Positions 1-64,000 of a stretch of DNA of 64,000 nucleotides are shown here, in pieces (positions within the stretch are counted from its first letter, which is position 1; the number at the start of each line of letters is the position of its first letter). Under the pieces are notes generated by a model that worked only from the letters and a program-made list of their open reading frames with translations, did not search any database and had not been told where the DNA came from. The translations under genes were made by a program, and so were the position numbers. Origin of the DNA: Modestobacter lapidis (lineage in GTDB: Bacteria; Actinomycetota; Actinomycetes; Mycobacteriales; Geodermatophilaceae); NCBI GenBank assembly GCA_019779905.1, contig JABAKE010000007.1:1-64000 (forward strand), read 5' to 3'.

Positions 1-990
1 CCGATCACCGCGTCGTGGTCCTACTGCTACGACGCCAACGGCAACCGCACCTACGACTCCACCTCCACCGCTCCCACCGTGGCCTGCCCCGGGCAGCCCG
101 GCGGACCCGCCGCGACCTACACCTACGACCCCGCCGACGCCCTGATCGCCCGCGCCGGCACGCCGGCCGGGGCGTTCAGCTACGACGGGAACGGCGCCGA
201 GCTCACCGGAGCCGGGGCGACCACTCGCACCGGCGCGTCCTGGAATCCCCGCGGGCAGCTCACCTCGCTGACCTCCAACGGGACCACGACGCCGTTCAGC
301 TACGCCGGCGAAGGCAACAAGGAACGACTCACCGCCGGTGGCAGCGGCTACCAGAACACCCCACTGGGGGTCACCACCCAGACCGGCACGGGGGCGAGCA
401 CGGTGATCCGCGAACCAGGCGGAACCCCCGTCGCCCTGCGCATCGGCGGCGCCAGCTACTACTACATCGCCGACCGGCAGGGCAGCACCATCAGCCTCGT
501 CGACGCCACCGGCGCCGAGGTCAACCACTACTCCTACGACCCCTACGGCAACGCCCGCGCCACAACCGAAACCGTTCCCAACCCCTGGCAGTACATCGGC
601 GGCCAATACGACACCACCACCGGCCTCTACCACCTACAAGCCCGCTACTACGACCCCACCCTCGGCCGTTTCACCCAACCCGACCCCAGCGGCCAAGAAG
701 CCAATGTGTATGCCTACGCGGCGTGTAACTCTGTTAACTCCAGTGACCCAACGGGCCTCGCGCCCAACTGCGGTCTTGCTGCAGCGGCGGGCGGAATCCT
801 GGGAGGACTCGTCGGGGCTGGGCTTGGAGGGTTTGCGTCCGGGGGAAATCCAGTGGGCGCTGCCGTCGGCGCGGTGAAAGGAGCGGTTAGTGGGTATGAA
901 GCGACTTCTGCTGTGTGCAACTCGGATGAATCGGCAGGTGGACGAGTTCTAGACGGAGTCAAGGCCTATTTGAACGTCGATGAACCGTGA
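1..990 (+). CDS. RHS repeat protein, C-terminal part (5' end outside window)
   Basis: The open frame runs in from the left edge and ends at a TGA at 988-990, so only the last 329 residues are visible. YD-type repeats (YDANGNR, YSYDPYGN) lead into an Rhs core with the hallmark stretch LYHLQARYYDP and GRFTQPDP near residue 220. About 95 residues follow the core and form a variable tip dominated by Gly/Ala, with a glycine-zipper-like run. Rhs proteins make a beta-cocoon that encloses a C-terminal toxin; this tip resembles no nuclease I recognise and may be membrane-active or degenerate. Codon use turns less GC-biased after about position 715, as expected for a swapped tip. Confidence 0.9.
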   Translation, partial: PITASWSYCYDANGNRTYDSTSTAPTVACPGQPGGPAATYTYDPADALIARAGTPAGAFSYDGNGAELTGAGATTRTGASWNPRGQLTSLTSNGTTTPFSYAGEGNKERLTAGGSGYQNTPLGVTTQTGTGASTVIREPGGTPVALRIGGASYYYIADRQGSTISLVDATGAEVNHYSYDPYGNARATTETVPNPWQYIGGQYDTTTGLYHLQARYYDPTLGRFTQPDPSGQEANVYAYAACNSVNSSDPTGLAPNCGLAAAAGGILGGLVGAGLGGFASGGNPVGAAVGAVKGAVSGYEATSAVCNSDESAGGRVLDGVKAYLNVDEP

Positions 991-1336
991 CCAAGCGCTA
1001 CATGCCCTTAAGAGAGAGAGAGGAGAAAAATGACTCCCCGATTAGATCTGTTCTTGCGCCTTACTGGCGCCCTGGTTGGCCAGCAGCGACCGCCTACTTC
1101 TGGTCGACATCCGGTCCTCGGTTCGACATCCTATTCCTCGTGCTGAGGATTCGCTTGGCGTCGGCCGATCTGGGGTCCTCGTCGAGTTGGAGCCGTGGCG
1201 ACAGTCAGAATAGGCGTTGCCGCTGACTACTCGAAGCTGGCATACGATACCTGTGTAGATGGATGGCTAGTACCCTAAATGCTGCCCATGGCCCGCCGCG
1301 GCAGTGGCCATGGATGCCCGACTCGGAGGAGAGACC
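991..1336 (+). other. AT-richer gap after the Rhs gene with possible broken immunity-type gene
   Basis: This 346-base stretch holds no convincing intact gene. A strong ribosome-binding sequence (AGGAGA) precedes an ATG at 1030 that opens a 38-codon frame beginning MTPRLDLFLRLTGALVG and stopping at 1146. Another frame overlapping it continues with gene-like sequence (SDRLLLVDIRSSV) to a stop near 1210. That pattern could be a small gene interrupted by a frameshift. The position directly behind an Rhs tip is where an immunity gene would normally lie. The GTG at 987 also opens a 79-codon frame overlapping the rhs stop. Confidence 0.35.
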
Positions 1337-1603
1337 GTGGGAGACAGGAACCCTGACTCGACCCCAGCGTCAGACGGAAAGGCGCGGAGGCCTGGCGAAG
1401 ATCAGATGGTCCAACGTCATGGGAGTGGTTCGACAGCCTTGTGGGTCGCTCGAACTCTGGGCGTTGCGCTGTTCGCCGGTGTGATTGGTTACCTTATCGG
1501 GAAATGGTCGACAGCTGGCATCTTCTTCTTCGTGTGGGTCGGATGTGCGGTAGTTCTTCGCGTGTATGCGTTGAGATTGCGACACCGGCACGGTGGTGCA
1601 TGA
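1337..1603 (+). CDS. small membrane protein of unknown function
   Basis: This 88-residue protein starts at a GTG preceded by GGAGGAGA at 1325-1332; an upstream ATG at 1304 has no such site. A polar N-terminal part of about 35 residues is followed by two hydrophobic segments (roughly residues 37-55 and 58-75) and a basic RLRHRH tail, so it is predicted to be a two-helix membrane protein. Its stop overlaps the ATG of the next gene (ATGA), implying translational coupling. I do not recognise a family. GC content is lower than in most of the window, in keeping with an accessory Rhs-linked region. Confidence 0.6.
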   Translation: MGDRNPDSTPASDGKARRPGEDQMVQRHGSGSTALWVARTLGVALFAGVIGYLIGKWSTAGIFFFVWVGCAVVLRVYALRLRHRHGGA

Positions 1604-2301
1604 TGCATGAAGGATTCGATCGGGACCATTCATTCTACGGTCAAGCACAGCGAGATAGTGGTGGACCTGGTGCGAACGGGCTCGGCATGGGTAGAGGCCA
1701 TAGCCGCGGATTGGCTGATGAAGTCTTTGCCAGCCGGACCGACCAGTCCGGGGCCGCCGACTGGGGGAAGCGGCACGGGTGGGTACGTCCAAACCCCACA
1801 AGCCGCGAAGCGGATCGCCTGGAGCGGTTAGTGAAAGGCGCTCCGGTTCGAGTCAGTGATGACCATCATGTCCACCGCCCGATGATCGGCTCATTCAAGG
1901 GCGCAGACGCGGGGTTATTCGATGTAGCGCTTACTACTTCTAAGGGCCCGATCTCGGAGTGGGCGTGTACGATCACCGCCACCCCGCCCAATTCCCCCCC
2001 GTTTCGGCTTGCTCCAGCTCGAGTTTGGCTGCATAACCCCTTGCGGTGGGGGCGGGTGGAGAGCGGAGATGAGTCCTTCGACGCGCGTTGGCGCGTACTT
2101 GTAGGTGACGATCATCGCGCCGAACAGTTGGCTCGGGACCCCGTGGTTCGGCAGTCGCTCCTGAGCACCGACGACGGTGACGAAATCTGGACATCCAGCG
2201 GCTTTGTCGTCGCAGTACGGCCAGGAGGGCATCGACCAGAACTGATTGAGCACCACCTGAACCTACTGCATGTGATTTGCCGATCGCTGTCAGTTCTCTA
2301 G
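1600..2301 (+). CDS. hypothetical protein, translationally coupled to the membrane protein
   Basis: The frame encodes 233 residues from the ATG at 1600, which overlaps the previous stop. The central part (GWVRPNPTSREADRLERL, then a VRVSDDHHVHRPMIG segment) and the C-terminal part (FDARWRVLVGDDHR, then HLNLLHVICRSL) match my memory of an actinobacterial family with a degraded-PH-like or DUF3137-like fold that usually sits beside a small membrane protein. No signal peptide or membrane segment is seen. The function is unknown; a two-gene membrane complex or an Rhs-associated accessory role is only inference. Confidence 0.55.
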   Translation: MMHEGFDRDHSFYGQAQRDSGGPGANGLGMGRGHSRGLADEVFASRTDQSGAADWGKRHGWVRPNPTSREADRLERLVKGAPVRVSDDHHVHRPMIGSFKGADAGLFDVALTTSKGPISEWACTITATPPNSPPFRLAPARVWLHNPLRWGRVESGDESFDARWRVLVGDDHRAEQLARDPVVRQSLLSTDDGDEIWTSSGFVVAVRPGGHRPELIEHHLNLLHVICRSLSVL

Positions 2302-2326
2302 GCGTGCTTCCAGGGGAGTCACGTGC

Positions 2327-2728
2327 CTAGCCCGGCGGCAGGACGGTGAACCCGGTGGGGACGGCGCCGTCCGCGTGGTGCAGCCGGATCCCGGCGCCGC
2401 CGGGCCGGCTCTCATCCGGAACCGTGAACTGCAATGTCGCCGACCACCGTTCGCCGCGACCGGTGACCGTCCCCAGCGGCACCTCGACGCCGCCCTGCAC
2501 GAAGGACACCGGGACATCGACCATCGCGGTCTCCTCGTCGGCGCCGGGATAGTCGTTGCAGCCTTCGCGCAGCCATTCGAACTCTGCGGTGACCGGCGTC
2601 CCGGGCGGGCCCTCAGTTGGGCTCAGCGTGACCTGGGGACCCACGCAGGCGGCGACGGCGCCGCCGCCCGCGCCGCAGCCGGCCAGCAGCAGCGCCACCA
2701 GCCCGGCTCCCAGCGCCCGTCCGCCCAT
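2327..2728 (-). CDS. putative lipoprotein, immunoglobulin-like secreted domain
   Basis: This 133-residue protein begins with a short basic start, a hydrophobic stretch (GAGLVALLLAGC) and a lipobox cysteine at about residue 18, so it should be exported and lipid-anchored. The mature part starts with a low-complexity Gly/Ala linker and continues with a region (VTLSPTEGPPGTPVTAEF) typical of beta-sandwich extracellular domains. It ends in TGFTVLPPG, again strand-like. It lies 20 bases downstream of the ATP-grasp ligase gene on the same strand and may be its last operon member. No specific function is recognised. Confidence 0.75.
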   Translation of the reverse strand: MGGRALGAGLVALLLAGCGAGGGAVAACVGPQVTLSPTEGPPGTPVTAEFEWLREGCNDYPGADEETAMVDVPVSFVQGGVEVPLGTVTGRGERWSATLQFTVPDESRPGGAGIRLHHADGAVPTGFTVLPPG

Positions 2729-2748
2729 GCGGGCGAGGATGGCCCGGC

Positions 2749-3993
2749 TCAGCGCTGGAAGTCGATGGTGTGCGGCACGAAGAAGGACAGGTCGTCGGTG
2801 ATCAGCCCGTCGGACTCGCGGATGCCCAGCCCGGCCGCCTCACCGTCGACGACCCAGGTGCCCAGCACCGGGTGGTGCGGCCCGTCGGGGCCGGCGAAGT
2901 CGGGCAGCTCGGCGAGCTGCTGCACCACCCACCCCTCGGCGCCGTACCGGCCGCCGCGGGCAGTGAGCAGCTCCTGCCCGCCCGGGGCGATCAGCTCGAC
3001 GTTGTTCCCCTCCCGACCCAGCAGGGGCTTGCGGGCGTAGCCGGCCTCGTTCAGCTCGGGCGCGCGGCGGTCGTCGGCGAAGTAGGCGGGCAGCAGCAGC
3101 CGGGAGATCACCGGGTCGTGCTCGTAGCGCTGCCACAGCACCGGCAGCAGGCCCTTGTTCGACCAAAGCATCTTCCAGATCGGCTCGACCCAGGTCGTGC
3201 CGCCGTCCGGCCGGCGCAGGTCGGCCAGCACCGACGGGCCGTACGGGTCGTCGAGCAGCCACTCCCAGGGGTACAGCTTGAAGACGACGTCGATCCGCCG
3301 GCCGTCCGGGTCGTAGAACCGGGCGTCGCCGGTGTCCAGCCCGATCTGCTCGGTGGTGATGATGCTGGCCTCGTAGCCGGCCCGGGTCACCGTCTCGGCG
3401 AGGTAGGCGACGGTCATCCAGTCCTCACCGGAGGCGTCGCCCGAGGTCCAGGCCAGATGCACCAGAGGCCGGTGCCCGTGCTCGGACTCCCAGCGGCTGA
3501 GCACCCGCTGCCAGGCCGCGACCAGCCGGTCGTCGAGCTGGTTCCACTGGTCGGTGCCCTGGCCGGTCTCCAGGTGCCAGGCCCACTGCACCACCGCGGC
3601 CTCGACCAGCGAGGTCGGGGTGTCGGCGTTGAACTCCAGCAATTTCGGCCAGCCGGTGCCGTCCCAGCGCAGGTCGAAGCGCCCGTACACGCTGGGCGGC
3701 TCGGCCTCCCAGGTGGCCCGGATGACGTCGCGGGCGTCCCGCGGCACGTGCATGCGGTCCAGCAGCCGGTCGTCGGCGAGCGCGACGTCCCCGGCCTCCA
3801 CGCAGGCGGCGAACAGCTGATCGGTGGCGTCGGCCAGCTGGTCGATCTCGGTGCCGGGAAAGTCGTAGAAGACGTCCTCGCGCCAGTAGGAGCGAACCTC
3901 CCCACCCGGCACGGTCGTCTTGTTGTAGACCAGCCCCTGGCTCTCGATCTCGGCCTCCCAGCCGAGCCGGGCCTTGCCGTACAGCCGCCTCAC
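2749..3993 (-). CDS. glutathionylspermidine synthase family ATP-grasp ligase (YgiC/YjfC-like)
   Basis: The 414-residue protein matches the C-terminal synthetase module of glutathionylspermidine synthase. Recognisable parts are the N-terminal YRREDVFYDF-type region, LLEFNADTPTSLVEAA near residue 110 and EPIWKMLWSNKGLLPVLW in the ATP-grasp core, then GYARKPLLGREGNNV. Family members form an amide bond using ATP; the substrate of the stand-alone YgiC/YjfC group is not settled. The GTG start at 3993 overlaps the stop of the lipoprotein gene by four bases, which argues against the longer in-frame extension. Pairing with a small lipoprotein mirrors the E. coli ygiB-ygiC arrangement. Confidence 0.85.
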   Translation of the reverse strand: MRRLYGKARLGWEAEIESQGLVYNKTTVPGGEVRSYWREDVFYDFPGTEIDQLADATDQLFAACVEAGDVALADDRLLDRMHVPRDARDVIRATWEAEPPSVYGRFDLRWDGTGWPKLLEFNADTPTSLVEAAVVQWAWHLETGQGTDQWNQLDDRLVAAWQRVLSRWESEHGHRPLVHLAWTSGDASGEDWMTVAYLAETVTRAGYEASIITTEQIGLDTGDARFYDPDGRRIDVVFKLYPWEWLLDDPYGPSVLADLRRPDGGTTWVEPIWKMLWSNKGLLPVLWQRYEHDPVISRLLLPAYFADDRRAPELNEAGYARKPLLGREGNNVELIAPGGQELLTARGGRYGAEGWVVQQLAELPDFAGPDGPHHPVLGTWVVDGEAAGLGIRESDGLITDDLSFFVPHTIDFQR

Positions 3994-4424
3994 GAACCGC
4001 CCGTCCCGACGCGCCCGCTGCCACCGGTGCCCAGGCCACCGGAGATCCGGGTACCGGAGGAGACCGTGCCGCTGCGCGGCAGGCCGGTGCGGGCCCGGGC
4101 CGCGCCGTCGGCGGGGTTCACCCGGGTCGCCGCGCCGGAGTACTGGGACGGGATCTGCTGACCGACGGAGTAGCGGTTCCCGCCGAAGCCCCCCACCAGG
4201 AAGAAGAACGGCACGCCACCGATGAAGCCGCCGTTGCGCTCGGCCTCCTCGCACTGCGCGTCGTCGACCACCTGGTCCTGCTCGTCGACGCAGTAGACGC
4301 GCTCGGCGTCCACGTCCTCGTTCGCCCCGCCGGCGCCGCAAGCGGCGAGGAAGCCCATCGCCGCGCCGGTCAGGGTGACCGTGCCGACCGCGGCACGTAC
4401 CCGGTTGCCCCGCGACGTGGACAT
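3990..4424 (-). CDS. DUF1190/YgiB-like lipoprotein
   Basis: This 144-residue protein has a signal peptide ending in a lipobox (LAAC, Cys29). It continues with an acidic Cys-containing segment (YCVDEQDQVVDDAQCEEAE), then GGVPFFFLVGGFGG and a Gly/Ser/Thr-rich tail. That layout (paired cysteines, GG-hydrophobic patch, glycine-rich end) is what E. coli YgiB shows next to YgiC. The ATG at 4424 has a GGGAGA ribosome-binding site. Its stop overlaps the start of the ATP-grasp ligase, so the two are probably made together; a surface-anchored partner or substrate of the ligase is plausible but unproven. Confidence 0.75.
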   Translation of the reverse strand: MSTSRGNRVRAAVGTVTLTGAAMGFLAACGAGGANEDVDAERVYCVDEQDQVVDDAQCEEAERNGGFIGGVPFFFLVGGFGGNRYSVGQQIPSQYSGAATRVNPADGAARARTGLPRSGTVSSGTRISGGLGTGGSGRVGTGGS

Positions 4425-4635
4425 GTCTGGTCTCCCTGTGGTCAGCCGTCCGACGGGCACATGCTGTCGGACCGGATGCGTCGGCTCCACCCGGCCGGCG
4501 GCCCGGGCTCCCTCCAGTGTCGTCCATGCCGGTGACCGGGGGCCGGCGGTGACCCGGCTCCGGGCGCCGGGTGGGGGTGGGGGTTCACAGCTGCGAGGGC
4601 GATGATGGCCCTCCGCTCGAGGTGGGGAGGGCCGG

Positions 4636-5628
4636 ATGGCCGCGAACGGACCGCAGCCGGATGCGGCCCCGTGGGGCCCGCCGGGCGCGCCGACGGCCGC
4701 CCCGCCGCTCGCGGACCCGCCGACCACCTGGCCGCCGCCCGCCGGCCCACCGCCCACGCCGCCGGGTCGCGGCGGTGCGGGGGAGCGGCCCGGCGGACGG
4801 CGGCCGCGGCGCTTGGTGCGGCGGGGGCTGCGCCGGATCGCGAAGCTGGTCGCCGTCCTCGTCGTCGTCCAGGGCCTGGCCATCGCGTCGCTGAACCTCT
4901 GGACGCCGGGCACCAGCCGGTTCATGGCCGCCAGCCAGCCGGGCGTCGTCCAGGAGCACGTGTCGATCGACAACGTGTCGCGCAACGTCATCGCCGCGGT
5001 GATCTACCACGAGGACCAGCACTTCCCGACCCGGGTGCAGGCCTTCAACTGGGGCGAGTTCGCCGACCGGGTGGACCGCCACCTCCGCGGTCTCCCCGAC
5101 GAGAGCGGGTCGACCATCCACCAGCAGGTCGCCAAGAACCTGTTCCTCACCGGGGAGATGAGCGGCACCAGGAAGGGCGTGGAGGCGCTGCTGGCGATCG
5201 AGCTCGCGGCACTGGTCGACGACGTCCAGCTGCTGGAGATCTACCTCAACGTCGCCCAGTTCGGCCCCGACCTGTACGGCGTCTGCGCCGCGAGCTGGTA
5301 CTACTTCGACCGGCCGCCGCACGACGTCGAGCAGGGGCAGGCCATCCAGCTCGCCGGGCTGCTGCCCTCCCCGGGCCACGTCGCCCGGGCCGCCGGCGGC
5401 GGCATCGAACGCATCGCGGACGGCAACCCGACCAGCTCGTACACGATCGCGAACGCCGAGGCCAAGCTGCCGCGGTGGTTCGCCGCGCACGGCCTGGACC
5501 CGGTCTGGGAGCTGGGCATCGAGGGCTACGCCGAGCCGGGGGACGGCGACGGCGACTCCTGCTCGACCATGCCCGCCCAGGTCGCCGACCGGATCGCGCA
5601 GGAGGAGCAGGAGAGCTCCGCCGGCTGA
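4636..5628 (+). CDS. monofunctional peptidoglycan transglycosylase (GT51)
   Basis: The 330-residue protein starts with a long Pro/Ala-rich cytoplasmic tail and a basic patch (RRPRRLVRRGLRR). One membrane helix spans about residues 68-90, and a single GT51 domain follows. The catalytic glutamate is seen in YHEDQHF (Glu126); GSTIHQQVAKNLFL (158-171) and the YLNVAQFGP motif follow. It polymerises lipid II outside the membrane. No transpeptidase domain is present, unlike class A PBPs. A GGTGGGGAGGG ribosome-binding sequence precedes the ATG. The C-terminal 60 residues are acidic and not part of the family core. Confidence 0.9.
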   Translation: MAANGPQPDAAPWGPPGAPTAAPPLADPPTTWPPPAGPPPTPPGRGGAGERPGGRRPRRLVRRGLRRIAKLVAVLVVVQGLAIASLNLWTPGTSRFMAASQPGVVQEHVSIDNVSRNVIAAVIYHEDQHFPTRVQAFNWGEFADRVDRHLRGLPDESGSTIHQQVAKNLFLTGEMSGTRKGVEALLAIELAALVDDVQLLEIYLNVAQFGPDLYGVCAASWYYFDRPPHDVEQGQAIQLAGLLPSPGHVARAAGGGIERIADGNPTSSYTIANAEAKLPRWFAAHGLDPVWELGIEGYAEPGDGDGDSCSTMPAQVADRIAQEEQESSAG

Positions 5629-5703
5629 GTGGATCCACCCCGCCGTCCCGCAGCGGGCCCTCCCGGGACTCGGTAGGCGGCATGGCCGCTTTGACCCGCT
5701 ACC

Positions 5704-6663
5704 GTGCGAGCCGTGCCCGTCGTCGCCCGTCCCGCCCTCGGCTACGCGTTCACCATCGCGGCCGCCGGCCTGCTCGCCGTCAACGGCGCGGTGTCCGCGC
5801 TGGCGCTGCAGGCCGGGATCTCGGCGACCCGGCTGACGGCGCTGCGCTGCACGGGGGCGGCGGTCGTGCTCGTCGTGGTGCTGGCCCTCGCGGCGCCTGG
5901 ACACCTGCGGATCCGCTGGCGGGAGGTGCCGTTCATCGCGGTGTTCGGCATCGCCGGCATCGCGCTGACCCAGTTCCTCTACTACGTCGCCATCGGCCGG
6001 CTGCCGATCGGCATCGCGCTGGTGTTCGAGATGACCGCGCCGGTGTTCATCGCGCTCTACGTGTGGCTGGTCCGGCACGAGCGGGTGCGCAGCCGGCTGT
6101 GGCTGGCGCTGGTGCTCTCCCTGTCCGGCCTGGTGCTGGTCGCCCAGGTGTGGCAGGGCGGCGGGTCACTGGACCTGCTCGGGGTGGCCGCCGGGCTGGC
6201 GGCGGCGCTGTCGCTGGCCACCTACTACCTGATGGGTGAGCGCGGGACCGTCGACCGCCATCCGGTGGCCCTCACCGCGTGGGCCTTCGTCGCAGCCGCG
6301 GTGTTCTGGTCGGTGGTCGCGCCCTGGTGGGAGTTCGACATCGGCGTGTTCGGGGAGCGGGTGCCGATCTCGCTGGGCTCGGTGCAGGTGCCGGTGGGCC
6401 TGCTGATCGGGTGGGTCGTCGTGCTGGGCGCCGTCGTCCCGTTCTGGGTGTCGCTCGCCGCCCTCCGGCACGTTCCCCCGACGACGGCCGGCATCGTGGC
6501 CACGATCGAGCCGGTGTTCGCCTCGGTCGTCGCCTGGCTCTGGCTGGAGCAGGTGCTCACGCCCTGGCAGATCACCGGAGGCGTCGTCGTGCTGGCCGGG
6601 ATCGTGCTGGCCCAGACCGCCCGCACCCAGGAACCGGCGCTGCCGGAGACGGGCCCCACCTGA
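5704..6663 (+). CDS. EamA/DMT-family transporter
   Basis: The 319-residue protein has about ten hydrophobic helices arranged as two EamA repeats, each ending with a motif like the final TTAGIVATIEPVFASVVAWL. Members of this drug/metabolite transporter superfamily export amino acids or other small metabolites (RhtA-like). The GTG at 5704 is taken as the start; GTG 5713 is an alternative. The gene stands alone between the transglycosylase and a convergent glutathione peroxidase gene, and the substrate cannot be read from sequence. Confidence 0.85.
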   Translation: MRAVPVVARPALGYAFTIAAAGLLAVNGAVSALALQAGISATRLTALRCTGAAVVLVVVLALAAPGHLRIRWREVPFIAVFGIAGIALTQFLYYVAIGRLPIGIALVFEMTAPVFIALYVWLVRHERVRSRLWLALVLSLSGLVLVAQVWQGGGSLDLLGVAAGLAAALSLATYYLMGERGTVDRHPVALTAWAFVAAAVFWSVVAPWWEFDIGVFGERVPISLGSVQVPVGLLIGWVVVLGAVVPFWVSLAALRHVPPTTAGIVATIEPVFASVVAWLWLEQVLTPWQITGGVVVLAGIVLAQTARTQEPALPETGPT

Positions 6664-6667
6664 GCGG

Positions 6668-6687
6668 GGCCCGGCACCGGCCGGGCC
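6668..6687. terminator. short hairpin between convergent genes
   Basis: GGCCCGGC and GCCGGGCC pair across a four-base loop between the EamA gene and the convergent peroxidase gene. It could terminate both; there is no T-tract. Confidence 0.45.
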
Positions 6688-6693
6688 GACGGC

Positions 6694-7188
6694 TCAGGCG
6701 GGGAGGGCCGCCTCGATGGCGGTGCGGACCTCGGGGGAGTCGGGCTGGGTCCGCGGCCGGAACCGGGCCAGGACGGCGCCGTCGGCCGCGACCAGGAACT
6801 TCTCGAAGTTCCAGGCCACCGGGCCGGCCTCCCCGGCCAGGTCGGGAACCTGGGTGAGCTGCTGGTAGAGCGGGTCGGCGTCCTCGCCGTTGACCTCGAC
6901 CTTCGCCGTCATCGGGAAGGTGATGCCGTAGGTCGCGGAGCAGAACCCCTCGATCTCCGCCGCGGTGCCCGGCTCCTGCCCGGCGAACTGGTTGCACGGC
7001 ACGCCGAGCACGGTGAAGCCGCGGTCGGCGTACTCGCGCTGCAGCGCCTCCAGCTGGGTGTACTGCGGGGTCAGTCCGCACCGGCTGGCCACGTTGACGA
7101 CCAGGGCCACCCGGCCGCCGGTCAGCTCGCCCAGCGTGGTCGCCTCACCCTGCAGGGTGGTGACGGGCAGATCCAGCAGGTCGCTCAC
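6694..7188 (-). CDS. glutathione peroxidase family (Cys-type, probably thioredoxin-dependent)
   Basis: The 164-residue protein carries the family landmarks NVASRCGLTPQY (peroxidatic Cys), the VLGVPCNQFAGQEPG block with the conserved Gln, and WNFEKFLV with the conserved Trp. The active residue is Cys rather than selenocysteine. Actinobacteria generally lack glutathione, and bacterial homologues of this kind commonly use thioredoxin, so peroxide detoxification via thioredoxin is the likely role. The GTG at 7188 is preceded by GAAGGAG. The length is normal for the family. Confidence 0.93.
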   Translation of the reverse strand: MSDLLDLPVTTLQGEATTLGELTGGRVALVVNVASRCGLTPQYTQLEALQREYADRGFTVLGVPCNQFAGQEPGTAAEIEGFCSATYGITFPMTAKVEVNGEDADPLYQQLTQVPDLAGEAGPVAWNFEKFLVAADGAVLARFRPRTQPDSPEVRTAIEAALPA

Positions 7189-7223
7189 GGCAGCTCCTTC
7201 GACGGGGACGACGGTCGGGAGCC

Positions 7224-7652
7224 TCAACCGCTCTGGCCGGGGGGCTGTTCCCCGAGCCCGGACAGGTCGTCGGGGACGTCGACCGCCTGCGACCGCAGCG
7301 CCTCCAACGGCACCACGTCCAGGGCGCGGACGTTGGTCGCGGCCAGCACCACCCCGGCCGGCACGCCCGCCCGGAACGCCTCCAGCCAGCGGACGGCGAC
7401 CACGCACCAGCGGTCGCCGGGCCGCAGCCCCGGGAAGCCGTACGCCGGCCGCGGGGTGACCAGGTCGTTGCCCAGTTCCTGCTGCATCGCCAGGAACTCC
7501 GCCGACACCACCGTGCAGACGGTGTGGCTGCCCAGGTCGGACGGGCCGGTGCTGCAGCACCCGTCGCGGTAGAAGCCGGTGAGCGGCTCGGTGCCGCACG
7601 GTTCCAGCGGGCCGCCCAGCACGTTGCGTTCGGTCGCGGACTGGTCCGTCAC
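7224..7652 (-). CDS. DUF2237 family protein
   Basis: The 142-residue protein shows the signature of DUF2237: NVLGGPLEPC near the start, TGFYRDGCCSTG, DLGSHTVC, and FPGLRPGDRWC with the following VRWLEA. The conserved cysteines suggest a metal-binding or redox fold, but no activity is established. The start GTG at 7652 follows a GGAGGGAG ribosome-binding site. It lies 35 bases upstream of the glutathione peroxidase gene on the same strand and may be co-transcribed with it, consistent with a stress-related role (inference). Confidence 0.9.
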   Translation of the reverse strand: MTDQSATERNVLGGPLEPCGTEPLTGFYRDGCCSTGPSDLGSHTVCTVVSAEFLAMQQELGNDLVTPRPAYGFPGLRPGDRWCVVAVRWLEAFRAGVPAGVVLAATNVRALDVVPLEALRSQAVDVPDDLSGLGEQPPGQSG

Positions 7653-7780
7653 GGTCGCTGCTCCCTCCTCCGTCCCCGACGCCGGGAACGTGTCGATCAT
7701 GCCGCTCACCGCGGCGCGTCGCGCATCGACGGTCCGGTCATCCGGTCGCGCTCCCTCCGCCGAGCCACCAAGCTGACGCG

Positions 7781-8719
7781 GTGCGGGTACTCGTGACCGG
7801 AGCGTCGGGTTTCGTCGGCAGCCGACTGGGGGTGGCCCTGGAGGCGGCCGGCCACGAGGTGCGGGCGATGACCCGGCACCCCGAGCGGTACTCCGGGGCC
7901 GGTACGCCGGTCGCCGGGGACGTCGCCGACGAGGCCTCGCTGCGCTCGGCGCTCGAGGGCTGCACGGCGGCCTACTACCTCGTGCACTCCCTCGACGCCG
8001 CCGACTTCCAGGAGCGCGACGCCGCCGCGGCCCGGGCCTTCGCCCGGGCCGCGGCCGGCGCCGGGCTGCGCCGGATCGTCTACCTCGGCGGGCTCGGGGA
8101 CGACTCCGACGACCTGTCCGCACACCTGCGCAGCCGCCGCCAGGTCGAGCGGCTGCTGGGCGGTGCCGGCGTGCCGGTGACCGTGCTGCGGGCCGGCATC
8201 GTGGTCGGCCACGGCGGCGTCTCCTGGGAGATGACCCGCCAGCTGGTCGCGCACCTGCCGGCCATGGTCACCCCGCGCTGGGTGCACACCCGCACCCAGC
8301 CGATCGCCGTCGCCGACGTCGTCCGCTACCTGGTCGGGGTGCTGGAGGCCCCGGCGGCCGAGGGCCGGGTGTTCGAGGTCGGCGGCCCCGAGGTGCTCGA
8401 GTACCTGAAGATGCTCACCCGGGTCGCGGAGCTGCAGGGCCGGCGGCTGCTCATCATCCCGGTTCCGCTGCTCACCCCCCAGCTGTCCTCGCGCTGGTTG
8501 ACGCTGGTCACCGACGTGGACCTGCAGACCGGCCGGTCGCTGATCGACTCGATGGCCAACGAGGTGGTGGTCCGGGACGACGCGATCCGCCGCGTCGTCC
8601 CGTTCGAGCCGATGAGCTACGACGAGGCGGTGCTCACCGCCCTCGGCGAGCGCGCGCGAGAGCGGCGGGAGGCCCGGAAGAAGCGCACCCCGCGCCGGAT
8701 CGGCCGGTACGTCGGATGA
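7781..8719 (+). CDS. NAD(P)-binding oxidoreductase, atypical SDR (nucleoside-diphosphate-sugar epimerase type)
   Basis: The 312-residue protein opens with a Rossmann motif (VTGASGFVGSRL). It continues with the atypical-SDR features YYLVHSLD, IVYLGGLG and VLRAGIVVGHGG, a group often annotated NAD(P)H-binding/DUF2867. No canonical YxxxK is evident. The last 25 residues are very basic (RERREARKKRTPRR). Its stop overlaps the ATG of the CPBP protease gene, so the pair is a coupled operon. No ribosome-binding site is obvious before the GTG. The substrate is unknown. Confidence 0.85.
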   Translation: MRVLVTGASGFVGSRLGVALEAAGHEVRAMTRHPERYSGAGTPVAGDVADEASLRSALEGCTAAYYLVHSLDAADFQERDAAAARAFARAAAGAGLRRIVYLGGLGDDSDDLSAHLRSRRQVERLLGGAGVPVTVLRAGIVVGHGGVSWEMTRQLVAHLPAMVTPRWVHTRTQPIAVADVVRYLVGVLEAPAAEGRVFEVGGPEVLEYLKMLTRVAELQGRRLLIIPVPLLTPQLSSRWLTLVTDVDLQTGRSLIDSMANEVVVRDDAIRRVVPFEPMSYDEAVLTALGERARERREARKKRTPRRIGRYVG

Positions 8720-9483
8720 CCCGGCTGCCCGACGCGCTGCGCACCGCGCTCGCCGCCCGCCTGCCCGCCTGGCTGGTCGACAAGGTGCCGCGCGACCACC
8801 GGGAGACCGACGCGGCGTTCCGCCGCCGCCGGCGGGTCACCGCGGGGGTGTCGGTGGCCGGGGCCGGGCTGCTGGGGGTGTCGCTGTCGCAGAAGCCGGC
8901 GTCCCCGCGGTTCTACGGTCTCACCCTCGCCGTGGCCGGCACCTGGCTGGCCGGCGGCGTCGCCTCGGGGCCGCTGCACCTGGGCTGGATGCGGTCACCG
9001 GCCGACACCCTGCGGCGCCCGGTGGTGACCCCGGTGGCCACCGGCGTCGGGGCGTTCGGCGCCTTCTACGCCATCGCGCTGGTGGCCCGGCGGCTGCCGG
9101 TCATCGGCCCGGCCATCACCCGGGTGCTGCGCTACGCGCACCAGGGCTCGCCGAGCCTCGTCCTCACCACGACGCTGGCCAACGGCGTCGCGGAGGAGGT
9201 CTTCTTCCGCGGGGCGCTGTACGCCGCGGTGGGCGCGCAGCACCCTGTGCTGAAGTCGACGGCGGTCTACGCGCTGGCCACCACCTCGACCCGCAACCCC
9301 GCGCTGGTGCTGGCCTCGATCGCGATGGGGCTGCTGTTCGGGCTGCAGCGGCGGGCCACCGGCGGCATCCAGGCCCCGGTGCTCACCCACCTGACCTGGT
9401 CGGTGCTGATGCTGCGGTTCCTGCCCCCGCTGTTCGCCGAGCAGCCCTCCATCGACGACCCGAGGCCGCAGGAGCAGGGCTGA
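8716..9483 (+). CDS. CPBP family intramembrane metalloprotease
   Basis: The 255-residue multi-spanning membrane protein contains the first catalytic motif of the ABI/CPBP family (AEEVFFRGALYA, the EExxxR type, near residue 157). The second histidine motif lies in APVLTHLTWSVL near residue 225. Family members are glutamic/metallo intramembrane proteases related to Rce1. The N-terminal 60 residues are polar and basic. It is translationally coupled (ATGA) to the upstream oxidoreductase gene. The target is unknown. Confidence 0.88.
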   Translation: MTRLPDALRTALAARLPAWLVDKVPRDHRETDAAFRRRRRVTAGVSVAGAGLLGVSLSQKPASPRFYGLTLAVAGTWLAGGVASGPLHLGWMRSPADTLRRPVVTPVATGVGAFGAFYAIALVARRLPVIGPAITRVLRYAHQGSPSLVLTTTLANGVAEEVFFRGALYAAVGAQHPVLKSTAVYALATTSTRNPALVLASIAMGLLFGLQRRATGGIQAPVLTHLTWSVLMLRFLPPLFAEQPSIDDPRPQEQG

Positions 9484-9522
9484 AGGGGCCGGCGGCGCGG
9501 CTCCCGCGCGCCGGCACCGTGC

Positions 9523-10872
9523 TCAGGCCGGCCCGGCGGAGCCCGCGGGGTAGTCCTGCAGCGGGACCTCGTCCGCGGCCCACGCGGCGAGCACCGGCGC
9601 GACGATCCGCCAGCCCTCCTCGGCCTCGGCGCCGCTGATCGACAGCGTCGGGTCGCCGGTCAGGATCTCCTTGAGCAGCAGCCCGTAGGCGGGCAGCACC
9701 TGCGCCGGCGACGTCACCTCCAGCACGTCCCGCTCGAGGTCGAACGGGTCGCCGGCGCCGTTGAGGTTGAGCTCCAGGGCGATCGAGTCCGGCGACAGCC
9801 GGAACCGCAGGACATCGGGCTCGGGCTGCTCGTCGACGAACGCCAGGTGCGGCACCGGCCGGAACCGGATGACCACCTCCCGGCGCCCCGAGCCCAGCGC
9901 CTTGCCGGTGCGCAGCCGGAACGGCACCCCCGCCCACCGCCAGTTCTCGATGGTGACGGTGAACTCGGCGTAGGTCTCGGTGCCCCGGGCGGGGTCGACG
10001 CCGTCCTCGGAGACGTAGTCGGGCAGGTGCCGGCCCTCGACCGTGCCGGCGGTGTACCGGCCGCGGACGCTGCCGGCGCGCACGTCCGCCGGTGGCTGGA
10101 CGGCACGCAGCACGTCGGCCTTGCGGGCCGGCAGCACCTCGTGGTCGATCGTCCGCGGCGGCTCCATCGCCACCAGCGCCAGGATCTGCAGCAGGTGGTT
10201 CTGCAGCATGTCCCGGAGCGCGCCGGCCCGGTCGTAGTAGCCGGCCCGGCCCTCCAGGCCGAGGGTCTCGTCGAAGACGATCTCCACGCTCTCCACGTGC
10301 GCGGCGTTCCACACCGGCTCGAACAGCCGATTGGCGAACCGCAGGCCGAGCACGTTCAGCACAGTCTGCTTGGCCAGGAAGTGGTCGATCCGGAAGACCG
10401 CGTCCTCCGGCACCAGCTCGCGGAGCACCGCGTTGAGCTCGCGGGCGTCGGCCTCGTCCCGGCCGAACGGCTTCTCCACCACGACGCGGGCCCCGTCCGG
10501 CAGGCCCACCTCCGCCAGCGCCCGCAGCGTCGGCAGGAAGATCGTGTTGGGCAGCGCCAGGTAGACCACGGGCGGGCCCACCACCCGGTCCAGCGCCACG
10601 CGCAGGTCACCGGCCGAGGTGACGTCGCCGCGGGCGTGCCCGAGCCGGCCGACGAGCTGCTCCCGCACCTGCTCGTCGAGGTCCGGGGCGTGCGCGGTCA
10701 GCCGCCGGCGGGCCCAGTCCCGGTACGCCGCGTCGTCCCACTCCTCGCGGCTCACGGCGAGCACCTGCACGTCCTCGTCGAGCGCCCCGGTGCCGTACAG
10801 CTGGGCCAGCGACGGCAGCAGCAGCCGGCCGGTCAGGTCGCCGGAACCGCCGAGCACCACGAACGTCGTCAC
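9523..10872 (-). CDS. zwf: glucose-6-phosphate dehydrogenase
   Basis: The 449-residue protein has the NADP-binding GGSGDLTGR (8-16), EKPFG (133-137) and an active-site region reading RIDHFLAKQ (161-169). The C-terminal domain includes RLRTGKALGSGRREVVIRF. It should oxidise glucose 6-phosphate to 6-phosphogluconolactone. The active-site motif departs from the usual RIDHYLGKE by having Phe, Ala and Gln, so this is a divergent paralogue. It stands alone, without transaldolase, OpcA or 6PGDH neighbours, so it may not be the main Zwf of the cell. The GTG at 10872 was chosen because family homology starts there. Confidence 0.88.
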   Translation of the reverse strand: MTTFVVLGGSGDLTGRLLLPSLAQLYGTGALDEDVQVLAVSREEWDDAAYRDWARRRLTAHAPDLDEQVREQLVGRLGHARGDVTSAGDLRVALDRVVGPPVVYLALPNTIFLPTLRALAEVGLPDGARVVVEKPFGRDEADARELNAVLRELVPEDAVFRIDHFLAKQTVLNVLGLRFANRLFEPVWNAAHVESVEIVFDETLGLEGRAGYYDRAGALRDMLQNHLLQILALVAMEPPRTIDHEVLPARKADVLRAVQPPADVRAGSVRGRYTAGTVEGRHLPDYVSEDGVDPARGTETYAEFTVTIENWRWAGVPFRLRTGKALGSGRREVVIRFRPVPHLAFVDEQPEPDVLRFRLSPDSIALELNLNGAGDPFDLERDVLEVTSPAQVLPAYGLLLKEILTGDPTLSISGAEAEEGWRIVAPVLAAWAADEVPLQDYPAGSAGPA

Positions 10873-11002
10873 GACCGCCTCCGATCTCCCAGATGCCGTG
10901 GTCGAGCGTCGTCCAGTTCTCGATCGCGCTCTCGGTACCCCCTCCGGCGTGCCCGGATCCCGGCGGCGGCAACCACCGTCATCGGATCGTCGTGCTGCGG
11001 GC

Positions 11003-11632
11003 TCAGCCGGCCCAGGCGGCGGTGAAGAAGCCGACCTCCAGCTGCATGGCCCGCCGGTAGGCACCCCGGACGGCAGCGGTGTCGGCTCTGGGGGCGTCGG
11101 CGCCGGTTGCGTCCAGCAGGCGTTCCAGCGTGCCGGCCAGCTCCTCGAAGGCGCCGTCGGCGTACGTGTCCACCCACTCGGTGTAGTCGCCGGTGGCCCG
11201 GCCGGCGAGCGATCGGCCGAGGTGGGCGTACAGCCGCATGCACGGGACCATGGCCGCACAGGTCACCGCGACCCCGCCCAGCGAGGCCGTGGCCAGCAGG
11301 AAGTCGGTGTAGGCCAGCGTCGCCGGGGCCGGGGTCACCGCCGCCAGGTCGATGCCCCAGCGCTCCGCGTAGCCGGCGTGCAGGCGCAGCTCCGCCCGCA
11401 CCCCGGCCAGCAGATCGGCGAACACGTCGAGGGTCGCCCGGTCGGGGCTGTGCGCCACGCCCAGGGCGTAGCCGCGGGCGAAGGCCTCCAGGAAGAAGGC
11501 GTCCTGGGCGACGTACCCGGCGAACCGCTCGCGCGGCAGCGTGCCGTCGGCGATGCCGGTGACGAACGGATGGGCCAGCGCCTCGGCGGCGAGGTCGGCG
11601 CTGGCCGCCCACAGCGACGCGGACAGGCTCAC
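11003..11632 (-). CDS. tenA: TenA-family aminopyrimidine/thiaminase II, Cys class
   Basis: The 209-residue protein is all-helical TenA. It includes AHPFVTGIADGTL near the N-terminus, YVAQDAFFLEAFARGYALG, and a CAAMVPCMRLYAHLG segment that supplies the catalytic-type cysteine of the TenA_C class. The C-terminus has the YRRAMQLEVGFFTAAW helix with the usual Glu and Phe. Such enzymes hydrolyse aminomethyl-HMP and salvage thiamin breakdown products. The GTG start overlaps the stop of the second tenA gene. It is the last gene of the TPP-controlled operon. Confidence 0.9.
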   Translation of the reverse strand: MSLSASLWAASADLAAEALAHPFVTGIADGTLPRERFAGYVAQDAFFLEAFARGYALGVAHSPDRATLDVFADLLAGVRAELRLHAGYAERWGIDLAAVTPAPATLAYTDFLLATASLGGVAVTCAAMVPCMRLYAHLGRSLAGRATGDYTEWVDTYADGAFEELAGTLERLLDATGADAPRADTAAVRGAYRRAMQLEVGFFTAAWAG

Positions 11633-12209
11633 GGTGCCACCGCCATGTCCCAGAACGCGATCTCGGCCGCGACCACCTCGGCGAACACCGCCTCGTCGGG
11701 CGGGCCGACCCCGTCGGCGGCGGCCGCCAGGTCGGCCACGTAGCCGGCGAAGCCGGGCACCGTCCAGTGCTCGACGAACTCCCGGAGGGCCGGGGCGCCC
11801 GGCGCGGCGTACGACCAGGCGTCGAGGTAGCTGCGCTCGACGGTCCACAGCGCGGTCAGCGCGCTGCCGACGCCGGCGGTGTCGAGCCGCCGCAGCAGCG
11901 CCGCGTACGCCGCGGTGGCCGGCCGCGGCGCAGCGGCCAGGTCCAGCCCGCGCGCGGCGGCCTGGTCGGCGAACCAGTCCAGCTCGGCCACCAGCGAGAC
12001 CGCACCGGCGGCCAGCACCGCCTGCGCCGGCCGCGGGGTCCGGGCCAGCAGCCGGGCCTGGCAGGCGAGCAGCTCGGTGACGAACAGCGAGTCCTGCACC
12101 AGCCAGGTGTCGAAGGCGCCGTCGGGCAGCGCGCCGTCGCGGACGGCGGCCAGGAACGGGTGCCGGGTGGCGCGCACCCACTCGCCGGCATGGGAGTGCA
12201 GCAGGTCGG

Positions 12210-12219
<10 letters not shown>
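11629..12219 (-). CDS. TenA-family protein, class without the active-site cysteine
   Basis: The 196-residue protein is a second TenA homologue (HPFLAAVRDGALPDGAFDTWL, then VQDSLFVTELL). The region matching the catalytic cysteine of its neighbour reads GVGSALTALWTVERSYLDAW and has no Cys, placing it with the TenA_E group. In plants and bacteria that group acts on N-formyl or amino pyrimidines upstream of the Cys-type step. It overlaps the genes on both sides, by ten bases upstream and four downstream, and is deep in the thi operon. A two-step salvage shared by the pair is inferred. Confidence 0.82.
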
Positions 12220-13855
<1,636 letters not shown>

Positions 13856-13865
<10 letters not shown>

Positions 13866-15040
13866 TGCGCCTCCTGGTGGGGGAACCGGTCGAGGGTGAA
13901 CGGGGCGGCGAGCTCGGGCAGCGCGCCGGTCACCAGCAGCTCGGTGACCAGGTCGGCGGTGACCGGGGTGAGCAGCGCGCCGTTGCGGTGGTGCCCGGTG
14001 GCCAGCACCAGCCCCGGAACGCCGGCAGGGCCGAGCACCGGCGCGTTGTCCGGGGTGCCTGGGCGCCACCGGGCGAGGGTCTCGACCAGTTCCAGCTCGG
14101 TCACGCCGGGGACGACCTCGATCGCGTCGCGCAGCAGGTCGTGCACCCCGCCGGCGGTCACCCGGGCGTCGAAGCCGCGGTCCTCCACGGTGGCGCCGAC
14201 GACCAGCCGGTCGCCGGCGTAGGGCACCAGGTAGACGTGCCGGCCGCGGACCAGCGCCCGCACCGTGCCCTCGAGCAGCCCCGCGGCGCCGGCCAGCCGC
14301 AGGATCTGCCCCTTCACCGGCCGCACCGGTACGTCGGGGGCGCCGGGCAGCCGCCCGCCGTGCGCGCCCAGGGCCAGGACGACGGTGCCCGCGGCCAGCG
14401 CCGACCCATCGTCCAGCTGCACGCCGGTGGCCCGGCCGCCCTCGACCCGCACCCCGGCGACGCGCCCCCGGACCAGCACCACCCCGGCGGCCGCCGCGGC
14501 GGCCAGCAGGCCGGCGTGCACCGCCCGGGGGTCCACCGAGTGGTCGCCGGCCACCTGCAGCGCGCCGCGCAGCCGGGGGGTGAGCGAGGGCTCCCGGCGC
14601 CGCGCCTCCCGCGGGGTCAGCCGTTCGACGGCCAGGCCGAGCTCCCGCTGGTAGGCCAGCAGCGCATCCAGGGCCCGCTGGTCGTCGGCGTCGAAGCCGA
14701 CCACCAGGGTGCCGGCCGTGCGCAGCCCGACCGGCACGCCGCCGGCCTCCTCCAGCTCGGCGGCGAACGCCGGCCAGCGCTGCAGCGAGGCCAGGCACAG
14801 CCGTAGCAGCGCCTCCTCGCCGTAGGAGGCCTCGGTGACCGGCGCGAGCATCCCGGCGGCGGCCCGGGACGCCCCGGCGCCGGGGGCGTCGTCCACCACG
14901 GTCACCGACAGCCCGCGCTGCGCCGCCCGCCAGGCGATCGACAGCCCGATCAGCCCACCCCCCGCGACGACGACCTCGCGCGCTTTTTCGGGATGAAGCA
15001 CGCGCGCTTCATCCCGAAAATGCGCGCTGGGGGCGGTCAT
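13856..15040 (-). CDS. thiO: glycine oxidase ThiO
   Basis: The 394-residue FAD protein carries the dinucleotide motif VVVAGGGLIGLSIAW (about residues 23-37) and RAAAGMLAPVTEA. VRPVKGQILRL and a C-terminal GVPGLVLATGHHRNGALLTPVTA, typical of ThiO, follow. It oxidises glycine to the imine used by ThiG. The first 22 residues are an unusual extension because the DNA there (14978-15027) is a long near-perfect inverted repeat. No alternative start codon lies between the hairpin and the FAD motif, so translation must pass through it. The start overlaps the thiE stop. Confidence 0.94.
14978..15027. repeat. 22-base-arm inverted repeat inside the 5' end of thiO
   Basis: Arms 14978-14999 and 15006-15027 are complementary with a single T:T mismatch and a six-base loop; the core is TTTTCGGGATGAAG facing CTTCATCCCGAAAA. 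It starts 13 bases inside the thiO coding sequence and encodes residues of the N-terminal extension. It is AT-richer than its surroundings. It could be an inserted REP-like palindrome or an mRNA hairpin that tunes ThiO output. Confidence 0.9.
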
Positions 15041-15678
15041 CGGGAGCCGGCCAGGGCGCGGGCCAGGGCGTCGAGCAGCTCCCGGGTGGCGGCCGCCGGG
15101 TCGGGTGCGGCGCTGACCGCCGAGACCACCGCCACCCCGGCGGCGCCGACGGCGACGAGCTCGGCGACCCGGTCGGCGGTCACCCCGCCGATGGCGATGA
15201 CCGGCACCGCGACGGCGGCGGCCACCGCGCCGATCCGGGCCGCGCCCAGCGCGTCGGGCAGGCCGGTCTTCGTCGTGGTCGGCCAGGCCGGGCCGACCCC
15301 CAGGTAGTCCGCGCCCTGGGCGACCAGCGCCGCGGCGCGCTCCGGGTCACGGGCGGTGCCGCCCAGCAGGTGGCCGGGGCCGGCGACCCGGCGGGCGGCG
15401 TCCAGCGGCAGGTCCTCGGCGCCCAGGTGGGTGCCGTCGGCGCCCACCGCGAGCGCCACGTCGACGCGGTCGTTGACCAGGCAGGTGGCGCCGGCCGGCG
15501 CGCAGATCTCCACCACCCGGCGGGCGAAGTCGTGCAGCACCCGGTCGGTGCAGTCCTTGGCCCGGACCTGCACCACCGGCGCGCCCGCGGACACCGCCGC
15601 GGCGACGGCGTCCAGCGCCGCCCGGCCGCCGCGGGCGTCGGTCAGCACGTGCAGCGGGCCCAGCGCCCGGGCGCTCAC
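15037..15678 (-). CDS. thiE: thiamine-phosphate synthase ThiE
   Basis: The 213-residue protein has the classic ThiE landmarks: LHVLTDARGG, VVQVRAKDCTDR, CLVNDRVDVALAVGADGTHLG, the LGGTARDPERA block, YLGVGPAWPTTTKTG (pyrophosphate-binding TTTK loop) and AIGGVTADRV. It couples HMP-PP with thiazole phosphate to form thiamin phosphate. The GTG at 15678 overlaps the permease stop (GTGA) and thiO overlaps its end, so the operon is translated as a coupled chain. Confidence 0.94.
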   Translation of the reverse strand: MSARALGPLHVLTDARGGRAALDAVAAAVSAGAPVVQVRAKDCTDRVLHDFARRVVEICAPAGATCLVNDRVDVALAVGADGTHLGAEDLPLDAARRVAGPGHLLGGTARDPERAAALVAQGADYLGVGPAWPTTTKTGLPDALGAARIGAVAAAVAVPVIAIGGVTADRVAELVAVGAAGVAVVSAVSAAPDPAAATRELLDALARALAGSR

Positions 15679-17009
15679 CGGGCGGCCCGGGAACGGAGCG
15701 TGCCGGGCAGGGTCACGACGAGGGTGAGCAGGCCGGCGACGGCGAGGCTGACCAGCGACGCCGACCACCCGTTGGCCGGGTCGATGCCCAGGTCGGCCTG
15801 GCGCGCGGCCCACCACGCGGTCCAGCCGGCGCCCGGCCCGGCGAAGGAGGTGGGCAGCGTGAGCTGGTAGGCCACGAAGCCGGCTGCCCACGGCAGCAGC
15901 AGCAGCGGCCGGGCCGGCGCGGTGTCCGAGACGTTCCACGCGCCCCTCGGCAGCACGAAGTAGACCAGCACGAACACCGCGACCAGCGGCACGAACACCG
16001 CGCCGATGAGGAAGAGGAACGGCTCGTAGGCCGCGACGTCCAGCACCAGGGCCACTCCGGTGGCGACCGTGCCGACCCCCAGCGCGAGCACCCGGCGGTC
16101 CAGCCGGGCGACGAGGTTCTGCGCCGACACCGCCGTGGAGTAGACGTTGGCGAAGGCCTCGTCCACCTCCACCACCAGCAGCACCAGGACGGCGAGCAGC
16201 CCCAGCGGCACGGCCAGCAGGGCGTCGATGACGTCCAGCCCCGCGCGGCCGTAGGCGACCAGCGCAACCGCGCCGAGGGTGAACATCGCGACGGTGGCCA
16301 GGCCGTACCCGACCGTGGCCCCGGCGAAGGCGACCCGGCCGCTGCGCACGTGCCGGGTGTAGTCGGCCACCAGCGGGAACCAGGAGACCGGCAGGGCGAT
16401 GACGACGTCGGCCGCCGTCCAGAACGACGTCGCGACCCCGTCGGTGACCGGCGGCAGCGGCTCGGCGAGCACCTGGACGAAGAGGTAGGCGACCGCGGCG
16501 AGCGCCAGCCACACGGCGTAGCGGGCCAGCAGCCGGACGACGCCCAGCGGCCGCAGCGCCATCAGCGTGGCCAGCACGCCGGCGCCGAGAACGAACGGCC
16601 AGCGCGGCGCGTCCAGCGCCCGGGAGGCCGCCTCGGCGATGATCACGATCTCGAACGTCGCCCAGCCGGTGCACTGCACCAGGTTCAACACGGTGGGCAG
16701 CGCCGAGCCGTGCCGGCCGAGCAGCCCGCGCAGCAGCACCATCCCCGGAACCCCCTCCCGGGCGCCGGCGGCCGCGCCCAGGCCCAGCAGCAGCGAGCCG
16801 ATCACCGCGCCGACGGTGATCGCCGCGACCGTGACGCCCAGCGACCGGTCGGGCAGGACGACGAAGGTCGCCGCGACCGGGAGCAGCAGGCTGATCCCGA
16901 GGTTGCCCCACAGGCCCAGGGAATCGCGCAGGCCCAGGGTGCGCGCCGGCGCCTGGTCCAGGGTGATCGGCGCGTCGGCGCCGGTGGGTGCGGCTGTGCT
17001 GCTGCTCAT
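15675..17009 (-). CDS. cytX: NCS1-family permease, probable hydroxymethylpyrimidine transporter (CytX-like)
   Basis: The 444-residue protein has about twelve hydrophobic helices and NCS1 features: LRDSLGLWGNLGISLLLP at the start, LNLVQCTGWATFEIVII and ALPVSWFPLVADYTRHVR. NCS1 proteins import nucleobases. Its position as first gene behind a TPP riboswitch and ahead of thiE indicates the CytX group, which imports the thiamin pyrimidine HMP. The ATG at 17009 is five bases past the aptamer, and its Shine-Dalgarno lies inside the aptamer's closing stem. Confidence 0.9.
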   Translation of the reverse strand: MSSSTAAPTGADAPITLDQAPARTLGLRDSLGLWGNLGISLLLPVAATFVVLPDRSLGVTVAAITVGAVIGSLLLGLGAAAGAREGVPGMVLLRGLLGRHGSALPTVLNLVQCTGWATFEIVIIAEAASRALDAPRWPFVLGAGVLATLMALRPLGVVRLLARYAVWLALAAVAYLFVQVLAEPLPPVTDGVATSFWTAADVVIALPVSWFPLVADYTRHVRSGRVAFAGATVGYGLATVAMFTLGAVALVAYGRAGLDVIDALLAVPLGLLAVLVLLVVEVDEAFANVYSTAVSAQNLVARLDRRVLALGVGTVATGVALVLDVAAYEPFLFLIGAVFVPLVAVFVLVYFVLPRGAWNVSDTAPARPLLLLPWAAGFVAYQLTLPTSFAGPGAGWTAWWAARQADLGIDPANGWSASLVSLAVAGLLTLVVTLPGTLRSRAAR

Positions 17010-17013
17010 GATC

Positions 17014-17102
17014 GCTCCCTACGCCGGCATTACCCGGACAGGTTCCAGCGGTCGGCGGCGCTGTCAGCCGCCCTCTCAGCCCGGTGACCCGAGCTCCCGC
17101 AC
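17014..17102 (-). promoter_or_regulatory. TPP riboswitch (THI element)
   Basis: Read on the minus strand, the leader contains GCGGGAGC, the invariant GGGCTGAGAGG, GCCGCCGACC, GCTGGAACCTG, then TCCGGGTAATGCCGGCG and TAGGGAGC. These are the conserved blocks of the TPP aptamer in order. The closing 3' strand includes GGGAG, which is also the ribosome-binding site for the ATG at 17009. Ligand binding should therefore hide the site directly and repress the whole eight-gene operon. Confidence 0.96.
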
Positions 17103-17199
17103 ACGTGCGTCGCCGACTCTAGGTCCTGGCCGGTCGACCGTGCACGGCGGCCCGCCGCCGACGCTCCCGCCCGCGCGCCGGCCGTGGCAGGGTGCCCCC

Positions 17200-19203
17200 G
17201 TGACCCCCGACACCTCTTCCGGGCCCGAGGTGCTGTGGCGGCCGACGCCGGAGTCGATCACCGCCAGCCGGCTCGGCCGGTTCGCCGCCTGGGTCGGCGG
17301 GCGCCGGGGCCTGGACCTCGGCAGCCCGCCCGACTACAACGCGGTCTGGCGCTGGTCGGTCGAGCACCTGGACCAGTTCTGGGCCGACCTCGCGACCTGG
17401 ACCGACGTGCTCCCCGACGTCCCCGACGACCGGGTGCTGACCCGCCGCGGGATGCCCGGCGCCGCATGGTTCCCCGGCAGCACGCTGAACTACGCCGAGC
17501 AGGCGCTGCGGCACGCGACCGACGCCCGTCCCGCGCTGATCGCGGTGGCCGAGCGTTGCGCATCGAACAGCGGCGAGCCGGTGGAGATCGGCTGGGCCAC
17601 GCTGCGCGGGCAGGTCGGCGCCTTCGCCGGCACGCTGCGCCGGCTGGGCGTGCAGCGCGGCGACCGGGTGGCCGGCTACCTGCCCAACGTGCCCGAGGCG
17701 GTGGTCGCCTTCCTCGGCGCCGCCTCGATCGGCGCCGTCTGGTCGTCGGTCGCGCCCGATTTCGGCACCCGCAGCGTGCTGGACCGCTTCGCCCAGATCG
17801 AGCCGGTGGTGCTGGTCGCCGTCGACGGCTACCGGTGGGGCGGCAGGCCGCACGACCGGCGGGACGTCGTCGCGGAGCTGCGGGCCGCGCTGCCCAGCGT
17901 GCGGACGACGATCGCCGTCCCGAGGCTGTTCCCGGAGGAGATCCCCGACGGCGCGCTGCCGTGGGCCCAGGCGGTCGCCGACAGCTGCGACCCGGAGTTC
18001 GAGCCGCTGCCCTTCGACCATCCGCTGTGGATCGTCTACTCCTCGGGCACCACCGGGCTGCCCAAGGGCATCGTGCACGGGCACGGCGGGATCGTGCTCG
18101 AGCAGCGCAAGCAGGCCGACCTGCATCTCGACGTCGGGCCCGGCGACCGCTTCTACTGGTACGCCTCCACCGCCTGGATCATGTGGAACATCGCCACCTC
18201 GGCGCTGCTGACCGGCGCCACCGTGGTCGTGTACGACGGCGCCCCGGCGTACCCGGCCGTGGACGCGCAGTTCGCCCTCGCCGCCCGTGTCGGCGTCACC
18301 TACCTGGGCACCAGCGCCGGCTACCTGTCCGCCTGCGAGAAGGCCGGGGTCCGGCCCGGCGACACCCACGACCTGTCGGTGCTGCGGGGCATCGGCTCCA
18401 CCGGGTCGCCGCTGCCGGCCTCGACCTACCGCTGGGTGTACGACGCGGTCGCCCCGGACGTCCTGCTCGGCTCGCTGTCCGGGGGGACCGACGTCGCCAC
18501 CGGGTTCATCGGCAGCTCGCCGCTGCTGCCGGTCACCGCCGGCGAGCTGCAGCGGCCGATGCTCGGCGTGGCCGCCGCCGCCTGGGACACCCACGGCCGG
18601 CCGGTGGTCGGTGAGCTCGGCGAGCTGGTGGTCACCGAGCCGATGCCGTCGATGCCGCTGCACTTCTGGAACGACCCCGACGGCGCCCGGTACCGCGAGG
18701 CCTACTTCGAGACCTGGCCCGGGGTGTGGCGGCACGGCGACTGGCTGGAGGTCACCGGGCGCGGCACCTGCCTGATCACCGGCCGGTCGGACGCCACGCT
18801 CAACCGCGGCGGCGTCCGGCTGGGCACGGCGGACATCTACGCCGCGGTCGAGGCGATCCCGGCCGTCGTCGACTGCGTGGTGCTCGGTGTCGAGCAGCCC
18901 GAGGGCGGCTACTGGATGCCGTTGTTCGTGCAGCTGGCGCCGGGGTACGAGCTCACCGACGCGCTGGTCGCCGAGATCCGTGCGGCGATCCGGGCGAACG
19001 CCAGCCCGCGGCACGTTCCCGACGAGGTCGTCGCCGTACCCGGCGTGCCGCACACCCGCACCGGCAAGCGGCTGGAGGTGCCGCTCAAGCGGCTGTTCCA
19101 GGGCGTGCCGGCGGAGAAGGCGCTGAACCCCGGTGCGGTGGACGACGCCGCGGTGGTCGCCCACTACGTCCGGCTGGCCCGGGAACGGACGCCGGGCCCG
19201 TGA
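17200..19203 (+). CDS. acetoacetate--CoA ligase
   Basis: The 667-residue adenylate-forming enzyme has VYSSGTTGLPKGIVHGHGG (AMP/P-loop motif, about residue 285), GSLSGGTDVATGFIG, and WRHGDWLEVTGRG. GRSDATLNRGGVRLGTADIY follows, and the TRTGKRLEVPLKRL tail holds the catalytic lysine region. The GGTD and RLGTADIY details are those of acetoacetyl-CoA synthetase rather than acetyl-CoA synthetase. It activates acetoacetate for ketone body or polyester use. GTG 17200 is chosen because homology begins with LWRPTPESI; the longer upstream frame is antisense to the permease. Its stop overlaps the amidase start. Confidence 0.92.
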   Translation: MTPDTSSGPEVLWRPTPESITASRLGRFAAWVGGRRGLDLGSPPDYNAVWRWSVEHLDQFWADLATWTDVLPDVPDDRVLTRRGMPGAAWFPGSTLNYAEQALRHATDARPALIAVAERCASNSGEPVEIGWATLRGQVGAFAGTLRRLGVQRGDRVAGYLPNVPEAVVAFLGAASIGAVWSSVAPDFGTRSVLDRFAQIEPVVLVAVDGYRWGGRPHDRRDVVAELRAALPSVRTTIAVPRLFPEEIPDGALPWAQAVADSCDPEFEPLPFDHPLWIVYSSGTTGLPKGIVHGHGGIVLEQRKQADLHLDVGPGDRFYWYASTAWIMWNIATSALLTGATVVVYDGAPAYPAVDAQFALAARVGVTYLGTSAGYLSACEKAGVRPGDTHDLSVLRGIGSTGSPLPASTYRWVYDAVAPDVLLGSLSGGTDVATGFIGSSPLLPVTAGELQRPMLGVAAAAWDTHGRPVVGELGELVVTEPMPSMPLHFWNDPDGARYREAYFETWPGVWRHGDWLEVTGRGTCLITGRSDATLNRGGVRLGTADIYAAVEAIPAVVDCVVLGVEQPEGGYWMPLFVQLAPGYELTDALVAEIRAAIRANASPRHVPDEVVAVPGVPHTRTGKRLEVPLKRLFQGVPAEKALNPGAVDDAAVVAHYVRLARERTPGP

Positions 19204-20465
19204 AGGGCCGGTCCGGCGCGGACGGCGACGCCGACGTCGCCGTTCGCCGCCGCCAGGTGGCCGCCGCGATCAACGCCGTCGTGACCCCGATCGAGCCGCC
19301 GCTGCCGCACGCCGCGGACGGGCCGCTGGCCGGCGTGCGGGTGGGCGTCAAGGACAACATCGACACCGCCGGGGTGCGCACCACCTGCGGGTCGGCGTTC
19401 TTCTCCCAGCGGGTGCCCGATGCCGATGCGGTGGTGGTCACCCGGCTGGTCGAGGCCGGCGCCCAGGTGGTGGCCAAGCTGAACCTTTCCGAGTTCGGGG
19501 TGGGCATGACCTCGCAGAACTCGGCGTCCGGGCCCTGCCGGAACCCCTGGGACCTCGGCCGCATCCCCGGCGGGTCCAGCGGTGGTGCGGGGGCGGCGGT
19601 CGCCGCCGGGCTGGTCGACCTGGCGCTGGGCACCGACACCGGCGGGTCGGTGCGGCTGCCGGCGGCCGCCTGCGGGGTCACCGGGCTGCGGCCGGGGCTG
19701 GGCACCGTGCCCGACGCGGGCACCTTCCCGATGTGCGAGCTGGTCGACACGGTGGGGCCGCTGGCCCGCACGGTGGAGCTGGTCGCCCGGGCGTTCGCCG
19801 TCCTGGCCGGCCGGGCGGTGCGCGAGCCCTCGCCGGCTCCGCCCCGCCGGATCGGGCTGCCCCTGCCCGCGGCCGACGAGGTGGACGACGGCGTCGCGGC
19901 GGTGGTCGAGCGGGCCGCCCGGGTGTTCGCCGACGCCGGGTCGGAGCTGGTGCCGGTGGAGGTTCCGGGGCTCGGTGCGGCGCAGAGCGTGCTCTACACG
20001 ATCATCTACGCGGGGCTGCCCGACGTGCACCGGGAGCGGCTGCAGCACCCGGAGCTCTTCCACCCCGACACGCTCACCCGGGTGCTGCTGGGCAGCGGGC
20101 TGACCGACGGCCACCGCGACGAGGCGATGGCCGCGCGGGCCGAGTACCAGCAGGCCATGGAGGAGGTCTTCGACTCCGTCGACGTGCTGCTGACCCCCAC
20201 CCTGCCGGTCGACGTCCCCCGGATCGACGCCGACGGGGACGTGCTGGCCCTCACCCGGCGGCTCGCTTCGTCCACCGCCCCCTGGTCGCTGCACGCCGGC
20301 CCGACCCTGGCCCTGCCCGTCGGCCGGCATCCCGTCTCGGGCATGCCGGTGGGCGCGCAGCTCACCGCGGCGGTCGGCGGGGAGAACCTGCTGCTGGACG
20401 CCGGCGCCTTCTTCCAGGCCCGCACCTGCTGGCACCAGGCCCGGCCGCCCTGCTCGGTGGACTGA
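19200..20465 (+). CDS. amidase signature family protein
   Basis: The 421-residue protein has the Ser-cisSer-Lys triad: lysine in GVRVGVKDNIDTAG, then GGSSGGAGAAVAAG and TDTGGSVRLPAAACG, followed by GLRPGLGTVP. It hydrolyses an amide or carbamate; the substrate is not evident. A GTGA overlap couples it to the acetoacetyl-CoA synthetase gene, an uncommon pairing. Relative to typical amidases (about 460-490 residues) it is slightly short, mostly at the C-terminus. No signal peptide is present. Confidence 0.9.
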   Translation: MKGRSGADGDADVAVRRRQVAAAINAVVTPIEPPLPHAADGPLAGVRVGVKDNIDTAGVRTTCGSAFFSQRVPDADAVVVTRLVEAGAQVVAKLNLSEFGVGMTSQNSASGPCRNPWDLGRIPGGSSGGAGAAVAAGLVDLALGTDTGGSVRLPAAACGVTGLRPGLGTVPDAGTFPMCELVDTVGPLARTVELVARAFAVLAGRAVREPSPAPPRRIGLPLPAADEVDDGVAAVVERAARVFADAGSELVPVEVPGLGAAQSVLYTIIYAGLPDVHRERLQHPELFHPDTLTRVLLGSGLTDGHRDEAMAARAEYQQAMEEVFDSVDVLLTPTLPVDVPRIDADGDVLALTRRLASSTAPWSLHAGPTLALPVGRHPVSGMPVGAQLTAAVGGENLLLDAGAFFQARTCWHQARPPCSVD

Positions 20466-20479
20466 GCCCCCGCCCTCCC

Positions 20480-20553
20480 CGACGATCATGGAGCTGGGGG
20501 GTGGACGCGCCGTCCCGCGTCGGCGTGTCGCTCCCGAGGCGCCATGATCGTCG
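20480..20553. repeat. 12-base inverted repeat around a GC-rich spacer between convergent genes
   Basis: CGACGATCATGG (20480-20491) and CCATGATCGTCG (20542-20553) are exact inverted copies separated by 50 bases, lying between the amidase and the convergent MFS gene. The arms are far less GC-rich than the surroundings. It may be a transcription stop for both strands or a dispersed non-coding repeat of this lineage. Confidence 0.75.
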
Positions 20554-20565
20554 AGAGGCGGGGCC

Positions 20566-21672
20566 TCAGCGGGGGAGCAGGCGGGGGAGGGCAGCGGCCA
20601 GCAGCAGCGACAGGACGGCGACCGCCGCCAGCCCGCCGAGCGCGTAGCCGGCGAACACCGCCAGCGCGGCCAGCTCGACGCCGACCCCGGACACCGAGGT
20701 CACCGTCGCCCGGGCCGGCCCCTCGATCGCCGCCTGCAACCGGCTCTCGGCGACCACCAGCACCAGCCGGTAGAGCGCGTACCCGACGGCGACGGCGACC
20801 AGCCCGGCCGCCGCGGCCAGCGCTGCGGCGACGACGAGCGCGGCCCCCGAGCAGCCCAGCGCGACGGTCAGCGTGCGTGGCCGCCACGCCGTCGCCCGGC
20901 CACCGAGGGCCGCCCCGGCGGCGCCGGCGAGCGGGATCCCGAGCACGGCCAGCGGGGTGACCGCCACGGGGACGCCCCAGTCGCGGGCCAGCAGCGGGAA
21001 GTACTCCTCCACCGCGTCCAGCCCGCCGAGCAGCACGACCAGCAGCACCGCCGCCCGCACTGCCGGGCGGTGCACCGCCTCGGTGACCCCGCTGCGCAGC
21101 ACCGCCCACCAGCCCGGCTCGTCGTCCGGGCCGGTCGCCGGTGGGCGGGGCGCCTCGGGCAGCCGGGCGGCCAGGCCGGCGGCGACCAGGCAGCCGGCCA
21201 CGCTCGCCCAGCCCACCAGGGGGAAGCCGCCCAGGGCGTACAGGCCCGCGGCCAGCAGCGCGGTGGGCAGCTGGGACAGCAGCTCCATGGCGCTGACCCA
21301 GCCGTAGACCCGGCCGAACTGGTCGGCGGCCCCCGCGGCGGCCAGGCCGTCGTGCAGCAGGGCCTCCAGCGCGCCGGACACCAGCGCGGCACCCAGCGCC
21401 CAGACGACGAAGCCGGCCGCGAAGCCGGGCGTCCCGGGCCACGCCGTCCACAGCACGTAGGCCAGCGCCTGCAGCACTCCGGCGGCGACCAGGGCGGCGC
21501 GCCGGGAGAAGCGGTCGGCCAGCGCGCCCGAGGGCACCTCGGCCAGCACCGCGGTGACCGACCAGAGCGCGAGCAGCGCGGAGACGTCGGCGTCGCTCAG
21601 CCCGGTGCCGGCGAACAGCAGGGCGTACAGCGGGTAGAGCGGCACGACGTCGGCGACCAGCGTCCACACCAC
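20566..21672 (-). CDS. MFS transporter
   Basis: The 368-residue protein has eleven to twelve hydrophobic segments and the MFS loop 2-3 motif (GALADRFSRRAALVAAG). It continues into GLDAVEEYFPLLARDWGVP and a second six-helix half. The start is uncertain: GTG 21672 and GTG 21669 are adjacent without a clear ribosome-binding site. The same frame extends upstream (LPPAARTLARRT) to a stop with no ATG or GTG, so a rarer start codon is possible. The substrate is unknown. Confidence 0.8.
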   Translation of the reverse strand: MVWTLVADVVPLYPLYALLFAGTGLSDADVSALLALWSVTAVLAEVPSGALADRFSRRAALVAAGVLQALAYVLWTAWPGTPGFAAGFVVWALGAALVSGALEALLHDGLAAAGAADQFGRVYGWVSAMELLSQLPTALLAAGLYALGGFPLVGWASVAGCLVAAGLAARLPEAPRPPATGPDDEPGWWAVLRSGVTEAVHRPAVRAAVLLVVLLGGLDAVEEYFPLLARDWGVPVAVTPLAVLGIPLAGAAGAALGGRATAWRPRTLTVALGCSGAALVVAAALAAAAGLVAVAVGYALYRLVLVVAESRLQAAIEGPARATVTSVSGVGVELAALAVFAGYALGGLAAVAVLSLLLAAALPRLLPR

Positions 21673-21798
21673 CGTGCGGCGGGCCAGCGTCCGGGCGGCG
21701 GGCGGCAGTGCGTGGGTCCGGTGGGTGCATCAATCAGGAGGCATGCCGGGACGGTAGTCCGCCGACCGCGCCGGCGCAGCCGACATTCCCCGCGGTGC

Positions 21799-22179
21799 TC
21801 AGAACGTGTGGTGCACGGCCTCGACGTTGTTCCCGTCCGGGTCGCGGAGGAAGACGGCGTAGTAGCCGGGGTGGTACTCCGGCCAGACGCGGGGGGCGTG
21901 CAGCACCTCGGCGCCGGCGGCGAGGGCAGCGGTGTGGACGGCGTCGACCGCCTCCCGGGACGGCGCGGTGAGGGCCAGGTGGACGGGCCGGGACCCGGGC
22001 GCCTCCCGCGGCGCCAGCCACAGGTCGGGGAAGCCCTCGGGCCCGCAGAGGCCGACGACGTCGCCGGCCGGGGTCTCGTGGCGCACGGCCTCGCGCAGGC
22101 CGACCGCGGCGAAGACCTGGCAGTAGAAGGTGGTGGCGGCCCCGACATCGGCGGCCTGCAGGCCCAGGTGATCCAGCAC
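21799..22179 (-). CDS. VOC/glyoxalase family protein
   Basis: The 126-residue protein is a single vicinal-oxygen-chelate domain: LDHLGLQAADVGAATTFYCQVF at the start and PVHLALTAPSREAVDAVHTAAL in the middle. It ends with YYAVFLRDPDGNNVEAVHH, containing the metal-binding glutamate. Such proteins are small lyases, isomerases or resistance binders. It is transcribed alone from a GTG at 22179, with no functional context nearby. Confidence 0.88.
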   Translation of the reverse strand: MLDHLGLQAADVGAATTFYCQVFAAVGLREAVRHETPAGDVVGLCGPEGFPDLWLAPREAPGSRPVHLALTAPSREAVDAVHTAALAAGAEVLHAPRVWPEYHPGYYAVFLRDPDGNNVEAVHHTF

Positions 22180-22218
22180 GATCGCGAACCTAGCGTGGGG
22201 CGCCGGTGTCCGGGAGGT

Positions 22219-24897
<2,679 letters not shown>

Positions 24898-25121
24898 ACA
24901 CACCTCCTGCCGCGGGACCAGGGAGAACGGGGACCGCCCTGGCTTCGGCGGTGAGGCGCAGGACACGGGCCCGCCGTGATCGGCGCGCCCCTGCGTGCAC
25001 GGTACCGGCCGGGCGTGGCCGGGGCGCACACGAGGCCGCGTTGGCCGCGTCCGCCGGCGGCGGCTTGGATGGGGGCAGTGCCGCCGGGAGAGCCCCGGCG
25101 CCGAGCCCGAGGAGCGCACCC

Positions 25122-25499
25122 GTGGCAGACCTCACCCGCCCCGACGTCGAACCCCCCACCGGCCCCGCGCCCGACGACCTCGTCATCGACGAGCTGGTGG
25201 TCGGCGACGGCCCCGAGGCCACCCGCGGCAGCCTGGTGCAGGCCCACTACGTCGGCGTCACCCACGACGGCGGCGAGCAGTTCGACGCCTCCTGGGACCG
25301 CGGCGAGCCGCTGGAGTTCCAGCTGGGCGTGGGCATGGTCATCCAGGGCTGGGACGAGGGCATCGAGGGCATGAAGGTCGGCGGCCGGCGCCGGCTCACC
25401 ATCCCCGCGCACAAGGCCTACGGCGAGCGTGGCGCCGGCGGCGTGATCAAGCCCGGCGCCACGCTGGTCTTCGTCGTCGACCTGGTCGGGGTGCGCTGA
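25122..25499 (+). CDS. FKBP-type peptidyl-prolyl isomerase
   Basis: The 125-residue single-domain FKBP contains LVQAHYVGVTHDGGEQFDASWDRG, FQLGVGMVIQGWDEGIEGMKVGGRRRLTIP and AYGERGAGGVIKPGATLVFVVDL in family order, with the expected Tyr, Asp, Trp and Phe pocket residues. No signal peptide is present, so it is cytoplasmic. The GTG at 25122 follows GAGGAG. It probably assists proline-limited folding. Confidence 0.95.
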   Translation: MADLTRPDVEPPTGPAPDDLVIDELVVGDGPEATRGSLVQAHYVGVTHDGGEQFDASWDRGEPLEFQLGVGMVIQGWDEGIEGMKVGGRRRLTIPAHKAYGERGAGGVIKPGATLVFVVDLVGVR

Positions 25500-25525
25500 G
25501 CCGAGCGGAGCGGGGCCGGTGGGGA

Positions 25526-26224
25526 ATGCCCGCCGGTCACCCTCCGTTGCCGCCGGTCATGCAGGTCGAGGTGTGGTCCGACGTCGTGTGCCCGTGGTGC
25601 TACATCGGCAAGCGCCGGCTGGAGGCCGCCCTGTCGCGGTTCCCGCACGCCGCCGGCGTCGAGGTGGTCTGGCGGTCCTTCCAGCTCGACCCCGGCGTCC
25701 CCGAGGGGCAGACGCACCCCACGCTCCCCGGGCTCGCCGCCAAGTACGGCCGCAGCGTCGAGGAGATGCGGAGCCAGCTCGCGCACGTCGAGGGCATCGC
25801 CGCCGAGGAGGGCCTGCGCTACGACCTCGCCACTGGCGTCAGCGGCAACACCCTGCTCGCCCACCAGCTGATCCACCTGGCCGCCGAGCGTGGGCTGGCC
25901 GGGGTGGTCAAGGAGCGGTTGCTGCACGCCCACTTCGAGGAGCAGCGGTCGGTCTTCGACGTCGACGCGCTGGTGGCGCTCGGCGCGGAGGCCGGGCTGG
26001 ACGCCGGTGAGGCGCGCGCCGCGCTCACCGACCGCCGGTACGCCCCGGCCGTCGCCGAGGACGTCGCCACCGCCCGCACCCTGGGGGCGACCGGGGTGCC
26101 GTTCTTCGTCGTCGACCGCACCTACGGCGTCGCCGGGGCGCAGCCGGTCGAGGTGCTCCTGGAGCTGCTGGAGCGGGCCTGGGCGGACAGCCACCCGCTG
26201 CGCACCGGAACCGCCGCCGACTAG
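25526..26224 (+). CDS. DsbA family oxidoreductase (FrnE-like)
   Basis: The 232-residue protein has the thioredoxin-fold active site VVCPWCYIGKRRLE (CPWC, 22-25). The helical insertion follows, with cis-proline region TGVPFFVVDRTYGVAGAQP near the end. This is the FrnE/2-hydroxychromene isomerase-like group of cytoplasmic dithiol oxidoreductases. The ATG at 25526 is taken as start; ATG 25559, just before the first strand, is a reasonable alternative. It ends one base before the convergent nitronate monooxygenase gene. Confidence 0.92.
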   Translation: MPAGHPPLPPVMQVEVWSDVVCPWCYIGKRRLEAALSRFPHAAGVEVVWRSFQLDPGVPEGQTHPTLPGLAAKYGRSVEEMRSQLAHVEGIAAEEGLRYDLATGVSGNTLLAHQLIHLAAERGLAGVVKERLLHAHFEEQRSVFDVDALVALGAEAGLDAGEARAALTDRRYAPAVAEDVATARTLGATGVPFFVVDRTYGVAGAQPVEVLLELLERAWADSHPLRTGTAAD

Positions 26225-27187
26225 CTAGCCGAGCAGCTTCGGCACGGCCCGCAGGGCGGCCTCGGCGTCCGCGGCCAGCCGGCGGACGACGTCGGTCGCC
26301 GACGCCTCGCCGGTGACCAGCCCCACCGACTCCCCGGCGTAGACGGGTGCCTGGTCGAGGTCGCCGTCCCGCCGGGCGGCGCGCACCCGCTCCGCCGCCG
26401 CTGCGTCGCCGCGTAGCTCGTCCTCCCGGCCGTGCCAGGTCTCGGTGAACTCGTTGACCAGGGCGCGGCCCGGCCAGCGCTCGGGCCAGGCGAACCCCTG
26501 GGCGACGTCGAAGGCCCGGGTCAGCACGGTGTGGTCGCCCCCGGCGGCGCGGACGCGCGCCCGGGCCGCCGGGGTGTTCAGGCCCTCGGGGCAGGACAGC
26601 AGTGGCGTGCCGATCCAGGCGCCGGCCGCCCCGGCCACCAGGACGGCGGCCAGCCCGCCGCCGGTGGCGACGCCGCCGGCGGCCAGCACCGGCCGGTCGG
26701 TGGCGGCCAGCACCTCCTGCAGCAGCGGCAGGGTGGCCCGGTGCCCGGTGTGCCCGCCGGCCTCGGTGCCCTGGGCGACCAGCACGTCGACGCCCGCGTC
26801 GTTCGCCCGGTCGACGTCCGCGTGGCTGTTGACGGCACTGGCGACGGCGATCCCCGCGTCGTGCAGCGGCCCCACGTAGGGGCCGGGGTCGCCGAAGGAC
26901 ACCGAGACCAGCGCCGGCTGGACGGCGATCGTGGCCGCCAGCAGCTCCGGGTGGTCGGCGAGCACCCAGGCCATCAGCCCGATCCCGAAGGAGACGTCGG
27001 ACTCCGCGGGCAGCCGGGCCTGCTCGGCGATCCAGCCGGGCTCGGTGGCGTTGCCGACCCCGATCATCCCGAGCCCGCCGCCGAGGGAGACGGCGCGGGC
27101 CATCGCACCACCGGCGACGCCGGCCATCGGCGCACCGAAGACGGGCGAGTCCAGGTCGAACCACCGGGTGAGCGGCGTCTTGATCAT
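26225..27187 (-). CDS. nitronate monooxygenase family flavoprotein
   Basis: The 320-residue TIM-barrel FMN protein has DSPVFGAPMAGVAGGAMARAVS at the start and LGGGLGMIGVG, then QGTEAGGHTGHR with the catalytic-type His. The phosphate-binding stretch VLAAGGVATGGGLAAVLVAGAAGAWIGT follows. These are the class features of 2-nitropropane dioxygenase/nitronate monooxygenase. It may detoxify propionate-3-nitronate or act as a related enoyl reductase. The ATG at 27187 is followed at once by barrel homology. Confidence 0.9.
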   Translation of the reverse strand: MIKTPLTRWFDLDSPVFGAPMAGVAGGAMARAVSLGGGLGMIGVGNATEPGWIAEQARLPAESDVSFGIGLMAWVLADHPELLAATIAVQPALVSVSFGDPGPYVGPLHDAGIAVASAVNSHADVDRANDAGVDVLVAQGTEAGGHTGHRATLPLLQEVLAATDRPVLAAGGVATGGGLAAVLVAGAAGAWIGTPLLSCPEGLNTPAARARVRAAGGDHTVLTRAFDVAQGFAWPERWPGRALVNEFTETWHGREDELRGDAAAAERVRAARRDGDLDQAPVYAGESVGLVTGEASATDVVRRLAADAEAALRAVPKLLG

Positions 27188-27305
27188 GACGCCATCGTGC
27201 GCCGTCGGGCTCAGCGGCGCAGCACGTCGGCGGGAAACGCCCGCAGGCGCTGCCGCAGGCCGGCCGCCTGCTCCCCGGCCGCCACCGACTTCCACGAACC
27301 TCCGG

Positions 27306-27596
27306 CTACGTGCCGGCGATGCCGCCGGTGACGTCGTCACCGGTGAGGTCGTCGGGTGCGGCGTCGGCGGCTGCCATCGGGTCGCCCGGGAGTGCTCCGC
27401 CGGTGCTTCCGTCGGTTCTGTCGTCGGCGGGTTCACCGGCCCCGGCCGACGGGGCGGCCAGCTCCTCCTCGCCGGTCGTCGTCGCGTCGTCCTCGGTGGA
27501 GGCGAGGTCCTCGCCCTCGGCGACGGCGCCGGGGTCGGCCTGGAGGGTGCGGGGGTCGTTCAGCGGGTCCGGGACGTCGGGGTCGGTGACGGTCAT
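27306..27596 (-). CDS. small acidic, probably disordered protein
   Basis: This 96-residue protein begins MTVTDPDVPDPLNDPRTLQAD and is very rich in Asp, Glu, Ala, Gly and Thr, without hydrophobic segments, so it is predicted to be intrinsically disordered. Nothing identifies a function. Codon usage is GC3-rich as in real genes. It is transcribed divergently from the arsR-type gene, and its start lies 46 bases from the arsR operator, so the two may share regulation. Confidence 0.6.
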   Translation of the reverse strand: MTVTDPDVPDPLNDPRTLQADPGAVAEGEDLASTEDDATTTGEEELAAPSAGAGEPADDRTDGSTGGALPGDPMAAADAAPDDLTGDDVTGGIAGT

Positions 27597-27641
27597 GCGG
27601 CCGGGGTGCCCGGCCGGTGGTCGGCCCAATCGCGCACAACC

Positions 27642-27661
27642 GTAACTGGACAGTTACGTAA
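27642..27661. promoter_or_regulatory. putative ArsR-family operator
   Basis: GTAACTG-GA-CAGTTAC (27642-27657) is followed immediately by the overlapping palindrome TTACGTAA (27654-27661). It is AT-rich in a GC-rich region and lies about 21 bases upstream of the arsR GTG, where binding would block transcription. It also lies upstream of the divergent acidic-protein gene. Confidence 0.7.
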
Positions 27662-27682
27662 GCTCTTTGTTACACATCCTCC

Positions 27683-28012
27683 GTGGAGGCACTGGCCGCA
27701 CTGGCGGACCCGACGCGGCGGGAGATCGTCGCGCTGCTCGCCGGTGGCGAGGTCGCCGCCGGGGAGCTCGCCGCGCACTTCCCGGTCAGCCGCCCGGCGG
27801 TCAGCCGGCACCTGCGGGTGCTCCGGGAGGCGGGGCTGGTCCGGGTACGGGCGGAGGGGCAGCGGCGGCTCTACGTGCTGGACCCGCGGCCGCTGTCGGA
27901 CCTGGACGCCTGGCTGGCCCCCTACCGGTGGCTGTGGGCCCAGCGGCTGGACGCTCTGGACACCGAGATCGCCCGCGGACGGCGGGCCCGACCGACGGGA
28001 GAGGACCGATGA
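27683..28012 (+). CDS. ArsR/SdpR-type transcriptional regulator
   Basis: The 109-residue winged-helix protein (LADPTRREIVALLAGGEVAAGELA, then the recognition helix VSRPAVSRHLRVLREAGLV) lacks the CxC metal site of true ArsR. It belongs to the group that pairs with SRPBCC (AHSA1-like) proteins. It overlaps the SRPBCC gene by ATGA, so they form one coupled operon, probably autorepressed through the palindrome at 27642. Confidence 0.9.
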   Translation: MEALAALADPTRREIVALLAGGEVAAGELAAHFPVSRPAVSRHLRVLREAGLVRVRAEGQRRLYVLDPRPLSDLDAWLAPYRWLWAQRLDALDTEIARGRRARPTGEDR

Positions 28013-28521
28013 GCGGAGACCAGCGGTACGGCGTGGTGACCGAGGGGCCGGGGGGCGCCCGGCGGCTGCAGTTCCGGCGCTCCTGGCCCGACCCGATCGC
28101 GGACGTCTGGGCCGCGCTCACCGAACCCGAGCGGCTGGCCCGGTGGATCGGCACCTACGACGGCGAGCGCGGGGCCGGCGGTGCGGGCACCTTCACCATG
28201 ACCCAGGAGGCCGAGCCGGTCGGTGAGGCGATGGTGATCGTCGAGTGCGAGCCCCCGCGCCGGCTGGTGGTCGAGTGGACCGCCGAGGAGCACTGGCGGG
28301 TCGAGCTGGACCTCGATGTCGAGGACGGCCGCACGGTGCTGGTGTTCACCCAGGCGTTCGCGACCGCCGACGCCGTCGGGGACGTCGCCACCGGCTGGCA
28401 CTGGTACCTCGAGAAGTTCGAGGCGGAGCTGACCGGCGGGCAGCAGCCGGCCGACTGGGACGCCTTCCTGGCCGACGTGGGCCCCGGCTACACCCGTCCA
28501 GAACCGGGCAGCACGCTCTAG
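28009..28521 (+). CDS. SRPBCC (AHSA1-like) domain protein
   Basis: The 170-residue protein has the helix-grip features FRRSWPDPIADVWAALTEPERLARWIGTY, VIVECEPPRRLVVEW and a terminal helix DVATGWHWYLEKFEAELTG. Such proteins bind hydrophobic ligands or aid chaperones, and when linked to an ArsR-type regulator are thought to sense or sequester a small molecule. The start overlaps the regulator's stop. Confidence 0.88.
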   Translation: MSGDQRYGVVTEGPGGARRLQFRRSWPDPIADVWAALTEPERLARWIGTYDGERGAGGAGTFTMTQEAEPVGEAMVIVECEPPRRLVVEWTAEEHWRVELDLDVEDGRTVLVFTQAFATADAVGDVATGWHWYLEKFEAELTGGQQPADWDAFLADVGPGYTRPEPGSTL

Positions 28522-28530
28522 CCTGCCACC

Positions 28531-28926
28531 ATGCCGGAGCAGGTGACCCCCTTCCTGATGTTCACGGGCGACGCGGAGCGCGCGATCGAGCTCTACACGT
28601 CGCTGTTCGACGACGCCCGCCTCCTGACCCTCACCCGGTTCGGGGCGGACGGGACGGGCGTGGAGGGGACGGTGGAGCAGGCCACCTTCTCCATCGCCGA
28701 CCAGGTGTTCCGCTGCTTCGACAGCCCTCCGGTGCACGCCTTCACCTTCACGCCGTCCTTCTCGATCTTCGTCGACGTCGCATCGGCCGAGGAGCTCGAC
28801 CGGCTGTTCGCGGGCCTCTCCGACGGCGGCGCCGTCCTGATGCCGCTGGACGGCTACGGGTTCAGCCGCCGTTTCGGCTGGGTGAACGACCGCTTCGGCG
28901 TCTCCTGGCAGCTGAACCTCGCCTAG
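28531..28926 (+). CDS. VOC family protein, PhnB-like (3-demethylubiquinone-9 3-methyltransferase type fold)
   Basis: The 131-residue protein begins with VTPFLMFTGDAERAIELYTSLF and has EQATFSIADQVFRCFDSPP, FSIFVDVASAEELDRLF and FGWVNDRFGVSWQL. This is the PhnB/YjdN type of VOC domain. It follows the SRPBCC gene by nine bases and may belong to the same operon. Its activity is unknown; relatives are often found with ArsR/SRPBCC pairs. Confidence 0.87.
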   Translation: MPEQVTPFLMFTGDAERAIELYTSLFDDARLLTLTRFGADGTGVEGTVEQATFSIADQVFRCFDSPPVHAFTFTPSFSIFVDVASAEELDRLFAGLSDGGAVLMPLDGYGFSRRFGWVNDRFGVSWQLNLA

Positions 28927-29002
28927 CGGCGAGGAGGAGCGGCGGGCTGTCCGGCGGCGCTCGGGAGCGACGTAGCTCACGCTCGAGGTAGACGTCCTAT
29001 AC

Positions 29003-29020
29003 GTACACTTTCGGGTGTAC
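29003..29020. promoter_or_regulatory. palindrome upstream of pckG
   Basis: GTACAC-TTTCGG-GTGTAC lies about 130 bases upstream of the PEP carboxykinase GTG, just after CCTATACGT, which could be a promoter -10 region. It is a candidate operator or leader hairpin; no specific regulator is implied. Confidence 0.4.
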
Positions 29021-29150
29021 CGGGGGGCCTGCCCCGTCGGTAGCCTGACCCGATCTCCCTGGTCCCGACGCCGCGGCCGGGGATCGACCGCCCCCAGCAC
29101 CAGTGCCGGTGACATCCCGCAGCCCGGCTGACCCACAGGATGGAGACGCC

Positions 29151-30965
29151 GTGACCACCGTGGCGATTCAAGGCCTCGACAACGCCCCGACCACGCACGC
29201 CCCCCTGCTCGCCTGGGTGCGGGAGATGGCCGAGCTGGCGACGCCGGACCGGGTGGTGTGGGTCGACGGCACCGACGAGGAGTGGGAACGCCTCACCGAG
29301 CAGCTCGTCGACGCCGGCACGTTCCGGCGGCTGGACAAGAAGCCCAACTCCTTCTGGTGCGCCTCCGACCCCCGTGACGTCGCCCGGGTGGAGGACCGCA
29401 CCTACATCTGCTCGGTCGACGAGGCCGACGCCGGCCCGACCAACAACTGGATGGACCCGGCCGAGATGAAGTCGGTCATGAGCGAGCTGTACCGGGGGTG
29501 CATGCGCGGCCGGACGATGTACGTCATCCCGTTCTGCATGGGGCCGGTCGAGGCCGAGAACCCGATGTTCGGCGTCGAGCTCACCGACTCCGAGTACGTC
29601 GTCGTCTCGATGCGCGTGATGGCCCGCATCGGCAGCCACATCCTCGAGGCGATGGGCACCGACCGGCCCTTCGTGCCGGCCATGCACTCCCTCGGCGCCC
29701 CGCTGGCCGACGGCCAGGCCGACGTGCCGTGGCCGTGCAGCGACACCAAGTACATCGTGCACTTCCCCGAGGAGCGGACCATCTGGTCCTACGGCTCCGG
29801 GTACGGCGGCAACGCCCTGCTGGGCAAGAAGTGCTACTCGCTGCGGATCGCCTCGGTGATGGCCCGGGACGGGGGCTGGCTCGCCGAGCACATGCTCATC
29901 CTCAAGCTGACCAGCCCGCAGCAGAAGATCTACTACGTCGCCGCGGCCTTCCCCTCCGCCTGCGGCAAGACGAACCTGGCCATGCTCGAGCCGACCATCC
30001 CGGGCTGGAAGGTCGAGACCCTCGGCGACGACATCGCCTGGATGCGCTTCGGCGAGGACGGCCGGCTCTACGCGCTCAACCCCGAGTACGGGCTGTTCGG
30101 CGTCGCGCCCGGCACCGGCTGGGACACCAACCCGAACGCGATGCGCACCATCGAGGCGGGCAACTCGGTGTTCACCAACGTCGCGCTGACCGACGACGGG
30201 GACATCTGGTGGGAGGGCATGACCGACGAGCCGCCGGCCCACCTGACCAGCTGGAAGGGCGAGGACTGGACGCCGGACTCCGCGGAGCCCTCCAGCCACC
30301 CGAACAGCCGCTTCTGCACGCCGATCACCCAGTGCCCGATCCTGGCGCCGGAGTACGGCGACCCGAAGGGCGTGCCGATCTCGGCCATCCTCTTCGGTGG
30401 CCGCCGCAAGACCACGATCCCGCTGATCAGCGAGGCCCGGGACTGGAACCACGGCGTGTTCATGGGCGCGACGCTCTCCTCGGAGACCACCGCCGCGGCC
30501 ACCGGTGCGGTGGGCGTCGTCCGCCGCGACCCGTTCGCGATGCTGCCGTTCATCGGCTACAACGCGGGTGACTACGTCGACCACTGGGTGCAGACCGGCA
30601 AGCAGCACGATGCCACCAAGCTGCCCCGGATCTTCTACGTGAACTGGTTCCGCCGGGACGCCGACGGCGGCTTCCTGTGGCCGGGCTTCGGGGAGAACTC
30701 CCGCGTGCTCAAGTGGGTCGTCGAACGCCTCGAGGGCACCGCCGCCGCCGTCGAGACCCCCGTGGGCCACGTGCCGACGCCGGACTCCCTCGACGTCTCC
30801 GGTCTGGGCCTGACCCGCGAGCAGGTCGAGCAGGCCCTCGCCGTCCGGCCCGAGGAGTGGCGCGCGGAGGTTCCGCAGATCACCGAGTGGTTCGAGAAGT
30901 TCGGCGACAAGCTGCCCACGACCATGTGGGACGAGCTGGAGACCCTCAAGAGCCGTCTCGCCTAG
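29151..30965 (+). CDS. pckG: phosphoenolpyruvate carboxykinase (GTP)
   Basis: The 604-residue protein is full length for GTP-PEPCK. The kinase-1a P-loop is FPSACGKTN (267-275), with the active Cys in the loop. Upstream are [15 protein letters not shown] and [24 protein letters not shown], and downstream FSTETTAAAT-like and [25 protein letters not shown]. It converts oxaloacetate plus GTP to PEP for gluconeogenesis, needed for growth on aromatic acids via TCA intermediates. GTG 29151 with AGGATGGAGA upstream is preferred to the ATG-like codon at 29103. Confidence 0.97.
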
Positions 30966-31033
30966 CAGTTCTCGGCCCTCTCCGTACGTGGCCTGAGCCT
31001 GCGAAGGGCTCGGGGAGAGGGTCCTGATACCGG

Positions 31034-31071
31034 GGTCCCGCAGTCCTCTTCCGCAGGAGGGCTGCGGGACC
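31034..31071 (+). terminator. hairpin downstream of pckG
   Basis: GGTCCCGCAG pairs with CTGCGGGACC, and an inner CCTC/GAGG stem extends the hairpin, 70 bases past the pckG stop. There is no long T-run, so termination is probable but not certain. Confidence 0.6.
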
Positions 31072-31123
31072 TCGTCGGTTAGCGTGGCGGGGGCGCCCAC
31101 CCCGGACGGAGGACGGTCCGCTC

Positions 31124-32338
31124 GTGCCCAACCCGTACCTCCACGTGCTCGGCACCCCCCATGCGGTGCCGATGGTGCTGGCTGCCTTCATCGGCCGGTT
31201 GCCGCTGTCGATGGTGGGCCTGGGCAGCGTGCTGCTGGTCCAGTCCGAGACCGGCAGCTACGGACTGGGCGGTGCGGTGGCCGCGGCCGGCGCGGTCGCC
31301 ACCGCCGTCGCGGGGCCGGTCATCGGCCGGCTCGCCGACACCCACGCCCAGCGGCGCGTGCTGCTGGCGGTGCTCGCGGTCTTCGTCGGGTCGGGGGTCG
31401 CCTTCCTGTTCTCCGTGCGCGGCGGCTGGCCGCTGTGGACGGTGTTCCTCAGCGCCGCGGTGGCCGGGGCGACCATCCCGCCGGTCTCCTCGATGGTCCG
31501 GGTGCGCTGGACCCACCTGCTGCGCGGCACCCCGTCGCTGCCCACCGCGCTGGCGATGGAGTCGGTGGTCGACGAGTTCGTCTTCATCGTCGGGCCGGTG
31601 CTGGTGACCTTCCTGTCCACCACCGGGCACACCACTTCCGGCGTCGTCACCGCCTTCGCGCTGGCCGCCGTCGGCAGCCTGCTGTTCGCGGCCCAGCGCC
31701 GCACCGAGCCGCCGCCGGCCGAGCACGAGCACCGTCGCGGGCCCTCGGCCATGCGCAGCCGCGGGCTGCGGGTGCTCTTCGTCGTCGGGCTGGCGGTGGG
31801 CGCCGTCCTGGGCACCCTCGAGATCGCCCTGGTGGCCTTCGCCGACGAGCAGGACGCCTGGTCGCTGTCCGGGCTGCTCATCGCGGCGCTGGCCGCCGGG
31901 TCGATGGTCTCGGGCATCGGCTGGGGCGCGGTGCACTGGCAGGTGCCGCTGCGCCGCCGGCTGGCCGGGGCGCTGGCGGTGCTCGCCGTGCTCACCGTCC
32001 CGCTCCTGCTGGTGGGCGAGGTCTGGGTGATGGTGCCGTTCGTCCTGGTGGCCGGCATCGCCGTCTCGCCGTCGCTGATCAGCGCCTTCACCCTGGCCGA
32101 GCTGCTGGTGCCGCGGTCGGCGGTCACCGAGGCGTTCACCTGGATCGGCACCGCCCTGGCCCTGGGCGTGGCGGTCGGCGCGTCGGCGGCCGGGAAGATC
32201 GTCGACGTCGCCGGGGCCAGCACCAGCTTCCTGGTGGCCACCGGAGCGGCCGCGCTCGCCGCGGTCGTCGTGGCCCTGGGGCAGGCGCACCTGCACGTCC
32301 CGGCCGAGCGCGCGGCCACCCCGGCGCTGGCGGGCTGA
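31124..32338 (+). CDS. MFS transporter
   Basis: The 404-residue protein has twelve predicted helices. The MFS signature is GPVIGRLADTHAQRRVLLAVL near residue 65, and a basic central loop (RRTEPPPAEHEHRRGPSAMRSRG) separates the halves. It resembles actinobacterial efflux carriers of the YfcJ/sugar-efflux type. The GTG at 31124 is the start. It stands alone and the substrate is unknown. Confidence 0.87.
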   Translation: MPNPYLHVLGTPHAVPMVLAAFIGRLPLSMVGLGSVLLVQSETGSYGLGGAVAAAGAVATAVAGPVIGRLADTHAQRRVLLAVLAVFVGSGVAFLFSVRGGWPLWTVFLSAAVAGATIPPVSSMVRVRWTHLLRGTPSLPTALAMESVVDEFVFIVGPVLVTFLSTTGHTTSGVVTAFALAAVGSLLFAAQRRTEPPPAEHEHRRGPSAMRSRGLRVLFVVGLAVGAVLGTLEIALVAFADEQDAWSLSGLLIAALAAGSMVSGIGWGAVHWQVPLRRRLAGALAVLAVLTVPLLLVGEVWVMVPFVLVAGIAVSPSLISAFTLAELLVPRSAVTEAFTWIGTALALGVAVGASAAGKIVDVAGASTSFLVATGAAALAAVVVALGQAHLHVPAERAATPALAG

Positions 32339-32394
32339 GCCGGACGGTTCCGTGGTGCGGACCTGTCGGCTCTGTTCCGCTGCCACCCCCTCAC

Positions 32395-32430
32395 CCGGGG
32401 TCGGGCGGCACCGGCGCCGCCCGACCCCGG
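32395..32430. terminator. strong bidirectional hairpin between convergent genes
   Basis: CCGGGGTCGGGCGGC (32395-32409) pairs perfectly with 32416-32430 across a six-base loop, between the MFS gene and the convergent SDR gene, and is followed by TCTCC. Confidence 0.85.
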
Positions 32431-32436
32431 TCTCCA

Positions 32437-33198
32437 TCAGTAGAAGATGGTTCCGCCGTCCACGTTGAGGTTCTGCCCGGTGACGAACCCACTGGCCTCC
32501 GAGGAGAGGAACAGCACCGCCCCGACGAGGTCCTTCTCGTGCATCTCCCGGGGAAGGCTGCGCTCCCGCGTCCGCTGGGCGGCCCGCTCCGCGAATTCCG
32601 CTTCCCTGCCCTCCCGGCTCGCCTCGTTGCTCACGAGCCCCGGGGTGATGCAGTTGACCCGGATCCCGGCGGCGCCGACCTCGCGCGCCACGGCCCGGGT
32701 CATGGCGAGGACCGCACCCTTGGACGCGACGTAGTGCAGCGCGCCGGCCGTGCCCTTGAGAACCGTTCCCGACGAGATGTTCACGATCGAGCCGGATCCC
32801 TGGGCCCGCATCGCGGGCAGGACCGCGGCCGTCGCGTTCCACACCCCTCGCACGTTGACCGCCATCACGTCGTCCCACTCCTGCTGCGGGATGTCCTCGA
32901 GGGCGCCGCGGTACAGCCCGGCGTACCGGGCTGCGTTGTTCACCAGCACGTCGATGCGGCCCCACTGGTCGGTTGCCGCGTTTCCCATGGCTTCGGCGTC
33001 GGCCCGGGAACTCAGGTCGGCGTGCACCGCCACGCATTCCGCTCCGGCGACGCGGATCCTCTCCGCGGTCTCATCCATCGGGGCTACGTCCGCGATCACC
33101 ACCCGGCAGCCGCGAGCAGCGAAGGCCAGGGCGTACTCGGCCCCGATGCCGCGCGCCGCGCCGGTCACGATGACGACCTTGCCGACCATGTCTTCCAT
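32437..33198 (-). CDS. SDR family oxidoreductase
   Basis: The 253-residue classical SDR has VVIVTGAARGIGAEYA (cofactor site), DVLVNNAARY, the catalytic Ser in VNISSGT and YVASKGA (YxxxK). It ends in LNVDGGTIFY. It oxidises a hydroxyl or reduces a carbonyl with NAD(P). It lies beside the aldehyde dehydrogenase and P450 at the edge of the first aromatic island, so a role in side-chain oxidation is plausible. ATG 33198 is chosen; an in-frame start at 33258 lengthens it by 20 unconserved residues. Confidence 0.88.
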   Translation of the reverse strand: MEDMVGKVVIVTGAARGIGAEYALAFAARGCRVVIADVAPMDETAERIRVAGAECVAVHADLSSRADAEAMGNAATDQWGRIDVLVNNAARYAGLYRGALEDIPQQEWDDVMAVNVRGVWNATAAVLPAMRAQGSGSIVNISSGTVLKGTAGALHYVASKGAVLAMTRAVAREVGAAGIRVNCITPGLVSNEASREGREAEFAERAAQRTRERSLPREMHEKDLVGAVLFLSSEASGFVTGQNLNVDGGTIFY

Positions 33199-33474
33199 GT
33201 CGGGAGAGTACCGCAGACCACCTCTCTCGAAAGGGCCGCTACCTGGCGGGATCGCCACTTCTCACATGGTGGGACATCGATACGGAGAGGGTTACCGGAA
33301 AGGCCGCTACGACAACGGACGCGCGTGCCACGAAATGGTCGGACCGGGCCGGCGCAGTCGGCCGCGGCGGCCGAAGGTGGCTCTACGTCCGGCGTTGACT
33401 GTGTCTGGATCTGCGGAGACGCGCTGCGAGAGAGGGCGCGGGGCAGGTCCGCCACCCCCTCCGGGGAATGGCTC

Positions 33475-34899
33475 TCAGCCGCGGGGTCGACTGATCCCCT
33501 TCAATTGCAGGTATCCGGAGAGGCCCGGGTCGCCGCCGACTCCACTGTCCTTATAGCCGAACGCAGGGGTGGCGTCACTGCGATCCCGACCATTGACGGA
33601 GACGTTCCCGGTCTCCATTCGGCGCGCCACTGCGGTGGCGCGTTCGATGTCCTGGCTGAAGACGCTCCCGCCGAGGCCGTAGGAGGAATCGTTGGCAATC
33701 CGCACCCCGTCGGCGTCGTCGTCGAACGGGACGACGACCACGACCGGTCCGAAGATCTCCTCGCGGAAGACGCGCATCCCCCGGTGTACGTCGACGAGCA
33801 CCGTCGGCTCCACGTAGTACCCGGTGGAGGCGCCCGCCGGGCGCCCGCCCCCGAGGGCTACCCGGGCACCCTCGGCGATGGCCGACTCGATGTAGCCCTC
33901 GACCCGTTGGCGCTGGGCCTCGGATACCAGGGGGCCGAAGTCGCTCGCCGGGTCCGTGGGGTCGCCGAGGACGGCGGTGCCGAGGGTCTGGACGACGAGG
34001 TCCGTGACCTCGGCGAACCGCGAACGGGGAGCGAGGATGCGGGTGGACGAATAGCAGACCTGCCCGGTGTTCGGCAGGCAGGTGGAGATCAGGTTGGCGG
34101 CGAGCACGTCCAGGTCGGCATCGTCCAGAACCACGGCTGCCGACTTGCCACCGAGTTCCGCGGTCACCGACTTCAGCATCTCGCCACAGGCCGCCGCGAT
34201 CACCCGGCCGGCCGCCGTCGAGCCGGTGAAGGAGATCTTGTCGACGCCGGGGTGCCGGACGAGGGCGGCACCGGTCTCCCGGCCCCCCGTCACCACGTTC
34301 ACCACACCCGGCGGTAATCCGACCTCGGCGAGCATCTCGACCAGCATGAAGCTGTCCAGCGAGGTTTCCGGTGACGGCTTGACCACGACGGTGCAGCCCG
34401 CTGCCAGGGCAGGGCCCAGCTTGGCGGCCAACAGGGCCTGCGGGGCGTTCCACGGAACGATCGCACCCACGACTCCGAGGGCCTCGCGGCGGACCAGGGA
34501 GGGGTCGTCCGGGGCCAGCGCCGCCTCGACCTCGAGCGCGTCGGCCAGCCGGGCGTTGTAGCGGTAGGCCGCCACGGGACGCGTGCCGTTGGTCCGGCGA
34601 GAGCGCTTGATCACCGAGCCGTTCTGGTGTGTCACCAGGGCGGCCATCGTCTCGCTGCGATCCTCGAAGACGTCCGCCAGTGCGCGGAGGTGGTCCGCCC
34701 GCTCCTGCGGCGACGTCTCCCGCCAGCCGGGCAGCGCCGCGCGCGCCGCGGCCACCGCCCGGGAGACATCGGCGTCGTTGCTGTCGGCGATGCTCCCGAT
34801 CACCATTTCGGTGGCCGGGTCGACAACCGGCAGGTGGTCCGACGTGCTCGTCGGCTGGAACCTGCCGTCGACGAACATCTCGCGGCGGTCCTGGGTCAT
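33475..34899 (-). CDS. aldehyde dehydrogenase
   Basis: The 474-residue ALDH has the usual landmarks: IVPWNAPQALLAAKLGPALAAGCTVVVKPSPETS, FTGSTAAG, the general base in ELGGKSA (Glu250 region) and the catalytic cysteine in NTGQVCYSSTRIL (Cys282). It ends with a GYKDSGVGGDPGLSGYLQLKG-type C-terminus. It oxidises an aldehyde to an acid with NAD(P). The ATG at 34899 has GGAGG upstream; the longer frame upstream is not homologous. It is divergent from the P450 gene, which fits sequential oxidation of an aromatic side chain (inference). Confidence 0.92.
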   Translation of the reverse strand: MTQDRREMFVDGRFQPTSTSDHLPVVDPATEMVIGSIADSNDADVSRAVAAARAALPGWRETSPQERADHLRALADVFEDRSETMAALVTHQNGSVIKRSRRTNGTRPVAAYRYNARLADALEVEAALAPDDPSLVRREALGVVGAIVPWNAPQALLAAKLGPALAAGCTVVVKPSPETSLDSFMLVEMLAEVGLPPGVVNVVTGGRETGAALVRHPGVDKISFTGSTAAGRVIAAACGEMLKSVTAELGGKSAAVVLDDADLDVLAANLISTCLPNTGQVCYSSTRILAPRSRFAEVTDLVVQTLGTAVLGDPTDPASDFGPLVSEAQRQRVEGYIESAIAEGARVALGGGRPAGASTGYYVEPTVLVDVHRGMRVFREEIFGPVVVVVPFDDDADGVRIANDSSYGLGGSVFSQDIERATAVARRMETGNVSVNGRDRSDATPAFGYKDSGVGGDPGLSGYLQLKGISRPRG

Positions 34900-35305
34900 G
34901 CGGAGAGCCTCCACTCGGGCGTCGACGTCGCGCTGGCGTGCTGGCTCACGGCCCCTCCAGGCATCGACCGGCATGGCCGGTGCGGCTGCGCCTGGCTCGC
35001 GCTCCCGCTGGCTTCCCGCGGCAACAACGCTGCCGACGAACATTGGTCCTATGTTCATACCGGTGACTGGCCGGACGGCGCAAGGGCGCGCTCGCCGGCG
35101 GGGACGACGGCGCCTGGTGGCGTCGGTGCGCGGCTCGTGCTCGGGCTCGACGCTGTCCCGCGACTCTGCACACAGGTACGGTGCTCTGCACAGCAGCAGT
35201 CCGCCCTGATGTGCGACATGTGTCCGGCATGGACCTGCGCCGGCGAGCGGTAGATGTCGGATTCCGGATCCTGGTCTCCGACGTCCTGACGATGGAGGTG
35301 CCGCG
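34900..35305. promoter_or_regulatory. divergent promoter region between aldehyde dehydrogenase and P450 genes
   Basis: This 406-base gap contains no convincing gene. It holds an IclR-type site at 35185 and a related half-site TCTGCACA at 35165, and probably both promoters. The part nearest the ALDH start remains open in the ALDH frame but lacks family homology. Confidence 0.5.
35185..35197. promoter_or_regulatory. IclR-type operator copy 1 (P450/ALDH promoter)
   Basis: TCTGC-ACA-GCAGC differs from the palindrome TCTGC-N3-GCAGA by its last base. A half-site TCTGCACA lies 20 bases upstream (35165-35172). It lies 109 bases before the P450 start. Confidence 0.65.
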
Positions 35306-36502
35306 GTGGTGTCCGTAGTGATCCCGGAGTGCGACGTCGATCTCTTCGACGAGGAGGTGCTCCACGACCCCTATCCGACGTATGCGGAGATGCGGCGGAT
35401 GGGTCCGGTGGTGCGGGTGCCCAGGTACGACTTCCTGGCGGTGACCCGGTACGCCGAGGTGCGGGCCGTGCTGCTGGACGCCGAGCACTTCGTCTCCGGT
35501 CGTGGCGTCGGTTTCAACGCCGGGTTCAACGAGGTCCGGTCCAGCAGCATCATCGCGTCGGACCAGCCGCGGCACGGCATGCTCCGCTCGGTCCTCGAGC
35601 CGCGGCTCGGTCCGCGGGCGCTCAAGGACGTCGAGAAGACCATCCGCGCCCGCGCCGCGGAACTGGTCGCCGAGGTTGCGCGGCGCGACTCCTTCGACGC
35701 AGTGAGGGACTTCGCCGAGATCTTCCCCGTCCAGGTCGTCGGCGAATTGATCGGGTTGCCCGAGGACAAGCGCAGTCAGCTCCTGTTGTGGGCCAACGGC
35801 GCCTTCAACGCCTTCGGCCCGCCCAACGAGCGCACCGAGGCCGGCCTGGAGGCTATCGGCGAGCAATTCGAGTACATCCGGACGGTGGCCACCCGTGAGC
35901 AGCTGGCCCCCGGCAGCATGGGCGCCGCGGTGTACGAGGCGGCGGACGCCGGCCTCATCCCCGAGCAGTACTGCCTGCACCTGCTCTCGGCCTACCTGAC
36001 CGCGGGCATGGACACCACCGTCAACGCCCTGGGCGCCATGATCCAGCTGCTGGGCACCCACCCGGACGCGTACCGCGAACTGCGTGACGACCCGACCCTC
36101 GCGCCCTCGGCCATCAACGAGGTGTTCCGGATCGAGGCCCCGGCCCAGCTGTTCTCCCGCGTCGCCGCGGCGCGGGTTGAGCTGGCCGGCGTGCCGATCG
36201 AGGAGGGGCAGCGAGTGGCCGTTCTGTACGCCAGTGCCAACCGGGACGAGCGGCAGTACCCGGACCCGGACCGGTTCGACGTCCACCGGAACCCGGCCGG
36301 TCATCTCACCTTCGGGATGGGACCGCACGCCTGTGCCGGCCAGGCGCTCGCCAGGATCGAGCTGCGCGCGGTCCTGGACGCACTCCTGGCCCAGGTCGGC
36401 GGCATCGCCGTGGGCGAACCCATCCGCAAGATCAACAATGTGCTCCGCGGTATCTCCCGCCTCCCCACCACCTTCACCGCGGAGGCCGCGGCAGCACGCT
36501 GA
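35306..36502 (+). CDS. cytochrome P450, CYP199-like
   Basis: The 398-residue bacterial class P450 shows the I-helix AYLTAGMDTTVNALG, the ExxR motif in NEVFRIEAP and the heme loop FGMGPHACAGQALARIE with ligand Cys343. Overall it recalls CYP199-type enzymes, which demethylate or hydroxylate para-substituted benzoates; that resemblance is from memory. Redox partners could be the 3Fe-4S ferredoxin and reductase encoded 9 kb downstream. GTG 35306 has GGAGG seven bases upstream. A shared operator type ties it to the dioxygenase operon. Confidence 0.9.
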   Translation: MVSVVIPECDVDLFDEEVLHDPYPTYAEMRRMGPVVRVPRYDFLAVTRYAEVRAVLLDAEHFVSGRGVGFNAGFNEVRSSSIIASDQPRHGMLRSVLEPRLGPRALKDVEKTIRARAAELVAEVARRDSFDAVRDFAEIFPVQVVGELIGLPEDKRSQLLLWANGAFNAFGPPNERTEAGLEAIGEQFEYIRTVATREQLAPGSMGAAVYEAADAGLIPEQYCLHLLSAYLTAGMDTTVNALGAMIQLLGTHPDAYRELRDDPTLAPSAINEVFRIEAPAQLFSRVAAARVELAGVPIEEGQRVAVLYASANRDERQYPDPDRFDVHRNPAGHLTFGMGPHACAGQALARIELRAVLDALLAQVGGIAVGEPIRKINNVLRGISRLPTTFTAEAAAAR

Positions 36503-36508
36503 TCGACA

Positions 36509-36546
36509 GCGTGACGGGGCCATCCGGCCGGGTGGCCCCGTCACGC
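36509..36546 (+). terminator. hairpin terminator after the P450 gene
   Basis: A 14-base perfect stem (core GTGACGGGGCCA / TGGCCCCGTCAC) with a ten-base loop starts seven bases after the P450 stop. It separates the P450 from the transporter operon. Confidence 0.8.
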
Positions 36547-36672
36547 ACCCGTCGCCGCCACCGCGTGGGCGTGCTGCCTGGTGTGACCGGCTTCGCGTGG
36601 ACGACGCCGGAACGGCCACGCCACCGGCCAGGTCCCCCGGCCTCGCTTTCCCCCGCCTCGGTGGTCGAGGAC

Positions 36673-36685
36673 TCTGCAAGGCAGA
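36673..36685. promoter_or_regulatory. IclR-type operator copy 2 (tctC promoter)
   Basis: TCTGC-AAG-GCAGA is a perfect palindrome, extended by one more base pair on each side (CTCTGC/GCAGAG). It lies 122 bases upstream of tctC. The remaining gap 36547-36806 shows no gene. Confidence 0.75.
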
Positions 36686-36806
36686 GCCCGGCACTGGACA
36701 CAGGAAATGTCATCCCTTACGGTCTAGCGGCTGTGTGTCCCCCGTCACGGCACCACCGCGCGTCGGTCGTCGGGGCACAGACCCATCCGTACAGAGGAGT
36801 GCGCTA

Positions 36807-37859
36807 GTGGTGGTCAAGTCCGGAACGAAGATCCGTACGGTGGCGAGTCGGGCGGGAGTGGCCGCCGCGCTGCTGGTCTCGGTCGTGGGTTGCTCCGATG
36901 GTGGTGGAGGAGAGGCGACCGGGGCGGATGCGGGCAGCGTCTTCGAGGGCGAGACGATCGACTTCGTCGTCCCCTTCGACCCGGGCGGCGGGTACGACAC
37001 CTACGCGCGGCTGATCGCCCCGTATCTGGCCGGGTGTCTGGGCGCCGAGGTGGTCGTGCTGAACGAGCCGGGGGCGGGCAGCCTGCTGGCGACCGGCCGG
37101 ACTGCGGCGGCCGATCCGGACGGCCTGCGGATCCAGATCATGAACATGCCGGGTGTGCTCAGCTCGCAGATCGCCGGGGCCGAAGGCGTCCGCTACGACC
37201 TGAGCGAGTTCTCCTGGATCGGCCGGATCGCCGCCCCGCCGGAGGTGGTGCTCGTCCAGTCCGGTGGCGAGCTCCAGAGCTTCGAGGACCTGACCGGAGC
37301 GAGCGACACGGTCCAGTTCGTGGCCACGGGGCCGGGGGCCAGCGACTACGTCAACGCGGCCGTCCTGGCTCAGGCCTACGGCATCCCGTACGAGATCACC
37401 ACCGGCTTCGCCGGCTCGCAGGAGGCGACCACCGCCGTGATCGCCGGCAACGCCGACGTGCACGTGATGCCCTTCGACACCGTGCTGCCGGTGATCGAGA
37501 GCGACCAGGCCACCCCGGTCGCGGTCCTCGCCGAGGAGCTGCCGGAGTACATGCCGGAGGCGCCGCTGATCGGCGATCTCCCGCCGGCGCCCGGTGACGG
37601 CCAGGAGCTGATGGAGAGCCTGGAGAACCTCTCGGCGGCGGGGCGCGCGGTGGCGGCGCCTCCCGGCGTCCCCGAGGCAGAGCTGACCGCGCTGCGGGAG
37701 GGCTTCAGCTGCGCCATGGAGGACCAGGCGCTGCTCGACGAGCTCGCAGAGCAGGAGCGGCCGGTGGACTTCCTGGACGGCGAGGAGACCGCCGCCCTCG
37801 TCCAGGAGGTGCTCGACTCGCCCGAGGAGTTCCAGCAGGTCGTCAGGGACTCCTTCTGA
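36807..37859 (+). CDS. tctC: tripartite tricarboxylate-type transporter, substrate-binding lipoprotein
   Basis: The 350-residue protein has a basic N-terminus, a hydrophobic stretch and a lipobox (SVVGC), so it is membrane-anchored outside. The mature part has the Bug/TctC features FVVPFDPGGGYDTYAR, VLNEPGAGSLLATGRTAAADPDG and VATGPGASDY, then AGSQEATTAVIAGNADVHV. These proteins bind carboxylic acids, including aromatic ones. Three GTG/GTC codons occur in a row; GTG 36807 follows GAGGAGTGCGCTA. It opens the tctCAB operon, whose cargo is likely the acid degraded by the downstream dioxygenase. Confidence 0.93.
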   Translation: MVVKSGTKIRTVASRAGVAAALLVSVVGCSDGGGGEATGADAGSVFEGETIDFVVPFDPGGGYDTYARLIAPYLAGCLGAEVVVLNEPGAGSLLATGRTAAADPDGLRIQIMNMPGVLSSQIAGAEGVRYDLSEFSWIGRIAAPPEVVLVQSGGELQSFEDLTGASDTVQFVATGPGASDYVNAAVLAQAYGIPYEITTGFAGSQEATTAVIAGNADVHVMPFDTVLPVIESDQATPVAVLAEELPEYMPEAPLIGDLPPAPGDGQELMESLENLSAAGRAVAAPPGVPEAELTALREGFSCAMEDQALLDELAEQERPVDFLDGEETAALVQEVLDSPEEFQQVVRDSF

Positions 37860-37865
37860 GTTCCG

Positions 37866-37908
37866 CGCCCCGGACTGCCGGCCGGGCCAAGGCCGGCAGT
37901 TCGGGGCG
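37866..37908 (+). terminator. long hairpin between tctC and tctA (attenuator)
   Basis: Arms 37866-37883 and 37891-37908 form an 18-base stem with one G-T wobble and a seven-base loop, directly after tctC. A partial terminator here would let the binding protein be made in excess over the permease, as is common for such transporters. Confidence 0.75.
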
Positions 37909-37999
37909 TCCGGCGGCCCGGCGCAGTCGTACCGCGTAGCCGCACTCCGTGGCCGCACCCCCGCAGTCGCCCTTCGGTGCGACCCCCTCAGAGGTGGAA

Positions 38000-39508
38000 A
38001 TGTTCGACGCATTCTTCGGCAGTCTGGTCGAGGTCCTGCAGCCGGGGACCATGGCGCTGCTGGTCACCGGTGTGGTGGTCGGCTTCGTGGTGGGTATCCT
38101 GCCCGGCCTCGGCGGGCCGGTCACGTTGGCACTCATGCTGCCTTTCACCTTCAGCATGGAGCCGATCCAGGCCTTCGCCTTCCTGCTGGGCATGCTGGTC
38201 GTGACGTCCACGACCGGCGACATCACGTCGGTGCTCTTCGGGATCCCCGGCGAGGCGACGTCGGCGGCCGCCGCGCTGGATGGCTATCCGCTGACCCGTC
38301 GCGGTCAGGGCGGCCGCGCGCTGGGCGCGGTCCTCTTCGCCTCGCTGCTCGGGTCCTTGTTCGGCGCCGCTGTGCTGGCGCTCGCCGTGCCGGTGATCCG
38401 GCCGGTGGTCCTGGCGCTGGGGGCCCCGGAGTTCTTCGTCCTCACCATGCTCGGTCTGACCTTCGTCGTGGCGCTGTCGGGGAGTCAGATCCTCAAGGGC
38501 TTCCTGATGGCCGCAGCCGGCCTGCTGGTGGCGGTGATCGGCGTCGACTCGCAGGACGGCGTGCCGCGCTACACGTTCGACCAGCTCTACCTGTTCGAGG
38601 GCATCGGGCTCGTCCCGCTGGTGATCGGCCTGTTCGGCGGCGCGGAGGTCCTCCAGCTGATGCTGAGCCGGCAGAGCATCGCCGGCGGTGCGGAGGCCCC
38701 CGCGAAGGTGACCGGGGTGGGTCAGGGAATCCGCGACACCCTCATGCACTGGTCCGTCGTGATCCGGTCCAGTGCGATCGGCGTGACGGTGGGCATGATC
38801 CCCGGGCTGGGCGGCTCGGTGGCGCAGTTCATCGCCTACGGATCGGCCAAGCAGTCGTCGAAGAACCCGGAGATGTTCGGCAAGGGTGCCATCGACGGGG
38901 TCATCGCCAGCGGTGCGAACAACAACGCCCGGGACAGCGGGAGCCTGATCCCCACCATCGCCTTCGGGATCCCCGGCGGGGCGAACACCGCCGTCCTGCT
39001 GAGCGCCTTCCTCATCGTCGGGCTCAACCCGGGCCCGGAGATGCTGACCACCAACGTCGACGTCACCTTCTCGATGGTCTGGATCACCGTCATCGCCAAC
39101 GCGATCGCCGTCGCCGCGGCCTTCCTGGTGCTCAAGCCGCTGACCCGGCTCACCTTCATCTCCGGTCCGCTGCTGGTGCCCTTCCTGATCCTGTTGATGG
39201 TCCTGGGCGCCTACAGCTCGACCAACTCCTACGGCGACGTCATGGTGATGGTCGCGGCGGCCGCGATCGGGGTGGCCTGCATCCGGTGGAACTGGCCGCG
39301 GGTCCCCTTCCTGCTCGCCGTCGTCCTCGGGGGCCTGGCCGAGCGCTACCTGTTCGTCTCCTACGGCCTTTTCGGCTGGTCGTGGATCACCCGGCCGGTC
39401 GTGCTCGGCCTGCTGGCCGTGATGGCCCTCGTCCTGTTCGCGCCGCTGTTCCGGTACTTGCGCACGCGCAGCCGGGACCGATCCGAGAATGAGGTGACCG
39501 TGCCGTGA
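38000..39508 (+). CDS. tctA: tripartite tricarboxylate transporter permease, large subunit
   Basis: The 502-residue membrane protein has about twelve helices and the duplicated TctA signatures VGFVVGILPGLGGPVTLALMLP and GVTVGMIPGLGGSVAQFIAY. Each is followed by TTGDITSVLFGIPGEATSAA or SGSLIPTIAFGIPGGANTAVLLSA. It forms the transport channel with TctB. The ATG at 38000 has AGAGGTGG upstream; the earlier in-frame start at 37949 adds a non-homologous leader. Confidence 0.95.
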   Translation: MFDAFFGSLVEVLQPGTMALLVTGVVVGFVVGILPGLGGPVTLALMLPFTFSMEPIQAFAFLLGMLVVTSTTGDITSVLFGIPGEATSAAAALDGYPLTRRGQGGRALGAVLFASLLGSLFGAAVLALAVPVIRPVVLALGAPEFFVLTMLGLTFVVALSGSQILKGFLMAAAGLLVAVIGVDSQDGVPRYTFDQLYLFEGIGLVPLVIGLFGGAEVLQLMLSRQSIAGGAEAPAKVTGVGQGIRDTLMHWSVVIRSSAIGVTVGMIPGLGGSVAQFIAYGSAKQSSKNPEMFGKGAIDGVIASGANNNARDSGSLIPTIAFGIPGGANTAVLLSAFLIVGLNPGPEMLTTNVDVTFSMVWITVIANAIAVAAAFLVLKPLTRLTFISGPLLVPFLILLMVLGAYSSTNSYGDVMVMVAAAAIGVACIRWNWPRVPFLLAVVLGGLAERYLFVSYGLFGWSWITRPVVLGLLAVMALVLFAPLFRYLRTRSRDRSENEVTVP

Positions 39509-40029
39509 GCACGTCGAACAGCGCCCCCACGACCAGCCCTCCGGCGCGGCGGGTGTCGCGGGGCGACCTGGCCCTCACCCTCGGCCTGCTGGGCGTCTTC
39601 GTCCTTGCGTTCGTCACGGCGCTGGGCTGGTCGTTCAACACCGGGGTGTTCCCGCGGCTGATCACCGGGCTAGGGGTTGCACTCGCCGTGCTGCACCTCG
39701 TCGTCCTGCTGGTGCGCCGGCCGGCCCCGGACGTCCAGCCGCACGGCGAGGACGGGGACATCGAGGCGATGGACGTCGAGTACGCCTTCGAACACGCCGA
39801 GCCGAAGCAGTGGGCCTGGACCCTGGGATGGGTGGCCGGGTTCTTCCTGCTGCTCTACCTCGGCGGCATCTTCATCGCCGCACCGGTGTTCACGGTGGCC
39901 TACCTCCGGTTCTCCGCTCGTGCCTCCTGGCTGTTCAGCGCCGTCTACGCCGTCGTCGTCGGTCTCGTGCTGTACGCCGCCTTCGTCGTGTTCCTCGAAA
40001 TCCCCACCCCGCCGGGGATCTTCGAGTGA
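39505..40029 (+). CDS. tctB: tripartite tricarboxylate transporter, small membrane subunit
   Basis: The 174-residue protein has four hydrophobic helices in TctB arrangement (FNTGVFPRLITGLGVALAVLHL, then AGFFLLLYLGGIFIAAPVFTVAYLRF). A charged cytoplasmic loop lies in the middle. The GTG overlaps the tctA stop (GTGA). TctB is the poorly conserved partner required by TctA. The order C-A-B is unusual but known in actinobacteria. Confidence 0.9.
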   Translation: MSTSNSAPTTSPPARRVSRGDLALTLGLLGVFVLAFVTALGWSFNTGVFPRLITGLGVALAVLHLVVLLVRRPAPDVQPHGEDGDIEAMDVEYAFEHAEPKQWAWTLGWVAGFFLLLYLGGIFIAAPVFTVAYLRFSARASWLFSAVYAVVVGLVLYAAFVVFLEIPTPPGIFE

Positions 40030-40039
40030 CCGGTCGGGG

Positions 40040-40603
40040 ATGAACGGCGCGGATGCCGGCCCGGCGGGTGTGCCAGAGGCGCACGGCGGCGTCGTCCTCA
40101 GCACGGCACGGCTGGAGATGCGCCCGCTCAGCCCCGCGTACCTCCCGCACATGCGCGCGCTGTACGAGGACCCGCGGGTGACGGAGTTCCTGGTGGCACT
40201 GGACGAGGCCGGCCACCTGCGTCGGCTCATCGAGGCCGAGGAGATGTGGGCCTCGCGAGGCCTGGGCCGGGTCGCGATCCACGAGCGCGGCAGTGGGCGG
40301 TTCCTCGGGCGCGGCGGCCTGCACCACTGGCCGCAGTTCGACGAAGTGGAGGTCGGCTGGGCGCTGCGCGCCGACGCCTGGGGGCGCGGATTCGCCACCG
40401 AGGCCGCCCGGGCATGGCTGGAGTGGGGCTTCGCGAACCTCGACGTGCCCTACTTCACCGCCTACATCGCACCGGACAACGCGGCGTCTCGCTCCGTGGC
40501 TGCCCGGCTCGGCATGTCGGTGCTGCGCACGGACACGTTCCACGGACGGGACGTCCTCGCCTACGCGCTGCACCGTGGCCGGCCCCGCCGGCAGACGTCC
40601 TGA
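40040..40603 (+). CDS. GNAT family N-acetyltransferase (RimJ/RimL-like)
   Basis: The 187-residue protein has the GNAT_3 pattern: LSTARLEMRPLSPAYLPHMRALYEDPRV at the start, EVEVGWALRADAWGRGFATEAARAWLEWGF (acetyl-CoA site), and YIAPDNAASRSVAARLGMSVL. It transfers an acetyl group to an amine, often on a protein N-terminus. It follows tctB by ten bases, so it is probably co-transcribed with the transporter, although a link to aromatic catabolism is not obvious. Confidence 0.88.
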   Translation: MNGADAGPAGVPEAHGGVVLSTARLEMRPLSPAYLPHMRALYEDPRVTEFLVALDEAGHLRRLIEAEEMWASRGLGRVAIHERGSGRFLGRGGLHHWPQFDEVEVGWALRADAWGRGFATEAARAWLEWGFANLDVPYFTAYIAPDNAASRSVAARLGMSVLRTDTFHGRDVLAYALHRGRPRRQTS

Positions 40604-40676
40604 CCTGCCGGACGGGGCTCCGGACGGGGAGGTGGCCGGTCCGTGGCCCGAGGTTGACGCGATCCTCACCATCCGC

Positions 40677-40689
40677 TCTACTGAGCAGA
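40677..40689. promoter_or_regulatory. IclR-type operator copy 3 (dioxygenase promoter)
   Basis: TCTAC-TGA-GCAGA matches TCTGC-N3-GCAGA with one change, and flanking C/G extend the arms. A TTGACG at 40654-40659 lies 17 bases upstream, so the site may overlap a promoter -10 region. It is 66 bases upstream of the dioxygenase ATG. Confidence 0.7.
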
Positions 40690-40755
40690 GAAGCAGTCTG
40701 GATAACAGAACTAGCCATGGGCGTCCGCCGCGGGCGTCTGGAGGGGGCGAACACC

Positions 40756-42216
40756 ATGACCGATCAGTCCGGAGTCCTGACGGACGTGCGGCGGGGCATG
40801 ATCCCGGCGCACATCTACAACGACCGGGAGCTCTTCGAGCTGGAGCGGGAGCGGATCTTCGGCCGGGCGTGGATCTTCGTCGCGCACGAGTCGGAGATCG
40901 CCAAGCCCGGCGACTACGTCGTGCGCCGCGTCCTGGAGGATTCCTTCATCGTCGCCCGCGACGAGAAGGGTGAGATCAAGGCGCACTTCAACATGTGCCT
41001 GCACCGGGGCATGCAGATCTGCCGCGCCGAGATGGGTAATGCGTCGCACTTCCGCTGCCCGTACCACGGCTGGTCCTACCGCAACGACGGCCGCATCGTC
41101 GGTCTGCCGTTCCACCAGGACGCCTACGGGGGCGAGGCGGGCTTCAAGCGCAAGGGGCAGCGGCTGCTGCCGGCGCCGAACCTGGCGAGCTATAACGGAC
41201 TAATCTTCATCTCCATGGACCCGGACGCGGAGCCGCTGGAGGACTTCCTGGGCGACTTCCGCTTCTACCTCGACTACTACACCAAGCAGAGCAAGAGCGG
41301 CATCCAGCTCATGGGCCCGCAGCGCTGGCGTGTCAAGGCGAACTGGAAGATCGGCGCGGAGAACTTCGCCGGCGACATGTACCACACCCCGCAGACCCAC
41401 ACGTCCGTCGTCGAGATCGGGCTGTTCCGCGAGCCGAAGGCGGAGAAGCGCAAGGACGGCTGCACCTACTGGGCCGGTGCCGGCGGCGGGACGACGTACA
41501 AGCTCCCCGAGGGAAACCTGGACGAGCGGCTGCGCTATGTCGGGTATCCGCAGGAGATGGTCGACCGGATGAAGCAGTCGCTGTCCGAGGACCAGCTGAA
41601 GGTCGTCGGGGAGGACGGCTTCATGATCTCCGCGGCCTCCGCTTTCCCGAACCTCTCGTTCGTGCACAACTGGCCGAGGGTGGCCGAGTCCGACGACGTG
41701 CTGCCCTTCATCTCCATCCGGCAGTGGCAGCCGATCAGCGAGAACGAGACCGAGGTCCTGTCCTGGTTCGCCGTCGACGCGGAGGCCCCGGAGGAGTTCA
41801 AGGCGCTGTCCTACAAGGCCTACCTGATGTGCTTCGGCTCGACCGGCATGTTCGAGCAGGACGACGTCGAGAACTGGGTCTCCCTGACCAACACCGCGGC
41901 CGGGTCGATGGCCCGCCGGCTCCTGCTCAACAGCCGGATGGGCATCCTCGAGGACGACACCGAGGTCGTCCCCGCGCTCACCGACGAGCAGTTCCACGGA
42001 CCAGGCGTCGCGCACACCGGCTACGGCGAGTACAACCAGCGCGAGCTGCTCAACCGGTGGGCCGACCACCTCGAGGAGCCGGTGACGGCCGTGTCCACCG
42101 TCGAGGTCGGCGGCCCGGGCGCCCGCCCGGCGGTCGGCCAGGAACCGGCCGGCGCTGCTACGGCCGGCGGCACCGCGACGTCGACCGCCGCAGACCAGGT
42201 GGGGGCGCAGGCATGA
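40756..42216 (+). CDS. phtAa: aromatic ring-hydroxylating dioxygenase, alpha subunit (phthalate 3,4-dioxygenase type)
   Basis: The 486-residue protein has a Rieske centre (Cys81, His83, Cys101, His104; CLHRG and CPYHGW) and a mononuclear iron site with ENFAGDMYHTPQTH (His210, His215). The last ligand is likely in FEQDDVENW. It dihydroxylates an aromatic acid with the beta subunit, ferredoxin and reductase encoded just downstream. Gene order matches phthalate 3,4-dioxygenase operons of Terrabacter and Arthrobacter; the substrate is inferred from that. About 35 low-complexity residues extend the C-terminus. ATG 40756 follows GGAGGGGG. Confidence 0.9.
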   Translation: MTDQSGVLTDVRRGMIPAHIYNDRELFELERERIFGRAWIFVAHESEIAKPGDYVVRRVLEDSFIVARDEKGEIKAHFNMCLHRGMQICRAEMGNASHFRCPYHGWSYRNDGRIVGLPFHQDAYGGEAGFKRKGQRLLPAPNLASYNGLIFISMDPDAEPLEDFLGDFRFYLDYYTKQSKSGIQLMGPQRWRVKANWKIGAENFAGDMYHTPQTHTSVVEIGLFREPKAEKRKDGCTYWAGAGGGTTYKLPEGNLDERLRYVGYPQEMVDRMKQSLSEDQLKVVGEDGFMISAASAFPNLSFVHNWPRVAESDDVLPFISIRQWQPISENETEVLSWFAVDAEAPEEFKALSYKAYLMCFGSTGMFEQDDVENWVSLTNTAAGSMARRLLLNSRMGILEDDTEVVPALTDEQFHGPGVAHTGYGEYNQRELLNRWADHLEEPVTAVSTVEVGGPGARPAVGQEPAGAATAGGTATSTAADQVGAQA

Positions 42217-42854
42217 GCACGCCGACGACCGCCCGGACGACGCCCGGCACCACCCCGGCCGGGCCTGAGGTGACGCCGGTGGAGACCGCCTCGACGCGCT
42301 CGGTGCTGGGCGGCCACGCCTCGCGGCTGCAGCGGGTGGGCATGACGCTGCCCTTCGGCGACGAGCGGCACCTGGCCGCGCACCAGTGGCTGGTCGACGA
42401 GGCCTGGCTGCTGGACGCGCAGGCGTACTCCGACTGGCTGGCGCTGCTCACCGAGGACATCCACTACGTGATGCCGGTGCGGGTGACCACGGCGCTGGGC
42501 GCCGGCTTCGACACCTCACCGGGGATGGCGCACTTCGACGAGGACTGGTACTCGCTGTCCCGCCGGGTGGCCCGCTTCCTCACCGAGCACGCCTGGACCG
42601 AGGACCCGCCGTCCCGGCTGCGCCACCACCTGTCCAACGTGCGAACCTTCGCCACCGAGGACGCCGACCACCTGATCGTGGACTCGGCCACGCTGCTGTT
42701 CCGCAACCGCGGGGACGTGCACGAGGGGTCGCTGGTCTCCGCCGGCCGGGAGGACCTGCTGCGCCACACGCCGGAGGGCTGGAAGCTCGCCCGCCGGACG
42801 ATCATGGTCGACGACTCGGTCATGCGGATGCAGAACCTGGCGATCTTCCTGTGA
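42213..42854 (+). CDS. phtAb: aromatic ring-hydroxylating dioxygenase, beta subunit
   Basis: The 213-residue protein has the beta-subunit cone fold signatures: HQWLVDEAWLLDAQAYSDWLALLTEDIHYVMPVR, RFLTEHAWTEDPPSRLRHHLSNVR and EGWKLARRTIMVDDSVMRMQNLAIFL. It shapes and stabilises the alpha3beta3 oxygenase. The first 35 residues are Thr/Pro-rich and not conserved. The ATG overlaps the alpha stop (ATGA), giving coupled translation at equal stoichiometry. Confidence 0.94.
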   Translation: MSTPTTARTTPGTTPAGPEVTPVETASTRSVLGGHASRLQRVGMTLPFGDERHLAAHQWLVDEAWLLDAQAYSDWLALLTEDIHYVMPVRVTTALGAGFDTSPGMAHFDEDWYSLSRRVARFLTEHAWTEDPPSRLRHHLSNVRTFATEDADHLIVDSATLLFRNRGDVHEGSLVSAGREDLLRHTPEGWKLARRTIMVDDSVMRMQNLAIFL

Positions 42855-42927
42855 CGAGGCTTGCGAGGTCACACATGAGCACAGCGGCCCGACGAACGTG
42901 GCCGACGAGCGGGAGCGAGGAGGACCG

Positions 42928-43311
42928 GTGAGTTTGCACTGGGAGGGCGAGGAGCAGGATGCGCAGGCCGCCCGCCGGGCGGCGGCCGAGCACGAGGAAC
43001 TGCTCGCCGGCGCCCGCGGGGACGCGATCACCATCGCCAACGAGTTCGCCGAGGTGCGGGTGGTCCGCGTCGACACGCGCAACGGCTCACGGCTGCTCGT
43101 CGAGTCACCGAAGTCGGGGCAGTGGGTCTCGCTGGATCCGCTGGAGCTGGAGTCGCTGACCTGGCAGAACACGGCCACCTTCTCGGCGATGATCGGCAAC
43201 CCGTTCGGTCCGCTCGTCCCCGAGGCAACCGGCGGCATCGTCGAGGGCGGTGACCTCACCGAGGGCGGGAACGAGCCGGGGCGGCAGCTGCCGGAGGGCG
43301 GCAGCCAGTGA
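42928..43311 (+). CDS. small dioxygenase-operon protein of unknown role
   Basis: The 127-residue protein contains ITIANEFAEVRVVRVDTRNGSRLLVESPKSGQ, then SLDPLELESLTWQN and TFSAMIGNPFGPL. Short proteins with this pattern occur between dioxygenase and dihydrodiol dehydrogenase genes in actinobacterial aromatic clusters and are sometimes labelled dihydrodiol dehydrogenase. There is no Rossmann motif, so that label is doubtful. A role in oxygenase assembly or product handling is inference. GTG 42928 has GAGGAGGACC upstream and its stop overlaps the next gene. Confidence 0.8.
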   Translation: MSLHWEGEEQDAQAARRAAAEHEELLAGARGDAITIANEFAEVRVVRVDTRNGSRLLVESPKSGQWVSLDPLELESLTWQNTATFSAMIGNPFGPLVPEATGGIVEGGDLTEGGNEPGRQLPEGGSQ

Positions 43312-44123
43312 GTGAGCCGGCGAGCGGCTGGCTGGCGGGCCGGCGGGCGCTGGTCGTCGGCGCCGGATCCGGCATCGGCAGAGCCGTCGTCGACGCCTTC
43401 CTCGCCGAGGGTGCCCGGGTCGCCGTGCTGGAACGGGACCCGGACAAGTGCGCCGCGCTGGCCGATGCGTTGCCCGAGGTTCCGGTGACCGTAGGGGACG
43501 CAACCAGCCGGGCAGCCAACGAGGAGGCGGTAGCGACGGCCGTCGCCACCTTCGGCGGGCTGGACGTGCTGGTGAGCTGCGTCGGCATCTTCGACTACTA
43601 CCGCAGCATCACCGACCTCGACGCCGACGTCCTCGACACCGCGTTCGACGAGATCTTCCACCCGAACGTGAAGTCGATGCTCCACTCGGTGAAGGCCGCG
43701 CTGCCCGCACTGCAGGAGGCAGGCCGGGCGTCGATCCTGCTGACCGAGTCGACGTCGGCGTACTACCCGGGCCGGGGCGGCGTCCTCTACCTGGCTTCCA
43801 AATTCGCCGTCCGGGGGCTGGTCACCGCGCTGGCCCACGACCTGGCCCCCGAGGTGCGGGTCAACGGGGTGGCGCCCGGTGGCACCCTCAACACCGATCT
43901 GCGTGGGCTGCCCAGCCTGGGTCTGGCCGACCGCAGGCTGGGCAGCACGCCCAACCGGGCCGAGGAGATGGCCGCCCGGGTGCCGCTGCGGGTGGCGCTG
44001 TCCGCGGAGGACATGGCCTGGAGCTACGTGTTCCTCGCCTCCGAGCGGTCCCGCGGCATCACCGGGACCACCGTCCACCCAGACGGCGGAGCCGGGGTCT
44101 CCGCCGCCAAGAAACGATCCTGA
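43308..44123 (+). CDS. phtB: cis-dihydrodiol dehydrogenase (SDR)
   Basis: The 271-residue SDR has ALVVGAGSGIGRAVVDAFL, VLVSCVGIFDYY, STSAYYPGRGGVLYLASKFAVRGL (catalytic Ser and YxxxK) and a VHPDGGAG end. The arrangement is that of BphB/NahB-type dehydrogenases, which rearomatise the dioxygenase product to a catechol using NAD. Between dioxygenase and ferredoxin genes it should form 3,4-dihydroxyphthalate if phthalate is the substrate. The GTG overlaps the stop of the small protein gene. Confidence 0.92.
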   Translation: MSEPASGWLAGRRALVVGAGSGIGRAVVDAFLAEGARVAVLERDPDKCAALADALPEVPVTVGDATSRAANEEAVATAVATFGGLDVLVSCVGIFDYYRSITDLDADVLDTAFDEIFHPNVKSMLHSVKAALPALQEAGRASILLTESTSAYYPGRGGVLYLASKFAVRGLVTALAHDLAPEVRVNGVAPGGTLNTDLRGLPSLGLADRRLGSTPNRAEEMAARVPLRVALSAEDMAWSYVFLASERSRGITGTTVHPDGGAGVSAAKKRS

Positions 44124-44140
44124 GCGAGAGGAATGCCGCC

Positions 44141-44338
44141 ATGCCCGTCCTGAAGGCCGACTTCGCCGCGTGCCAAGGCTACGCCAACTGCGTGGACGCC
44201 GCGCCCACCGTGTACGACATCGACGACGACGGCGTCGTCGTGCTGCTCCGGGAGCGCATCTCCGAGGAGGAGCGGCCGCACATCGAGGAGGCCGCCCGCA
44301 GCTGCCCGGTCAGCGCCCTCACCATCGAGGACGAGTGA
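44141..44338 (+). CDS. phtAc: ferredoxin, 3Fe-4S type
   Basis: The 65-residue protein has three cluster cysteines (Cys11, Cys17 and Cys55, the last in SCPVSAL), with Tyr-Ala in place of the second cysteine of a 4Fe-4S motif. It should therefore hold a 3Fe-4S cluster, like the ferredoxins of actinobacterial P450s and phthalate dioxygenases. It passes electrons to the oxygenase and could also serve the upstream P450. ATG 44141 follows GAGAGGAA. Confidence 0.93.
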   Translation: MPVLKADFAACQGYANCVDAAPTVYDIDDDGVVVLLRERISEEERPHIEEAARSCPVSALTIEDE

Positions 44339-45603
44339 GCGGGGGCCGCACCGTCGTCGTCGTCGGGTCCTCGATCGGCGGTGTCCGCACCGCCCAGGCG
44401 CTGCGCAGCGAGGGATTCGACGGGCGCGTCGTCCTGGTGGGGGAGGAGGCGGAGCTGCCCTACGACAAGCCGCCGCTGTCCAAGCAGTTCCTGTCGGGGC
44501 AGTGGGACGCCGACCGGACGGTGCTGCTGACCCCGGAGGCGGCCGAGCGTGAGGGCATCGAGTTGCGGATCGGCGTCCCGGCGACCCGACTGGACGTCGC
44601 GGCCAAGGAGGTGCACCTGGCCGACGGCACCTCCCTGGCCTACGACAGCGCGGTGATCGCCACCGGCGCCTCGGCCCGGCCGTCCCCGTGGCGTCCGGAG
44701 TCCGGCGTGCACGTCGTTCGCACGATGGCCGACAGCCGCGCCCTGCACGAGGACCTGCGCCGGGAGGGGCCGGTTGTCGTGGTCGGGGGCGGGTTCATCG
44801 GCGCCGAGGTCGCCGCCACCGCCAGCGGTCTGGGTCGTGAGGTGACCGTCGTCGACCCGATGCCCACGCCCATCGGCCGGGTCGTCGGCCCGGAGATCGG
44901 GCAGTACTTCACCGAGCTGCACCACCGGCACGGGGTGGCGACCCGGTTCGGCGTCGGGGTCGAGGGGATCGAGGGCTCCGCCGGGGACCTCCGCGTCCGC
45001 CTGACCGACGGCACCGAGCTGGCTGCCGCCACCGTCGTCGTCGGCATCGGGGCGGTGCCCAACGACGGATGGCTGGCCGACTCCGGCCTGCCCATCGAGA
45101 ACGGCGTCATGTGCGACGAGTACAGCCGAGCGCTCGATGCCCCCGACGTCTACGCGATCGGGGACGTCGCGCGGTGGTTCCACCCCGGGCACCGGGAGTA
45201 CCTGCGGGTCGAGCACTGGACCAACGCCGTGGAGCAGGGCGTGTGTGCCGCGCACAACATCGCCCATCCCGACGACCTGCGCTCCTACCGGCCCGTGGAG
45301 TACGTCTGGAGCGACCAGTACGACTGGAAGGTCCAGATCGTCGGCCGGCCCACGCGGGGCACCCGCCACGAGCTCGTCGGCGAGCTCACCGGCGTGAAGC
45401 CGCGTGCCGCCGTGCTGTACACCGACGAGGACGGGCACCTGCTCGGCGTGGTCACGGTCAACTGGCCCAAGGCGCTGGTGCAGTGCCGACGCATGGTCAC
45501 CGAACAGGCCTCGTTCGACGAGGCGCTGGGCAAGGTGAAGGAGCTGGCCGCCGCCGCCCCGCCCCGCCGGGCCGCTTCGACCGACACGGGCGGTGGTCGC
45601 TGA
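44335..45603 (+). CDS. phtAd: ferredoxin reductase (FAD/NAD-dependent)
   Basis: The 422-residue protein has two dinucleotide-binding motifs, VVVVGSSIGGVRTAQALR near the start and VVVVGGGFIGAEVAATASGLG near residue 150. LPYDKPPLSK and the FAD motif DVYAIGDVARW are also present. This is the rubredoxin/ferredoxin reductase type used by ring-hydroxylating dioxygenases. It overlaps the ferredoxin stop (GTGA). It is the only ferredoxin reductase in the window and may also serve the Rieske oxygenase at 54.4 kb. Confidence 0.94.
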   Translation: MSGGRTVVVVGSSIGGVRTAQALRSEGFDGRVVLVGEEAELPYDKPPLSKQFLSGQWDADRTVLLTPEAAEREGIELRIGVPATRLDVAAKEVHLADGTSLAYDSAVIATGASARPSPWRPESGVHVVRTMADSRALHEDLRREGPVVVVGGGFIGAEVAATASGLGREVTVVDPMPTPIGRVVGPEIGQYFTELHHRHGVATRFGVGVEGIEGSAGDLRVRLTDGTELAAATVVVGIGAVPNDGWLADSGLPIENGVMCDEYSRALDAPDVYAIGDVARWFHPGHREYLRVEHWTNAVEQGVCAAHNIAHPDDLRSYRPVEYVWSDQYDWKVQIVGRPTRGTRHELVGELTGVKPRAAVLYTDEDGHLLGVVTVNWPKALVQCRRMVTEQASFDEALGKVKELAAAAPPRRAASTDTGGGR

Positions 45604-46331
45604 TGAACTCCGTGGACACCGGCCTCGCGGAGCTGCGCGAGGACCTGGCCGTGGCCTGCCGGGTTCTCGCGGCCCGCGGCCTGGCAGAGGGGTATCTCGG
45701 GCACATCAGCCTGCGGATCGACGAGAACCGCCTGCTGGTGCGCTGCCGCGGGCCGCAGGAACGCGGTCTGGCCTGGACGACGGCGGAGGACATCCGGCTG
45801 GTCACCCTGGACGGGGAGCCCGGTGCCGACGGGGAGCTGGAAGGGTGGATGGCGCCCAACGAGCTGCCGCTGCACACCGAGGTGCTGCGCCACCGTCCCG
45901 ATGTGTCGGCCGTCGTCCACGCACACCCGCCGGCCGTCGTGGCGGCCGACCTGGCCGGCCTCGGGATCCGACCGATCGTGGGTGCCTACGACATGCCGGG
46001 CACGAAGCTCGCGGCCGGTGGAATACCGGTCTACCCACGGGGTGTCCTGGTGCGGGACCGCGGGTTGGCTGCCGAGATGGTGGATGCCATGGGAGAGCGG
46101 CCCGTCGTCCTGCTGCGGGGGCACGGGCTCACCAGTTCGGGCACCAGCGTCGCGGAGGCGGTCCTGCGGGCGATCTCGGTCGACCAGTTGGCCCGCCTCT
46201 CGCTGACCATCGCCTCGGCAGGGGGGACGCTGCGCGACCTGCCGGCGGAGGACATGGCCCAGTTGCCCGACCTGGGTGGCGGGTTCAACCTCGCGACCGC
46301 GTGGCGGCATGAACGCGCCCGACTCCCGTGA
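45603..46331 (+). CDS. phtC: class II aldolase/adducin family decarboxylase (3,4-dihydroxyphthalate decarboxylase type)
   Basis: The 242-residue protein has the class II aldolase zinc motif (VVHAHPPAV) and a later GHG (LLRGHGLTSSGTSVAEAV), with LAEGYLGHISLRID at the front. In actinobacterial phthalate operons a protein of this family removes the 2-carboxylate of 3,4-dihydroxyphthalate to give protocatechuate. Its place after the ferredoxin reductase and before the regulator is the same here. The ATG overlaps the reductase stop (TGATG). Confidence 0.88.
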   Translation: MNSVDTGLAELREDLAVACRVLAARGLAEGYLGHISLRIDENRLLVRCRGPQERGLAWTTAEDIRLVTLDGEPGADGELEGWMAPNELPLHTEVLRHRPDVSAVVHAHPPAVVAADLAGLGIRPIVGAYDMPGTKLAAGGIPVYPRGVLVRDRGLAAEMVDAMGERPVVLLRGHGLTSSGTSVAEAVLRAISVDQLARLSLTIASAGGTLRDLPAEDMAQLPDLGGGFNLATAWRHERARLP

Positions 46332-46376
46332 CCGGGGCCTCGCGGCCTCTACAGAGAGGACGCACAGGCGCGGTTC

Positions 46377-46389
46377 TCTGCACAGCAGA
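46377..46389. promoter_or_regulatory. IclR-type operator copy 4 (regulator promoter)
   Basis: TCTGC-ACA-GCAGA is a perfect palindrome. TGTATT (46395-46400) lies just downstream and would place transcription start at or near the GTG at 46409, making a leaderless mRNA. The site sits in the -35/spacer region, so binding would give autorepression. Confidence 0.75.
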
Positions 46390-46408
46390 TGCTCTGTATT
46401 CTCACGTC

Positions 46409-47203
46409 GTGACTTCGGCCGAAGCGATGCCGCCGGCGCCCGCCTACGGCAACGTCCCCCAGTACCCGATCGAGTCCGTGGACAACGCCCTGCGAGTGCT
46501 CCTCCTGCTCGGCGAAAGGCCGAAACTGCGGCTCACGGACGTCAGCCAGTACCTGGGTGTGGCTTCCTCGACCGCGCACCGGCTGCTGGCGATGCTGCAG
46601 TACCGCGGCTTCGTCCGACAGGACGCCGCTACCCGCAGCTACGTCCCGGGCCCGACGCTCGACGGCCTGGCGTTCGGTGTGCTCCGCCGGCTGGACGTGC
46701 GTACCCGGGCCCGACCTGTGCTGGAGCGGCTGAACGCCGACCTGCAGGAAACCGTCCACCTCGGCCGGCTCGAGGGCAACGACGTCCACTTCATCGAGTC
46801 CCTGGAGAGCTCACGAGCGCTGCGGGTCGGCGGCCGACTCGGCCTGTCGATGCCCGCACACTGCACGTCGACGGGCAAGGCGCTGCTGGCCGAGCTGTCT
46901 ACGGAGGAGCTGTACCGGCTCTATCCCGAGGAGAAGCTGCCCCCGCTCACGCGAAACTCGATCACCACCCGGACCGCACTGGCCAGGGCGCTGGCCGAGG
47001 TGCGGGCCCACGGTTTCGCCCGGAGCCGGGAGGAGAGCGAGGAAGGCGTTTCGTCGATGGCCGTCGCGCTGCACTCCACGCGGTCCCCACGGCTGGCGGT
47101 CAACGTGTCGGTGCCGGCGAACCGGATGGGCGAGGACATCGAGCAGGCGGTGCTGGGGCGGCTGATGGAGGCCGCGGAGGAGCTCGATCACCTGTTGCTG
47201 TAG
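46409..47203 (+). CDS. phtR: IclR-family transcriptional regulator of the phthalate-type operon
   Basis: The 264-residue protein has an N-terminal winged helix (SVDNALRVLLLLGE, LTDVSQYLGVASSTAHRLLAML) and the IclR effector domain, with MPAHCTSTGKALLAEL and the RSREESEEGVSSMAVAL loop. It should bind an aromatic acid or pathway intermediate. GTG 46409 was chosen because homology starts soon after and the promoter arrangement suggests a leaderless transcript; the longer frame from 46328 would run through the operator. Four matching palindromes between 35 and 46 kb are its probable targets. Confidence 0.92.
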   Translation: MTSAEAMPPAPAYGNVPQYPIESVDNALRVLLLLGERPKLRLTDVSQYLGVASSTAHRLLAMLQYRGFVRQDAATRSYVPGPTLDGLAFGVLRRLDVRTRARPVLERLNADLQETVHLGRLEGNDVHFIESLESSRALRVGGRLGLSMPAHCTSTGKALLAELSTEELYRLYPEEKLPPLTRNSITTRTALARALAEVRAHGFARSREESEEGVSSMAVALHSTRSPRLAVNVSVPANRMGEDIEQAVLGRLMEAAEELDHLLL

Positions 47204-47249
47204 CCCCGGCGCGGCCAGTGCGTGGTGCAGTTCCGCGGCGAGGGGCCCG

Positions 47250-48164
47250 GTGAACCTGCTCGGCGAGCTGCTGGCGGTCGCGTCCCTGCTGCTGTTCAGT
47301 GCCAACGTCCTGCTGGTGGGCCCGGCGACCCGGCGGCTGCCGCGGGACCTCGGGTTCTTGCTGGTACTCGCCAGCAACGTCGGCTTCGCCGCTGTGGTCG
47401 TGCTGGGCCAGTACCTCCTCGGCAATCTGGACGGGTCGCTGGAGTGGGACGCCCTGGGGCTGTTCGCGGCCGGCGGTCTCCTCACGTCCTACCTCGGCCG
47501 CTGGTTCTTCCTACGGGCGGTGACCACGATCGGTCCCACCCGCGCCAGCGCCCTGCAGATCACGAACCCCGTCTTCGCCGCGGTGGCCGCCTGGCTGCTC
47601 CTCGGCGAGGCCTTGCCACCGATCGCCGTCCTGTGCGGGTTCGCCGTGCTGGCCGGCCTGTACCTGACCTCGCGGAGTTCCGGCCGGTCCACCAGGCAGG
47701 CGCCGTCGGATTCCGGAAACCGGTCGATCCCGGTCGCCGAGATCGGGCTCAGCCTGCTGGGGGCAGCCGCCTACGGGCTCGGGAACGTCGCGCGGGGTGC
47801 GGGGGTACGCGACTGGGAGGCGCCGGTCGTGGGCAGCCTCGTGGGGGCGGCGGCGGGTCTACTGGTCTACGGGCTGGTGAACACCGACGTGCGGAAGTTG
47901 GGTAGTGCGCTGCGCGGCGCCGACGCCACGGGCCGGCGCATGTGGCTGCTCGCGGGTGTGCTCACCATCGGTGCCCAGACCTGCTTGATCGCCGCGAGCC
48001 TCTACATCCCCGTGGCCATCGCCGTGGTGATCTCCGCGGCGGTCCCGCTCGTCGTGCTCCCGGTGAGCGTCCTGTTCCTGCGCCGCACCGAGGCCGTCGG
48101 TGTGTCCACCGGGATCGGCGCGCTGTTGATCCTCGCCGGTGTGGCCGGGCTCGTCCTGAGCTGA
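47250..48164 (+). CDS. EamA/DMT-family transporter
   Basis: The 304-residue protein has ten hydrophobic helices with two EamA repeats (ASALQITNPVFAAVAAWLLLGEALP and AIAVVISAAVPLVVLPVSVLFL). It lies 46 bases after the regulator gene and may be part of the same transcript, so it could move an aromatic acid or intermediate. No promoter or operator copy is seen in the gap. Confidence 0.85.
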   Translation: MNLLGELLAVASLLLFSANVLLVGPATRRLPRDLGFLLVLASNVGFAAVVVLGQYLLGNLDGSLEWDALGLFAAGGLLTSYLGRWFFLRAVTTIGPTRASALQITNPVFAAVAAWLLLGEALPPIAVLCGFAVLAGLYLTSRSSGRSTRQAPSDSGNRSIPVAEIGLSLLGAAAYGLGNVARGAGVRDWEAPVVGSLVGAAAGLLVYGLVNTDVRKLGSALRGADATGRRMWLLAGVLTIGAQTCLIAASLYIPVAIAVVISAAVPLVVLPVSVLFLRRTEAVGVSTGIGALLILAGVAGLVLS

Positions 48165-48235
48165 GAGTCCTCCGACTGCTCGGCCTCGCCGTGGTGCTGT
48201 ACGCGAGTGCCGGCCGCGGAGCCAGGAACTTACGG

Positions 48236-48448
48236 TCAGCGGATCTCGGTGGCGAAGCGCTGCAGCACGGTATGGCGAGCCGACGGGCCCTGGGCGCTCT
48301 CGTAGTCGCGGGCCGCCGTCAGGGAGCGGCGGACCATCGTTGCTGTGCCGGCCGCAGTGCGCCGCAGCCGGGACATCGGCGACCAGTTCAGCGAGATGGT
48401 GATGAGCGGAATGGATGAGCCTGGCTGGAATCCGGTGGTGCTCGTCAC
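48236..48448 (-). CDS. small protein of unknown function
   Basis: This 70-residue frame (TSTTGFQPGSSIPLITISLN at the start, then SRLRRTAAGTATMVRRSLT) begins at a GTG preceded by AGGAAAGAG and a TATAGT -10-like hexamer 41 bases upstream. It has no membrane segment, cysteines or known motif. It shows several basic residues in the middle. The palindromic promoter argues that it is a regulated gene rather than a chance frame, but I do not recognise it. Confidence 0.5.
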   Translation of the reverse strand: MTSTTGFQPGSSIPLITISLNWSPMSRLRRTAAGTATMVRRSLTAARDYESAQGPSARHTVLQRFATEIR

Positions 48449-48484
48449 GGTGTTCTCTTTCCTGCTCGGTGAAGCTTTCCCTTT

Positions 48485-48499
48485 CCAACTATAGGTTGG
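48485..48499. promoter_or_regulatory. palindromic operator/promoter of the 70-residue gene
   Basis: CCAAC-TATAG-GTTGG is a perfect palindrome in which the minus-strand TATAGT can serve as -10. Transcription would start about 33 bases before the GTG at 48448. A repressor bound here would cover the promoter. Confidence 0.55.
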
Positions 48500-48529
48500 C
48501 AAGAAGGGCCGGGAGCGGCGTATCGCCAT

Positions 48530-49084
48530 TCGGCGATGTGAGTACGACCACGAATCGTCACCCTGTCATTACCTGGCTCACATTCCCGACGCGAGGTGAC
48601 GTCAGGAGCGGGTTGCCTCACTTCGATCGTCCGCCCGGGAGGGTGGCCGGGTTAGCGGCAGGAGAAGTCCGTGCTGGTCGGGGGAGGCGAGCGTGGTGTG
48701 GGGCACGCCACGCACAGTGCCGGAGATCGGCCGTTCCACGGACAGATCCCACCCGTGCGCGGCGGGCCCCCGACCCGTCAGCCTGGAATGGTCCGGGAGA
48801 TTGCCGCGGTGGGAATGGATCGACCATCCGAACGTGGAAGTGGATGCGTCCCGAGCCGGGGAAGGAGTGGGCGTCGCCACCATCAGCCGCGTGGCGCGAC
48901 CCATTCCGATGGCCATTCTGATGCCCGTACCGGACCGGGTTCTCGTGCGCCGGCAGTTGGCGCGCGCAGCCACCCGGCTACCTGCCAGAGGGTGCGCCCG
49001 GGAGCAGGGGAATGGCGCGACCCGGCGCCGTCGATGCGGATGCCGCGGTGCTCGGGAGGGCGGGCGCGTTCGCCGGGCGGGTGG
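48530..49084. other. 555-base intergenic region without a convincing gene
   Basis: No frame here has both a ribosome-binding site and gene-like composition. A minus-strand frame (48602-48973, 123 codons) uses non-GC3 codons and low-complexity content and is probably chance or a decayed gene. The region separates the two catabolic islands. Confidence 0.5.
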
Positions 49085-50665
49085 TCAGGTGCGCCCGGTG
49101 ACCGTCCGTAGCACGTGGCCCGGGTCCGCCGGGGCCACGTCGCCGGTCCAGACCACGTACTGGTCGGGCCGCACGAGGACCAGGCGCGCCCCGTAGGCCG
49201 CCCGCTCTCCGGCGGCGGTGTCCCGGACGACGGTCAACGGGACACCGGCCACCTCGGCCGACTCCCGGAAGGCCTCCACGGCGGAGCTCTCCGCGTCGAA
49301 AGCGAGCAGGGTGAACCCTGTGCCGAGCTCCTCGAAGACGTTGCTGCCCCAGGACAGCGGCTGTGGCGGCAGATGGTGCCCGGCCTGGGCCGTGAAGGTG
49401 TGCTCACCGTGGGCGCTGATGACACCGCCTGGCGGGCCCAGCACGACCGGGGACCCCTCGTACCGGGGTTCGAAGTTCCGCAGCCGCTTGCCGAAGCCCT
49501 TCGCGGCCTCCTCGAACCGGCGCTCGAACTCCGCCCGGTCCACCGAGGGGCTGTACTGCTCGAGGAAGGCCCGGTCGTCCCGGATCCAGCCGCCGATGAT
49601 GTCCTCGCCGACGTCGCGGAAGATCGCCTGCCGCTCGACGCTGTAGGAGTCGAGCAGCGCGTCCCCGCCCCAGCCCGCCAGCACCGCGGCCAGCTTCCAG
49701 CTGAGGTTGACCGCGTCCTCGAGTCCGTTGTTGAGGCCGAAGCCCCCGTAGGGCGGGTGGGTGTGCGCGGCGTCCCCGGCGATGAACGCCCGGCCCGAGC
49801 GGTACACGTCGGCGACCTGCACGCGCAGGTCCCAGAAGCCCACGTGGTCGATCTCGCAGTCGAAGGCGAACCCGGCGGCCTGGTGGAGCAGGCCGGCGAA
49901 GTCGAAGTTCTCCACGGTGCTCCCGGCGGGCACCGGTGCGTGGAAGAAGAACTCCTCACCCACGTCGACACGGCCGAAGAACTTCCAGTAACCCTTGAGG
50001 TCCGGGTGCATGACGCGGTAGGTCGACCGGTCCGGGAACCGCTTGAGCGCCTCGTGCAGCTCGGGGGACCGGAACACGACCAGCGCGACCAGCTCGTCGA
50101 AGTCGGTGCCGCTGCGGGCGATGTCGGCCTGCTCCCGGACCAGTGAGTGGCCGCCGTCGCAGCCGACGACGAATTCGCCCTCCAGCTCCTCCTGGACGCC
50201 GTCCTTCTCCATGACCACCCGGACACCGTCCGGGTCCTGCTCGACGCTGATGGCCTTCCAGCCGACGTGCATGTCCACGTTCGGGAGGTCGGCCAGCCGC
50301 TGCCGCAGCACCGCCTCGGTGCGGTACTGCGGCAGCCGCTCGTTCGCCTGGAAGTAGAATGGGGCGACGAGCTCGCGGGCCGGGGGCGCGTGCCAGAAGT
50401 CGCTCAGCAGGTTCTCGTAGATCGTGACCTGGCCGATGGGGTGACCGGTCGGCATGGCCCGCGCCGCGCGCAGCTCGTCCACGAGGCCCCAGGACCAGAA
50501 GTGCTCGACCGTCCGCTGGGATAGGCCCTGGCCTTTCGGAATGCTCGACAGCTGGGGCCGCCGCTCGATCACCGCACACGACACCCCGCGGAGCCCCAGG
50601 TCGAGGGCGAGCCCCACGCCCACCGGACCTCCACCGACGATGACGACCTGGTGCCGTGGGGTCAT
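49085..50665 (-). CDS. FAD-dependent aromatic hydroxylase (MhpA/phenol hydroxylase-like)
   Basis: The 526-residue group A flavin monooxygenase has VVIVGGGPVGVGLALDLGLRG (FAD dinucleotide site), the VVGCDGGHSLVRE motif binding FAD and NAD(P)H, and RAFIAGDAAHTHPPYGGFGLNNGLEDAVNLSWKLA. A C-terminal thioredoxin-like extension follows, as in MhpA. It hydroxylates a phenolic acid ortho to an existing hydroxyl. ATG 50665 is preferred over ATG 50671 because GAGG is better spaced. A FadR-like operator lies 56 bases upstream, linking it to the second aromatic island. Confidence 0.92.
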   Translation of the reverse strand: MTPRHQVVIVGGGPVGVGLALDLGLRGVSCAVIERRPQLSSIPKGQGLSQRTVEHFWSWGLVDELRAARAMPTGHPIGQVTIYENLLSDFWHAPPARELVAPFYFQANERLPQYRTEAVLRQRLADLPNVDMHVGWKAISVEQDPDGVRVVMEKDGVQEELEGEFVVGCDGGHSLVREQADIARSGTDFDELVALVVFRSPELHEALKRFPDRSTYRVMHPDLKGYWKFFGRVDVGEEFFFHAPVPAGSTVENFDFAGLLHQAAGFAFDCEIDHVGFWDLRVQVADVYRSGRAFIAGDAAHTHPPYGGFGLNNGLEDAVNLSWKLAAVLAGWGGDALLDSYSVERQAIFRDVGEDIIGGWIRDDRAFLEQYSPSVDRAEFERRFEEAAKGFGKRLRNFEPRYEGSPVVLGPPGGVISAHGEHTFTAQAGHHLPPQPLSWGSNVFEELGTGFTLLAFDAESSAVEAFRESAEVAGVPLTVVRDTAAGERAAYGARLVLVRPDQYVVWTGDVAPADPGHVLRTVTGRT

Positions 50666-50720
50666 GACCATCCTCGTGAACTCGACCGGACGAAACGGCC
50701 GCGGGGGTAGCGGCAGCTAA

Positions 50721-50731
50721 TGGTATGACCA
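50721..50731. promoter_or_regulatory. GntR/FadR-like operator (flavin hydroxylase promoter)
   Basis: Read toward the hydroxylase gene it is TGGT-CAT-ACCA followed by TTAGC. It fits the FadR-type consensus TNGTNNNACNA perfectly. The adjacent CATTAG may be part of the promoter -10 region. Confidence 0.75.
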
Positions 50732-50858
50732 AGACTAGTGGAGTGACCTGGAGCGAGCGAGTGACCGGACGTCCGCGCCCCCGATGGCGCCCGGGCGTCG
50801 GCGCCTGGCCCGGCCGTCCGCCGGTGACCGGGCGGGCAGGGCAGGGCAGGACGGGATC

Positions 50859-51245
50859 GTGACCAGGGCGCTGCGCGAGGGCGACCCGGTCGTCGGGATC
50901 GTGTCCCCGGGGGAGATGGGCGGCGCGCTCGGTGCAGCCCTGGGTCGGGGTGGCGCGCGGGTGGTCGCCACCACGACCGGGCGCAGCGGACGGCACCGTG
51001 GAACTGACCGGGCGGGCTGGGCTCGACCTTGTGGACGACCTCGACGAGGTCGTCCGGCGATCGTCGGTGCTGCTGTCGGTGGTCCCACCTCAGCACGCCC
51101 GCGCCGTCGCCGAGGATCTGGTGGCCCGGGCGCGACGGCTCGGCGTCCGCCCGACCCTGGTCGACCTCAACGCGGTGACCCCGGCCGAGGTGTCGGGCAT
51201 CGCAGCGCTCGCCCGCGACGCGCAGATGGATGTCGTCGACGGGTG
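50859..51245 (+). pseudogene. broken NAD-binding 6-phosphogluconate dehydrogenase-like gene
   Basis: The GTG at 50859 opens a Rossmann start (PVVGIVSPGEMGGALGAALG, then ARVVATTTGRS). Near 50985-50995 homology shifts by one frame into ELTGRAGLDLVDDLDEVV, SVLLSVVPPQHARAVAEDL and LVDLNAVTPAEVSGIA. These pieces together form the first 125 or so residues of a 6PGDH-like/DUF1932 dehydrogenase. The C-terminal helical domain is missing: at about 51245 the sequence runs straight into a EutA-like fragment. One frameshift and a deletion mark it as dead. Confidence 0.8.
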
Positions 51246-52211
51246 CTGGACCGGGGCCGGGTCGTGGCTACCGCAGCGGTGCACGTGGGTGGCCGGCTCC
51301 AGGTCGTGGACGAGGCCGGGAGGATCGTCCGGCTCGACCCGGCCGGCAGTGGGCACGCCGCCCGGGCCGGCTACGCGTGGGAGCTGGGTGACACCGCCAC
51401 CGAGGAGGAGTTGACGCAGGTCGCGGAGACGATGGCCGACGCGCTCGTGGCCGCGGTCACCGGCGACCCGCCGCCCGCGGACGTGCTCTCCCTGTACCTG
51501 ACCGATCCGCTCGTCGAGGTCGGCCCCATTGACGGTGTCATGTTCTCCGGTGGTGTGGCCGAGTACGTCTACGACCGCGAGACCGAGCGGTTCGGCGACC
51601 TCGGCCGGCCGCTCGGCCGGGCGATCCGGGCCCGGGTCGACTCCGGTGCGCTGCCATACCCACTACTGCCGGCGGGCGAGTGCATCCGCGCGACCGCCCT
51701 GGGAGCGTCCGAGTACAGCGTCCAGCTGAGCGGCAACACCGGCTGCATCTCCGACCCGGACGCACTGCTGCCGCGGCGCAACCTGCAGGTGCTCCGGCCC
51801 AGCTACGAACTCGGGGACACCGTGGACCCGGTCACGGTGGCCACGGCCATCCGGCGCCACCTCGTCGCCCTGGACGCCGCCCACGCCGACGCCGACATCG
51901 CGCTCGCGATGTCGTGGACCGGGCTGCCCAGTCACGCCCGGCTGCTCGCCTTCGCCCAGGGGGTCCGCGACGGTCTGGCCGAACGGATCGCGCTGGGCAA
52001 GCCGGTCTACGTGATGCTGGACGGCGACGTCGCGATGACCCTGGGCCGGCTCCTGCGACAGGAGCTCGGCGTGCTCACCGGCCTGCTGGTCGTCGACGGG
52101 CTCGCCCTGCGCGACTTCGACTGGATCGACATCGGCCGGATGCGATACCCGTCGAACACCGTGCCCGTGACGATCAAGTCCCTCGTCTTCAGCCAGAGCC
52201 CCGGAGTCTGA
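51243..52211 (+). pseudogene. 5'-truncated EutA-like (ethanolamine ammonia-lyase reactivase) gene
   Basis: The open frame encodes 322 residues from a fortuitous GTG at 51243. It matches the C-terminal two-thirds of EutA: GRVVATAAVHVGGRL, GYAWELGDTATEEEL, DGVMFSGGVAEYVYDRE, EYSVQLSGNTG and ALAMSWTGLPSHARLLAF. The N-terminal ATPase lobe, about 150 residues or more, is absent. No ribosome-binding site precedes the GTG. A single deletion fusing it to the 6PGDH remnant explains both. The frame itself is intact, so the loss may be recent. Confidence 0.8.
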
Positions 52212-52260
52212 CCCGGCGCGGCGGTCGCCCACTCCCCGAGCCGGGCAGGGCGCCCCCGGA

Positions 52261-53034
52261 TCAGTCGTGCGCGACGGCCGTCGCCCCGACGCGGTCGGCG
52301 GTCCGGCGGAGGTGCGTGTTCATCAGCGCGGTCGCTGCCTCGACATCCCGCTGCGTGATGGCACCGACCAGGGCGCGGTGTTCCTCCACGCCGTGCCGGC
52401 CATGCGCCGGTGCTGCTTCGCGTGCGCGCTCGAGCGATCGGAGCAACGGGGCGTGCAGCGACTCGACGAACATGGTGACCGCACGGTTGTGCGCCGAGCC
52501 CGCGAACCGCGTGTGCCATTCGGCGGACAGTTCGAGCGGGTAGGCCTCGGACGTCAGTGCGGCATCGCTGCGGTCGCAGATGTCGTACAGCGCAGCGATA
52601 TCCTCCTCGGTCGCACGCTCGCACACCAGCGGGACGACCCCGAGTTCGAACACCATGCGCGCCTCGGTGACCTCCACGGCGGTGATCGACGCCAGCGAGA
52701 TCAGGTCGACGATGCCCTCGCCGACGAGACGGCTGCTCGGTGCCGTCACGAAGGCCCCGCCCCGCGCACCGACGCGGATCTCGACCAATCCGTTGGCCTC
52801 GAGGACGCGCAGTGCCTCGCGGACGGTCACCCGGCTCACGCCGAACCGCTCGCACAGCTCCCGCTCGGAGGGCAGCCGGTCCCCGGCGACGAGCCGGCCC
52901 TGCCGGATCAGCAGCCGCACCTGGTCGACGATCACCTCGGAGATGCGCCCGATGCTGACGCGGCTCAGCAGGTCGCCGGTGCCCGCAGTTGCGACTCCGT
53001 GTGCAGCAGCGGGAGGCGTTCCTGGCATGGTCAC
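52261..53034 (-). CDS. GntR-family (FCD) regulator of the second aromatic island
   Basis: The 257-residue protein has an N-terminal GntR winged helix (IVDQVRLLIRQGRLVAGDRLPSERELCERFGVSRVTVREALRVLEANGLV) followed by an all-helical FCD ligand domain (SAEWHTRFAGSAHN and EEHRALVGAITQRDVEAA). It likely represses until an aromatic acid binds. The GTG at 53034 lies six bases after a TAGGAT -10 hexamer, which implies a leaderless, self-regulated transcript. Similar operators occur before the hydroxylase, ferredoxin, Rieske and dehydrogenase genes. Confidence 0.92.
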   Translation of the reverse strand: MTMPGTPPAAAHGVATAGTGDLLSRVSIGRISEVIVDQVRLLIRQGRLVAGDRLPSERELCERFGVSRVTVREALRVLEANGLVEIRVGARGGAFVTAPSSRLVGEGIVDLISLASITAVEVTEARMVFELGVVPLVCERATEEDIAALYDICDRSDAALTSEAYPLELSAEWHTRFAGSAHNRAVTMFVESLHAPLLRSLERAREAAPAHGRHGVEEHRALVGAITQRDVEAATALMNTHLRRTADRVGATAVAHD

Positions 53035-53046
53035 CCGGTCATCCTA

Positions 53047-53057
53047 AGGTCAGACCA
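53047..53057. promoter_or_regulatory. GntR/FadR-like operator (own promoter)
   Basis: On the minus strand TGGT-CTG-ACCT is followed directly by TAGGAT, six bases from the GTG start. One base departs from TGGTNNNACCA. The overlap with the -10 element predicts tight autorepression. Confidence 0.7.
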
Positions 53058-53127
53058 CGGCGTACGGGCGCTATGTCCCGCATGGCGGAAGCTCGATCGG
53101 CAGAGCCGGATCCCGGTGGGGCATCAT

Positions 53128-53871
53128 CTAGCGCCCCTGGTCGGCGACCTCGGCCGCCGCGGTGGCCGCGGCCTCCGGTTCCAGGTACTCGCCGCCGCGT
53201 CTGCGCGGGTCGAGTCCGGGGCCCAGCTCGTAGCGCAGGGGCATGCCGGTGGGGATGTTCAGCTCCAGGACCTCGTCGGCGGACAACTCGTCCACGTGGG
53301 CCACCAGGGCCCGCAGCGAGTTGGAGTGCGCTGTGACGAGCACCGTGCGCCCGGCCCGAAGATCCGGGGCGATGGCGTCCAGCCAGTAGGGCAGCAGCCG
53401 GTTCTGGACGTCGCGGAGGCTCTCCGTCCGCGGGCGGAGTTCGTGGTCGACGATCCCGTAGCGGGGGTCCGTCGTCACGTCCCACTGGCTGCCGGGCTCG
53501 ATCGGGGGCGGCTTCAGGTCGTAGGACCGCCGCCACTGCTGGAACAACTCGTCGCCATAGCGCCTCCGGGCGGTTCTCCGGTCCATGCCCTGCAGTGCGC
53601 CGTAGTGCCGCTCGTTGAGCCGCCAGGTGCGGTGTGCCGGGATGTCCTCCCGGCCGGCTGCCGCCAGTGCCAGCATGCCGGTGCGCACCGCGCGGGTCAG
53701 CATCGAGGTGTGCAGCACGGCGGGCAGGACGCCGGCGGAGCGCAGGAGTGCGCCGCTGCGCCGCGCCTGCTCGACCCCTCGGGACGTGAGCTCGACGTCC
53801 ACCCAGCCGGTGAAGAGGTTGCGGGAATTCCACTCGCTCTCACCGTGGCGGAGGAGTACCAGCGTCGGCAC
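53128..53871 (-). CDS. 2,3-bisphosphoglycerate-dependent phosphoglycerate mutase family protein
   Basis: The 247-residue protein has the [29 protein letters not shown] phospho-histidine motif, [14 protein letters not shown], and [12 protein letters not shown] with the second catalytic histidine. That is the GpmA pattern, although [12 protein letters not shown] carries Ser where GpmA has Gly-Asn. A glycolytic paralogue embedded in an aromatic island is odd. It may be a second mutase for growth through pyruvate, or have another phosphatase substrate. GTG 53871 is the start. It diverges from the ferredoxin gene across a GntR-type site. Confidence 0.9.
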
Positions 53872-53901
53872 GCGCAGACCCTAGCGGCCGGGAAGGGCAT
53901 G

Positions 53902-53920
53902 TGGTCAAATGGACTAACCA
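53902..53920. promoter_or_regulatory. GntR/FadR-like operator (phosphoglycerate mutase/ferredoxin promoter)
   Basis: TGGTCAAATGGACTAACCA contains a TGGTC half-site and the imperfect palindrome TGGACTAACCA (53910-53920), one essential base away from TGGTNNNACCA on the opposite strand. It lies between the divergent mutase and ferredoxin genes. Confidence 0.6.
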
Positions 53921-53973
53921 AAAGCGCTCGCTGATGCCGCAGCGGGTCCGTCGCCGGAGAGGACTCGAGAACC

Positions 53974-54297
53974 GTGCCAAAGGTGATCTATGTGGGCGAC
54001 GCCGGCCAGGAGCACGCCGTCGACGCGGTGCCGGGCGAGTCGGTCATGGTGACGGCGGTGAAGAACGGTGTTCCCGGAATCATCGGCGAGTGCGGGGGAA
54101 ACGCGTCCTGCGCGACCTGCCACGTGTGGGTCCGGGACGAGTTCCTGCCCCTCGTCGGACACCCTGACGACATGGAGGAGGACCTCCTCGACATGGCGGT
54201 TTCCGAGCGGCGTGAGGGGAGCCGACTGTCCTGTCAGATCCGCGTCGCCGCAGAACTCGACGGACTGACGGTCGACGTCCCCCCGGAGCAGCCCTGA
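53974..54297 (+). CDS. 2Fe-2S ferredoxin (adrenodoxin type)
   Basis: The 107-residue protein has the cluster pattern Cys40, Cys46, Cys49 and Cys87 (CGGNASCATCHVW, then LSCQI), typical of adrenodoxin/putidaredoxin-like ferredoxins. It is placed 98 bases before the Rieske oxygenase gene and is likely its electron donor. No matching reductase is nearby. GTG 53974 follows GGAGAGGACTCGAG. Confidence 0.93.
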   Translation: MPKVIYVGDAGQEHAVDAVPGESVMVTAVKNGVPGIIGECGGNASCATCHVWVRDEFLPLVGHPDDMEEDLLDMAVSERREGSRLSCQIRVAAELDGLTVDVPPEQP

Positions 54298-54328
54298 CCG
54301 TCCCTCGCGGTTGACGCCAGACCTGCTA

Positions 54329-54339
54329 AGGAATGACCA
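54329..54339. promoter_or_regulatory. weak GntR/FadR-like operator (Rieske oxygenase promoter)
   Basis: AGGAATGACCA has an intact right half-site followed by TTAG, giving the same ACCATTAGC string found at the hydroxylase promoter. The left half is degenerate (two mismatches). Confidence 0.5.
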
Positions 54340-54395
54340 TTAGCCCTACCCGCTGATGCCGGTGCCGGCGGCGGGGCCGGACAGAGGAGACGCTC

Positions 54396-55682
54396 GTGCT
54401 TCGTCAGGAAATCAACGAACTGCTGACCCAGACCGGACCGAGGACGCCGATGGGCGAGCTGTTCCGGCAGTACTGGATGCCCGCCTGTCTGGCCGAGGAG
54501 CTCCCGGAGGACGGCTGCCCGCCGATCCGGCTCAAGCTGCTGTCCGAGCGTCTGGTGGCCTTCCGGGACAGCAAGGGCCAGTACGGGCTGATCGACGAAT
54601 TTTGCGCACACCGCGGCGTCTCGCTCTGGTTCGGCCGGAACGAGGAGGGCGGGCTGCGCTGCCCTTACCACGGCTGGAAGTACGACACGACGGGCCAGTG
54701 CCTCGACGTCCCGTCCGAGGCCGACAACAGCAGCTTCGCCGAGAACGTGAAGCTCACCTCCTACCCGCTGGTCAAGATCGGCGACGTCCTGTGGACGTAC
54801 ATGGGCGACCCGGCCACGCAGCCGCCGCTGCCGGAGTTCGAGTTCGCCCAGGTGGCCCCCGAGCAGACCTACACGTCCAAGCGCTGGCAGCAGTCCAACT
54901 GGATGCAGGCCTTCGAGGGCGGCATCGACTCCAGTCACGTGACGTTCCTGCACTCCGGCGGTCTCAAGACCGATCCGCTGTTCAAGGGTGCGAAGGGCAA
55001 CGAGTACAACCTCAACGACACCAAGCCGTTCTTCGAGGTCGCCGACAGCGAGGGGGGCCTGTTCGTCGGCGCACGACGCAACGCCGAGGACGGCAAGTAC
55101 TACTGGCGGATCACGCCGTGGGTCATGCCCTGCTTCACGATGGTCCCGCCGCGCGGTGACCACCCGATCCACGGCCACTTCTGGATTCCGATCGACGACG
55201 AGAACTGCTGGGCGTACAGCTTCGACTACCACCCGGTCCGGGCCCTGACGCCCGAGGAGCGGCAGGCCATGATCGACGGCCACGGCGTGCACAGCGAGAA
55301 CATCCCGGGCACCTACCGGCCGACGGCGAACATGGACAACGACTACCTGATGGACCGCGAGGCGCAGCAGCGCGGCGAGTACTACTCCGGCGTCAAGGGC
55401 ATCGCGATCCAGGACTCCTCCCTGCAGGAGAGCATGGGCCCGATCGTCGACCGCACCAAGGAGCGGCTCGTACCTGCGGACAGCGGCATCATCAAGGCCC
55501 GGCAGAAACTCCGGAAGGCCGCGCTCGCGCTGCGCGACCAGGGCGTCACGCCGCCCGGGGTGGATCCGGCGCACCACCGGGTGCGCTCCGCGGCGGTCGT
55601 GCTACCGCAGGCGGAGTCCTTCCTGGACGCGGCCCGTGACGACGTGCGGGTCCATCCCGGCATGCCGGTCGCGTCGGTCTGA
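54396..55682 (+). CDS. Rieske aromatic oxygenase, phthalate 4,5-dioxygenase type
   Basis: The 428-residue single-subunit oxygenase has a Rieske site at Cys70/His72 and Cys89/His92 (FCAHRG, CPYHGWKYDTTGQC). The iron site lies in EGGIDSSHVTFLH (His181, His186). The GIAIQDSSLQESMGPIVDRTKERL region marks the phthalate 4,5-dioxygenase/3-chlorobenzoate dioxygenase group. It acts on a benzoate-type acid by dihydroxylation or O-demethylation. With two dihydroxyphthalate-decarboxylase homologues downstream, a phthalate isomer is the best guess. GTG 54396 follows AGAGGAGA. No beta subunit is expected. Confidence 0.9.
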   Translation: MLRQEINELLTQTGPRTPMGELFRQYWMPACLAEELPEDGCPPIRLKLLSERLVAFRDSKGQYGLIDEFCAHRGVSLWFGRNEEGGLRCPYHGWKYDTTGQCLDVPSEADNSSFAENVKLTSYPLVKIGDVLWTYMGDPATQPPLPEFEFAQVAPEQTYTSKRWQQSNWMQAFEGGIDSSHVTFLHSGGLKTDPLFKGAKGNEYNLNDTKPFFEVADSEGGLFVGARRNAEDGKYYWRITPWVMPCFTMVPPRGDHPIHGHFWIPIDDENCWAYSFDYHPVRALTPEERQAMIDGHGVHSENIPGTYRPTANMDNDYLMDREAQQRGEYYSGVKGIAIQDSSLQESMGPIVDRTKERLVPADSGIIKARQKLRKAALALRDQGVTPPGVDPAHHRVRSAAVVLPQAESFLDAARDDVRVHPGMPVASV

Positions 55683-56185
55683 TGGCCGTCGAGACGAGCC
55701 TGCTGAGCAGCTGCGCCCGGGCCGCCACCGCGGCCGAGGCCCGCTTCCGGATCGACCGGCCCATCCGGCCCGCGCGCGCCGCCCGGATCATCGCCCTGGA
55801 CGAGCGGGCCGCCGGGATCGCCCGCCGAGCGGCGGCGGTCGAGTGGGCGAGCGCCCAGTTCCTGGTGTGCGAGGGCGTCGCCGGCGGCGGGGCGATCGGC
55901 GACTTCCTCCTGCGCGGCATCGAGGGGGAGCCGGTGGTGCTGGAGCAGACCCTCGCGGGCGCCGACGTCGTCGTCATGCTCGCGACCGACGACCGCGGCG
56001 CCGGCTGTGCGTACGCGCTGGGCAAGGCGTGCTGGGAGCGCGGCATCATGACCGCCGGCCTGGTGCTGAGCGACGAGTCCGGGGCCGACCAAGCGGTGGC
56101 CGCGCTCCGGCCGCACGCCCGGGTGCTGCTGCCCACCGCGGATGAGACCGACCTGACCGAGCTGCTGGCGGCACTGCGGGCCTGA
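55682..56185 (+). CDS. unrecognised 167-residue protein of the aromatic island
   Basis: It begins with a helical region rich in Ala and Arg (RIDRPIRPARAARIIALDERAAGI). It continues with alternating strand/helix segments (EPVVLEQTLAGADVVVMLAT, CAYALGKACWERGIMTAGLVLS) that look like a Rossmann-type nucleotide or cofactor-binding half-domain, but no glycine-rich loop is obvious. The ATG overlaps the Rieske oxygenase stop (TGATG), so the two are made together, which implies an intimate role. I cannot assign a family. Confidence 0.75.
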   Translation: MAVETSLLSSCARAATAAEARFRIDRPIRPARAARIIALDERAAGIARRAAAVEWASAQFLVCEGVAGGGAIGDFLLRGIEGEPVVLEQTLAGADVVVMLATDDRGAGCAYALGKACWERGIMTAGLVLSDESGADQAVAALRPHARVLLPTADETDLTELLAALRA

Positions 56186-56257
56186 CCGACCGGCCCCGGT
56201 CGCGGCGCGGCCGGCGCCCGAGCGGTTTCCACCCGGGAACGACGAGAGACGAGGGAC

Positions 56258-57091
56258 ATGGACGACAAGGTCAGCCTGCGCAGCCTCCAGCAGATGAAGG
56301 ACGACGGTCGCAAGATCGTCGGCGTCGTCGCCTGGGACTACCAGATCGCGCGGATCGTGGACCGCGTGGGCGTGGAGATCGTCTCCGTCGGCGACACGGT
56401 CGGGGTGAACCTCTGGGGCCACAGCAACCCCTTCGAGGTCACGATGGAGGAAATGCTGGTCGTCACCCGGGCGGTCCGGCGCGGCGTGACCCGCGCCCTG
56501 GTCAGTGCCGACTTTCCGTTCGGGCCCCTGCAGGAGGGCGCCGACAGCGCCGTCCGGGCGGCCATCCGGTTCGTGAAGGAGGCCGGCGTCGACCTGGTGA
56601 AGCTCGACGCCGCCGCCGACTACCTCGATGCGGTCGAGGCCGTCACCCGGGCCGGCATCCCGGTCTTCGCCCAGTTCGGGATCACGCCGCAGACGGCGCT
56701 GCGCTACGGCGTGGAGTACAGATCGATCCCCTCGGCCGCCGACGCGGTGCCCGAGGAGCTCCAGGACGAGCTCGTCGCCGAGGCCCGCCGGCTGGAGGAG
56801 GCCGGGGCGGCCCTGCTGAACTTCACCAACTCCGGCCCGGTGGTGGGCGCTGCCGTGGCCCAGGCGGTCTCCGTCCCGGTCGTCGGCGGGTTCGGCGGCG
56901 GCCCGTGGCTCGACGGCCGGATGCGGATGGCGCACGCCGCGATCGGCTACGCCGCCTCGGCGATCGACGACCCGCCGGACACCTACGCCAACGTCGCGCA
57001 GACCACGCTCGACGTGCTGACGCGCTACGCCGAGGACGTCCGCGGGGCCCGGCAGCTCCCCGGCGGCATTCCGGTACCCCCCGCCACCTGA
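56258..57091 (+). CDS. PanB-like (ketopantoate hydroxymethyltransferase family) protein
   Basis: The 277-residue TIM-barrel protein resembles PanB: IVGVVAWDYQIARIVDRVGVEIVSVGDTVGVNLWGH, the VSADFPFG loop, and DLVKLDAAADYLDAV with PVFAQFGITPQTAL. PanB moves a one-carbon unit onto a 2-oxo acid; the metal-binding Asp residues are recognisable. Found within an aromatic operon, and with no other pantothenate gene, it more likely does an aldol or retro-aldol step on a 2-oxo acid from ring degradation. It starts at ATG 56258 after GAGGG. Confidence 0.85.
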   Translation: MDDKVSLRSLQQMKDDGRKIVGVVAWDYQIARIVDRVGVEIVSVGDTVGVNLWGHSNPFEVTMEEMLVVTRAVRRGVTRALVSADFPFGPLQEGADSAVRAAIRFVKEAGVDLVKLDAAADYLDAVEAVTRAGIPVFAQFGITPQTALRYGVEYRSIPSAADAVPEELQDELVAEARRLEEAGAALLNFTNSGPVVGAAVAQAVSVPVVGGFGGGPWLDGRMRMAHAAIGYAASAIDDPPDTYANVAQTTLDVLTRYAEDVRGARQLPGGIPVPPAT

Positions 57092-57129
57092 CCGCCCGAC
57101 CCGACCCGCACGCCGAGAGGACCCCCACC

Positions 57130-57978
57130 GTGCCCACCGCCGTCGTCGACGGGATTCCCACGCGCTACGAGGTCACCGGGGCCGGCCCGCCGTTGCTGAT
57201 GTTCTCCCCCGGCGGGTTCGACTCGACGCTGGAGAGCTGGCGGACGGTCGGGATCTACCGCCGCCTCGGGCTGCTCGAGCACCTGAGCGCGAGCTACACC
57301 TGCATCACGTTCGACCGGCGGGAGTCGGGCCGGTCGGGCGGGCGGGTCGAGCGCGTCTCCTGGGCGGACTACGTCGCCCAGGGGCGCGGACTGCTCGACC
57401 ACCTCGGCATCGAGCGGGCGCACCTGATGGGCGGCTGCGTCGGCTGCTCGACGGTCGCCGCGTTCGGCGTGGCCCACCCGGACCGGGTGCTCAGCATGGT
57501 GCTGTTCTCCCCGGCGGGCGGGGTGAAGTACCGGCTCAAACAGCATTCCCGGTTCGTCCAGCACCTGACGTTCGCCGAGGCCCACGGGCTCCAGGCGGTC
57601 GTCGACCTGGTGCAGGGGACGGACAAGGGCTTCACCGCCGATCCCCGGATCGGCCCCTGGAACAGCGTCATCCGCACCGACCCCGACTTCGCGCAGGCCT
57701 ACGCGCAACTGGACGCCGGCCGCTACGGCGTCCTGGTCAGCGGCATGGCGCGGGTGATGTTCGACCGGGACACCGTGCCCGGCGCCGAGCCGGAGGACCT
57801 GCTGCGGCTCGACGTGCCGGCGCTGATCGTCCCGGGGCAGGACGAGTCACACGCCCCCTCGGCTGCCCGCTACCTCCAGGAGTGCCTCCCCGCGGCGCAG
57901 TACTGGGACGTGCCGGTGGCGGAGCAGACGGCGGAGACCGCCCCGGCGCGCATCCTGCAGTTCCTCGCCGGCCGGTAG
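57130..57978 (+). CDS. alpha/beta-hydrolase fold protein with cysteine at the nucleophile elbow
   Basis: The 282-residue protein has the fold's strand-loop pattern (PPLLMFSPGGFDSTLESW, CITFDRRESGRSGG). The elbow GGCVG (101-105) has Cys103 where Ser is usual. The acid may be the Asp in VPGQDESHAP, but the normal C-terminal GH is replaced by VAEQTAET, so a standard catalytic histidine is missing. It may be a C-C hydrolase or lactonase using unusual residues, or a non-hydrolytic member. It is the last gene of the unit, ending at a bidirectional terminator. Confidence 0.85.
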   Translation: MPTAVVDGIPTRYEVTGAGPPLLMFSPGGFDSTLESWRTVGIYRRLGLLEHLSASYTCITFDRRESGRSGGRVERVSWADYVAQGRGLLDHLGIERAHLMGGCVGCSTVAAFGVAHPDRVLSMVLFSPAGGVKYRLKQHSRFVQHLTFAEAHGLQAVVDLVQGTDKGFTADPRIGPWNSVIRTDPDFAQAYAQLDAGRYGVLVSGMARVMFDRDTVPGAEPEDLLRLDVPALIVPGQDESHAPSAARYLQECLPAAQYWDVPVAEQTAETAPARILQFLAGR

Positions 57979-57980
57979 CG

Positions 57981-58019
57981 GCCGCCCCCGGTCGGCGGTA
58001 GCGGCCGACCGGGGGCGGC
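57981..58019. terminator. bidirectional terminator hairpin
   Basis: GCCGCCCCCGGTCGG pairs perfectly with CCGACCGGGGGCGGC (15 bases, nine-base loop), filling the gap between convergent genes. Confidence 0.85.
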
Positions 58020-58475
58020 TCAGGTCAGCGTCTCGCCGCGCTCCAGGGCGGCAATCTGATCCAGCCGTCGCTGGTGCACACCACCCTTGAACGGCGTCTC
58101 CAGCCAGGTGGCGAGGATCTCCTCGGCCAGCGCCGGGGAGACGACCTTGGTGCCCAGGATCAGCACGTTGGCGTCGTTGTTCCCCCGCGAGATCCGGGCG
58201 TGGAAGAGGTCGGGGCACACGCCCGCCCGGATACCGCGGATCTTGTTGCAGGCGATGGACTCGCCCTGACCGCTCCCACCGATGACCATCCCGCGGTCCA
58301 CCGACCCGTCGACGACGCGGCGGCAGACGTCGACGCACAGCGGCGGGTAGTCCGCCACCTGCTCGGCGGTGTGCGCCCCGCGGTCGTCGACCGCGTGGCC
58401 GCGGGCCTCGAGCCACTCGACGAGCCGGGTCTTGAGCGCCACGCCGTTGTGGTCGGCCGCGATCGCGATGCGCAC
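58020..58475 (-). CDS. RpiB/LacA-B family sugar-phosphate isomerase-like protein
   Basis: The 151-residue protein has the RpiB pattern: MRIAIAADHNGVALKTRLVEWL, DYPPLCVDVCRRVVDGSVDRGMVIGGSGQGESIACNKIRGIRA and NNDANVLILGTKVVSPALAEEIL. The active-site Cys of RpiB near position 70 is replaced (GGSGQGES where GTGIGM-type is usual). It lies 17 bases downstream of a decarboxylase-like gene, with which it forms an operon. A pentose phosphate role in this setting is unexpected; a keto-enol isomerase on a ring-opened acid is possible. Confidence 0.85.
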   Translation of the reverse strand: MRIAIAADHNGVALKTRLVEWLEARGHAVDDRGAHTAEQVADYPPLCVDVCRRVVDGSVDRGMVIGGSGQGESIACNKIRGIRAGVCPDLFHARISRGNNDANVLILGTKVVSPALAEEILATWLETPFKGGVHQRRLDQIAALERGETLT

Positions 58476-58492
58476 GCTGCCTCCTCGGGTTC

Positions 58493-59440
58493 TCAGGCGG
58501 TCAGGTCAGTGGTGCCGGGCGCGAAGACGTCCTCCAACGCAACCGGGCGATCCAGGATCCGCTGGTCCACCGCAGAGCGCAGCAACTGCTCCAGGACCGC
58601 CCGGTTCGGCTCGATCCCGTAGGGCAGCGGGTCGGCCCCGGTCACCTCCAGGACCTGCTGGTACATCCGGTCGGTCGCCGTCGGGGCGTCGATCGCCCCC
58701 GACCGCAGCCGATCGACGTACTGCCGCTTGGCCCGGGCGAAGGCGTCGAAGACGGCCGGGCCGACCTCGGGCCGCTCGCGGAGGAGCTCGTCCCGAACCA
58801 CGACCAGGTGGTTGATCGGGTACCGGCCGCGGGTCTGCAGCGCCCGGACGGCGGCCTCCGTCGGGTCCGGGATCAGCGGGACCACGTCCGGGGCATCGAT
58901 GTCGGCGCCGATGACGGCCGCCAGTTCACCGCTGCGCAGCAGCTCCTCCAGCGCGCGGCCGGGCTCGACCGGGACCACGTTGGCCGGCGCCCGGTACTGC
59001 GCGACGTGCTCGTCGCCGGACGGCGCCCAGGTGATCCGGCTGAGGTCCACGCCGTACTCGTCCTGCAGGATCGCCCGGGCCCACACTCCGGTGGTGACGG
59101 TGTAGCCGCGGTTGACCCCGACCGTGCGGCCCTCCAGGTCCTGGGGCGCGCGGACGTCGGAGCCGGCCGCGACCTGGATGGCACCGTGGTGGAAGCCGCG
59201 GACCAGGAAGGCGGGCACGGCGGTGAACGCCACACCGTGCGCCTTCGCGACCAGGTATGTCGTGAGCGCCATCTCGCAGACGTCGAACTCGAGGGTGCGC
59301 ACCATGCGCCGGAAGCCCTGGACGAGGACGGGCACCTCTTCGAACTCGAAGCGGAAGCCCTCGGGCGTCACCGCGCCGCTCTTCAGCGCCTCGTTGTTGC
59401 CCTGGGTGCGGGTGACGGTCTTCAGCAGGTGCTCGGCCAC
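58493..59440 (-). CDS. 4,5-dihydroxyphthalate decarboxylase-like protein (paralogue 1)
   Basis: The 315-residue protein has the periplasmic-binding-protein fold found in Pht5-type decarboxylases: VPVLVQGFRRMVRTLEFDVCEMALTTYLVAK near the start and FLVRGFHHGAIQV. DLEGRTVGVNRGYTVTTGVWARAIL and GRYPINHLVVVRDELL follow. There is no signal peptide, so it is cytoplasmic and more likely an enzyme than a transport protein. GTG 59440 follows GAGGAG; the longer upstream frame crosses the divergent promoter. It is transcribed away from a GntR-type operator at 59518. Confidence 0.85.
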   Translation of the reverse strand: MAEHLLKTVTRTQGNNEALKSGAVTPEGFRFEFEEVPVLVQGFRRMVRTLEFDVCEMALTTYLVAKAHGVAFTAVPAFLVRGFHHGAIQVAAGSDVRAPQDLEGRTVGVNRGYTVTTGVWARAILQDEYGVDLSRITWAPSGDEHVAQYRAPANVVPVEPGRALEELLRSGELAAVIGADIDAPDVVPLIPDPTEAAVRALQTRGRYPINHLVVVRDELLRERPEVGPAVFDAFARAKRQYVDRLRSGAIDAPTATDRMYQQVLEVTGADPLPYGIEPNRAVLEQLLRSAVDQRILDRPVALEDVFAPGTTDLTA

Positions 59441-59517
59441 GGGTACTCCTCGCTGGCGCTCGTCGCGCGGTCCAGCGGGCCGTCGTCGACCGGCTGGTGG
59501 ACGGCCGGAACGTAGCA

Positions 59518-59528
59518 TGGTCAGACCA
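59518..59528. promoter_or_regulatory. GntR/FadR-like operator (divergent decarboxylase/dehydrogenase promoter)
   Basis: TGGTC-A-GACCA is a perfect palindrome, followed by ATAG. It lies between the decarboxylase paralogue (minus) and the zinc dehydrogenase (plus), 55 bases from the latter's ATG, and could control both. Confidence 0.8.
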
Positions 59529-59582
59529 ATAGACCTCACGCTACGGTGGCCTCGACGACATCCCAGAACCGAAGGACAGACC

Positions 59583-60695
59583 ATGGCAGAGCAGGTGCTG
59601 GCGGCCGTGCGGACCGGCCCGGGCGTGACCGAGCTGCGCGAGTTCCCGATGCCCGACGTCCCCGACGACGCCGCGCTGCTGAAGGTCGAGGTCGCCGGGA
59701 TCTGCGGCACCGACGTCAAGATGTACGCGAAGCCGCCGTTCGCCGCGCCGGTGATCATGGGCCACGAGAACGTCGGCATCATCGCCAAGGCGGGCCGGAA
59801 GTTCACCGAGAGCAAGGGCCTGGCCGAGGGCGACCGGGTGTTCGTCGAGCACTACGTCGGCTGCATGCACTGCGAGTGGTGCCGGGCAGGGGAGTACCGC
59901 CACTGCGAGCTCACCGACTGGCGGACCAACCCCGACGCGCGCCGCTACGGGTACACGTCGGCGGAGAACCCCGGCCACCTGTGGGGCGGGTTCTCCCAGT
60001 ACATGTACCTGCCGTGGAACGCGGTGACCCACAAGGTGCCCGATGGCGTCTCCGCGGAGCTGGCCGGCCTGGTCACCCCGCTGTCCAACGGCATCGAGTG
60101 GGCGCTGAACGCCGGCGGTGTCGGCTACGCCTCCACGGTGCTCATCCAGGGCCCGGGCCAGCAGGGCCTGTCGCAGGTCGTCGCCGCCAAGCAGGCCGGT
60201 GCGTCGCTGATCATCGTCACCGGCACCACGCGGGACGCCACCCGGCTCGAGCTCGCCACGGCCCTGGGCGCCGACCACGTCATCGACGTGCTGCGGGAGG
60301 ACGCGCTCGCGCGGGTCCTGGAGATCACCGGCGGCAAGGGGGTCGACGTCGTCCTGGACTGCACGTCCGGTGCCGGCACCGCCCCGGTGCTGCTCGGCAT
60401 CGACGCGCTCAAGCGCCGCGAGGGCGTCATGGTGACTCAGGGCGAGCTGGCCGCCTTCCCCAACTTCCCGCTCAAGAAGATGACCGAGAAGTGCATCGCC
60501 CTCAGGAGCGCCCGCGGGCACGGCTATCGTGCCGTCGAGCTCGCGCTGGAGCAGCTCGCCTCGGGGCGCTTCCCGCTGGAGCGGCTGGCCACGCACACCT
60601 TCGGCCTGGAGGACGTCGACCACGCCATCCGGGCGCTGGCCGGTGAGACTGGCGAGGACGCGCTGCACGTGTCCTTGCTGCCGTGGGGGAAGTGA
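59583..60695 (+). CDS. zinc-binding medium-chain dehydrogenase
   Basis: The 370-residue protein has GICGTDVKMY and IMGHENVGII (catalytic zinc Cys and His-Glu). The structural-zinc region is CMHCEWCRAGEYRHC, and the nucleotide site is VLIQGPGQQGLSQVVAAKQAG. It oxidises an alcohol or hydroxy-acid with NAD(P). In this island it may serve as the dihydrodiol or semialdehyde dehydrogenase, since no Gfo/Idh-type or ALDH gene is near. ATG 59583 follows GAAGGACAGACC. It heads the run of LigK-, LigJ- and decarboxylase-like genes. Confidence 0.9.
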   Translation: MAEQVLAAVRTGPGVTELREFPMPDVPDDAALLKVEVAGICGTDVKMYAKPPFAAPVIMGHENVGIIAKAGRKFTESKGLAEGDRVFVEHYVGCMHCEWCRAGEYRHCELTDWRTNPDARRYGYTSAENPGHLWGGFSQYMYLPWNAVTHKVPDGVSAELAGLVTPLSNGIEWALNAGGVGYASTVLIQGPGQQGLSQVVAAKQAGASLIIVTGTTRDATRLELATALGADHVIDVLREDALARVLEITGGKGVDVVLDCTSGAGTAPVLLGIDALKRREGVMVTQGELAAFPNFPLKKMTEKCIALRSARGHGYRAVELALEQLASGRFPLERLATHTFGLEDVDHAIRALAGETGEDALHVSLLPWGK

Positions 60696-60743
60696 GAGCG
60701 GCAGCGCCGGGAAGAGAATGCCGACCATGAGCGAGGAGAACGC

Positions 60744-61433
60744 ATGAGCGTCGTCGTCCGGAATCCCCGCCGCACCGAGCGGGCCGTCGTCGACGGCCTC
60801 GCCGCGTGCGGCGTCTCCACCGTCCACGAGGCCCAAGGGCGCACCAACCTGCTCGACCCGGCGCTGCGGCCGATCTACGCCGGCGCCCGGGTCGCGGGCA
60901 CCGCGGTCACCGTCAGCGTGCCGCCCGGCGACAACTGGATGATCCACGTCGCCGTCGAGCAGTGCCAGGAGGGTGACGTGCTGGTCGTCGCCCCCACGTC
61001 GCCGTCCGAGGCCGGCTACTTCGGTGACCTGCTGGCCACCTCGCTCGCTGCCCGCGGGGTCCGCGGGCTGGTCATCGACGCCGGCTGCCGGGATGTCGCC
61101 GACCTGACCCGGATGGGCTTCCCGGTCTGGTCGCGCCACGTGTCGGCGTACGGCACCGTGAAGGAGACGCTGGGCAGCGTCAACGTGCCGCTGGTGTGCG
61201 CCGGCCAGCTGGTGCAGCCCGGTGACGCCGTGGTCGCCGATGACGACGGCGTCGTCGTCGTGCCGCGGGCCACGGCCTCCCAGGTGCTCGAGGCCGCCCG
61301 CGCCCGGGAGACGAAAGAGGCGGCGGCGCGGGAGCGCTACGCCGCCGGGGAGCTCGGCCTCGACGTCAACGCGATGCGGGATCGGCTCACGAGCAAGGGC
61401 CTGACCTACGTGGACGCGGAGGACGACCAGTGA
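60744..61433 (+). CDS. ligK: 4-carboxy-4-hydroxy-2-oxoadipate aldolase/oxaloacetate decarboxylase (RraA fold)
   Basis: The 229-residue protein has [34 protein letters not shown], then [45 protein letters not shown]. It also has [15 protein letters not shown] and [16 protein letters not shown]. The GDLLA and DAGCRD loops carry the metal and pyruvate-binding residues of LigK/HMG-CHA aldolases. It cleaves CHA to pyruvate and oxaloacetate, the last step of protocatechuate 4,5-cleavage and gallate degradation. GAGGAGAACGC precedes the ATG. Confidence 0.92.
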
Positions 61434-62449
61434 TCATCGACTGTCACGGGCACTACACGACCGAGCCGGCGGCCCTGAAGGACTTCCGGCAGGCACAGCT
61501 CGCCTCCCTCGACGATCCGGCGCTGCCCGCGCCCGAGCTGGCGCCGATCAGCGACGACGAACTCCGGGCGAGCGTGGAGGGCAACCAGCTGCGCGTGCTG
61601 CGCGAGCGCGGCGGCGACCTGATGATCTTCTCGCCGCGGGCATCGGGGATGGGCCACCACGTACCCGACCCGGCCGTCGCGCGGGCCTGGGCGTCCACGA
61701 GCAACGACCTGGTGGCCCGCGTCGTCGGGCTATTCCCGGACAACTTCGCCGGTGTCTGCCAGCTGCCCCAGACCCCCGGCGGCCCGCTGGACGACGCCGT
61801 CGCCGAGCTGCGGCGGTGCGTGGAGACCCTGGGCTTCGTGGGGTGCAACCTCAACCCGGACCCCTCCGGGGGGTTCTGGACGTCCAAGCCGCTCACCGAC
61901 GAGTACTGGTTCCCGCTCTACGAGGCGATGGTCTCCCTCGACGTCCCCGCCATGGTGCACGTCTCCAGCTCCTGCAACCCCAACTTCCACGCCCTCGGCG
62001 CGCACTACCTGAACGCCGACACCGCGGCGTTCATGCAGTTCATCGAGGGCGACCTGTTCACCCGCTTCCCGTCGCTCCGCTTCGTCATCCCGCACGGCGG
62101 CGGCGCGGTGCCCTACCACTGGGGCCGCTACCGCGGGCTGGCCGAGCGGATGGGTCGGCCGCAGCCGTCGACCCTGCTGGACAACGTCTTCTTCGATACC
62201 TGCGTGTACCACCAGCCCGGCATCGACCTGCTGACGCGGGTGATCCCGACGGAGAACATCCTGTTCGCCTCCGAGATGCTGGGCGCGGTCCGGGGTGGAG
62301 ACCCCGAGACGGGCGTCGACTGGGACCACACCAAGCACTACGTCGACCAGGTCCCGTTGACCGACGATCAGCGCCGCCAGGTATTCGAGACCAACGCCCG
62401 TCGGGTCTACCCGCGGCTGGACGCGCAGCTCACCGCTGCGGGGAGGTAG
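61430..62449 (+). CDS. ligJ: 4-oxalomesaconate hydratase (amidohydrolase fold)
   Basis: The 339-residue protein has the amidohydrolase metal motif IIDCHGHYT. It then shows [66 protein letters not shown] and [19 protein letters not shown]. These are LigJ landmarks. LigJ hydrates 4-oxalomesaconate to CHA, the substrate of the aldolase encoded just upstream. The GTG overlaps the aldolase stop (GTGA), so the consecutive enzymes are co-translated. Confidence 0.93.
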
Positions 62450-62453
62450 AGAC

Positions 62454-63443
62454 ATGTCCCGACTGCAGCTGACCTTCGCCTGTGGCGACTACGACCGCAC
62501 CCGCGCGCTGGAGGAGGGCACGGTCCGTCCCGACGGCATCGACCTGACCTACCTGCGACTGCCGGTCGAGGAGACCTTTTTCCGGATGTCCCGGCACCGG
62601 GAGTTCGAGGTCGCCGAGATGTCCCTGTCGTCGTACGTGAAGTCCCTCGACCTCGACGAGCCGCCGTTCGTGGCGCTGCCGGTCTACACCTCGCGGCAGT
62701 TCCGGCACGCCGGCATCTTCGTCAACGTGAACTCGGGCATCGACGAACCCGCGGACATGCGGGGCAAGATCGTCGGTACCCCGGAGTGGCAGCTCACCGC
62801 CAACGTCTGGATCCGCGGCTTCCTCGCCGACCAGTACGGGGTGCCGGTCGACTCCGTCGAGTACCGGACCGGGGGGCAGGAGATGCCGGGCCGGATCGAG
62901 AAGGCCGCCGTCGACCTCGGCGAGCGCATCCGCATCCGGCCCATCCCGGGTGACAAGACCCTCTCGGCGATGCTGGCCGCGGGTGAGATCGACGTGTTCC
63001 AGGGCCCGCGGGTGCCATCGTCCTTCGTCCCCGGGGGGAACGTCCGGCGGCTCTTCCCCGACCCGGTCGCCGCGGAGCAGGAGTACTTCGCGCGGACCGG
63101 GATCTTCCCGATCATGCACGTCGTCGTCGTCCGCCGGGACGTCTACGAGCGGCACCCGTGGGTGGCCCAGACGCTGACCAAGGCGTTGGGATTGGCCAAG
63201 CAGAAGGCCATGGCCGAGCTGTACGACGCCTCCGCGCTGCGGTTCATGCTGCCGTGGCTCATCCCCGGCCTGGAGGAGGCGCGTGCGCTGCTCGGCGAGG
63301 ACTACTGGTCCTACGGGCTGCAGGGCAACGAGAAGGCGCTGGGGACGTTCCTCCGCTACCACCACGAGCAGGGGCTGTCCCGGCGGCAGTACGAGCCATC
63401 GGAGCTGTTCGCCCCCGAGTCGCTGGAGTCCTTCGTCATCTAG
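62454..63443 (+). CDS. 4,5-dihydroxyphthalate decarboxylase (paralogue 2)
   Basis: The 329-residue protein has LTFACGDYDRTRALEEGTVRPDGIDLTYLRLPVEETFFRM and FEVAEMSLSSYV. YTSRQFRHAGIFVN, WIRGFLADQYGVP and IFPIMHVVVVRRDVYERHPWVAQTL are also present. These match Pht5-type 4,5-dihydroxyphthalate decarboxylase, which yields protocatechuate. It follows ligJ by four bases with GGGAGG upstream. It is closer to the family than the 58.5-kb paralogue. It is the last gene before a strong terminator. Confidence 0.9.
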   Translation: MSRLQLTFACGDYDRTRALEEGTVRPDGIDLTYLRLPVEETFFRMSRHREFEVAEMSLSSYVKSLDLDEPPFVALPVYTSRQFRHAGIFVNVNSGIDEPADMRGKIVGTPEWQLTANVWIRGFLADQYGVPVDSVEYRTGGQEMPGRIEKAAVDLGERIRIRPIPGDKTLSAMLAAGEIDVFQGPRVPSSFVPGGNVRRLFPDPVAAEQEYFARTGIFPIMHVVVVRRDVYERHPWVAQTLTKALGLAKQKAMAELYDASALRFMLPWLIPGLEEARALLGEDYWSYGLQGNEKALGTFLRYHHEQGLSRRQYEPSELFAPESLESFVI

Positions 63444-63491
63444 CGCGGTGCCCAGTCAGGTCGGCGACGCGCATGGCTGCAGAGAAGACCG

Positions 63492-63526
63492 AACGGCCCC
63501 GCCGGGACTCGGCGGGGCCGTTTCGT
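63492..63526 (+). terminator. intrinsic terminator
   Basis: AACGGCCCCGCC (63492-63503) pairs perfectly with GGCGGGGCCGTT across a seven-base loop, followed by a T-rich TTTCGTCGT. It ends the dehydrogenase-ligK-ligJ-decarboxylase operon. Confidence 0.92.
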
Positions 63527-63620
63527 CGTCCGCGGTGATGAGCACTGCTGCGTGGATCCTTCGCTTTGCCAGGAGCGTCCCGTGAGCGTCGCGGGGTGCT
63601 GGGCGATCGGCGGCTGACGA

Positions 63621-64000
63621 TCAGCCGGCGGCCGGGTCCGGGCCGGGCGAGAACCGCCGCAGCGCGATGGCGGGCACGGCGATCCCGGCTCCGACCAGTG
63701 CCAGCGCGGGCGCCAGCGGAAGGACGACGACCAGCCCGGCGACGGTCAGCGGCGCGGCGAGCAGCGCGCCGGCCCGGAACGTCCCGCTGACCGCGATGGC
63801 CTCCCCGCGCTCCTCGGGGTGCACCGCCTCGGCCGCGATCGCCGGCCCGAGCACCTGCACGACGCTGGCCGCGACGCCGCTGACGACCAGCACCAGCGCG
63901 GACAGCGCGACGCTCCCGGCAACGGCGCCGGTGGCGGCGGTGGCGACCCCGGTGAGAATCATGCCGCCGGCGAGCACCCGGGTCGTCCAGGGGCGGGGGA
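63621..64000 (-). CDS. MFS transporter, C-terminal part (5' end outside window)
   Basis: The open frame runs off the right edge; the visible 126 residues comprise four hydrophobic helices of an MFS carrier. AEAVHPEERGEAIAVSGTFRAGALLAAPLTVAG is the typical loop 10-11 segment. The protein ends with RFSPGPDPAAG after a short basic tail. Neither substrate nor start can be determined. It converges on the operon terminator at 63.5 kb. Confidence 0.85.
   Translation of the reverse strand, partial: PRPWTTRVLAGGMILTGVATAATGAVAGSVALSALVLVVSGVAASVVQVLGPAIAAEAVHPEERGEAIAVSGTFRAGALLAAPLTVAGLVVVLPLAPALALVGAGIAVPAIALRRFSPGPDPAAG

Follow-up and report, generated by a model that had tools for sequence, protein, structure and literature searches.

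The window, that is, the whole stretch of 64,000 nucleotides of Modestobacter lapidis DNA that was analysed, carries between positions 49,085 and 63,443 one copy of a widely shared, uncharacterised bacterial gene set, which probably serves the breakdown of an aromatic ring bearing two acid groups. The features of this island are listed below; fractions of 80 refer to the comparison loci described further on.

49085..50671, minus strand: FAD monooxygenase (FAD_binding_3 / MhpA-like); adjoins CupA/EutA in Blastococcus; 4/80 loci
50877..51230, plus strand: remains of a Rossmann-fold dehydrogenase, split over two reading frames and continuing into EutA; weak Pfam matches for each piece
51231..52211, plus strand: 3' part of a EutA-like gene, beginning near residue 204 of 528; the 5' part and CupA are missing
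52261..53034, minus strand: GntR-family regulator; 33/80 loci
53128..53871, minus strand: phosphoglycerate-mutase (histidine phosphatase) homologue; 27/80 loci
53974..54297, plus strand: 2Fe-2S ferredoxin, 107 aa; 79% identity to the RHO-adjacent ferredoxin of Blastococcus
54396..55682, plus strand: Rieske oxygenase (RHO) resembling isophthalate dioxygenase; R253 lies in the pocket
55682..56185, plus strand: P167, single-domain protein with a predicted FtsZ GTPase-domain fold
56258..57091, plus strand: PanB-like protein, 31% identity to the genome's own PanB
57130..57978, plus strand: ABH, alpha/beta-hydrolase-fold protein with a conserved CVGC
58020..58475, minus strand: RpiB-family isomerase, second copy in the genome
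58493..59440, minus strand: DHPD1, dihydroxyphthalate-decarboxylase-like; start inferred from alignment of homologues
59583..60695, plus strand: ADH, Zn-type medium-chain dehydrogenase
60744..61433, plus strand: LigK, 4-carboxy-4-hydroxy-2-oxoadipate aldolase
61430..62449, plus strand: LigJ, 4-oxalomesaconate hydratase
62454..63443, plus strand: DHPD2, 4,5-dihydroxyphthalate decarboxylase homologue

The named genes are long reading frames, and third-position GC, measured across 60-63.4 kb, is 0.95-0.96. Reading frames and family tests agree with a sequence-only reading of this DNA, which had described PanB-like, RpiB-like, Cys-elbow alpha/beta and 167-residue proteins; its mutase-like protein is the phosphoglycerate-mutase homologue, and LigAB, LigC and LigI are, as it stated, absent from the island among the window genes as read. 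The ferredoxin gene (53974-54297) and the deletion remnant (about 50.9-52.2 kb) are additional to that reading, as is a phthalate 3,4-dioxygenase-type operon upstream of the island at 40.7-46.3 kb.

Family assignments and the oxygenase pocket

RHO consists of Rieske and LigXa_C domains, and its nearest solved relative is isophthalate dioxygenase (IPDO; 9ina). The sequence-only reading was right in placing a Rieske oxygenase here; in view of this relative, "isophthalate-type" is more exact than the phthalate-4,5-dioxygenase subtype that it proposed. In comparison with the Comamonas isophthalate pathway (iphACBDR; IPDO structures 9INA and 9IOY), RHO is 48% identical to its counterpart and retains both carboxylate anchors, R234 and H257 of IPDO corresponding to R238 and H261 in 62/62 loci. 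The hydrophobic pocket formed by F249, L198 and F333 is not kept, and RHO has R253, N202 and I336 at these sites, again in 62/62. Phenylalanine occupies the R253 site in IPDO, in a 92.6% identical relative of IPDO and in three other RHOs. Because N202 and I336 also occur in the two Rhodococcus and Arthrobacter RHOs tested, only R253 sets the group apart. The island further differs from the isophthalate pathway in its Zn-dehydrogenase, an SDR being annotated beside the 92.6% IPDO relative, and in its many additional genes, LigJ and LigK among them. Part of the published account of IPDO (PMC12445078) places its action at C3/C4 and links the residue replaced by R253 to the ortho and para positions. 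Judged from 10 pocket positions, the substrate would be an isophthalate-like (meta-dicarboxylate) ring with a further polar or anionic group. Dipicolinate was considered as a natural meta-dicarboxylate; the literature search yielded nothing usable, and the oxygenase of the known dip cluster is presumably unrelated to RHO.

The PanB-like protein is an altered paralogue, present in addition to the genome's own PanB. It matches Pantoate_transf with 206 bits and falls below the NCBIfam panB cut-off (153.5 versus 207.55 bits). D46, D85 and K115 are kept, and in 80/80 loci T190 and Q139 align to the positions of the catalytic Glu and His, which we take to be E181 and H136 of Escherichia coli PanB. 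In ABH, C103 and C106 are each conserved in 73/74 sequences, and Q266 appears, by eye, to replace the catalytic His. The RpiB-family protein exceeds the cut-off of three NCBIfam models and lies below that of the actinobacterial model. The two dihydroxyphthalate-decarboxylase homologues reported earlier are confirmed: DHPD2 matches the solved 4,5-dihydroxyphthalate decarboxylase 9jp7 (E 1.2e-84), and DHPD1 shows about 30% identity to DHPD2 orthologues. LigJ and LigK likewise proved genuine, LigJ scoring 480 bits to solved LigJ (6dxq/6dwv) versus 182 to the next family, LigY-type hydrolase, and LigK scoring 353.2 bits against a cut-off of 304.5 for the NCBIfam equivalog TIGR02798.

Conservation of the gene set and the FtsZ-like small protein

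A scan with a PanB profile gave 187 related stretches, of which 80 loci were kept as the comparison set. Counted by tblastn at no less than 80% query coverage, these PanB-chosen loci contain ABH in 74 cases, RHO in 62, ADH in 52, LigJ in 50 and LigK in 47. A ferredoxin gene is found in 37/80 and, within the flanks covered, EutA in 38/80 and CupA, a bicupin gene, in 37/80. The tblastn counts are cited in place of the automatic neighbourhood clusters c15 and c21, which probably represent antisense calls across LigK and ABH; counts for DHPD1 and DHPD2 were not used, since each query also picks up the other gene, at identities as low as 25%. Most of the set thus recurs across the 80 loci, which places the grouping beyond chance and bears out the conservation in other genomes that had been named as a check, the odd genes being conserved with RHO across phyla. 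In the copy of Blastococcus CT_GayMR19, the called genes are 71-94% identical to those of the window, P167 being 67% identical. The PanB-like gene is not universal, because a version in Phyllobacterium has no PanB-like match within 41 kb.

P167 matches no Pfam or NCBIfam model at E 0.001. Its predicted structure has the fold of the FtsZ GTPase domain and covers about half of FtsZ; similarity by sequence is weak (PDB profile E 0.48; hhalign E 0.0044, probability 8%). It differs from that domain in lacking the GGGTGTG phosphate loop, where P167, compared with an FtsZ alignment from seven plus-strand loci, has a gap and DRGAG, in lacking the C-terminal domain, and in its placement in a catabolic operon. 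The gene lies between RHO and the PanB-like gene in 60/64 RHO-bearing loci. A plasmid operon of Rhodococcus and Arthrobacter (RHO, Zn-dehydrogenase, a hypothetical protein of about 170 aa, PDR/VanB reductase) resembles the island in its RHO (54-56% identical), its Zn-dehydrogenase and its small protein, a P167 counterpart in which FtsZ similarity is found at sequence level. The two RHOs tested from this operon have F at the R253 site. No PanB, LigJ or LigK is annotated in the stretches viewed, and 2/5 viewed copies adjoin a terephthalate-type operon.

Ring opening and the Lig genes

CupA adjoins EutA and was found in 43/50 module-bearing genomes, in 42 of those at 78-100% identity; in the other 7/50 it was not found at E 1e-60. 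Four of these seven belong to one Mycobacterium group, in which RHO, PanB-like, ABH, DHPD1, ADH, LigK and LigJ are still together. The second, C-terminal cupin can be aligned with gentisate dioxygenase 3bu7, and HxH and HxHxN are present in both, at very low overall similarity to gentisate 1,2-dioxygenase. H243, H245, H288 and H290 are invariant in 21 sequences, align to 3bu7 and match a 3-His metal site; which of them would bind the metal is predicted from the alignment. The first cupin lacks HxH as judged by eye, and the structure model (mean pLDDT 55.6) was too poor to enter the fold search. Since cupin glucose-6-phosphate isomerases and gentisate dioxygenase are about equally similar to CupA, the bicupin is not established as the ring-cleavage enzyme and may be regarded as a candidate, lost from this copy.

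Where Blastococcus has CupA and EutA, the window has a remnant junction, the dehydrogenase remnant running into the last 61% of EutA. The remnant has no match in the fetched loci, and a search of this strain's whole genome gave no match to CupA. The missing ring-cleavage gene may therefore reflect a deletion in this strain. The island could even be decaying, supporting no growth, with its remaining genes as relics. This is doubtful, though of the alternatives it is the one to be taken most seriously: the dehydrogenase remnant, the truncated EutA and the genome-wide lack of CupA are what it would predict, whereas the other genes, the ferredoxin gene included, are open and have stayed close to the Blastococcus copy.

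The earlier suggestion that ring cleavage is encoded elsewhere stands in part. LigA and LigB are present on another contig (C275), but the genome has no match to a LigI query, and a LigC query finds remote Gfo/Idh/MocA relatives only (best E 3.9e-12, 28% over part). A complete Lig pathway elsewhere in the genome, the finding that was to overturn the idea of a new route, was rejected for these reasons. Because Pht5, a DHPD-type enzyme, yields protocatechuate, and DHPD proteins normally do so, the island might feed protocatechuate into ordinary 4,5-cleavage, with LigABC-I elsewhere and the odd genes as passengers. LigA and LigB on C275 fit this explanation, which we nevertheless consider improbable given the missing LigI and remote LigC relatives, the presence of LigB in only 11 and LigI in only 15 of the 50 module-bearing genomes, and the conservation of the odd genes with RHO. 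In this strain, protocatechuate can go through PcaH, which scored above its cut-off and is encoded on the same contig as the window.

LigC and LigI are not needed to reach 4-oxalomesaconate by cleavage of gallate. Dioxygenation of 5-hydroxyisophthalate at C3/C4, where IPDO acts according to part of PMC12445078, followed by loss of CO2, could thus lead through gallate directly to 4-oxalomesaconate and then to LigJ and LigK; in Rhodococcus opacus, a LigB-type enzyme with 75% identity to the LigB of this genome is encoded in a gallate/methylgallate-like cluster (function inferred), together with a LigK and a PIG-L gene. We give this little credence, as the same source ties the R253 site to the ortho and para positions and not to position 5, and both DHPDs, EutA, the PanB-like protein and ABH would be left without a role. 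Titles and abstract starts in the literature search included no paper on 5-hydroxyisophthalate breakdown. Equally hard to credit is dioxygenation of a benzenetricarboxylate such as trimellitate to 4,5-dihydroxyphthalate, followed by decarboxylation by DHPD2: the additional Arg in the RHO pocket and the clear homology of DHPD2 would suit it, but the product would be protocatechuate, for which LigJ and LigK without LigC and LigI would make no sense.

A proposed pathway and its significance

The reading that we prefer, and that we hold at about even confidence, is that the island belongs to a conserved kind of catabolic cluster, acting on an isophthalate-like ring with an extra polar or anionic group. 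RHO, with the ferredoxin and a reductase, would dioxygenate the ring at a carboxylated carbon, possibly assisted by P167, its nearly constant neighbour. The Zn-dehydrogenase would re-aromatise the dihydrodiol, and one or both DHPD proteins would remove carboxyl groups. CupA, with its gentisate-dioxygenase-like metal site, would then open the ring together with EutA. The PanB-like protein, the CVGC alpha/beta protein and the RpiB-like isomerase could, by rearrangement, turn the acid formed on ring opening into 4-oxalomesaconate or a closely related compound, which LigJ would hydrate and LigK split to pyruvate and oxaloacetate. LigC and LigI would be unneeded, because such a route bypasses pyrone dicarboxylate. 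Compared with protocatechuate 4,5-cleavage (LigABCIJK), the island shares LigJ and LigK orthologues, whereas LigAB lie outside the cluster and the wider family has the bicupin. As this strain lacks CupA and the 5' portion of EutA, the route would here be broken or completed by another dioxygenase, for example LigA/LigB on the other contig. The sequence-only reading had also proposed that the odd proteins form a new route to 4-oxalomesaconate. Their conservation with RHO, LigJ and LigK in numerous genomes that gave no LigB or LigI match partly supports this; the best ring-opening candidate, the bicupin beside EutA, was not among the proteins it named.

More tentatively, isophthalate-type RHOs may have acquired, as a constant partner, a single-domain protein of FtsZ/tubulin GTPase fold that has lost its GTP loop and polymer domain. 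The pathway concerned would be widespread and as yet undescribed, arriving at 4-oxalomesaconate through ring opening by a bicupin and not through LigAB-LigC-LigI. Among the open PMC papers searched by title and abstract start, a phthalate ester genome announcement included, none has a title that names such a cluster. That many soil bacteria share the cluster suggests that some aromatic acid occurring in nature is degraded by a route not met with in the literature searched to that depth; of further interest are a candidate new family of ring-opening enzymes, a PanB put to a new use, and an FtsZ-fold protein associated with Rieske oxygenases.

Gene content and recurrence of the island

The genes reported from sequence alone are present as claimed, in the following arrangement:

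53974-54297: ferredoxin, upstream of the Rieske oxygenase (RHO), 79% identical to a Blastococcus ferredoxin
Also upstream of RHO: a phosphoglycerate-mutase homologue (PGM), a GntR regulator, an EutA remnant and an FAD monooxygenase (FMO)
54.4-63.4 kb: RHO, a 167-residue protein with a predicted FtsZ GTPase-domain fold (P167), PanB-like protein, alpha/beta-hydrolase-fold protein with a conserved CVGC (ABH), RpiB, dihydroxyphthalate-decarboxylase-like DHPD1, Zn-dehydrogenase (ADH), LigK, LigJ and a second decarboxylase-like protein, DHPD2, with RpiB and DHPD1 on the minus strand

The window covers the opening 64 kb of a 222-kb contig, and the draft genome, 4.78 Mb in size, holds two copies each of PanB and RpiB; the island carries the second ones, and its PanB-like protein is identical to the genome's own PanB at 82/266 residues.

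When named genomes were scanned with the PanB-like alignment, 187 related stretches turned up; the best 80 were kept as loci, from Streptomyces, Planotetraspora, Actinomadura, Blastococcus, Mycobacterium, Burkholderiales, Alphaproteobacteria and others. The gene set had been proposed for a conservation check, and its core does recur with the PanB-like gene (80/80, because loci were chosen by it) across these best 80 of 187. By tblastn at query coverage of at least 80%, they contained ABH (74/80), RHO (62/80), ADH (52/80), LigJ (50/80), LigK (47/80, lowest identities 32%), GntR (33/80), RpiB (32/80), PGM (27/80) and FMO (4/80); clustering of their called genes gave EutA (38/80) and CupA, ferredoxin and ferredoxin reductase (37/80 each). 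These counts are lower bounds because several loci are short contigs, and a few hold little other than the PanB-like gene. The complete order in a Streptomyces locus (L049) is ABC transporter, EutA, CupA, PGM, ferredoxin, RHO, P167, PanB-like, ABH, RpiB, DHPD1, ADH, LigK, LigJ, DHPD2 and ferredoxin reductase.

P167 was found in 9/249 genomes sampled across the order (the window's genome counted; one match weak). Hypothetical proteins of ~170 aa with sequence-level FtsZ GTPase-domain similarity also occur in Rhodococcus/Arthrobacter plasmid Rieske oxygenase operons (L147 12501-13007, L148 12510-13037, L171 7509-8021, L172 7516-8031, L173 10188-10700).

Active sites of the oxygenase and PanB-like protein

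The nearest solved relative of RHO is the Comamonas isophthalate dioxygenase (IPDO, 9INA; identity 201/419), in which R234 and H257 bind the isophthalate carboxylates, according to PMC12445078. RHO retains both equivalents but differs from IPDO at F249, L198 and F333, replaced by R253, N202 and I336; all five positions are invariant (62/62 loci). Phenylalanine occupies the IPDO 249 position in an RHO 92.6% identical to IPDO, from an iph-like operon, and in Rhodococcus, Arthrobacter and Peribacillus RHOs, and arginine in a Phyllobacterium RHO from a LigJ-bearing cluster. Because N202 and I336 are common to the Rhodococcus and Arthrobacter RHOs, R253 alone distinguishes the island group. The natural reading of this pocket would be a meta-dicarboxylate substrate bearing a further polar group.

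The PanB-like protein retains D46, D85 and K115. T190 and Q139 (80/80 loci) occupy the positions of the catalytic Glu and His of PanB, making pantoate activity unlikely; its substrate may be another 2-oxo acid. ABH conserves C103 and C106 (73/74 each) and D238/H241 (74/74).

Ring cleavage and the bicupin CupA

That ring cleavage might be encoded elsewhere was borne out in part: the LigB family occurs at seven places in the genome, one belonging to a LigA+LigB pair, and PcaH scores above cut-off on the window's contig, whereas LigI had no match and LigC only remote Gfo/Idh/MocA relatives in this genome. Contig C275, which carries the LigA/LigB pair, has a second LigB-family gene ~5 kb away from it, followed downstream by a small gene (L009 14734-16087). 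A LigB-type enzyme 75% identical to the window genome's also occurs in a Rhodococcus opacus plasmid cluster (L121 1417-11874) with folate C1 genes, a PIG-L protein and LigK, which looks like a syringate/gallate pathway.

Among 50 isolate genomes with the module, CupA (E 1e-60 or better) was found in 43 (identity 78-100% in 42 of them and 41% in the other), against 11 for LigB (1e-30 or better) and 15 for LigI (1e-20 or better; 10 of them at 68-73% identity). CupA, and not LigAB/LigI, is therefore the module's usual companion. This bicupin matches gentisate dioxygenase 3bu7 by profile (E 1e-5), cupin phosphoglucose isomerases match about as well, and all 21 sequences compared share its histidines 243, 245, 288 and 290; we thus infer, rather than observe, ring opening by CupA as the leading reading. 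Against it, CupA is absent from 7/50 genomes, four of which form a Mycobacterium group where RHO, PanB-like, ABH, DHPD1, ADH, LigK and LigJ still lie together.

CupA had no match in the entire window genome. Blastococcus carries CupA and EutA between the FAD monooxygenase and GntR genes, where the window has a partial EutA starting at 51231 (~residue 204 of 528); on its 5′ side lie two pieces, out of frame, that weakly match Rossmann dehydrogenases. The window strain's island, probably through a deletion, is without the bicupin that most examined relatives retain. In Blastococcus sp. CT_GayMR19 and relative G023, CupA and EutA lie ~60 kb off on the same contig. Adjacent EutA-like/bicupin pairs recur (L136 11285-13932, L131 10244-13090, L146 15682-18453 and 38956-41284), suggesting a two-protein module; some sit tens of kilobases from the oxygenase.

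Upstream surroundings and standing of the island

32437-36502: SDR, aldehyde dehydrogenase and P450, matching genes that flank the island in five Mycobacterium-type loci
40753-46331, plus strand: phthalate 3,4-dioxygenase-type operon, separate from the island

The operon encodes both oxygenase subunits (alpha and beta), a dihydrodiol dehydrogenase, a ferredoxin, a ferredoxin reductase and a PhtC decarboxylase that scores 390.6 bits against an NCBIfam cut-off of 200. Protocatechuate is its expected product and the genome has PcaH, so LigJ/LigK need not serve phthalate. Given the likeness to the Mycobacterium flanks (P450 68-69%, aldehyde dehydrogenase 58-60%, SDR 43-44% identity), the island may reach ~32 kb. 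None of the titles found in literature searches names such an island. The island is not a chance grouping, and it is more than a protocatechuate 4,5-pathway with genes missing; it belongs to a conserved type of catabolic island that is apparently undescribed.

What the first reader, a model, noticed from the sequence alone, without database searches (positions are those of the whole stretch)
49085..63443. Unusual aromatic-acid island: phthalate-type enzymes plus PanB-, RpiB- and mutase-like proteins but no ring-cleavage enzyme
Seen: a phthalate-4,5-dioxygenase-type oxygenase, two dihydroxyphthalate-decarboxylase homologues and LigJ and LigK homologues. Known: these bracket the protocatechuate 4,5-cleavage route. 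LigAB (ring cleavage), LigC and LigI are absent, while PanB-like, RpiB-like, Cys-elbow alpha/beta and unknown 167-residue proteins are present. Inference: either ring cleavage is encoded elsewhere, or the odd proteins perform a new lower pathway leading to 4-oxalomesaconate.
Basis: partly seen in the sequence, partly recalled or inferred. Interest (0 to 1): 0.85.

Follow-up and report, generated by a model that had tools for sequence, protein, structure and literature searches.

The report
Conserved aromatic-acid cluster with PanB-like enzyme
A set of about ten neighbouring genes, found in varying completeness in distantly related soil bacteria, appears to break down a polycarboxylated aromatic acid by an uncharacterised route that joins a known lignin-degradation pathway only at its last two steps; the copy in this genome has lost part of it.

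Summary
Ring cleavage is absent locally, but the genome has LigAB (contig C275) and PcaH elsewhere. The cluster is no accident: the PanB-like protein has 157 relatives; 80 loci were examined, 76 with the hydrolase, 63 with the Rieske, and six core genes together in 30 of 52 loci with full flanks. A same-genus genome has the intact version with a bicupin and full EutA-like gene, which the window has lost. LigJ is in 51 of 51 cluster genomes, LigB (>200 bits) in 13, LigU in 22, neither in 27. In the window's family, Rieske (88% or more) and LigJ (76% or more) occur in the same 11 of 112 genomes. The Rieske is closest to isophthalate dioxygenase, keeps both carboxylate anchors and carries an extra invariant Arg, so a meta-dicarboxylate with a third acidic group is inferred. 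Best reading: a dedicated, undescribed pathway reaching LigJ/LigK without LigAB or LigU. The ring-opening step is unknown. The bicupin is a weak candidate: 9 of 51 genomes lack it, and two clusters with paralogous bicupins hold gentisate-dioxygenase-like proteins of their own.

The parts
49085..50671 (-). FAD-dependent aromatic hydroxylase (MhpA-like); peripheral to the cluster
   Evidence: PF01494 225 bits; in 4 of 80 loci, all Blastococcus
50784..51230 (+). degenerate-looking sequence at the place where relatives have the bicupin gene and the first part of the EutA-like gene
   Evidence: no Pfam match for 50932-51411; EutA homology begins only behind it; relatives carry bicupin here
51231..52211 (+). 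EutA-like gene remnant, C-terminal about 325 codons
   Evidence: PF06277 180 bits; residues 154-476 of 483 of an intact relative, 75% identity; start of homology
52261..53034 (-). GntR/FCD-type regulator
   Evidence: PF00392 and PF07729; 27 of 80 loci
53128..53871 (-). GpmA-like histidine phosphatase
   Evidence: PF00300 112 bits; 28 of 80 loci
53974..54297 (+).
   Evidence: PF00111 35 bits; 46 of 80 loci
54396..55682 (+). Rieske oxygenase, closest solved relative isophthalate dioxygenase 9INA
   Evidence: 451 bits to 9ina, 304 to phthalate 4,5-dioxygenase 7fhr; anchors mapped; conservation
55682..56185 (+). 167-aa protein, predicted fold weakly like the nucleotide-binding half of FtsZ; homologues in proteobacterial loci
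   Evidence: no Pfam or NCBIfam match; alignment A1; model pLDDT 81; best Foldseek hits FtsZ, E 3e-4, TMq 0.54
56258..57091 (+). PanB-like protein with the metal-binding Asp pair kept and the Glu of the ECVP motif replaced
   Evidence: PF02548 206 bits; below PanB cut-offs; alignment; conservation
57130..57978 (+). alpha/beta hydrolase with Cys in the nucleophile elbow (GGCVGCS)
   Evidence: PF00561 48 bits; Cys102 in 75 of 75; 76 of 80 loci
58020..58475 (-). RpiB-like sugar-phosphate isomerase family protein
   Evidence: PF02502 157 bits; TIGR01120 141 over 138.65; 38 of 80 loci
58493..59500 (-). 4,5-dihydroxyphthalate decarboxylase homologue 1 (start codon not certain)
   Evidence: 9jp7 115 bits; 55 of 80 loci
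59583..60695 (+). zinc-dependent alcohol dehydrogenase family protein
   Evidence: Tdh-type models 135 bits, below cut-offs; 57 of 80 loci
60744..61433 (+). LigK, 4-carboxy-4-hydroxy-2-oxoadipate aldolase
   Evidence: TIGR02798 353 over 304.5
61430..62449 (+). LigJ, 4-oxalomesaconate hydratase
   Evidence: 6dxq 480 bits over 338 residues; the next kind, the dicarboxybiphenyl meta-cleavage hydrolase, 182 bits
62454..63443 (+). 4,5-dihydroxyphthalate decarboxylase homologue 2
   Evidence: 9jp7 288 bits; 35 of 80 loci

Best explanation
The interval is one copy of a conserved, patchily distributed catabolic cluster for a polycarboxylated aromatic (or heteroaromatic) acid. SHOWN by sequence: the gene set, its conservation, its tie to one kind of LigJ in the window's family, and the missing parts of this copy. 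INFERRED: the ferredoxin-fed Rieske oxygenase hydroxylates a meta-dicarboxylate carrying a third acidic or polar group; the two decarboxylase homologues remove one or two carboxylates; the Zn-dehydrogenase, Cys-hydrolase and PanB-like protein turn the product into the LigJ substrate, doing the work that LigC, LigI and LigU do in the classical pathway (PanB-like as a metal-assisted 2-oxo-acid isomerase in place of LigU is the guess I rate highest for it); LigJ hydrates and LigK splits the result to pyruvate and oxaloacetate. In most genomes examined a bicupin with a EutA-like ATPase accompanies the cluster. In this draft genome the bicupin and half of EutA are missing, so its copy is either decaying or uses the LigAB or PcaH encoded elsewhere. 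Which enzyme opens the ring is not known.
For: Conservation: 157 PanB-like relatives, 80 kept; of those 80 loci the hydrolase is in 76, Rieske 63, Zn-dehydrogenase 57, DHP-decarboxylase homologue 1 55, LigJ 53, LigK 42 plus 9 more-distant LigK-like, although 28 loci are cut short by contig ends; the six core genes (Rieske, PanB, hydrolase, LigJ, dehydrogenase, DHP-decarboxylase homologue 1) are together in 30 of the 52 loci with full flanks. LigJ link: of 112 genomes of the family 11 have the Rieske at 88% identity or more, and the same 11 have LigJ at 76% or more; 28 others have only LigJ at 62-67%. Independence from LigAB/LigU: LigJ 51 of 51, LigB >200 bits 13 of 51 counting the own genome, LigU >200 bits 22 of 51, neither 27 of 51. 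Substrate: isophthalate dioxygenase is the best solved relative; anchors R234 and H257 are kept as R238 and H261, F249 is R253 and L198 is N202, all four invariant in 62 of 62 loci (roles of the residues from passages of PMC12445078). Aldolase step: in Pusillimonas L058 an HpcH/HpaI-type aldolase sits in the LigK slot. Lost parts: same-genus locus L139 has bicupin and full EutA-like in the same order; neither was found whole in the own genome. Bicupin and full EutA-like are both present in 42 and both missing in 9 of 51 genomes, the own one among the 9.
Against: No enzyme activity, growth or expression data. PcaH is over cut-off in 49 of 51 genomes and within about 25 kb of the 20-kb locus in 6 of them, so part of the carbon may simply leave through protocatechuate and the beta-ketoadipate pathway. 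Of the 12 other genomes with LigB >200 bits, three (G010, G041, G042), like the own genome, show only one close LigJ, so there LigJ may serve both routes. The module is loosely built: RpiB 38, GpmA 28, GntR 27 of 80 loci, and several loci keep little more than PanB-like. Two genomes (G045, G046) have none of LigB, bicupin or PcaH, which fits no ring-cleavage proposal made here; G045's locus also shows no Rieske within 10 kb. The RpiB-like protein meets a plain RpiB cut-off. The hydrolase has Gln near where the usual catalytic His would be (my reading), so a lactonase role is doubtful. LigC and LigI were not searched genome-wide. The 80 loci are not independent, many being Streptomyces. Confidence set at 0.60 instead of 0.62 after the recount of single-LigJ genomes.
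Confidence: 0.6

Rival explanations
1. Ordinary upper pathway: the Rieske and the decarboxylases turn an isophthalate-like acid into protocatechuate or gallate, which housekeeping PcaGH or LigAB elsewhere cleaves; LigJ and LigK only finish the LigAB branch, and the odd proteins are accessory.
For: Own genome has LigAB and PcaH; its only LigJ above 37% identity is the window's and the LigK beside LigAB is a remnant (LigK not searched genome-wide); PcaH over cut-off in 49 of 51 genomes; three more LigAB genomes have a single close LigJ.
Against: 38 of 51 cluster genomes lack LigB >200 bits and 27 lack both LigB and LigU, yet all 51 have LigJ; 9 of the 12 other LigAB genomes have a second LigJ of 56-64% identity, in 5 of them (G013, G014, G020, G024, G037) within about 25 kb of LigB and LigU; PcaGH products do not need LigJ or LigK (established pathway knowledge). 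PanB-like defines the 80 loci and the hydrolase is in 76 of them.
Confidence: 0.22
2. The bicupin is the missing ring-cleavage dioxygenase, and the EutA-like ATPase with its His-rich end loads or reactivates its metal.
For: Ortholog in 42 of 50 cluster genomes at 76-100% identity; bicupin and full EutA-like co-occur in 42 and are co-absent in 9 of 51; His243, His245, His250, His288 and His290 invariant in 21 aligned sequences; His-rich stretch before the EutA domain counted in five genes and seen by eye in a sixth; weak hit to 5-aminosalicylate 1,2-dioxygenase, 26 bits.
Against: Absent from 9 of 51 cluster genomes including this one; two clusters with paralogous bicupin and EutA-like genes, L149 and L153, have a gentisate-1,2-dioxygenase-like cupin (186 and 273 bits, below the cut-off of 442) and an FAA hydrolase, so the bicupin probably does something else there; best fold matches of a middling model (pLDDT 68) are oxalate decarboxylases.
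Confidence: 0.15
3. The substrate is a heteroaromatic meta-dicarboxylate such as a pyridine or pyrone dicarboxylate, and opening is hydrolytic, which would explain the missing ring-cleavage dioxygenase.
For: Isophthalate-type anchors fit any flat meta-dicarboxylate; two genomes lack LigB, bicupin and PcaH alike.
Against: No gene for nitrogen release or a pyridone hydrolase was recognised (not searched for as such); two decarboxylase homologues are hard to place if both carboxylates must survive to the C7 tricarboxylate that LigJ takes.
Confidence: 0.12
4. In this genome the cluster is a dying remnant with no function.
For: Bicupin not found, EutA truncated, sequence in front degenerate-looking; patchy occurrence, 11 of 112 genomes of the family.
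Against: The other genes listed under parts have open frames; the EutA remnant still shows a third-position excess of change against L139 (0.43 against 0.15 and 0.13); seven other cluster genomes lack both bicupin and LigB >200 bits.
Confidence: 0.2

Closest known systems
Protocatechuate 4,5-cleavage / gallate (Lig) pathway
   Same: LigJ and LigK are family members by score and presumably give the same last two steps.
   Different: No LigAB, LigC, LigI or LigU recognised in the cluster; 38 of 51 cluster genomes lack LigB >200 bits; in the window's family the cluster's LigJ (76% or more) is set off from the LigJ of genomes without the cluster (67% or less). No tree was built.
Isophthalate dioxygenase (IPDO, Comamonas testosteroni KF1, 9INA/9IOY)
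   Same: Best solved relative; both salt-bridge residues kept, plus the Gly and a Thr-to-Ser at the third contact.
   Different: F249 is Arg, L198 is Asn, F333 is Ile, and a separate 2Fe-2S ferredoxin gene precedes it, whereas IPDO works with one cognate reductase (abstract).
PanB, ketopantoate hydroxymethyltransferase
   Same: Same family; metal-binding Asp pair and Lys kept.
   Different: Below PanB cut-offs; Glu of the ECVP motif replaced by Thr in a well-conserved NFTNSGP stretch; canonical PanB elsewhere in the genome.
4,5-dihydroxyphthalate decarboxylase (9JP7)
   Same: Both homologues match over most of their length.
   Different: One at 288, the other only at 115 bits; reactions not known.
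EutA, ethanolamine ammonia-lyase reactivase
   Same: An intact relative (L008) matches PF06277 over the whole model.
   Different: Below the EutA equivalog cut-offs, His-rich front, a bicupin as constant partner; no ethanolamine ammonia-lyase was recognised beside it, though none was searched for.

Membership tests
Protocatechuate 4,5-cleavage pathway | LigAB-type extradiol dioxygenase in the cluster | tested here: not met
   the seven PF02900 hits in the own genome lie on other contigs; LigAB on C275
Protocatechuate 4,5-cleavage pathway | LigU, 4-oxalomesaconate tautomerase | tested here: not met
   no match in the own genome at E 1e-20 with a query that meets NF033377
Protocatechuate 4,5-cleavage pathway | LigC and LigI | tested here: inconclusive
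   none recognised among the products of the interval that were scanned; not searched in the whole genome
Protocatechuate 4,5-cleavage pathway | LigJ and LigK | tested here: met
   480 bits to 6dxq; TIGR02798 353 over 304.5
Isophthalate dioxygenase | R234 and H257 carboxylate anchors | tested here: met
   R238 and H261, 62 of 62 loci
Isophthalate dioxygenase | I246, F249, I294, F333 pocket | tested here: not met
   V250, R253, V298, I336 in the window; in 62 loci R253 and I336 invariant, V250 in 58 and V298 in 55, Ile in the rest
Isophthalate dioxygenase | activity on isophthalate | not testable with these tools
   needs purified protein
PanB | score over the PanB equivalog cut-off | tested here: not met
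   153.5 against 207.55 bits
PanB | catalytic Glu (E181 in E. coli numbering, recalled) | tested here: not met
   aligned with Thr190; Thr in 78 and Gln in 2 of 80 loci
EutA | full-length protein | tested here: not met
   only residues 154-476 of 483 remain in the window; whole in 42 of 51 genomes
alpha/beta hydrolase of the PcaD/MhpC kind | nucleophile-Asp-His triad | tested here: inconclusive
   Cys102, Asp237 and His240 in 75 of 75; Gln265 in 73 of 75 near the usual His position, by my reading; no structure made
4,5-dihydroxyphthalate decarboxylase | homology to the solved enzyme | tested here: met
   288 and 115 bits

The most novel reading that the evidence does not exclude
The cluster encodes a new lower pathway for polycarboxylated aromatic acids that makes the LigJ substrate without LigAB, LigC, LigI or LigU: the bicupin-EutA pair, Zn-dehydrogenase, Cys-elbow hydrolase and PanB-like protein are non-homologous stand-ins, with a PanB-fold enzyme turned into a tricarboxylate isomerase or C-C lyase, and, in genomes with no LigB, bicupin or PcaH, a ring opening that is not done by any known dioxygenase class.
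Probability: 0.35. Interest if true: 0.82.

Novelty: new variant of a known kind. Interest (0 to 1): 0.62.

Why it matters
Versions of the gene set occur in Streptomyces, Blastococcus, Mycobacterium, Planotetraspora, Betaproteobacteria and others, so the compound it degrades is probably common in soil (inference), yet the literature searches made here did not find the pathway described. It would give a function to a PanB subfamily, to a cupin that sources name 'ethanolamine ammonia lyase-activating protein' and to a 167-aa FtsZ-like orphan, and it could supply enzymes for degrading benzene polycarboxylates.

Tried and rejected
Ring cleavage by LigAB as a general part of the cluster: rejected. 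Bicupin as certain ring-cleavage enzyme: weakened by its absence in 9 of 51 genomes and by two paralogous clusters with a gentisate-dioxygenase-like protein. Riboflavin (Lum) catabolism as the source of the gene set: of PMC12746152 I saw the outline and section 6 part 1; the genes described there differ. PanB induced on salicylate in Rhodococcus TFB (PMC3937715, passages): the listed peptides (such as VKLEGGER) are of the canonical PanB kind. An in-frame TGA flagged inside EutA-like genes of four genomes (G012, G015, G016, G029) was not seen in the tblastn alignments, which showed only C-terminal stops in L017 and L024; dropped. Literature: nine searches were answered; three papers were opened in part (PMC12445078, PMC12746152, PMC3937715), of the others I saw listings only; one search returned 1,035 papers of which 20 were listed, nearly all materials chemistry, so it says little. 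The held library lacks most subscription papers.

Full report
WHAT IS THERE. The interval 49085-63443 holds, in order: a MhpA-like FAD hydroxylase (-), a broken EutA-like gene (+), a GntR/FCD regulator (-), a GpmA-like phosphatase (-), then a + run of ferredoxin, Rieske oxygenase, a 167-aa protein, a PanB-like protein and a Cys-elbow alpha/beta hydrolase, then RpiB-like and DHP-decarboxylase homologue 1 (-), then Zn-dehydrogenase, LigK, LigJ and DHP-decarboxylase homologue 2 (+). LigK and LigJ are firm: TIGR02798 353 bits against a cut-off of 304.5 and 480 bits to solved LigJ with nearly the whole length aligned. The PanB-like protein is not the biosynthetic enzyme by score: it fails the PanB cut-offs and a canonical PanB of 364 bits sits on contig C90. 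The RpiB-like protein does meet an RpiB cut-off, narrowly.

RING CLEAVAGE ELSEWHERE. Seven PF02900 matches occur in the own genome, none in the window. One, on C275, is a LigB (PRK13366 385 bits over 317) with LigA directly before it (PF07746). Around it, named by eye, are a VanA-like Rieske reading frame, an esterase and an IclR regulator, and there is a LigK remnant of about 88 residues. LigU was not found in the own genome at E 1e-20. PcaH is present on the window's own contig, 128 kb beyond the window's end, with a weaker match beside it.

THE CLUSTER IS CONSERVED. A scan of one genome per species with the PanB-like protein found 157 relatives, of which 80 loci were kept, at 66-88% identity, in Actinomycetota, Beta-, Gamma- and Alphaproteobacteria, Acidobacteria and others, partly MAGs. 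Of the 80, 52 have about 10 kb on both sides. Among the 80: hydrolase 76, Rieske 63, Zn-dehydrogenase 57, DHP-decarboxylase homologue 1 55, LigJ 53, 167-aa protein 53, ferredoxin 46, LigK 42 (plus 9 more-distant), EutA-like 42, bicupin 39, RpiB 38, DHP-decarboxylase homologue 2 35, GpmA 28, GntR 27, MhpA 4; six core genes together in 30 of the 52. Some loci, such as L063 to L065, keep little besides PanB-like. Proteobacterial loci add a 99-115-aa Cys-rich protein and a CobW-type GTPase, and a divergent homologue of the 167-aa protein. In Pusillimonas L058 a HpcH/HpaI aldolase stands where LigK is in other loci.

A DEDICATED LIGJ. In 51 genomes (50 cluster genomes plus the own) LigJ is found in 51. 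LigB over 200 bits is in 12 of 50 plus the own genome, LigU over 200 bits in 22 of 51, and 27 of 51 have neither. Of the 12 genomes with LigB, five (G013, G014, G020, G024, G037) have a second LigJ of 59-64% identity within about 25 kb of LigB and LigU, four (G026, G028, G036, G049) have a second LigJ of 56-63% elsewhere, and three (G010, G041, G042) have only one; in G013 and G020 LigK lies in the same stretch, and the G020 LigU meets the 4-oxalomesaconate tautomerase model. In the window's family, 112 genomes, 11 have the Rieske at 88% or more (a twelfth match, G074, is 56%), and exactly those 11 have LigJ at 76% or more; 28 others have only LigJ at 62-67%, and G140, one of the 11, has further copies at 74 and 64%. 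So this kind of LigJ goes with the cluster even where it lies tens of kilobases away.

SUBSTRATE. The best solved relative of the Rieske is isophthalate dioxygenase of C. testosteroni KF1. From passages of PMC12445078 (outline and abstract) the key residues are G172, T175, R234, I246, F249, H257, I294 and F333, R234 and H257 forming salt bridges with the two carboxylates, and V178A with F249H letting phthalate and terephthalate in. Mapped on the window: G176, S179, R238, V250, R253, H261, V298, I336, and L198 becomes N202. R238, H261, R253, N202, S179 and I336 are invariant in 62 of 62 loci. I infer a meta-dicarboxylate with a third acidic or polar group; benzene tricarboxylates, hydroxyisophthalates and pyridine or pyrone dicarboxylates fit. 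The two decarboxylase homologues fit the loss of carboxylates on the way to a C7 product.

THE ODD PROTEINS. PanB-like: D46, D85 and K115 kept in 80 of 80, and the position of the PanB Glu is Thr (78) or Gln (2); the catalytic roles are recalled. Hydrolase: Cys102, Asp237 and His240 in 75 of 75; Gln265 in 73 of 75. The 167-aa protein: predicted with pLDDT 81 as a Rossmann-type fold whose nearest solved neighbours are FtsZ (E 3e-4, TMq 0.54), a weak match. Bicupin: source names 'ethanolamine ammonia lyase-activating protein', a metal-binding His pattern in the C-terminal cupin, model pLDDT 68 with oxalate decarboxylases as best folds. Bicupin and full EutA-like co-occur in 42 and are co-absent in 9 of 51 genomes, and in the seven stretches fetched paralogous bicupin and EutA-like genes also lie near each other, so they look like a two-gene unit; a His-rich stretch precedes the EutA domain in five genes counted and in a sixth by eye. 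I infer an ATPase that loads or reactivates the cupin's metal.

THE WINDOW'S COPY IS INCOMPLETE. Same-genus locus L139 has bicupin, full EutA-like, GntR, GpmA, ferredoxin, Rieske and the rest in one row. In the window the EutA-like homology begins at about 51231, no bicupin was found in the genome (a draft of 383 contigs, completeness given as 100), and the sequence in front looks degenerate. Genus: G140, called same genus by the tool, has a contig of 12608 bases whose gene positions match those of L029, Modestobacter muralis, so the window is probably from that GTDB genus.

HOW IT LIKELY WORKS. Hydroxylation of a meta-dicarboxylate by the Rieske; decarboxylation; an unknown opening; conversion to the LigJ substrate by Zn-dehydrogenase, Cys-hydrolase and PanB-like protein in place of LigC, LigI and LigU; LigJ and LigK to pyruvate and oxaloacetate. 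Only the last two steps rest on strong homology. The ring-opening enzyme is the main gap: LigB, bicupin and PcaH are all missing in G045 and G046, although G045's locus has no Rieske within 10 kb.

NOVELTY. Nine literature searches in the held open-access library (listings, three papers opened in part) gave no description of this cluster. I class it as a new variant of aromatic-acid catabolic clusters, with a fair chance of new chemistry.

Noticed in passing
window 16999-17110 (-): TPP riboswitch (RF00059, 60.6 bits).
   Followed up: no
window 35306-47203: Second catabolic-looking cluster: P450 (PF00067) and class II aldolase (PF00596); TctA/TctB-like transporter genes, SDR, ferredoxin, ferredoxin reductase and IclR regulator named by eye. 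Proteins of L153 match its IclR (44%), class II aldolase (41%) and reductase (38%).
   Followed up: partly
L148, L149, L150, L151, L152, L153, L154: Paralogous bicupin and EutA-like genes (bicupins 31-52% identical) recur together in other loci, with gentisate-1,2-dioxygenase-like cupins and FAA hydrolases in L149 and L153 and a UbiD-like decarboxylase (below cut-off) in L150: a general two-gene unit of unknown function.
   Followed up: partly
L088:6208-6471 (own genome, C275): LigK remnant of about 88 residues at 67% identity near LigAB.
   Followed up: partly
L093 (own genome, C175): Another cluster with a LigB-family protein, an amidohydrolase about 34-36% identical to LigJ and several LigK-like stretches.
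   Followed up: no
G017, G019, G038, G027, G033, G035: PcaH lies inside or within about 25 kb of the PanB-like cluster locus in these 6 of 49 genomes with PcaH.
   Followed up: no
L034, L052, L057, L058 and other proteobacterial loci: A 99-115-aa Cys-rich protein (GCPPLETV ... ending in Cys-Cys) and, in several, a CobW-type GTPase are part of the proteobacterial version; function unknown, metal handling suspected.
   Followed up: partly
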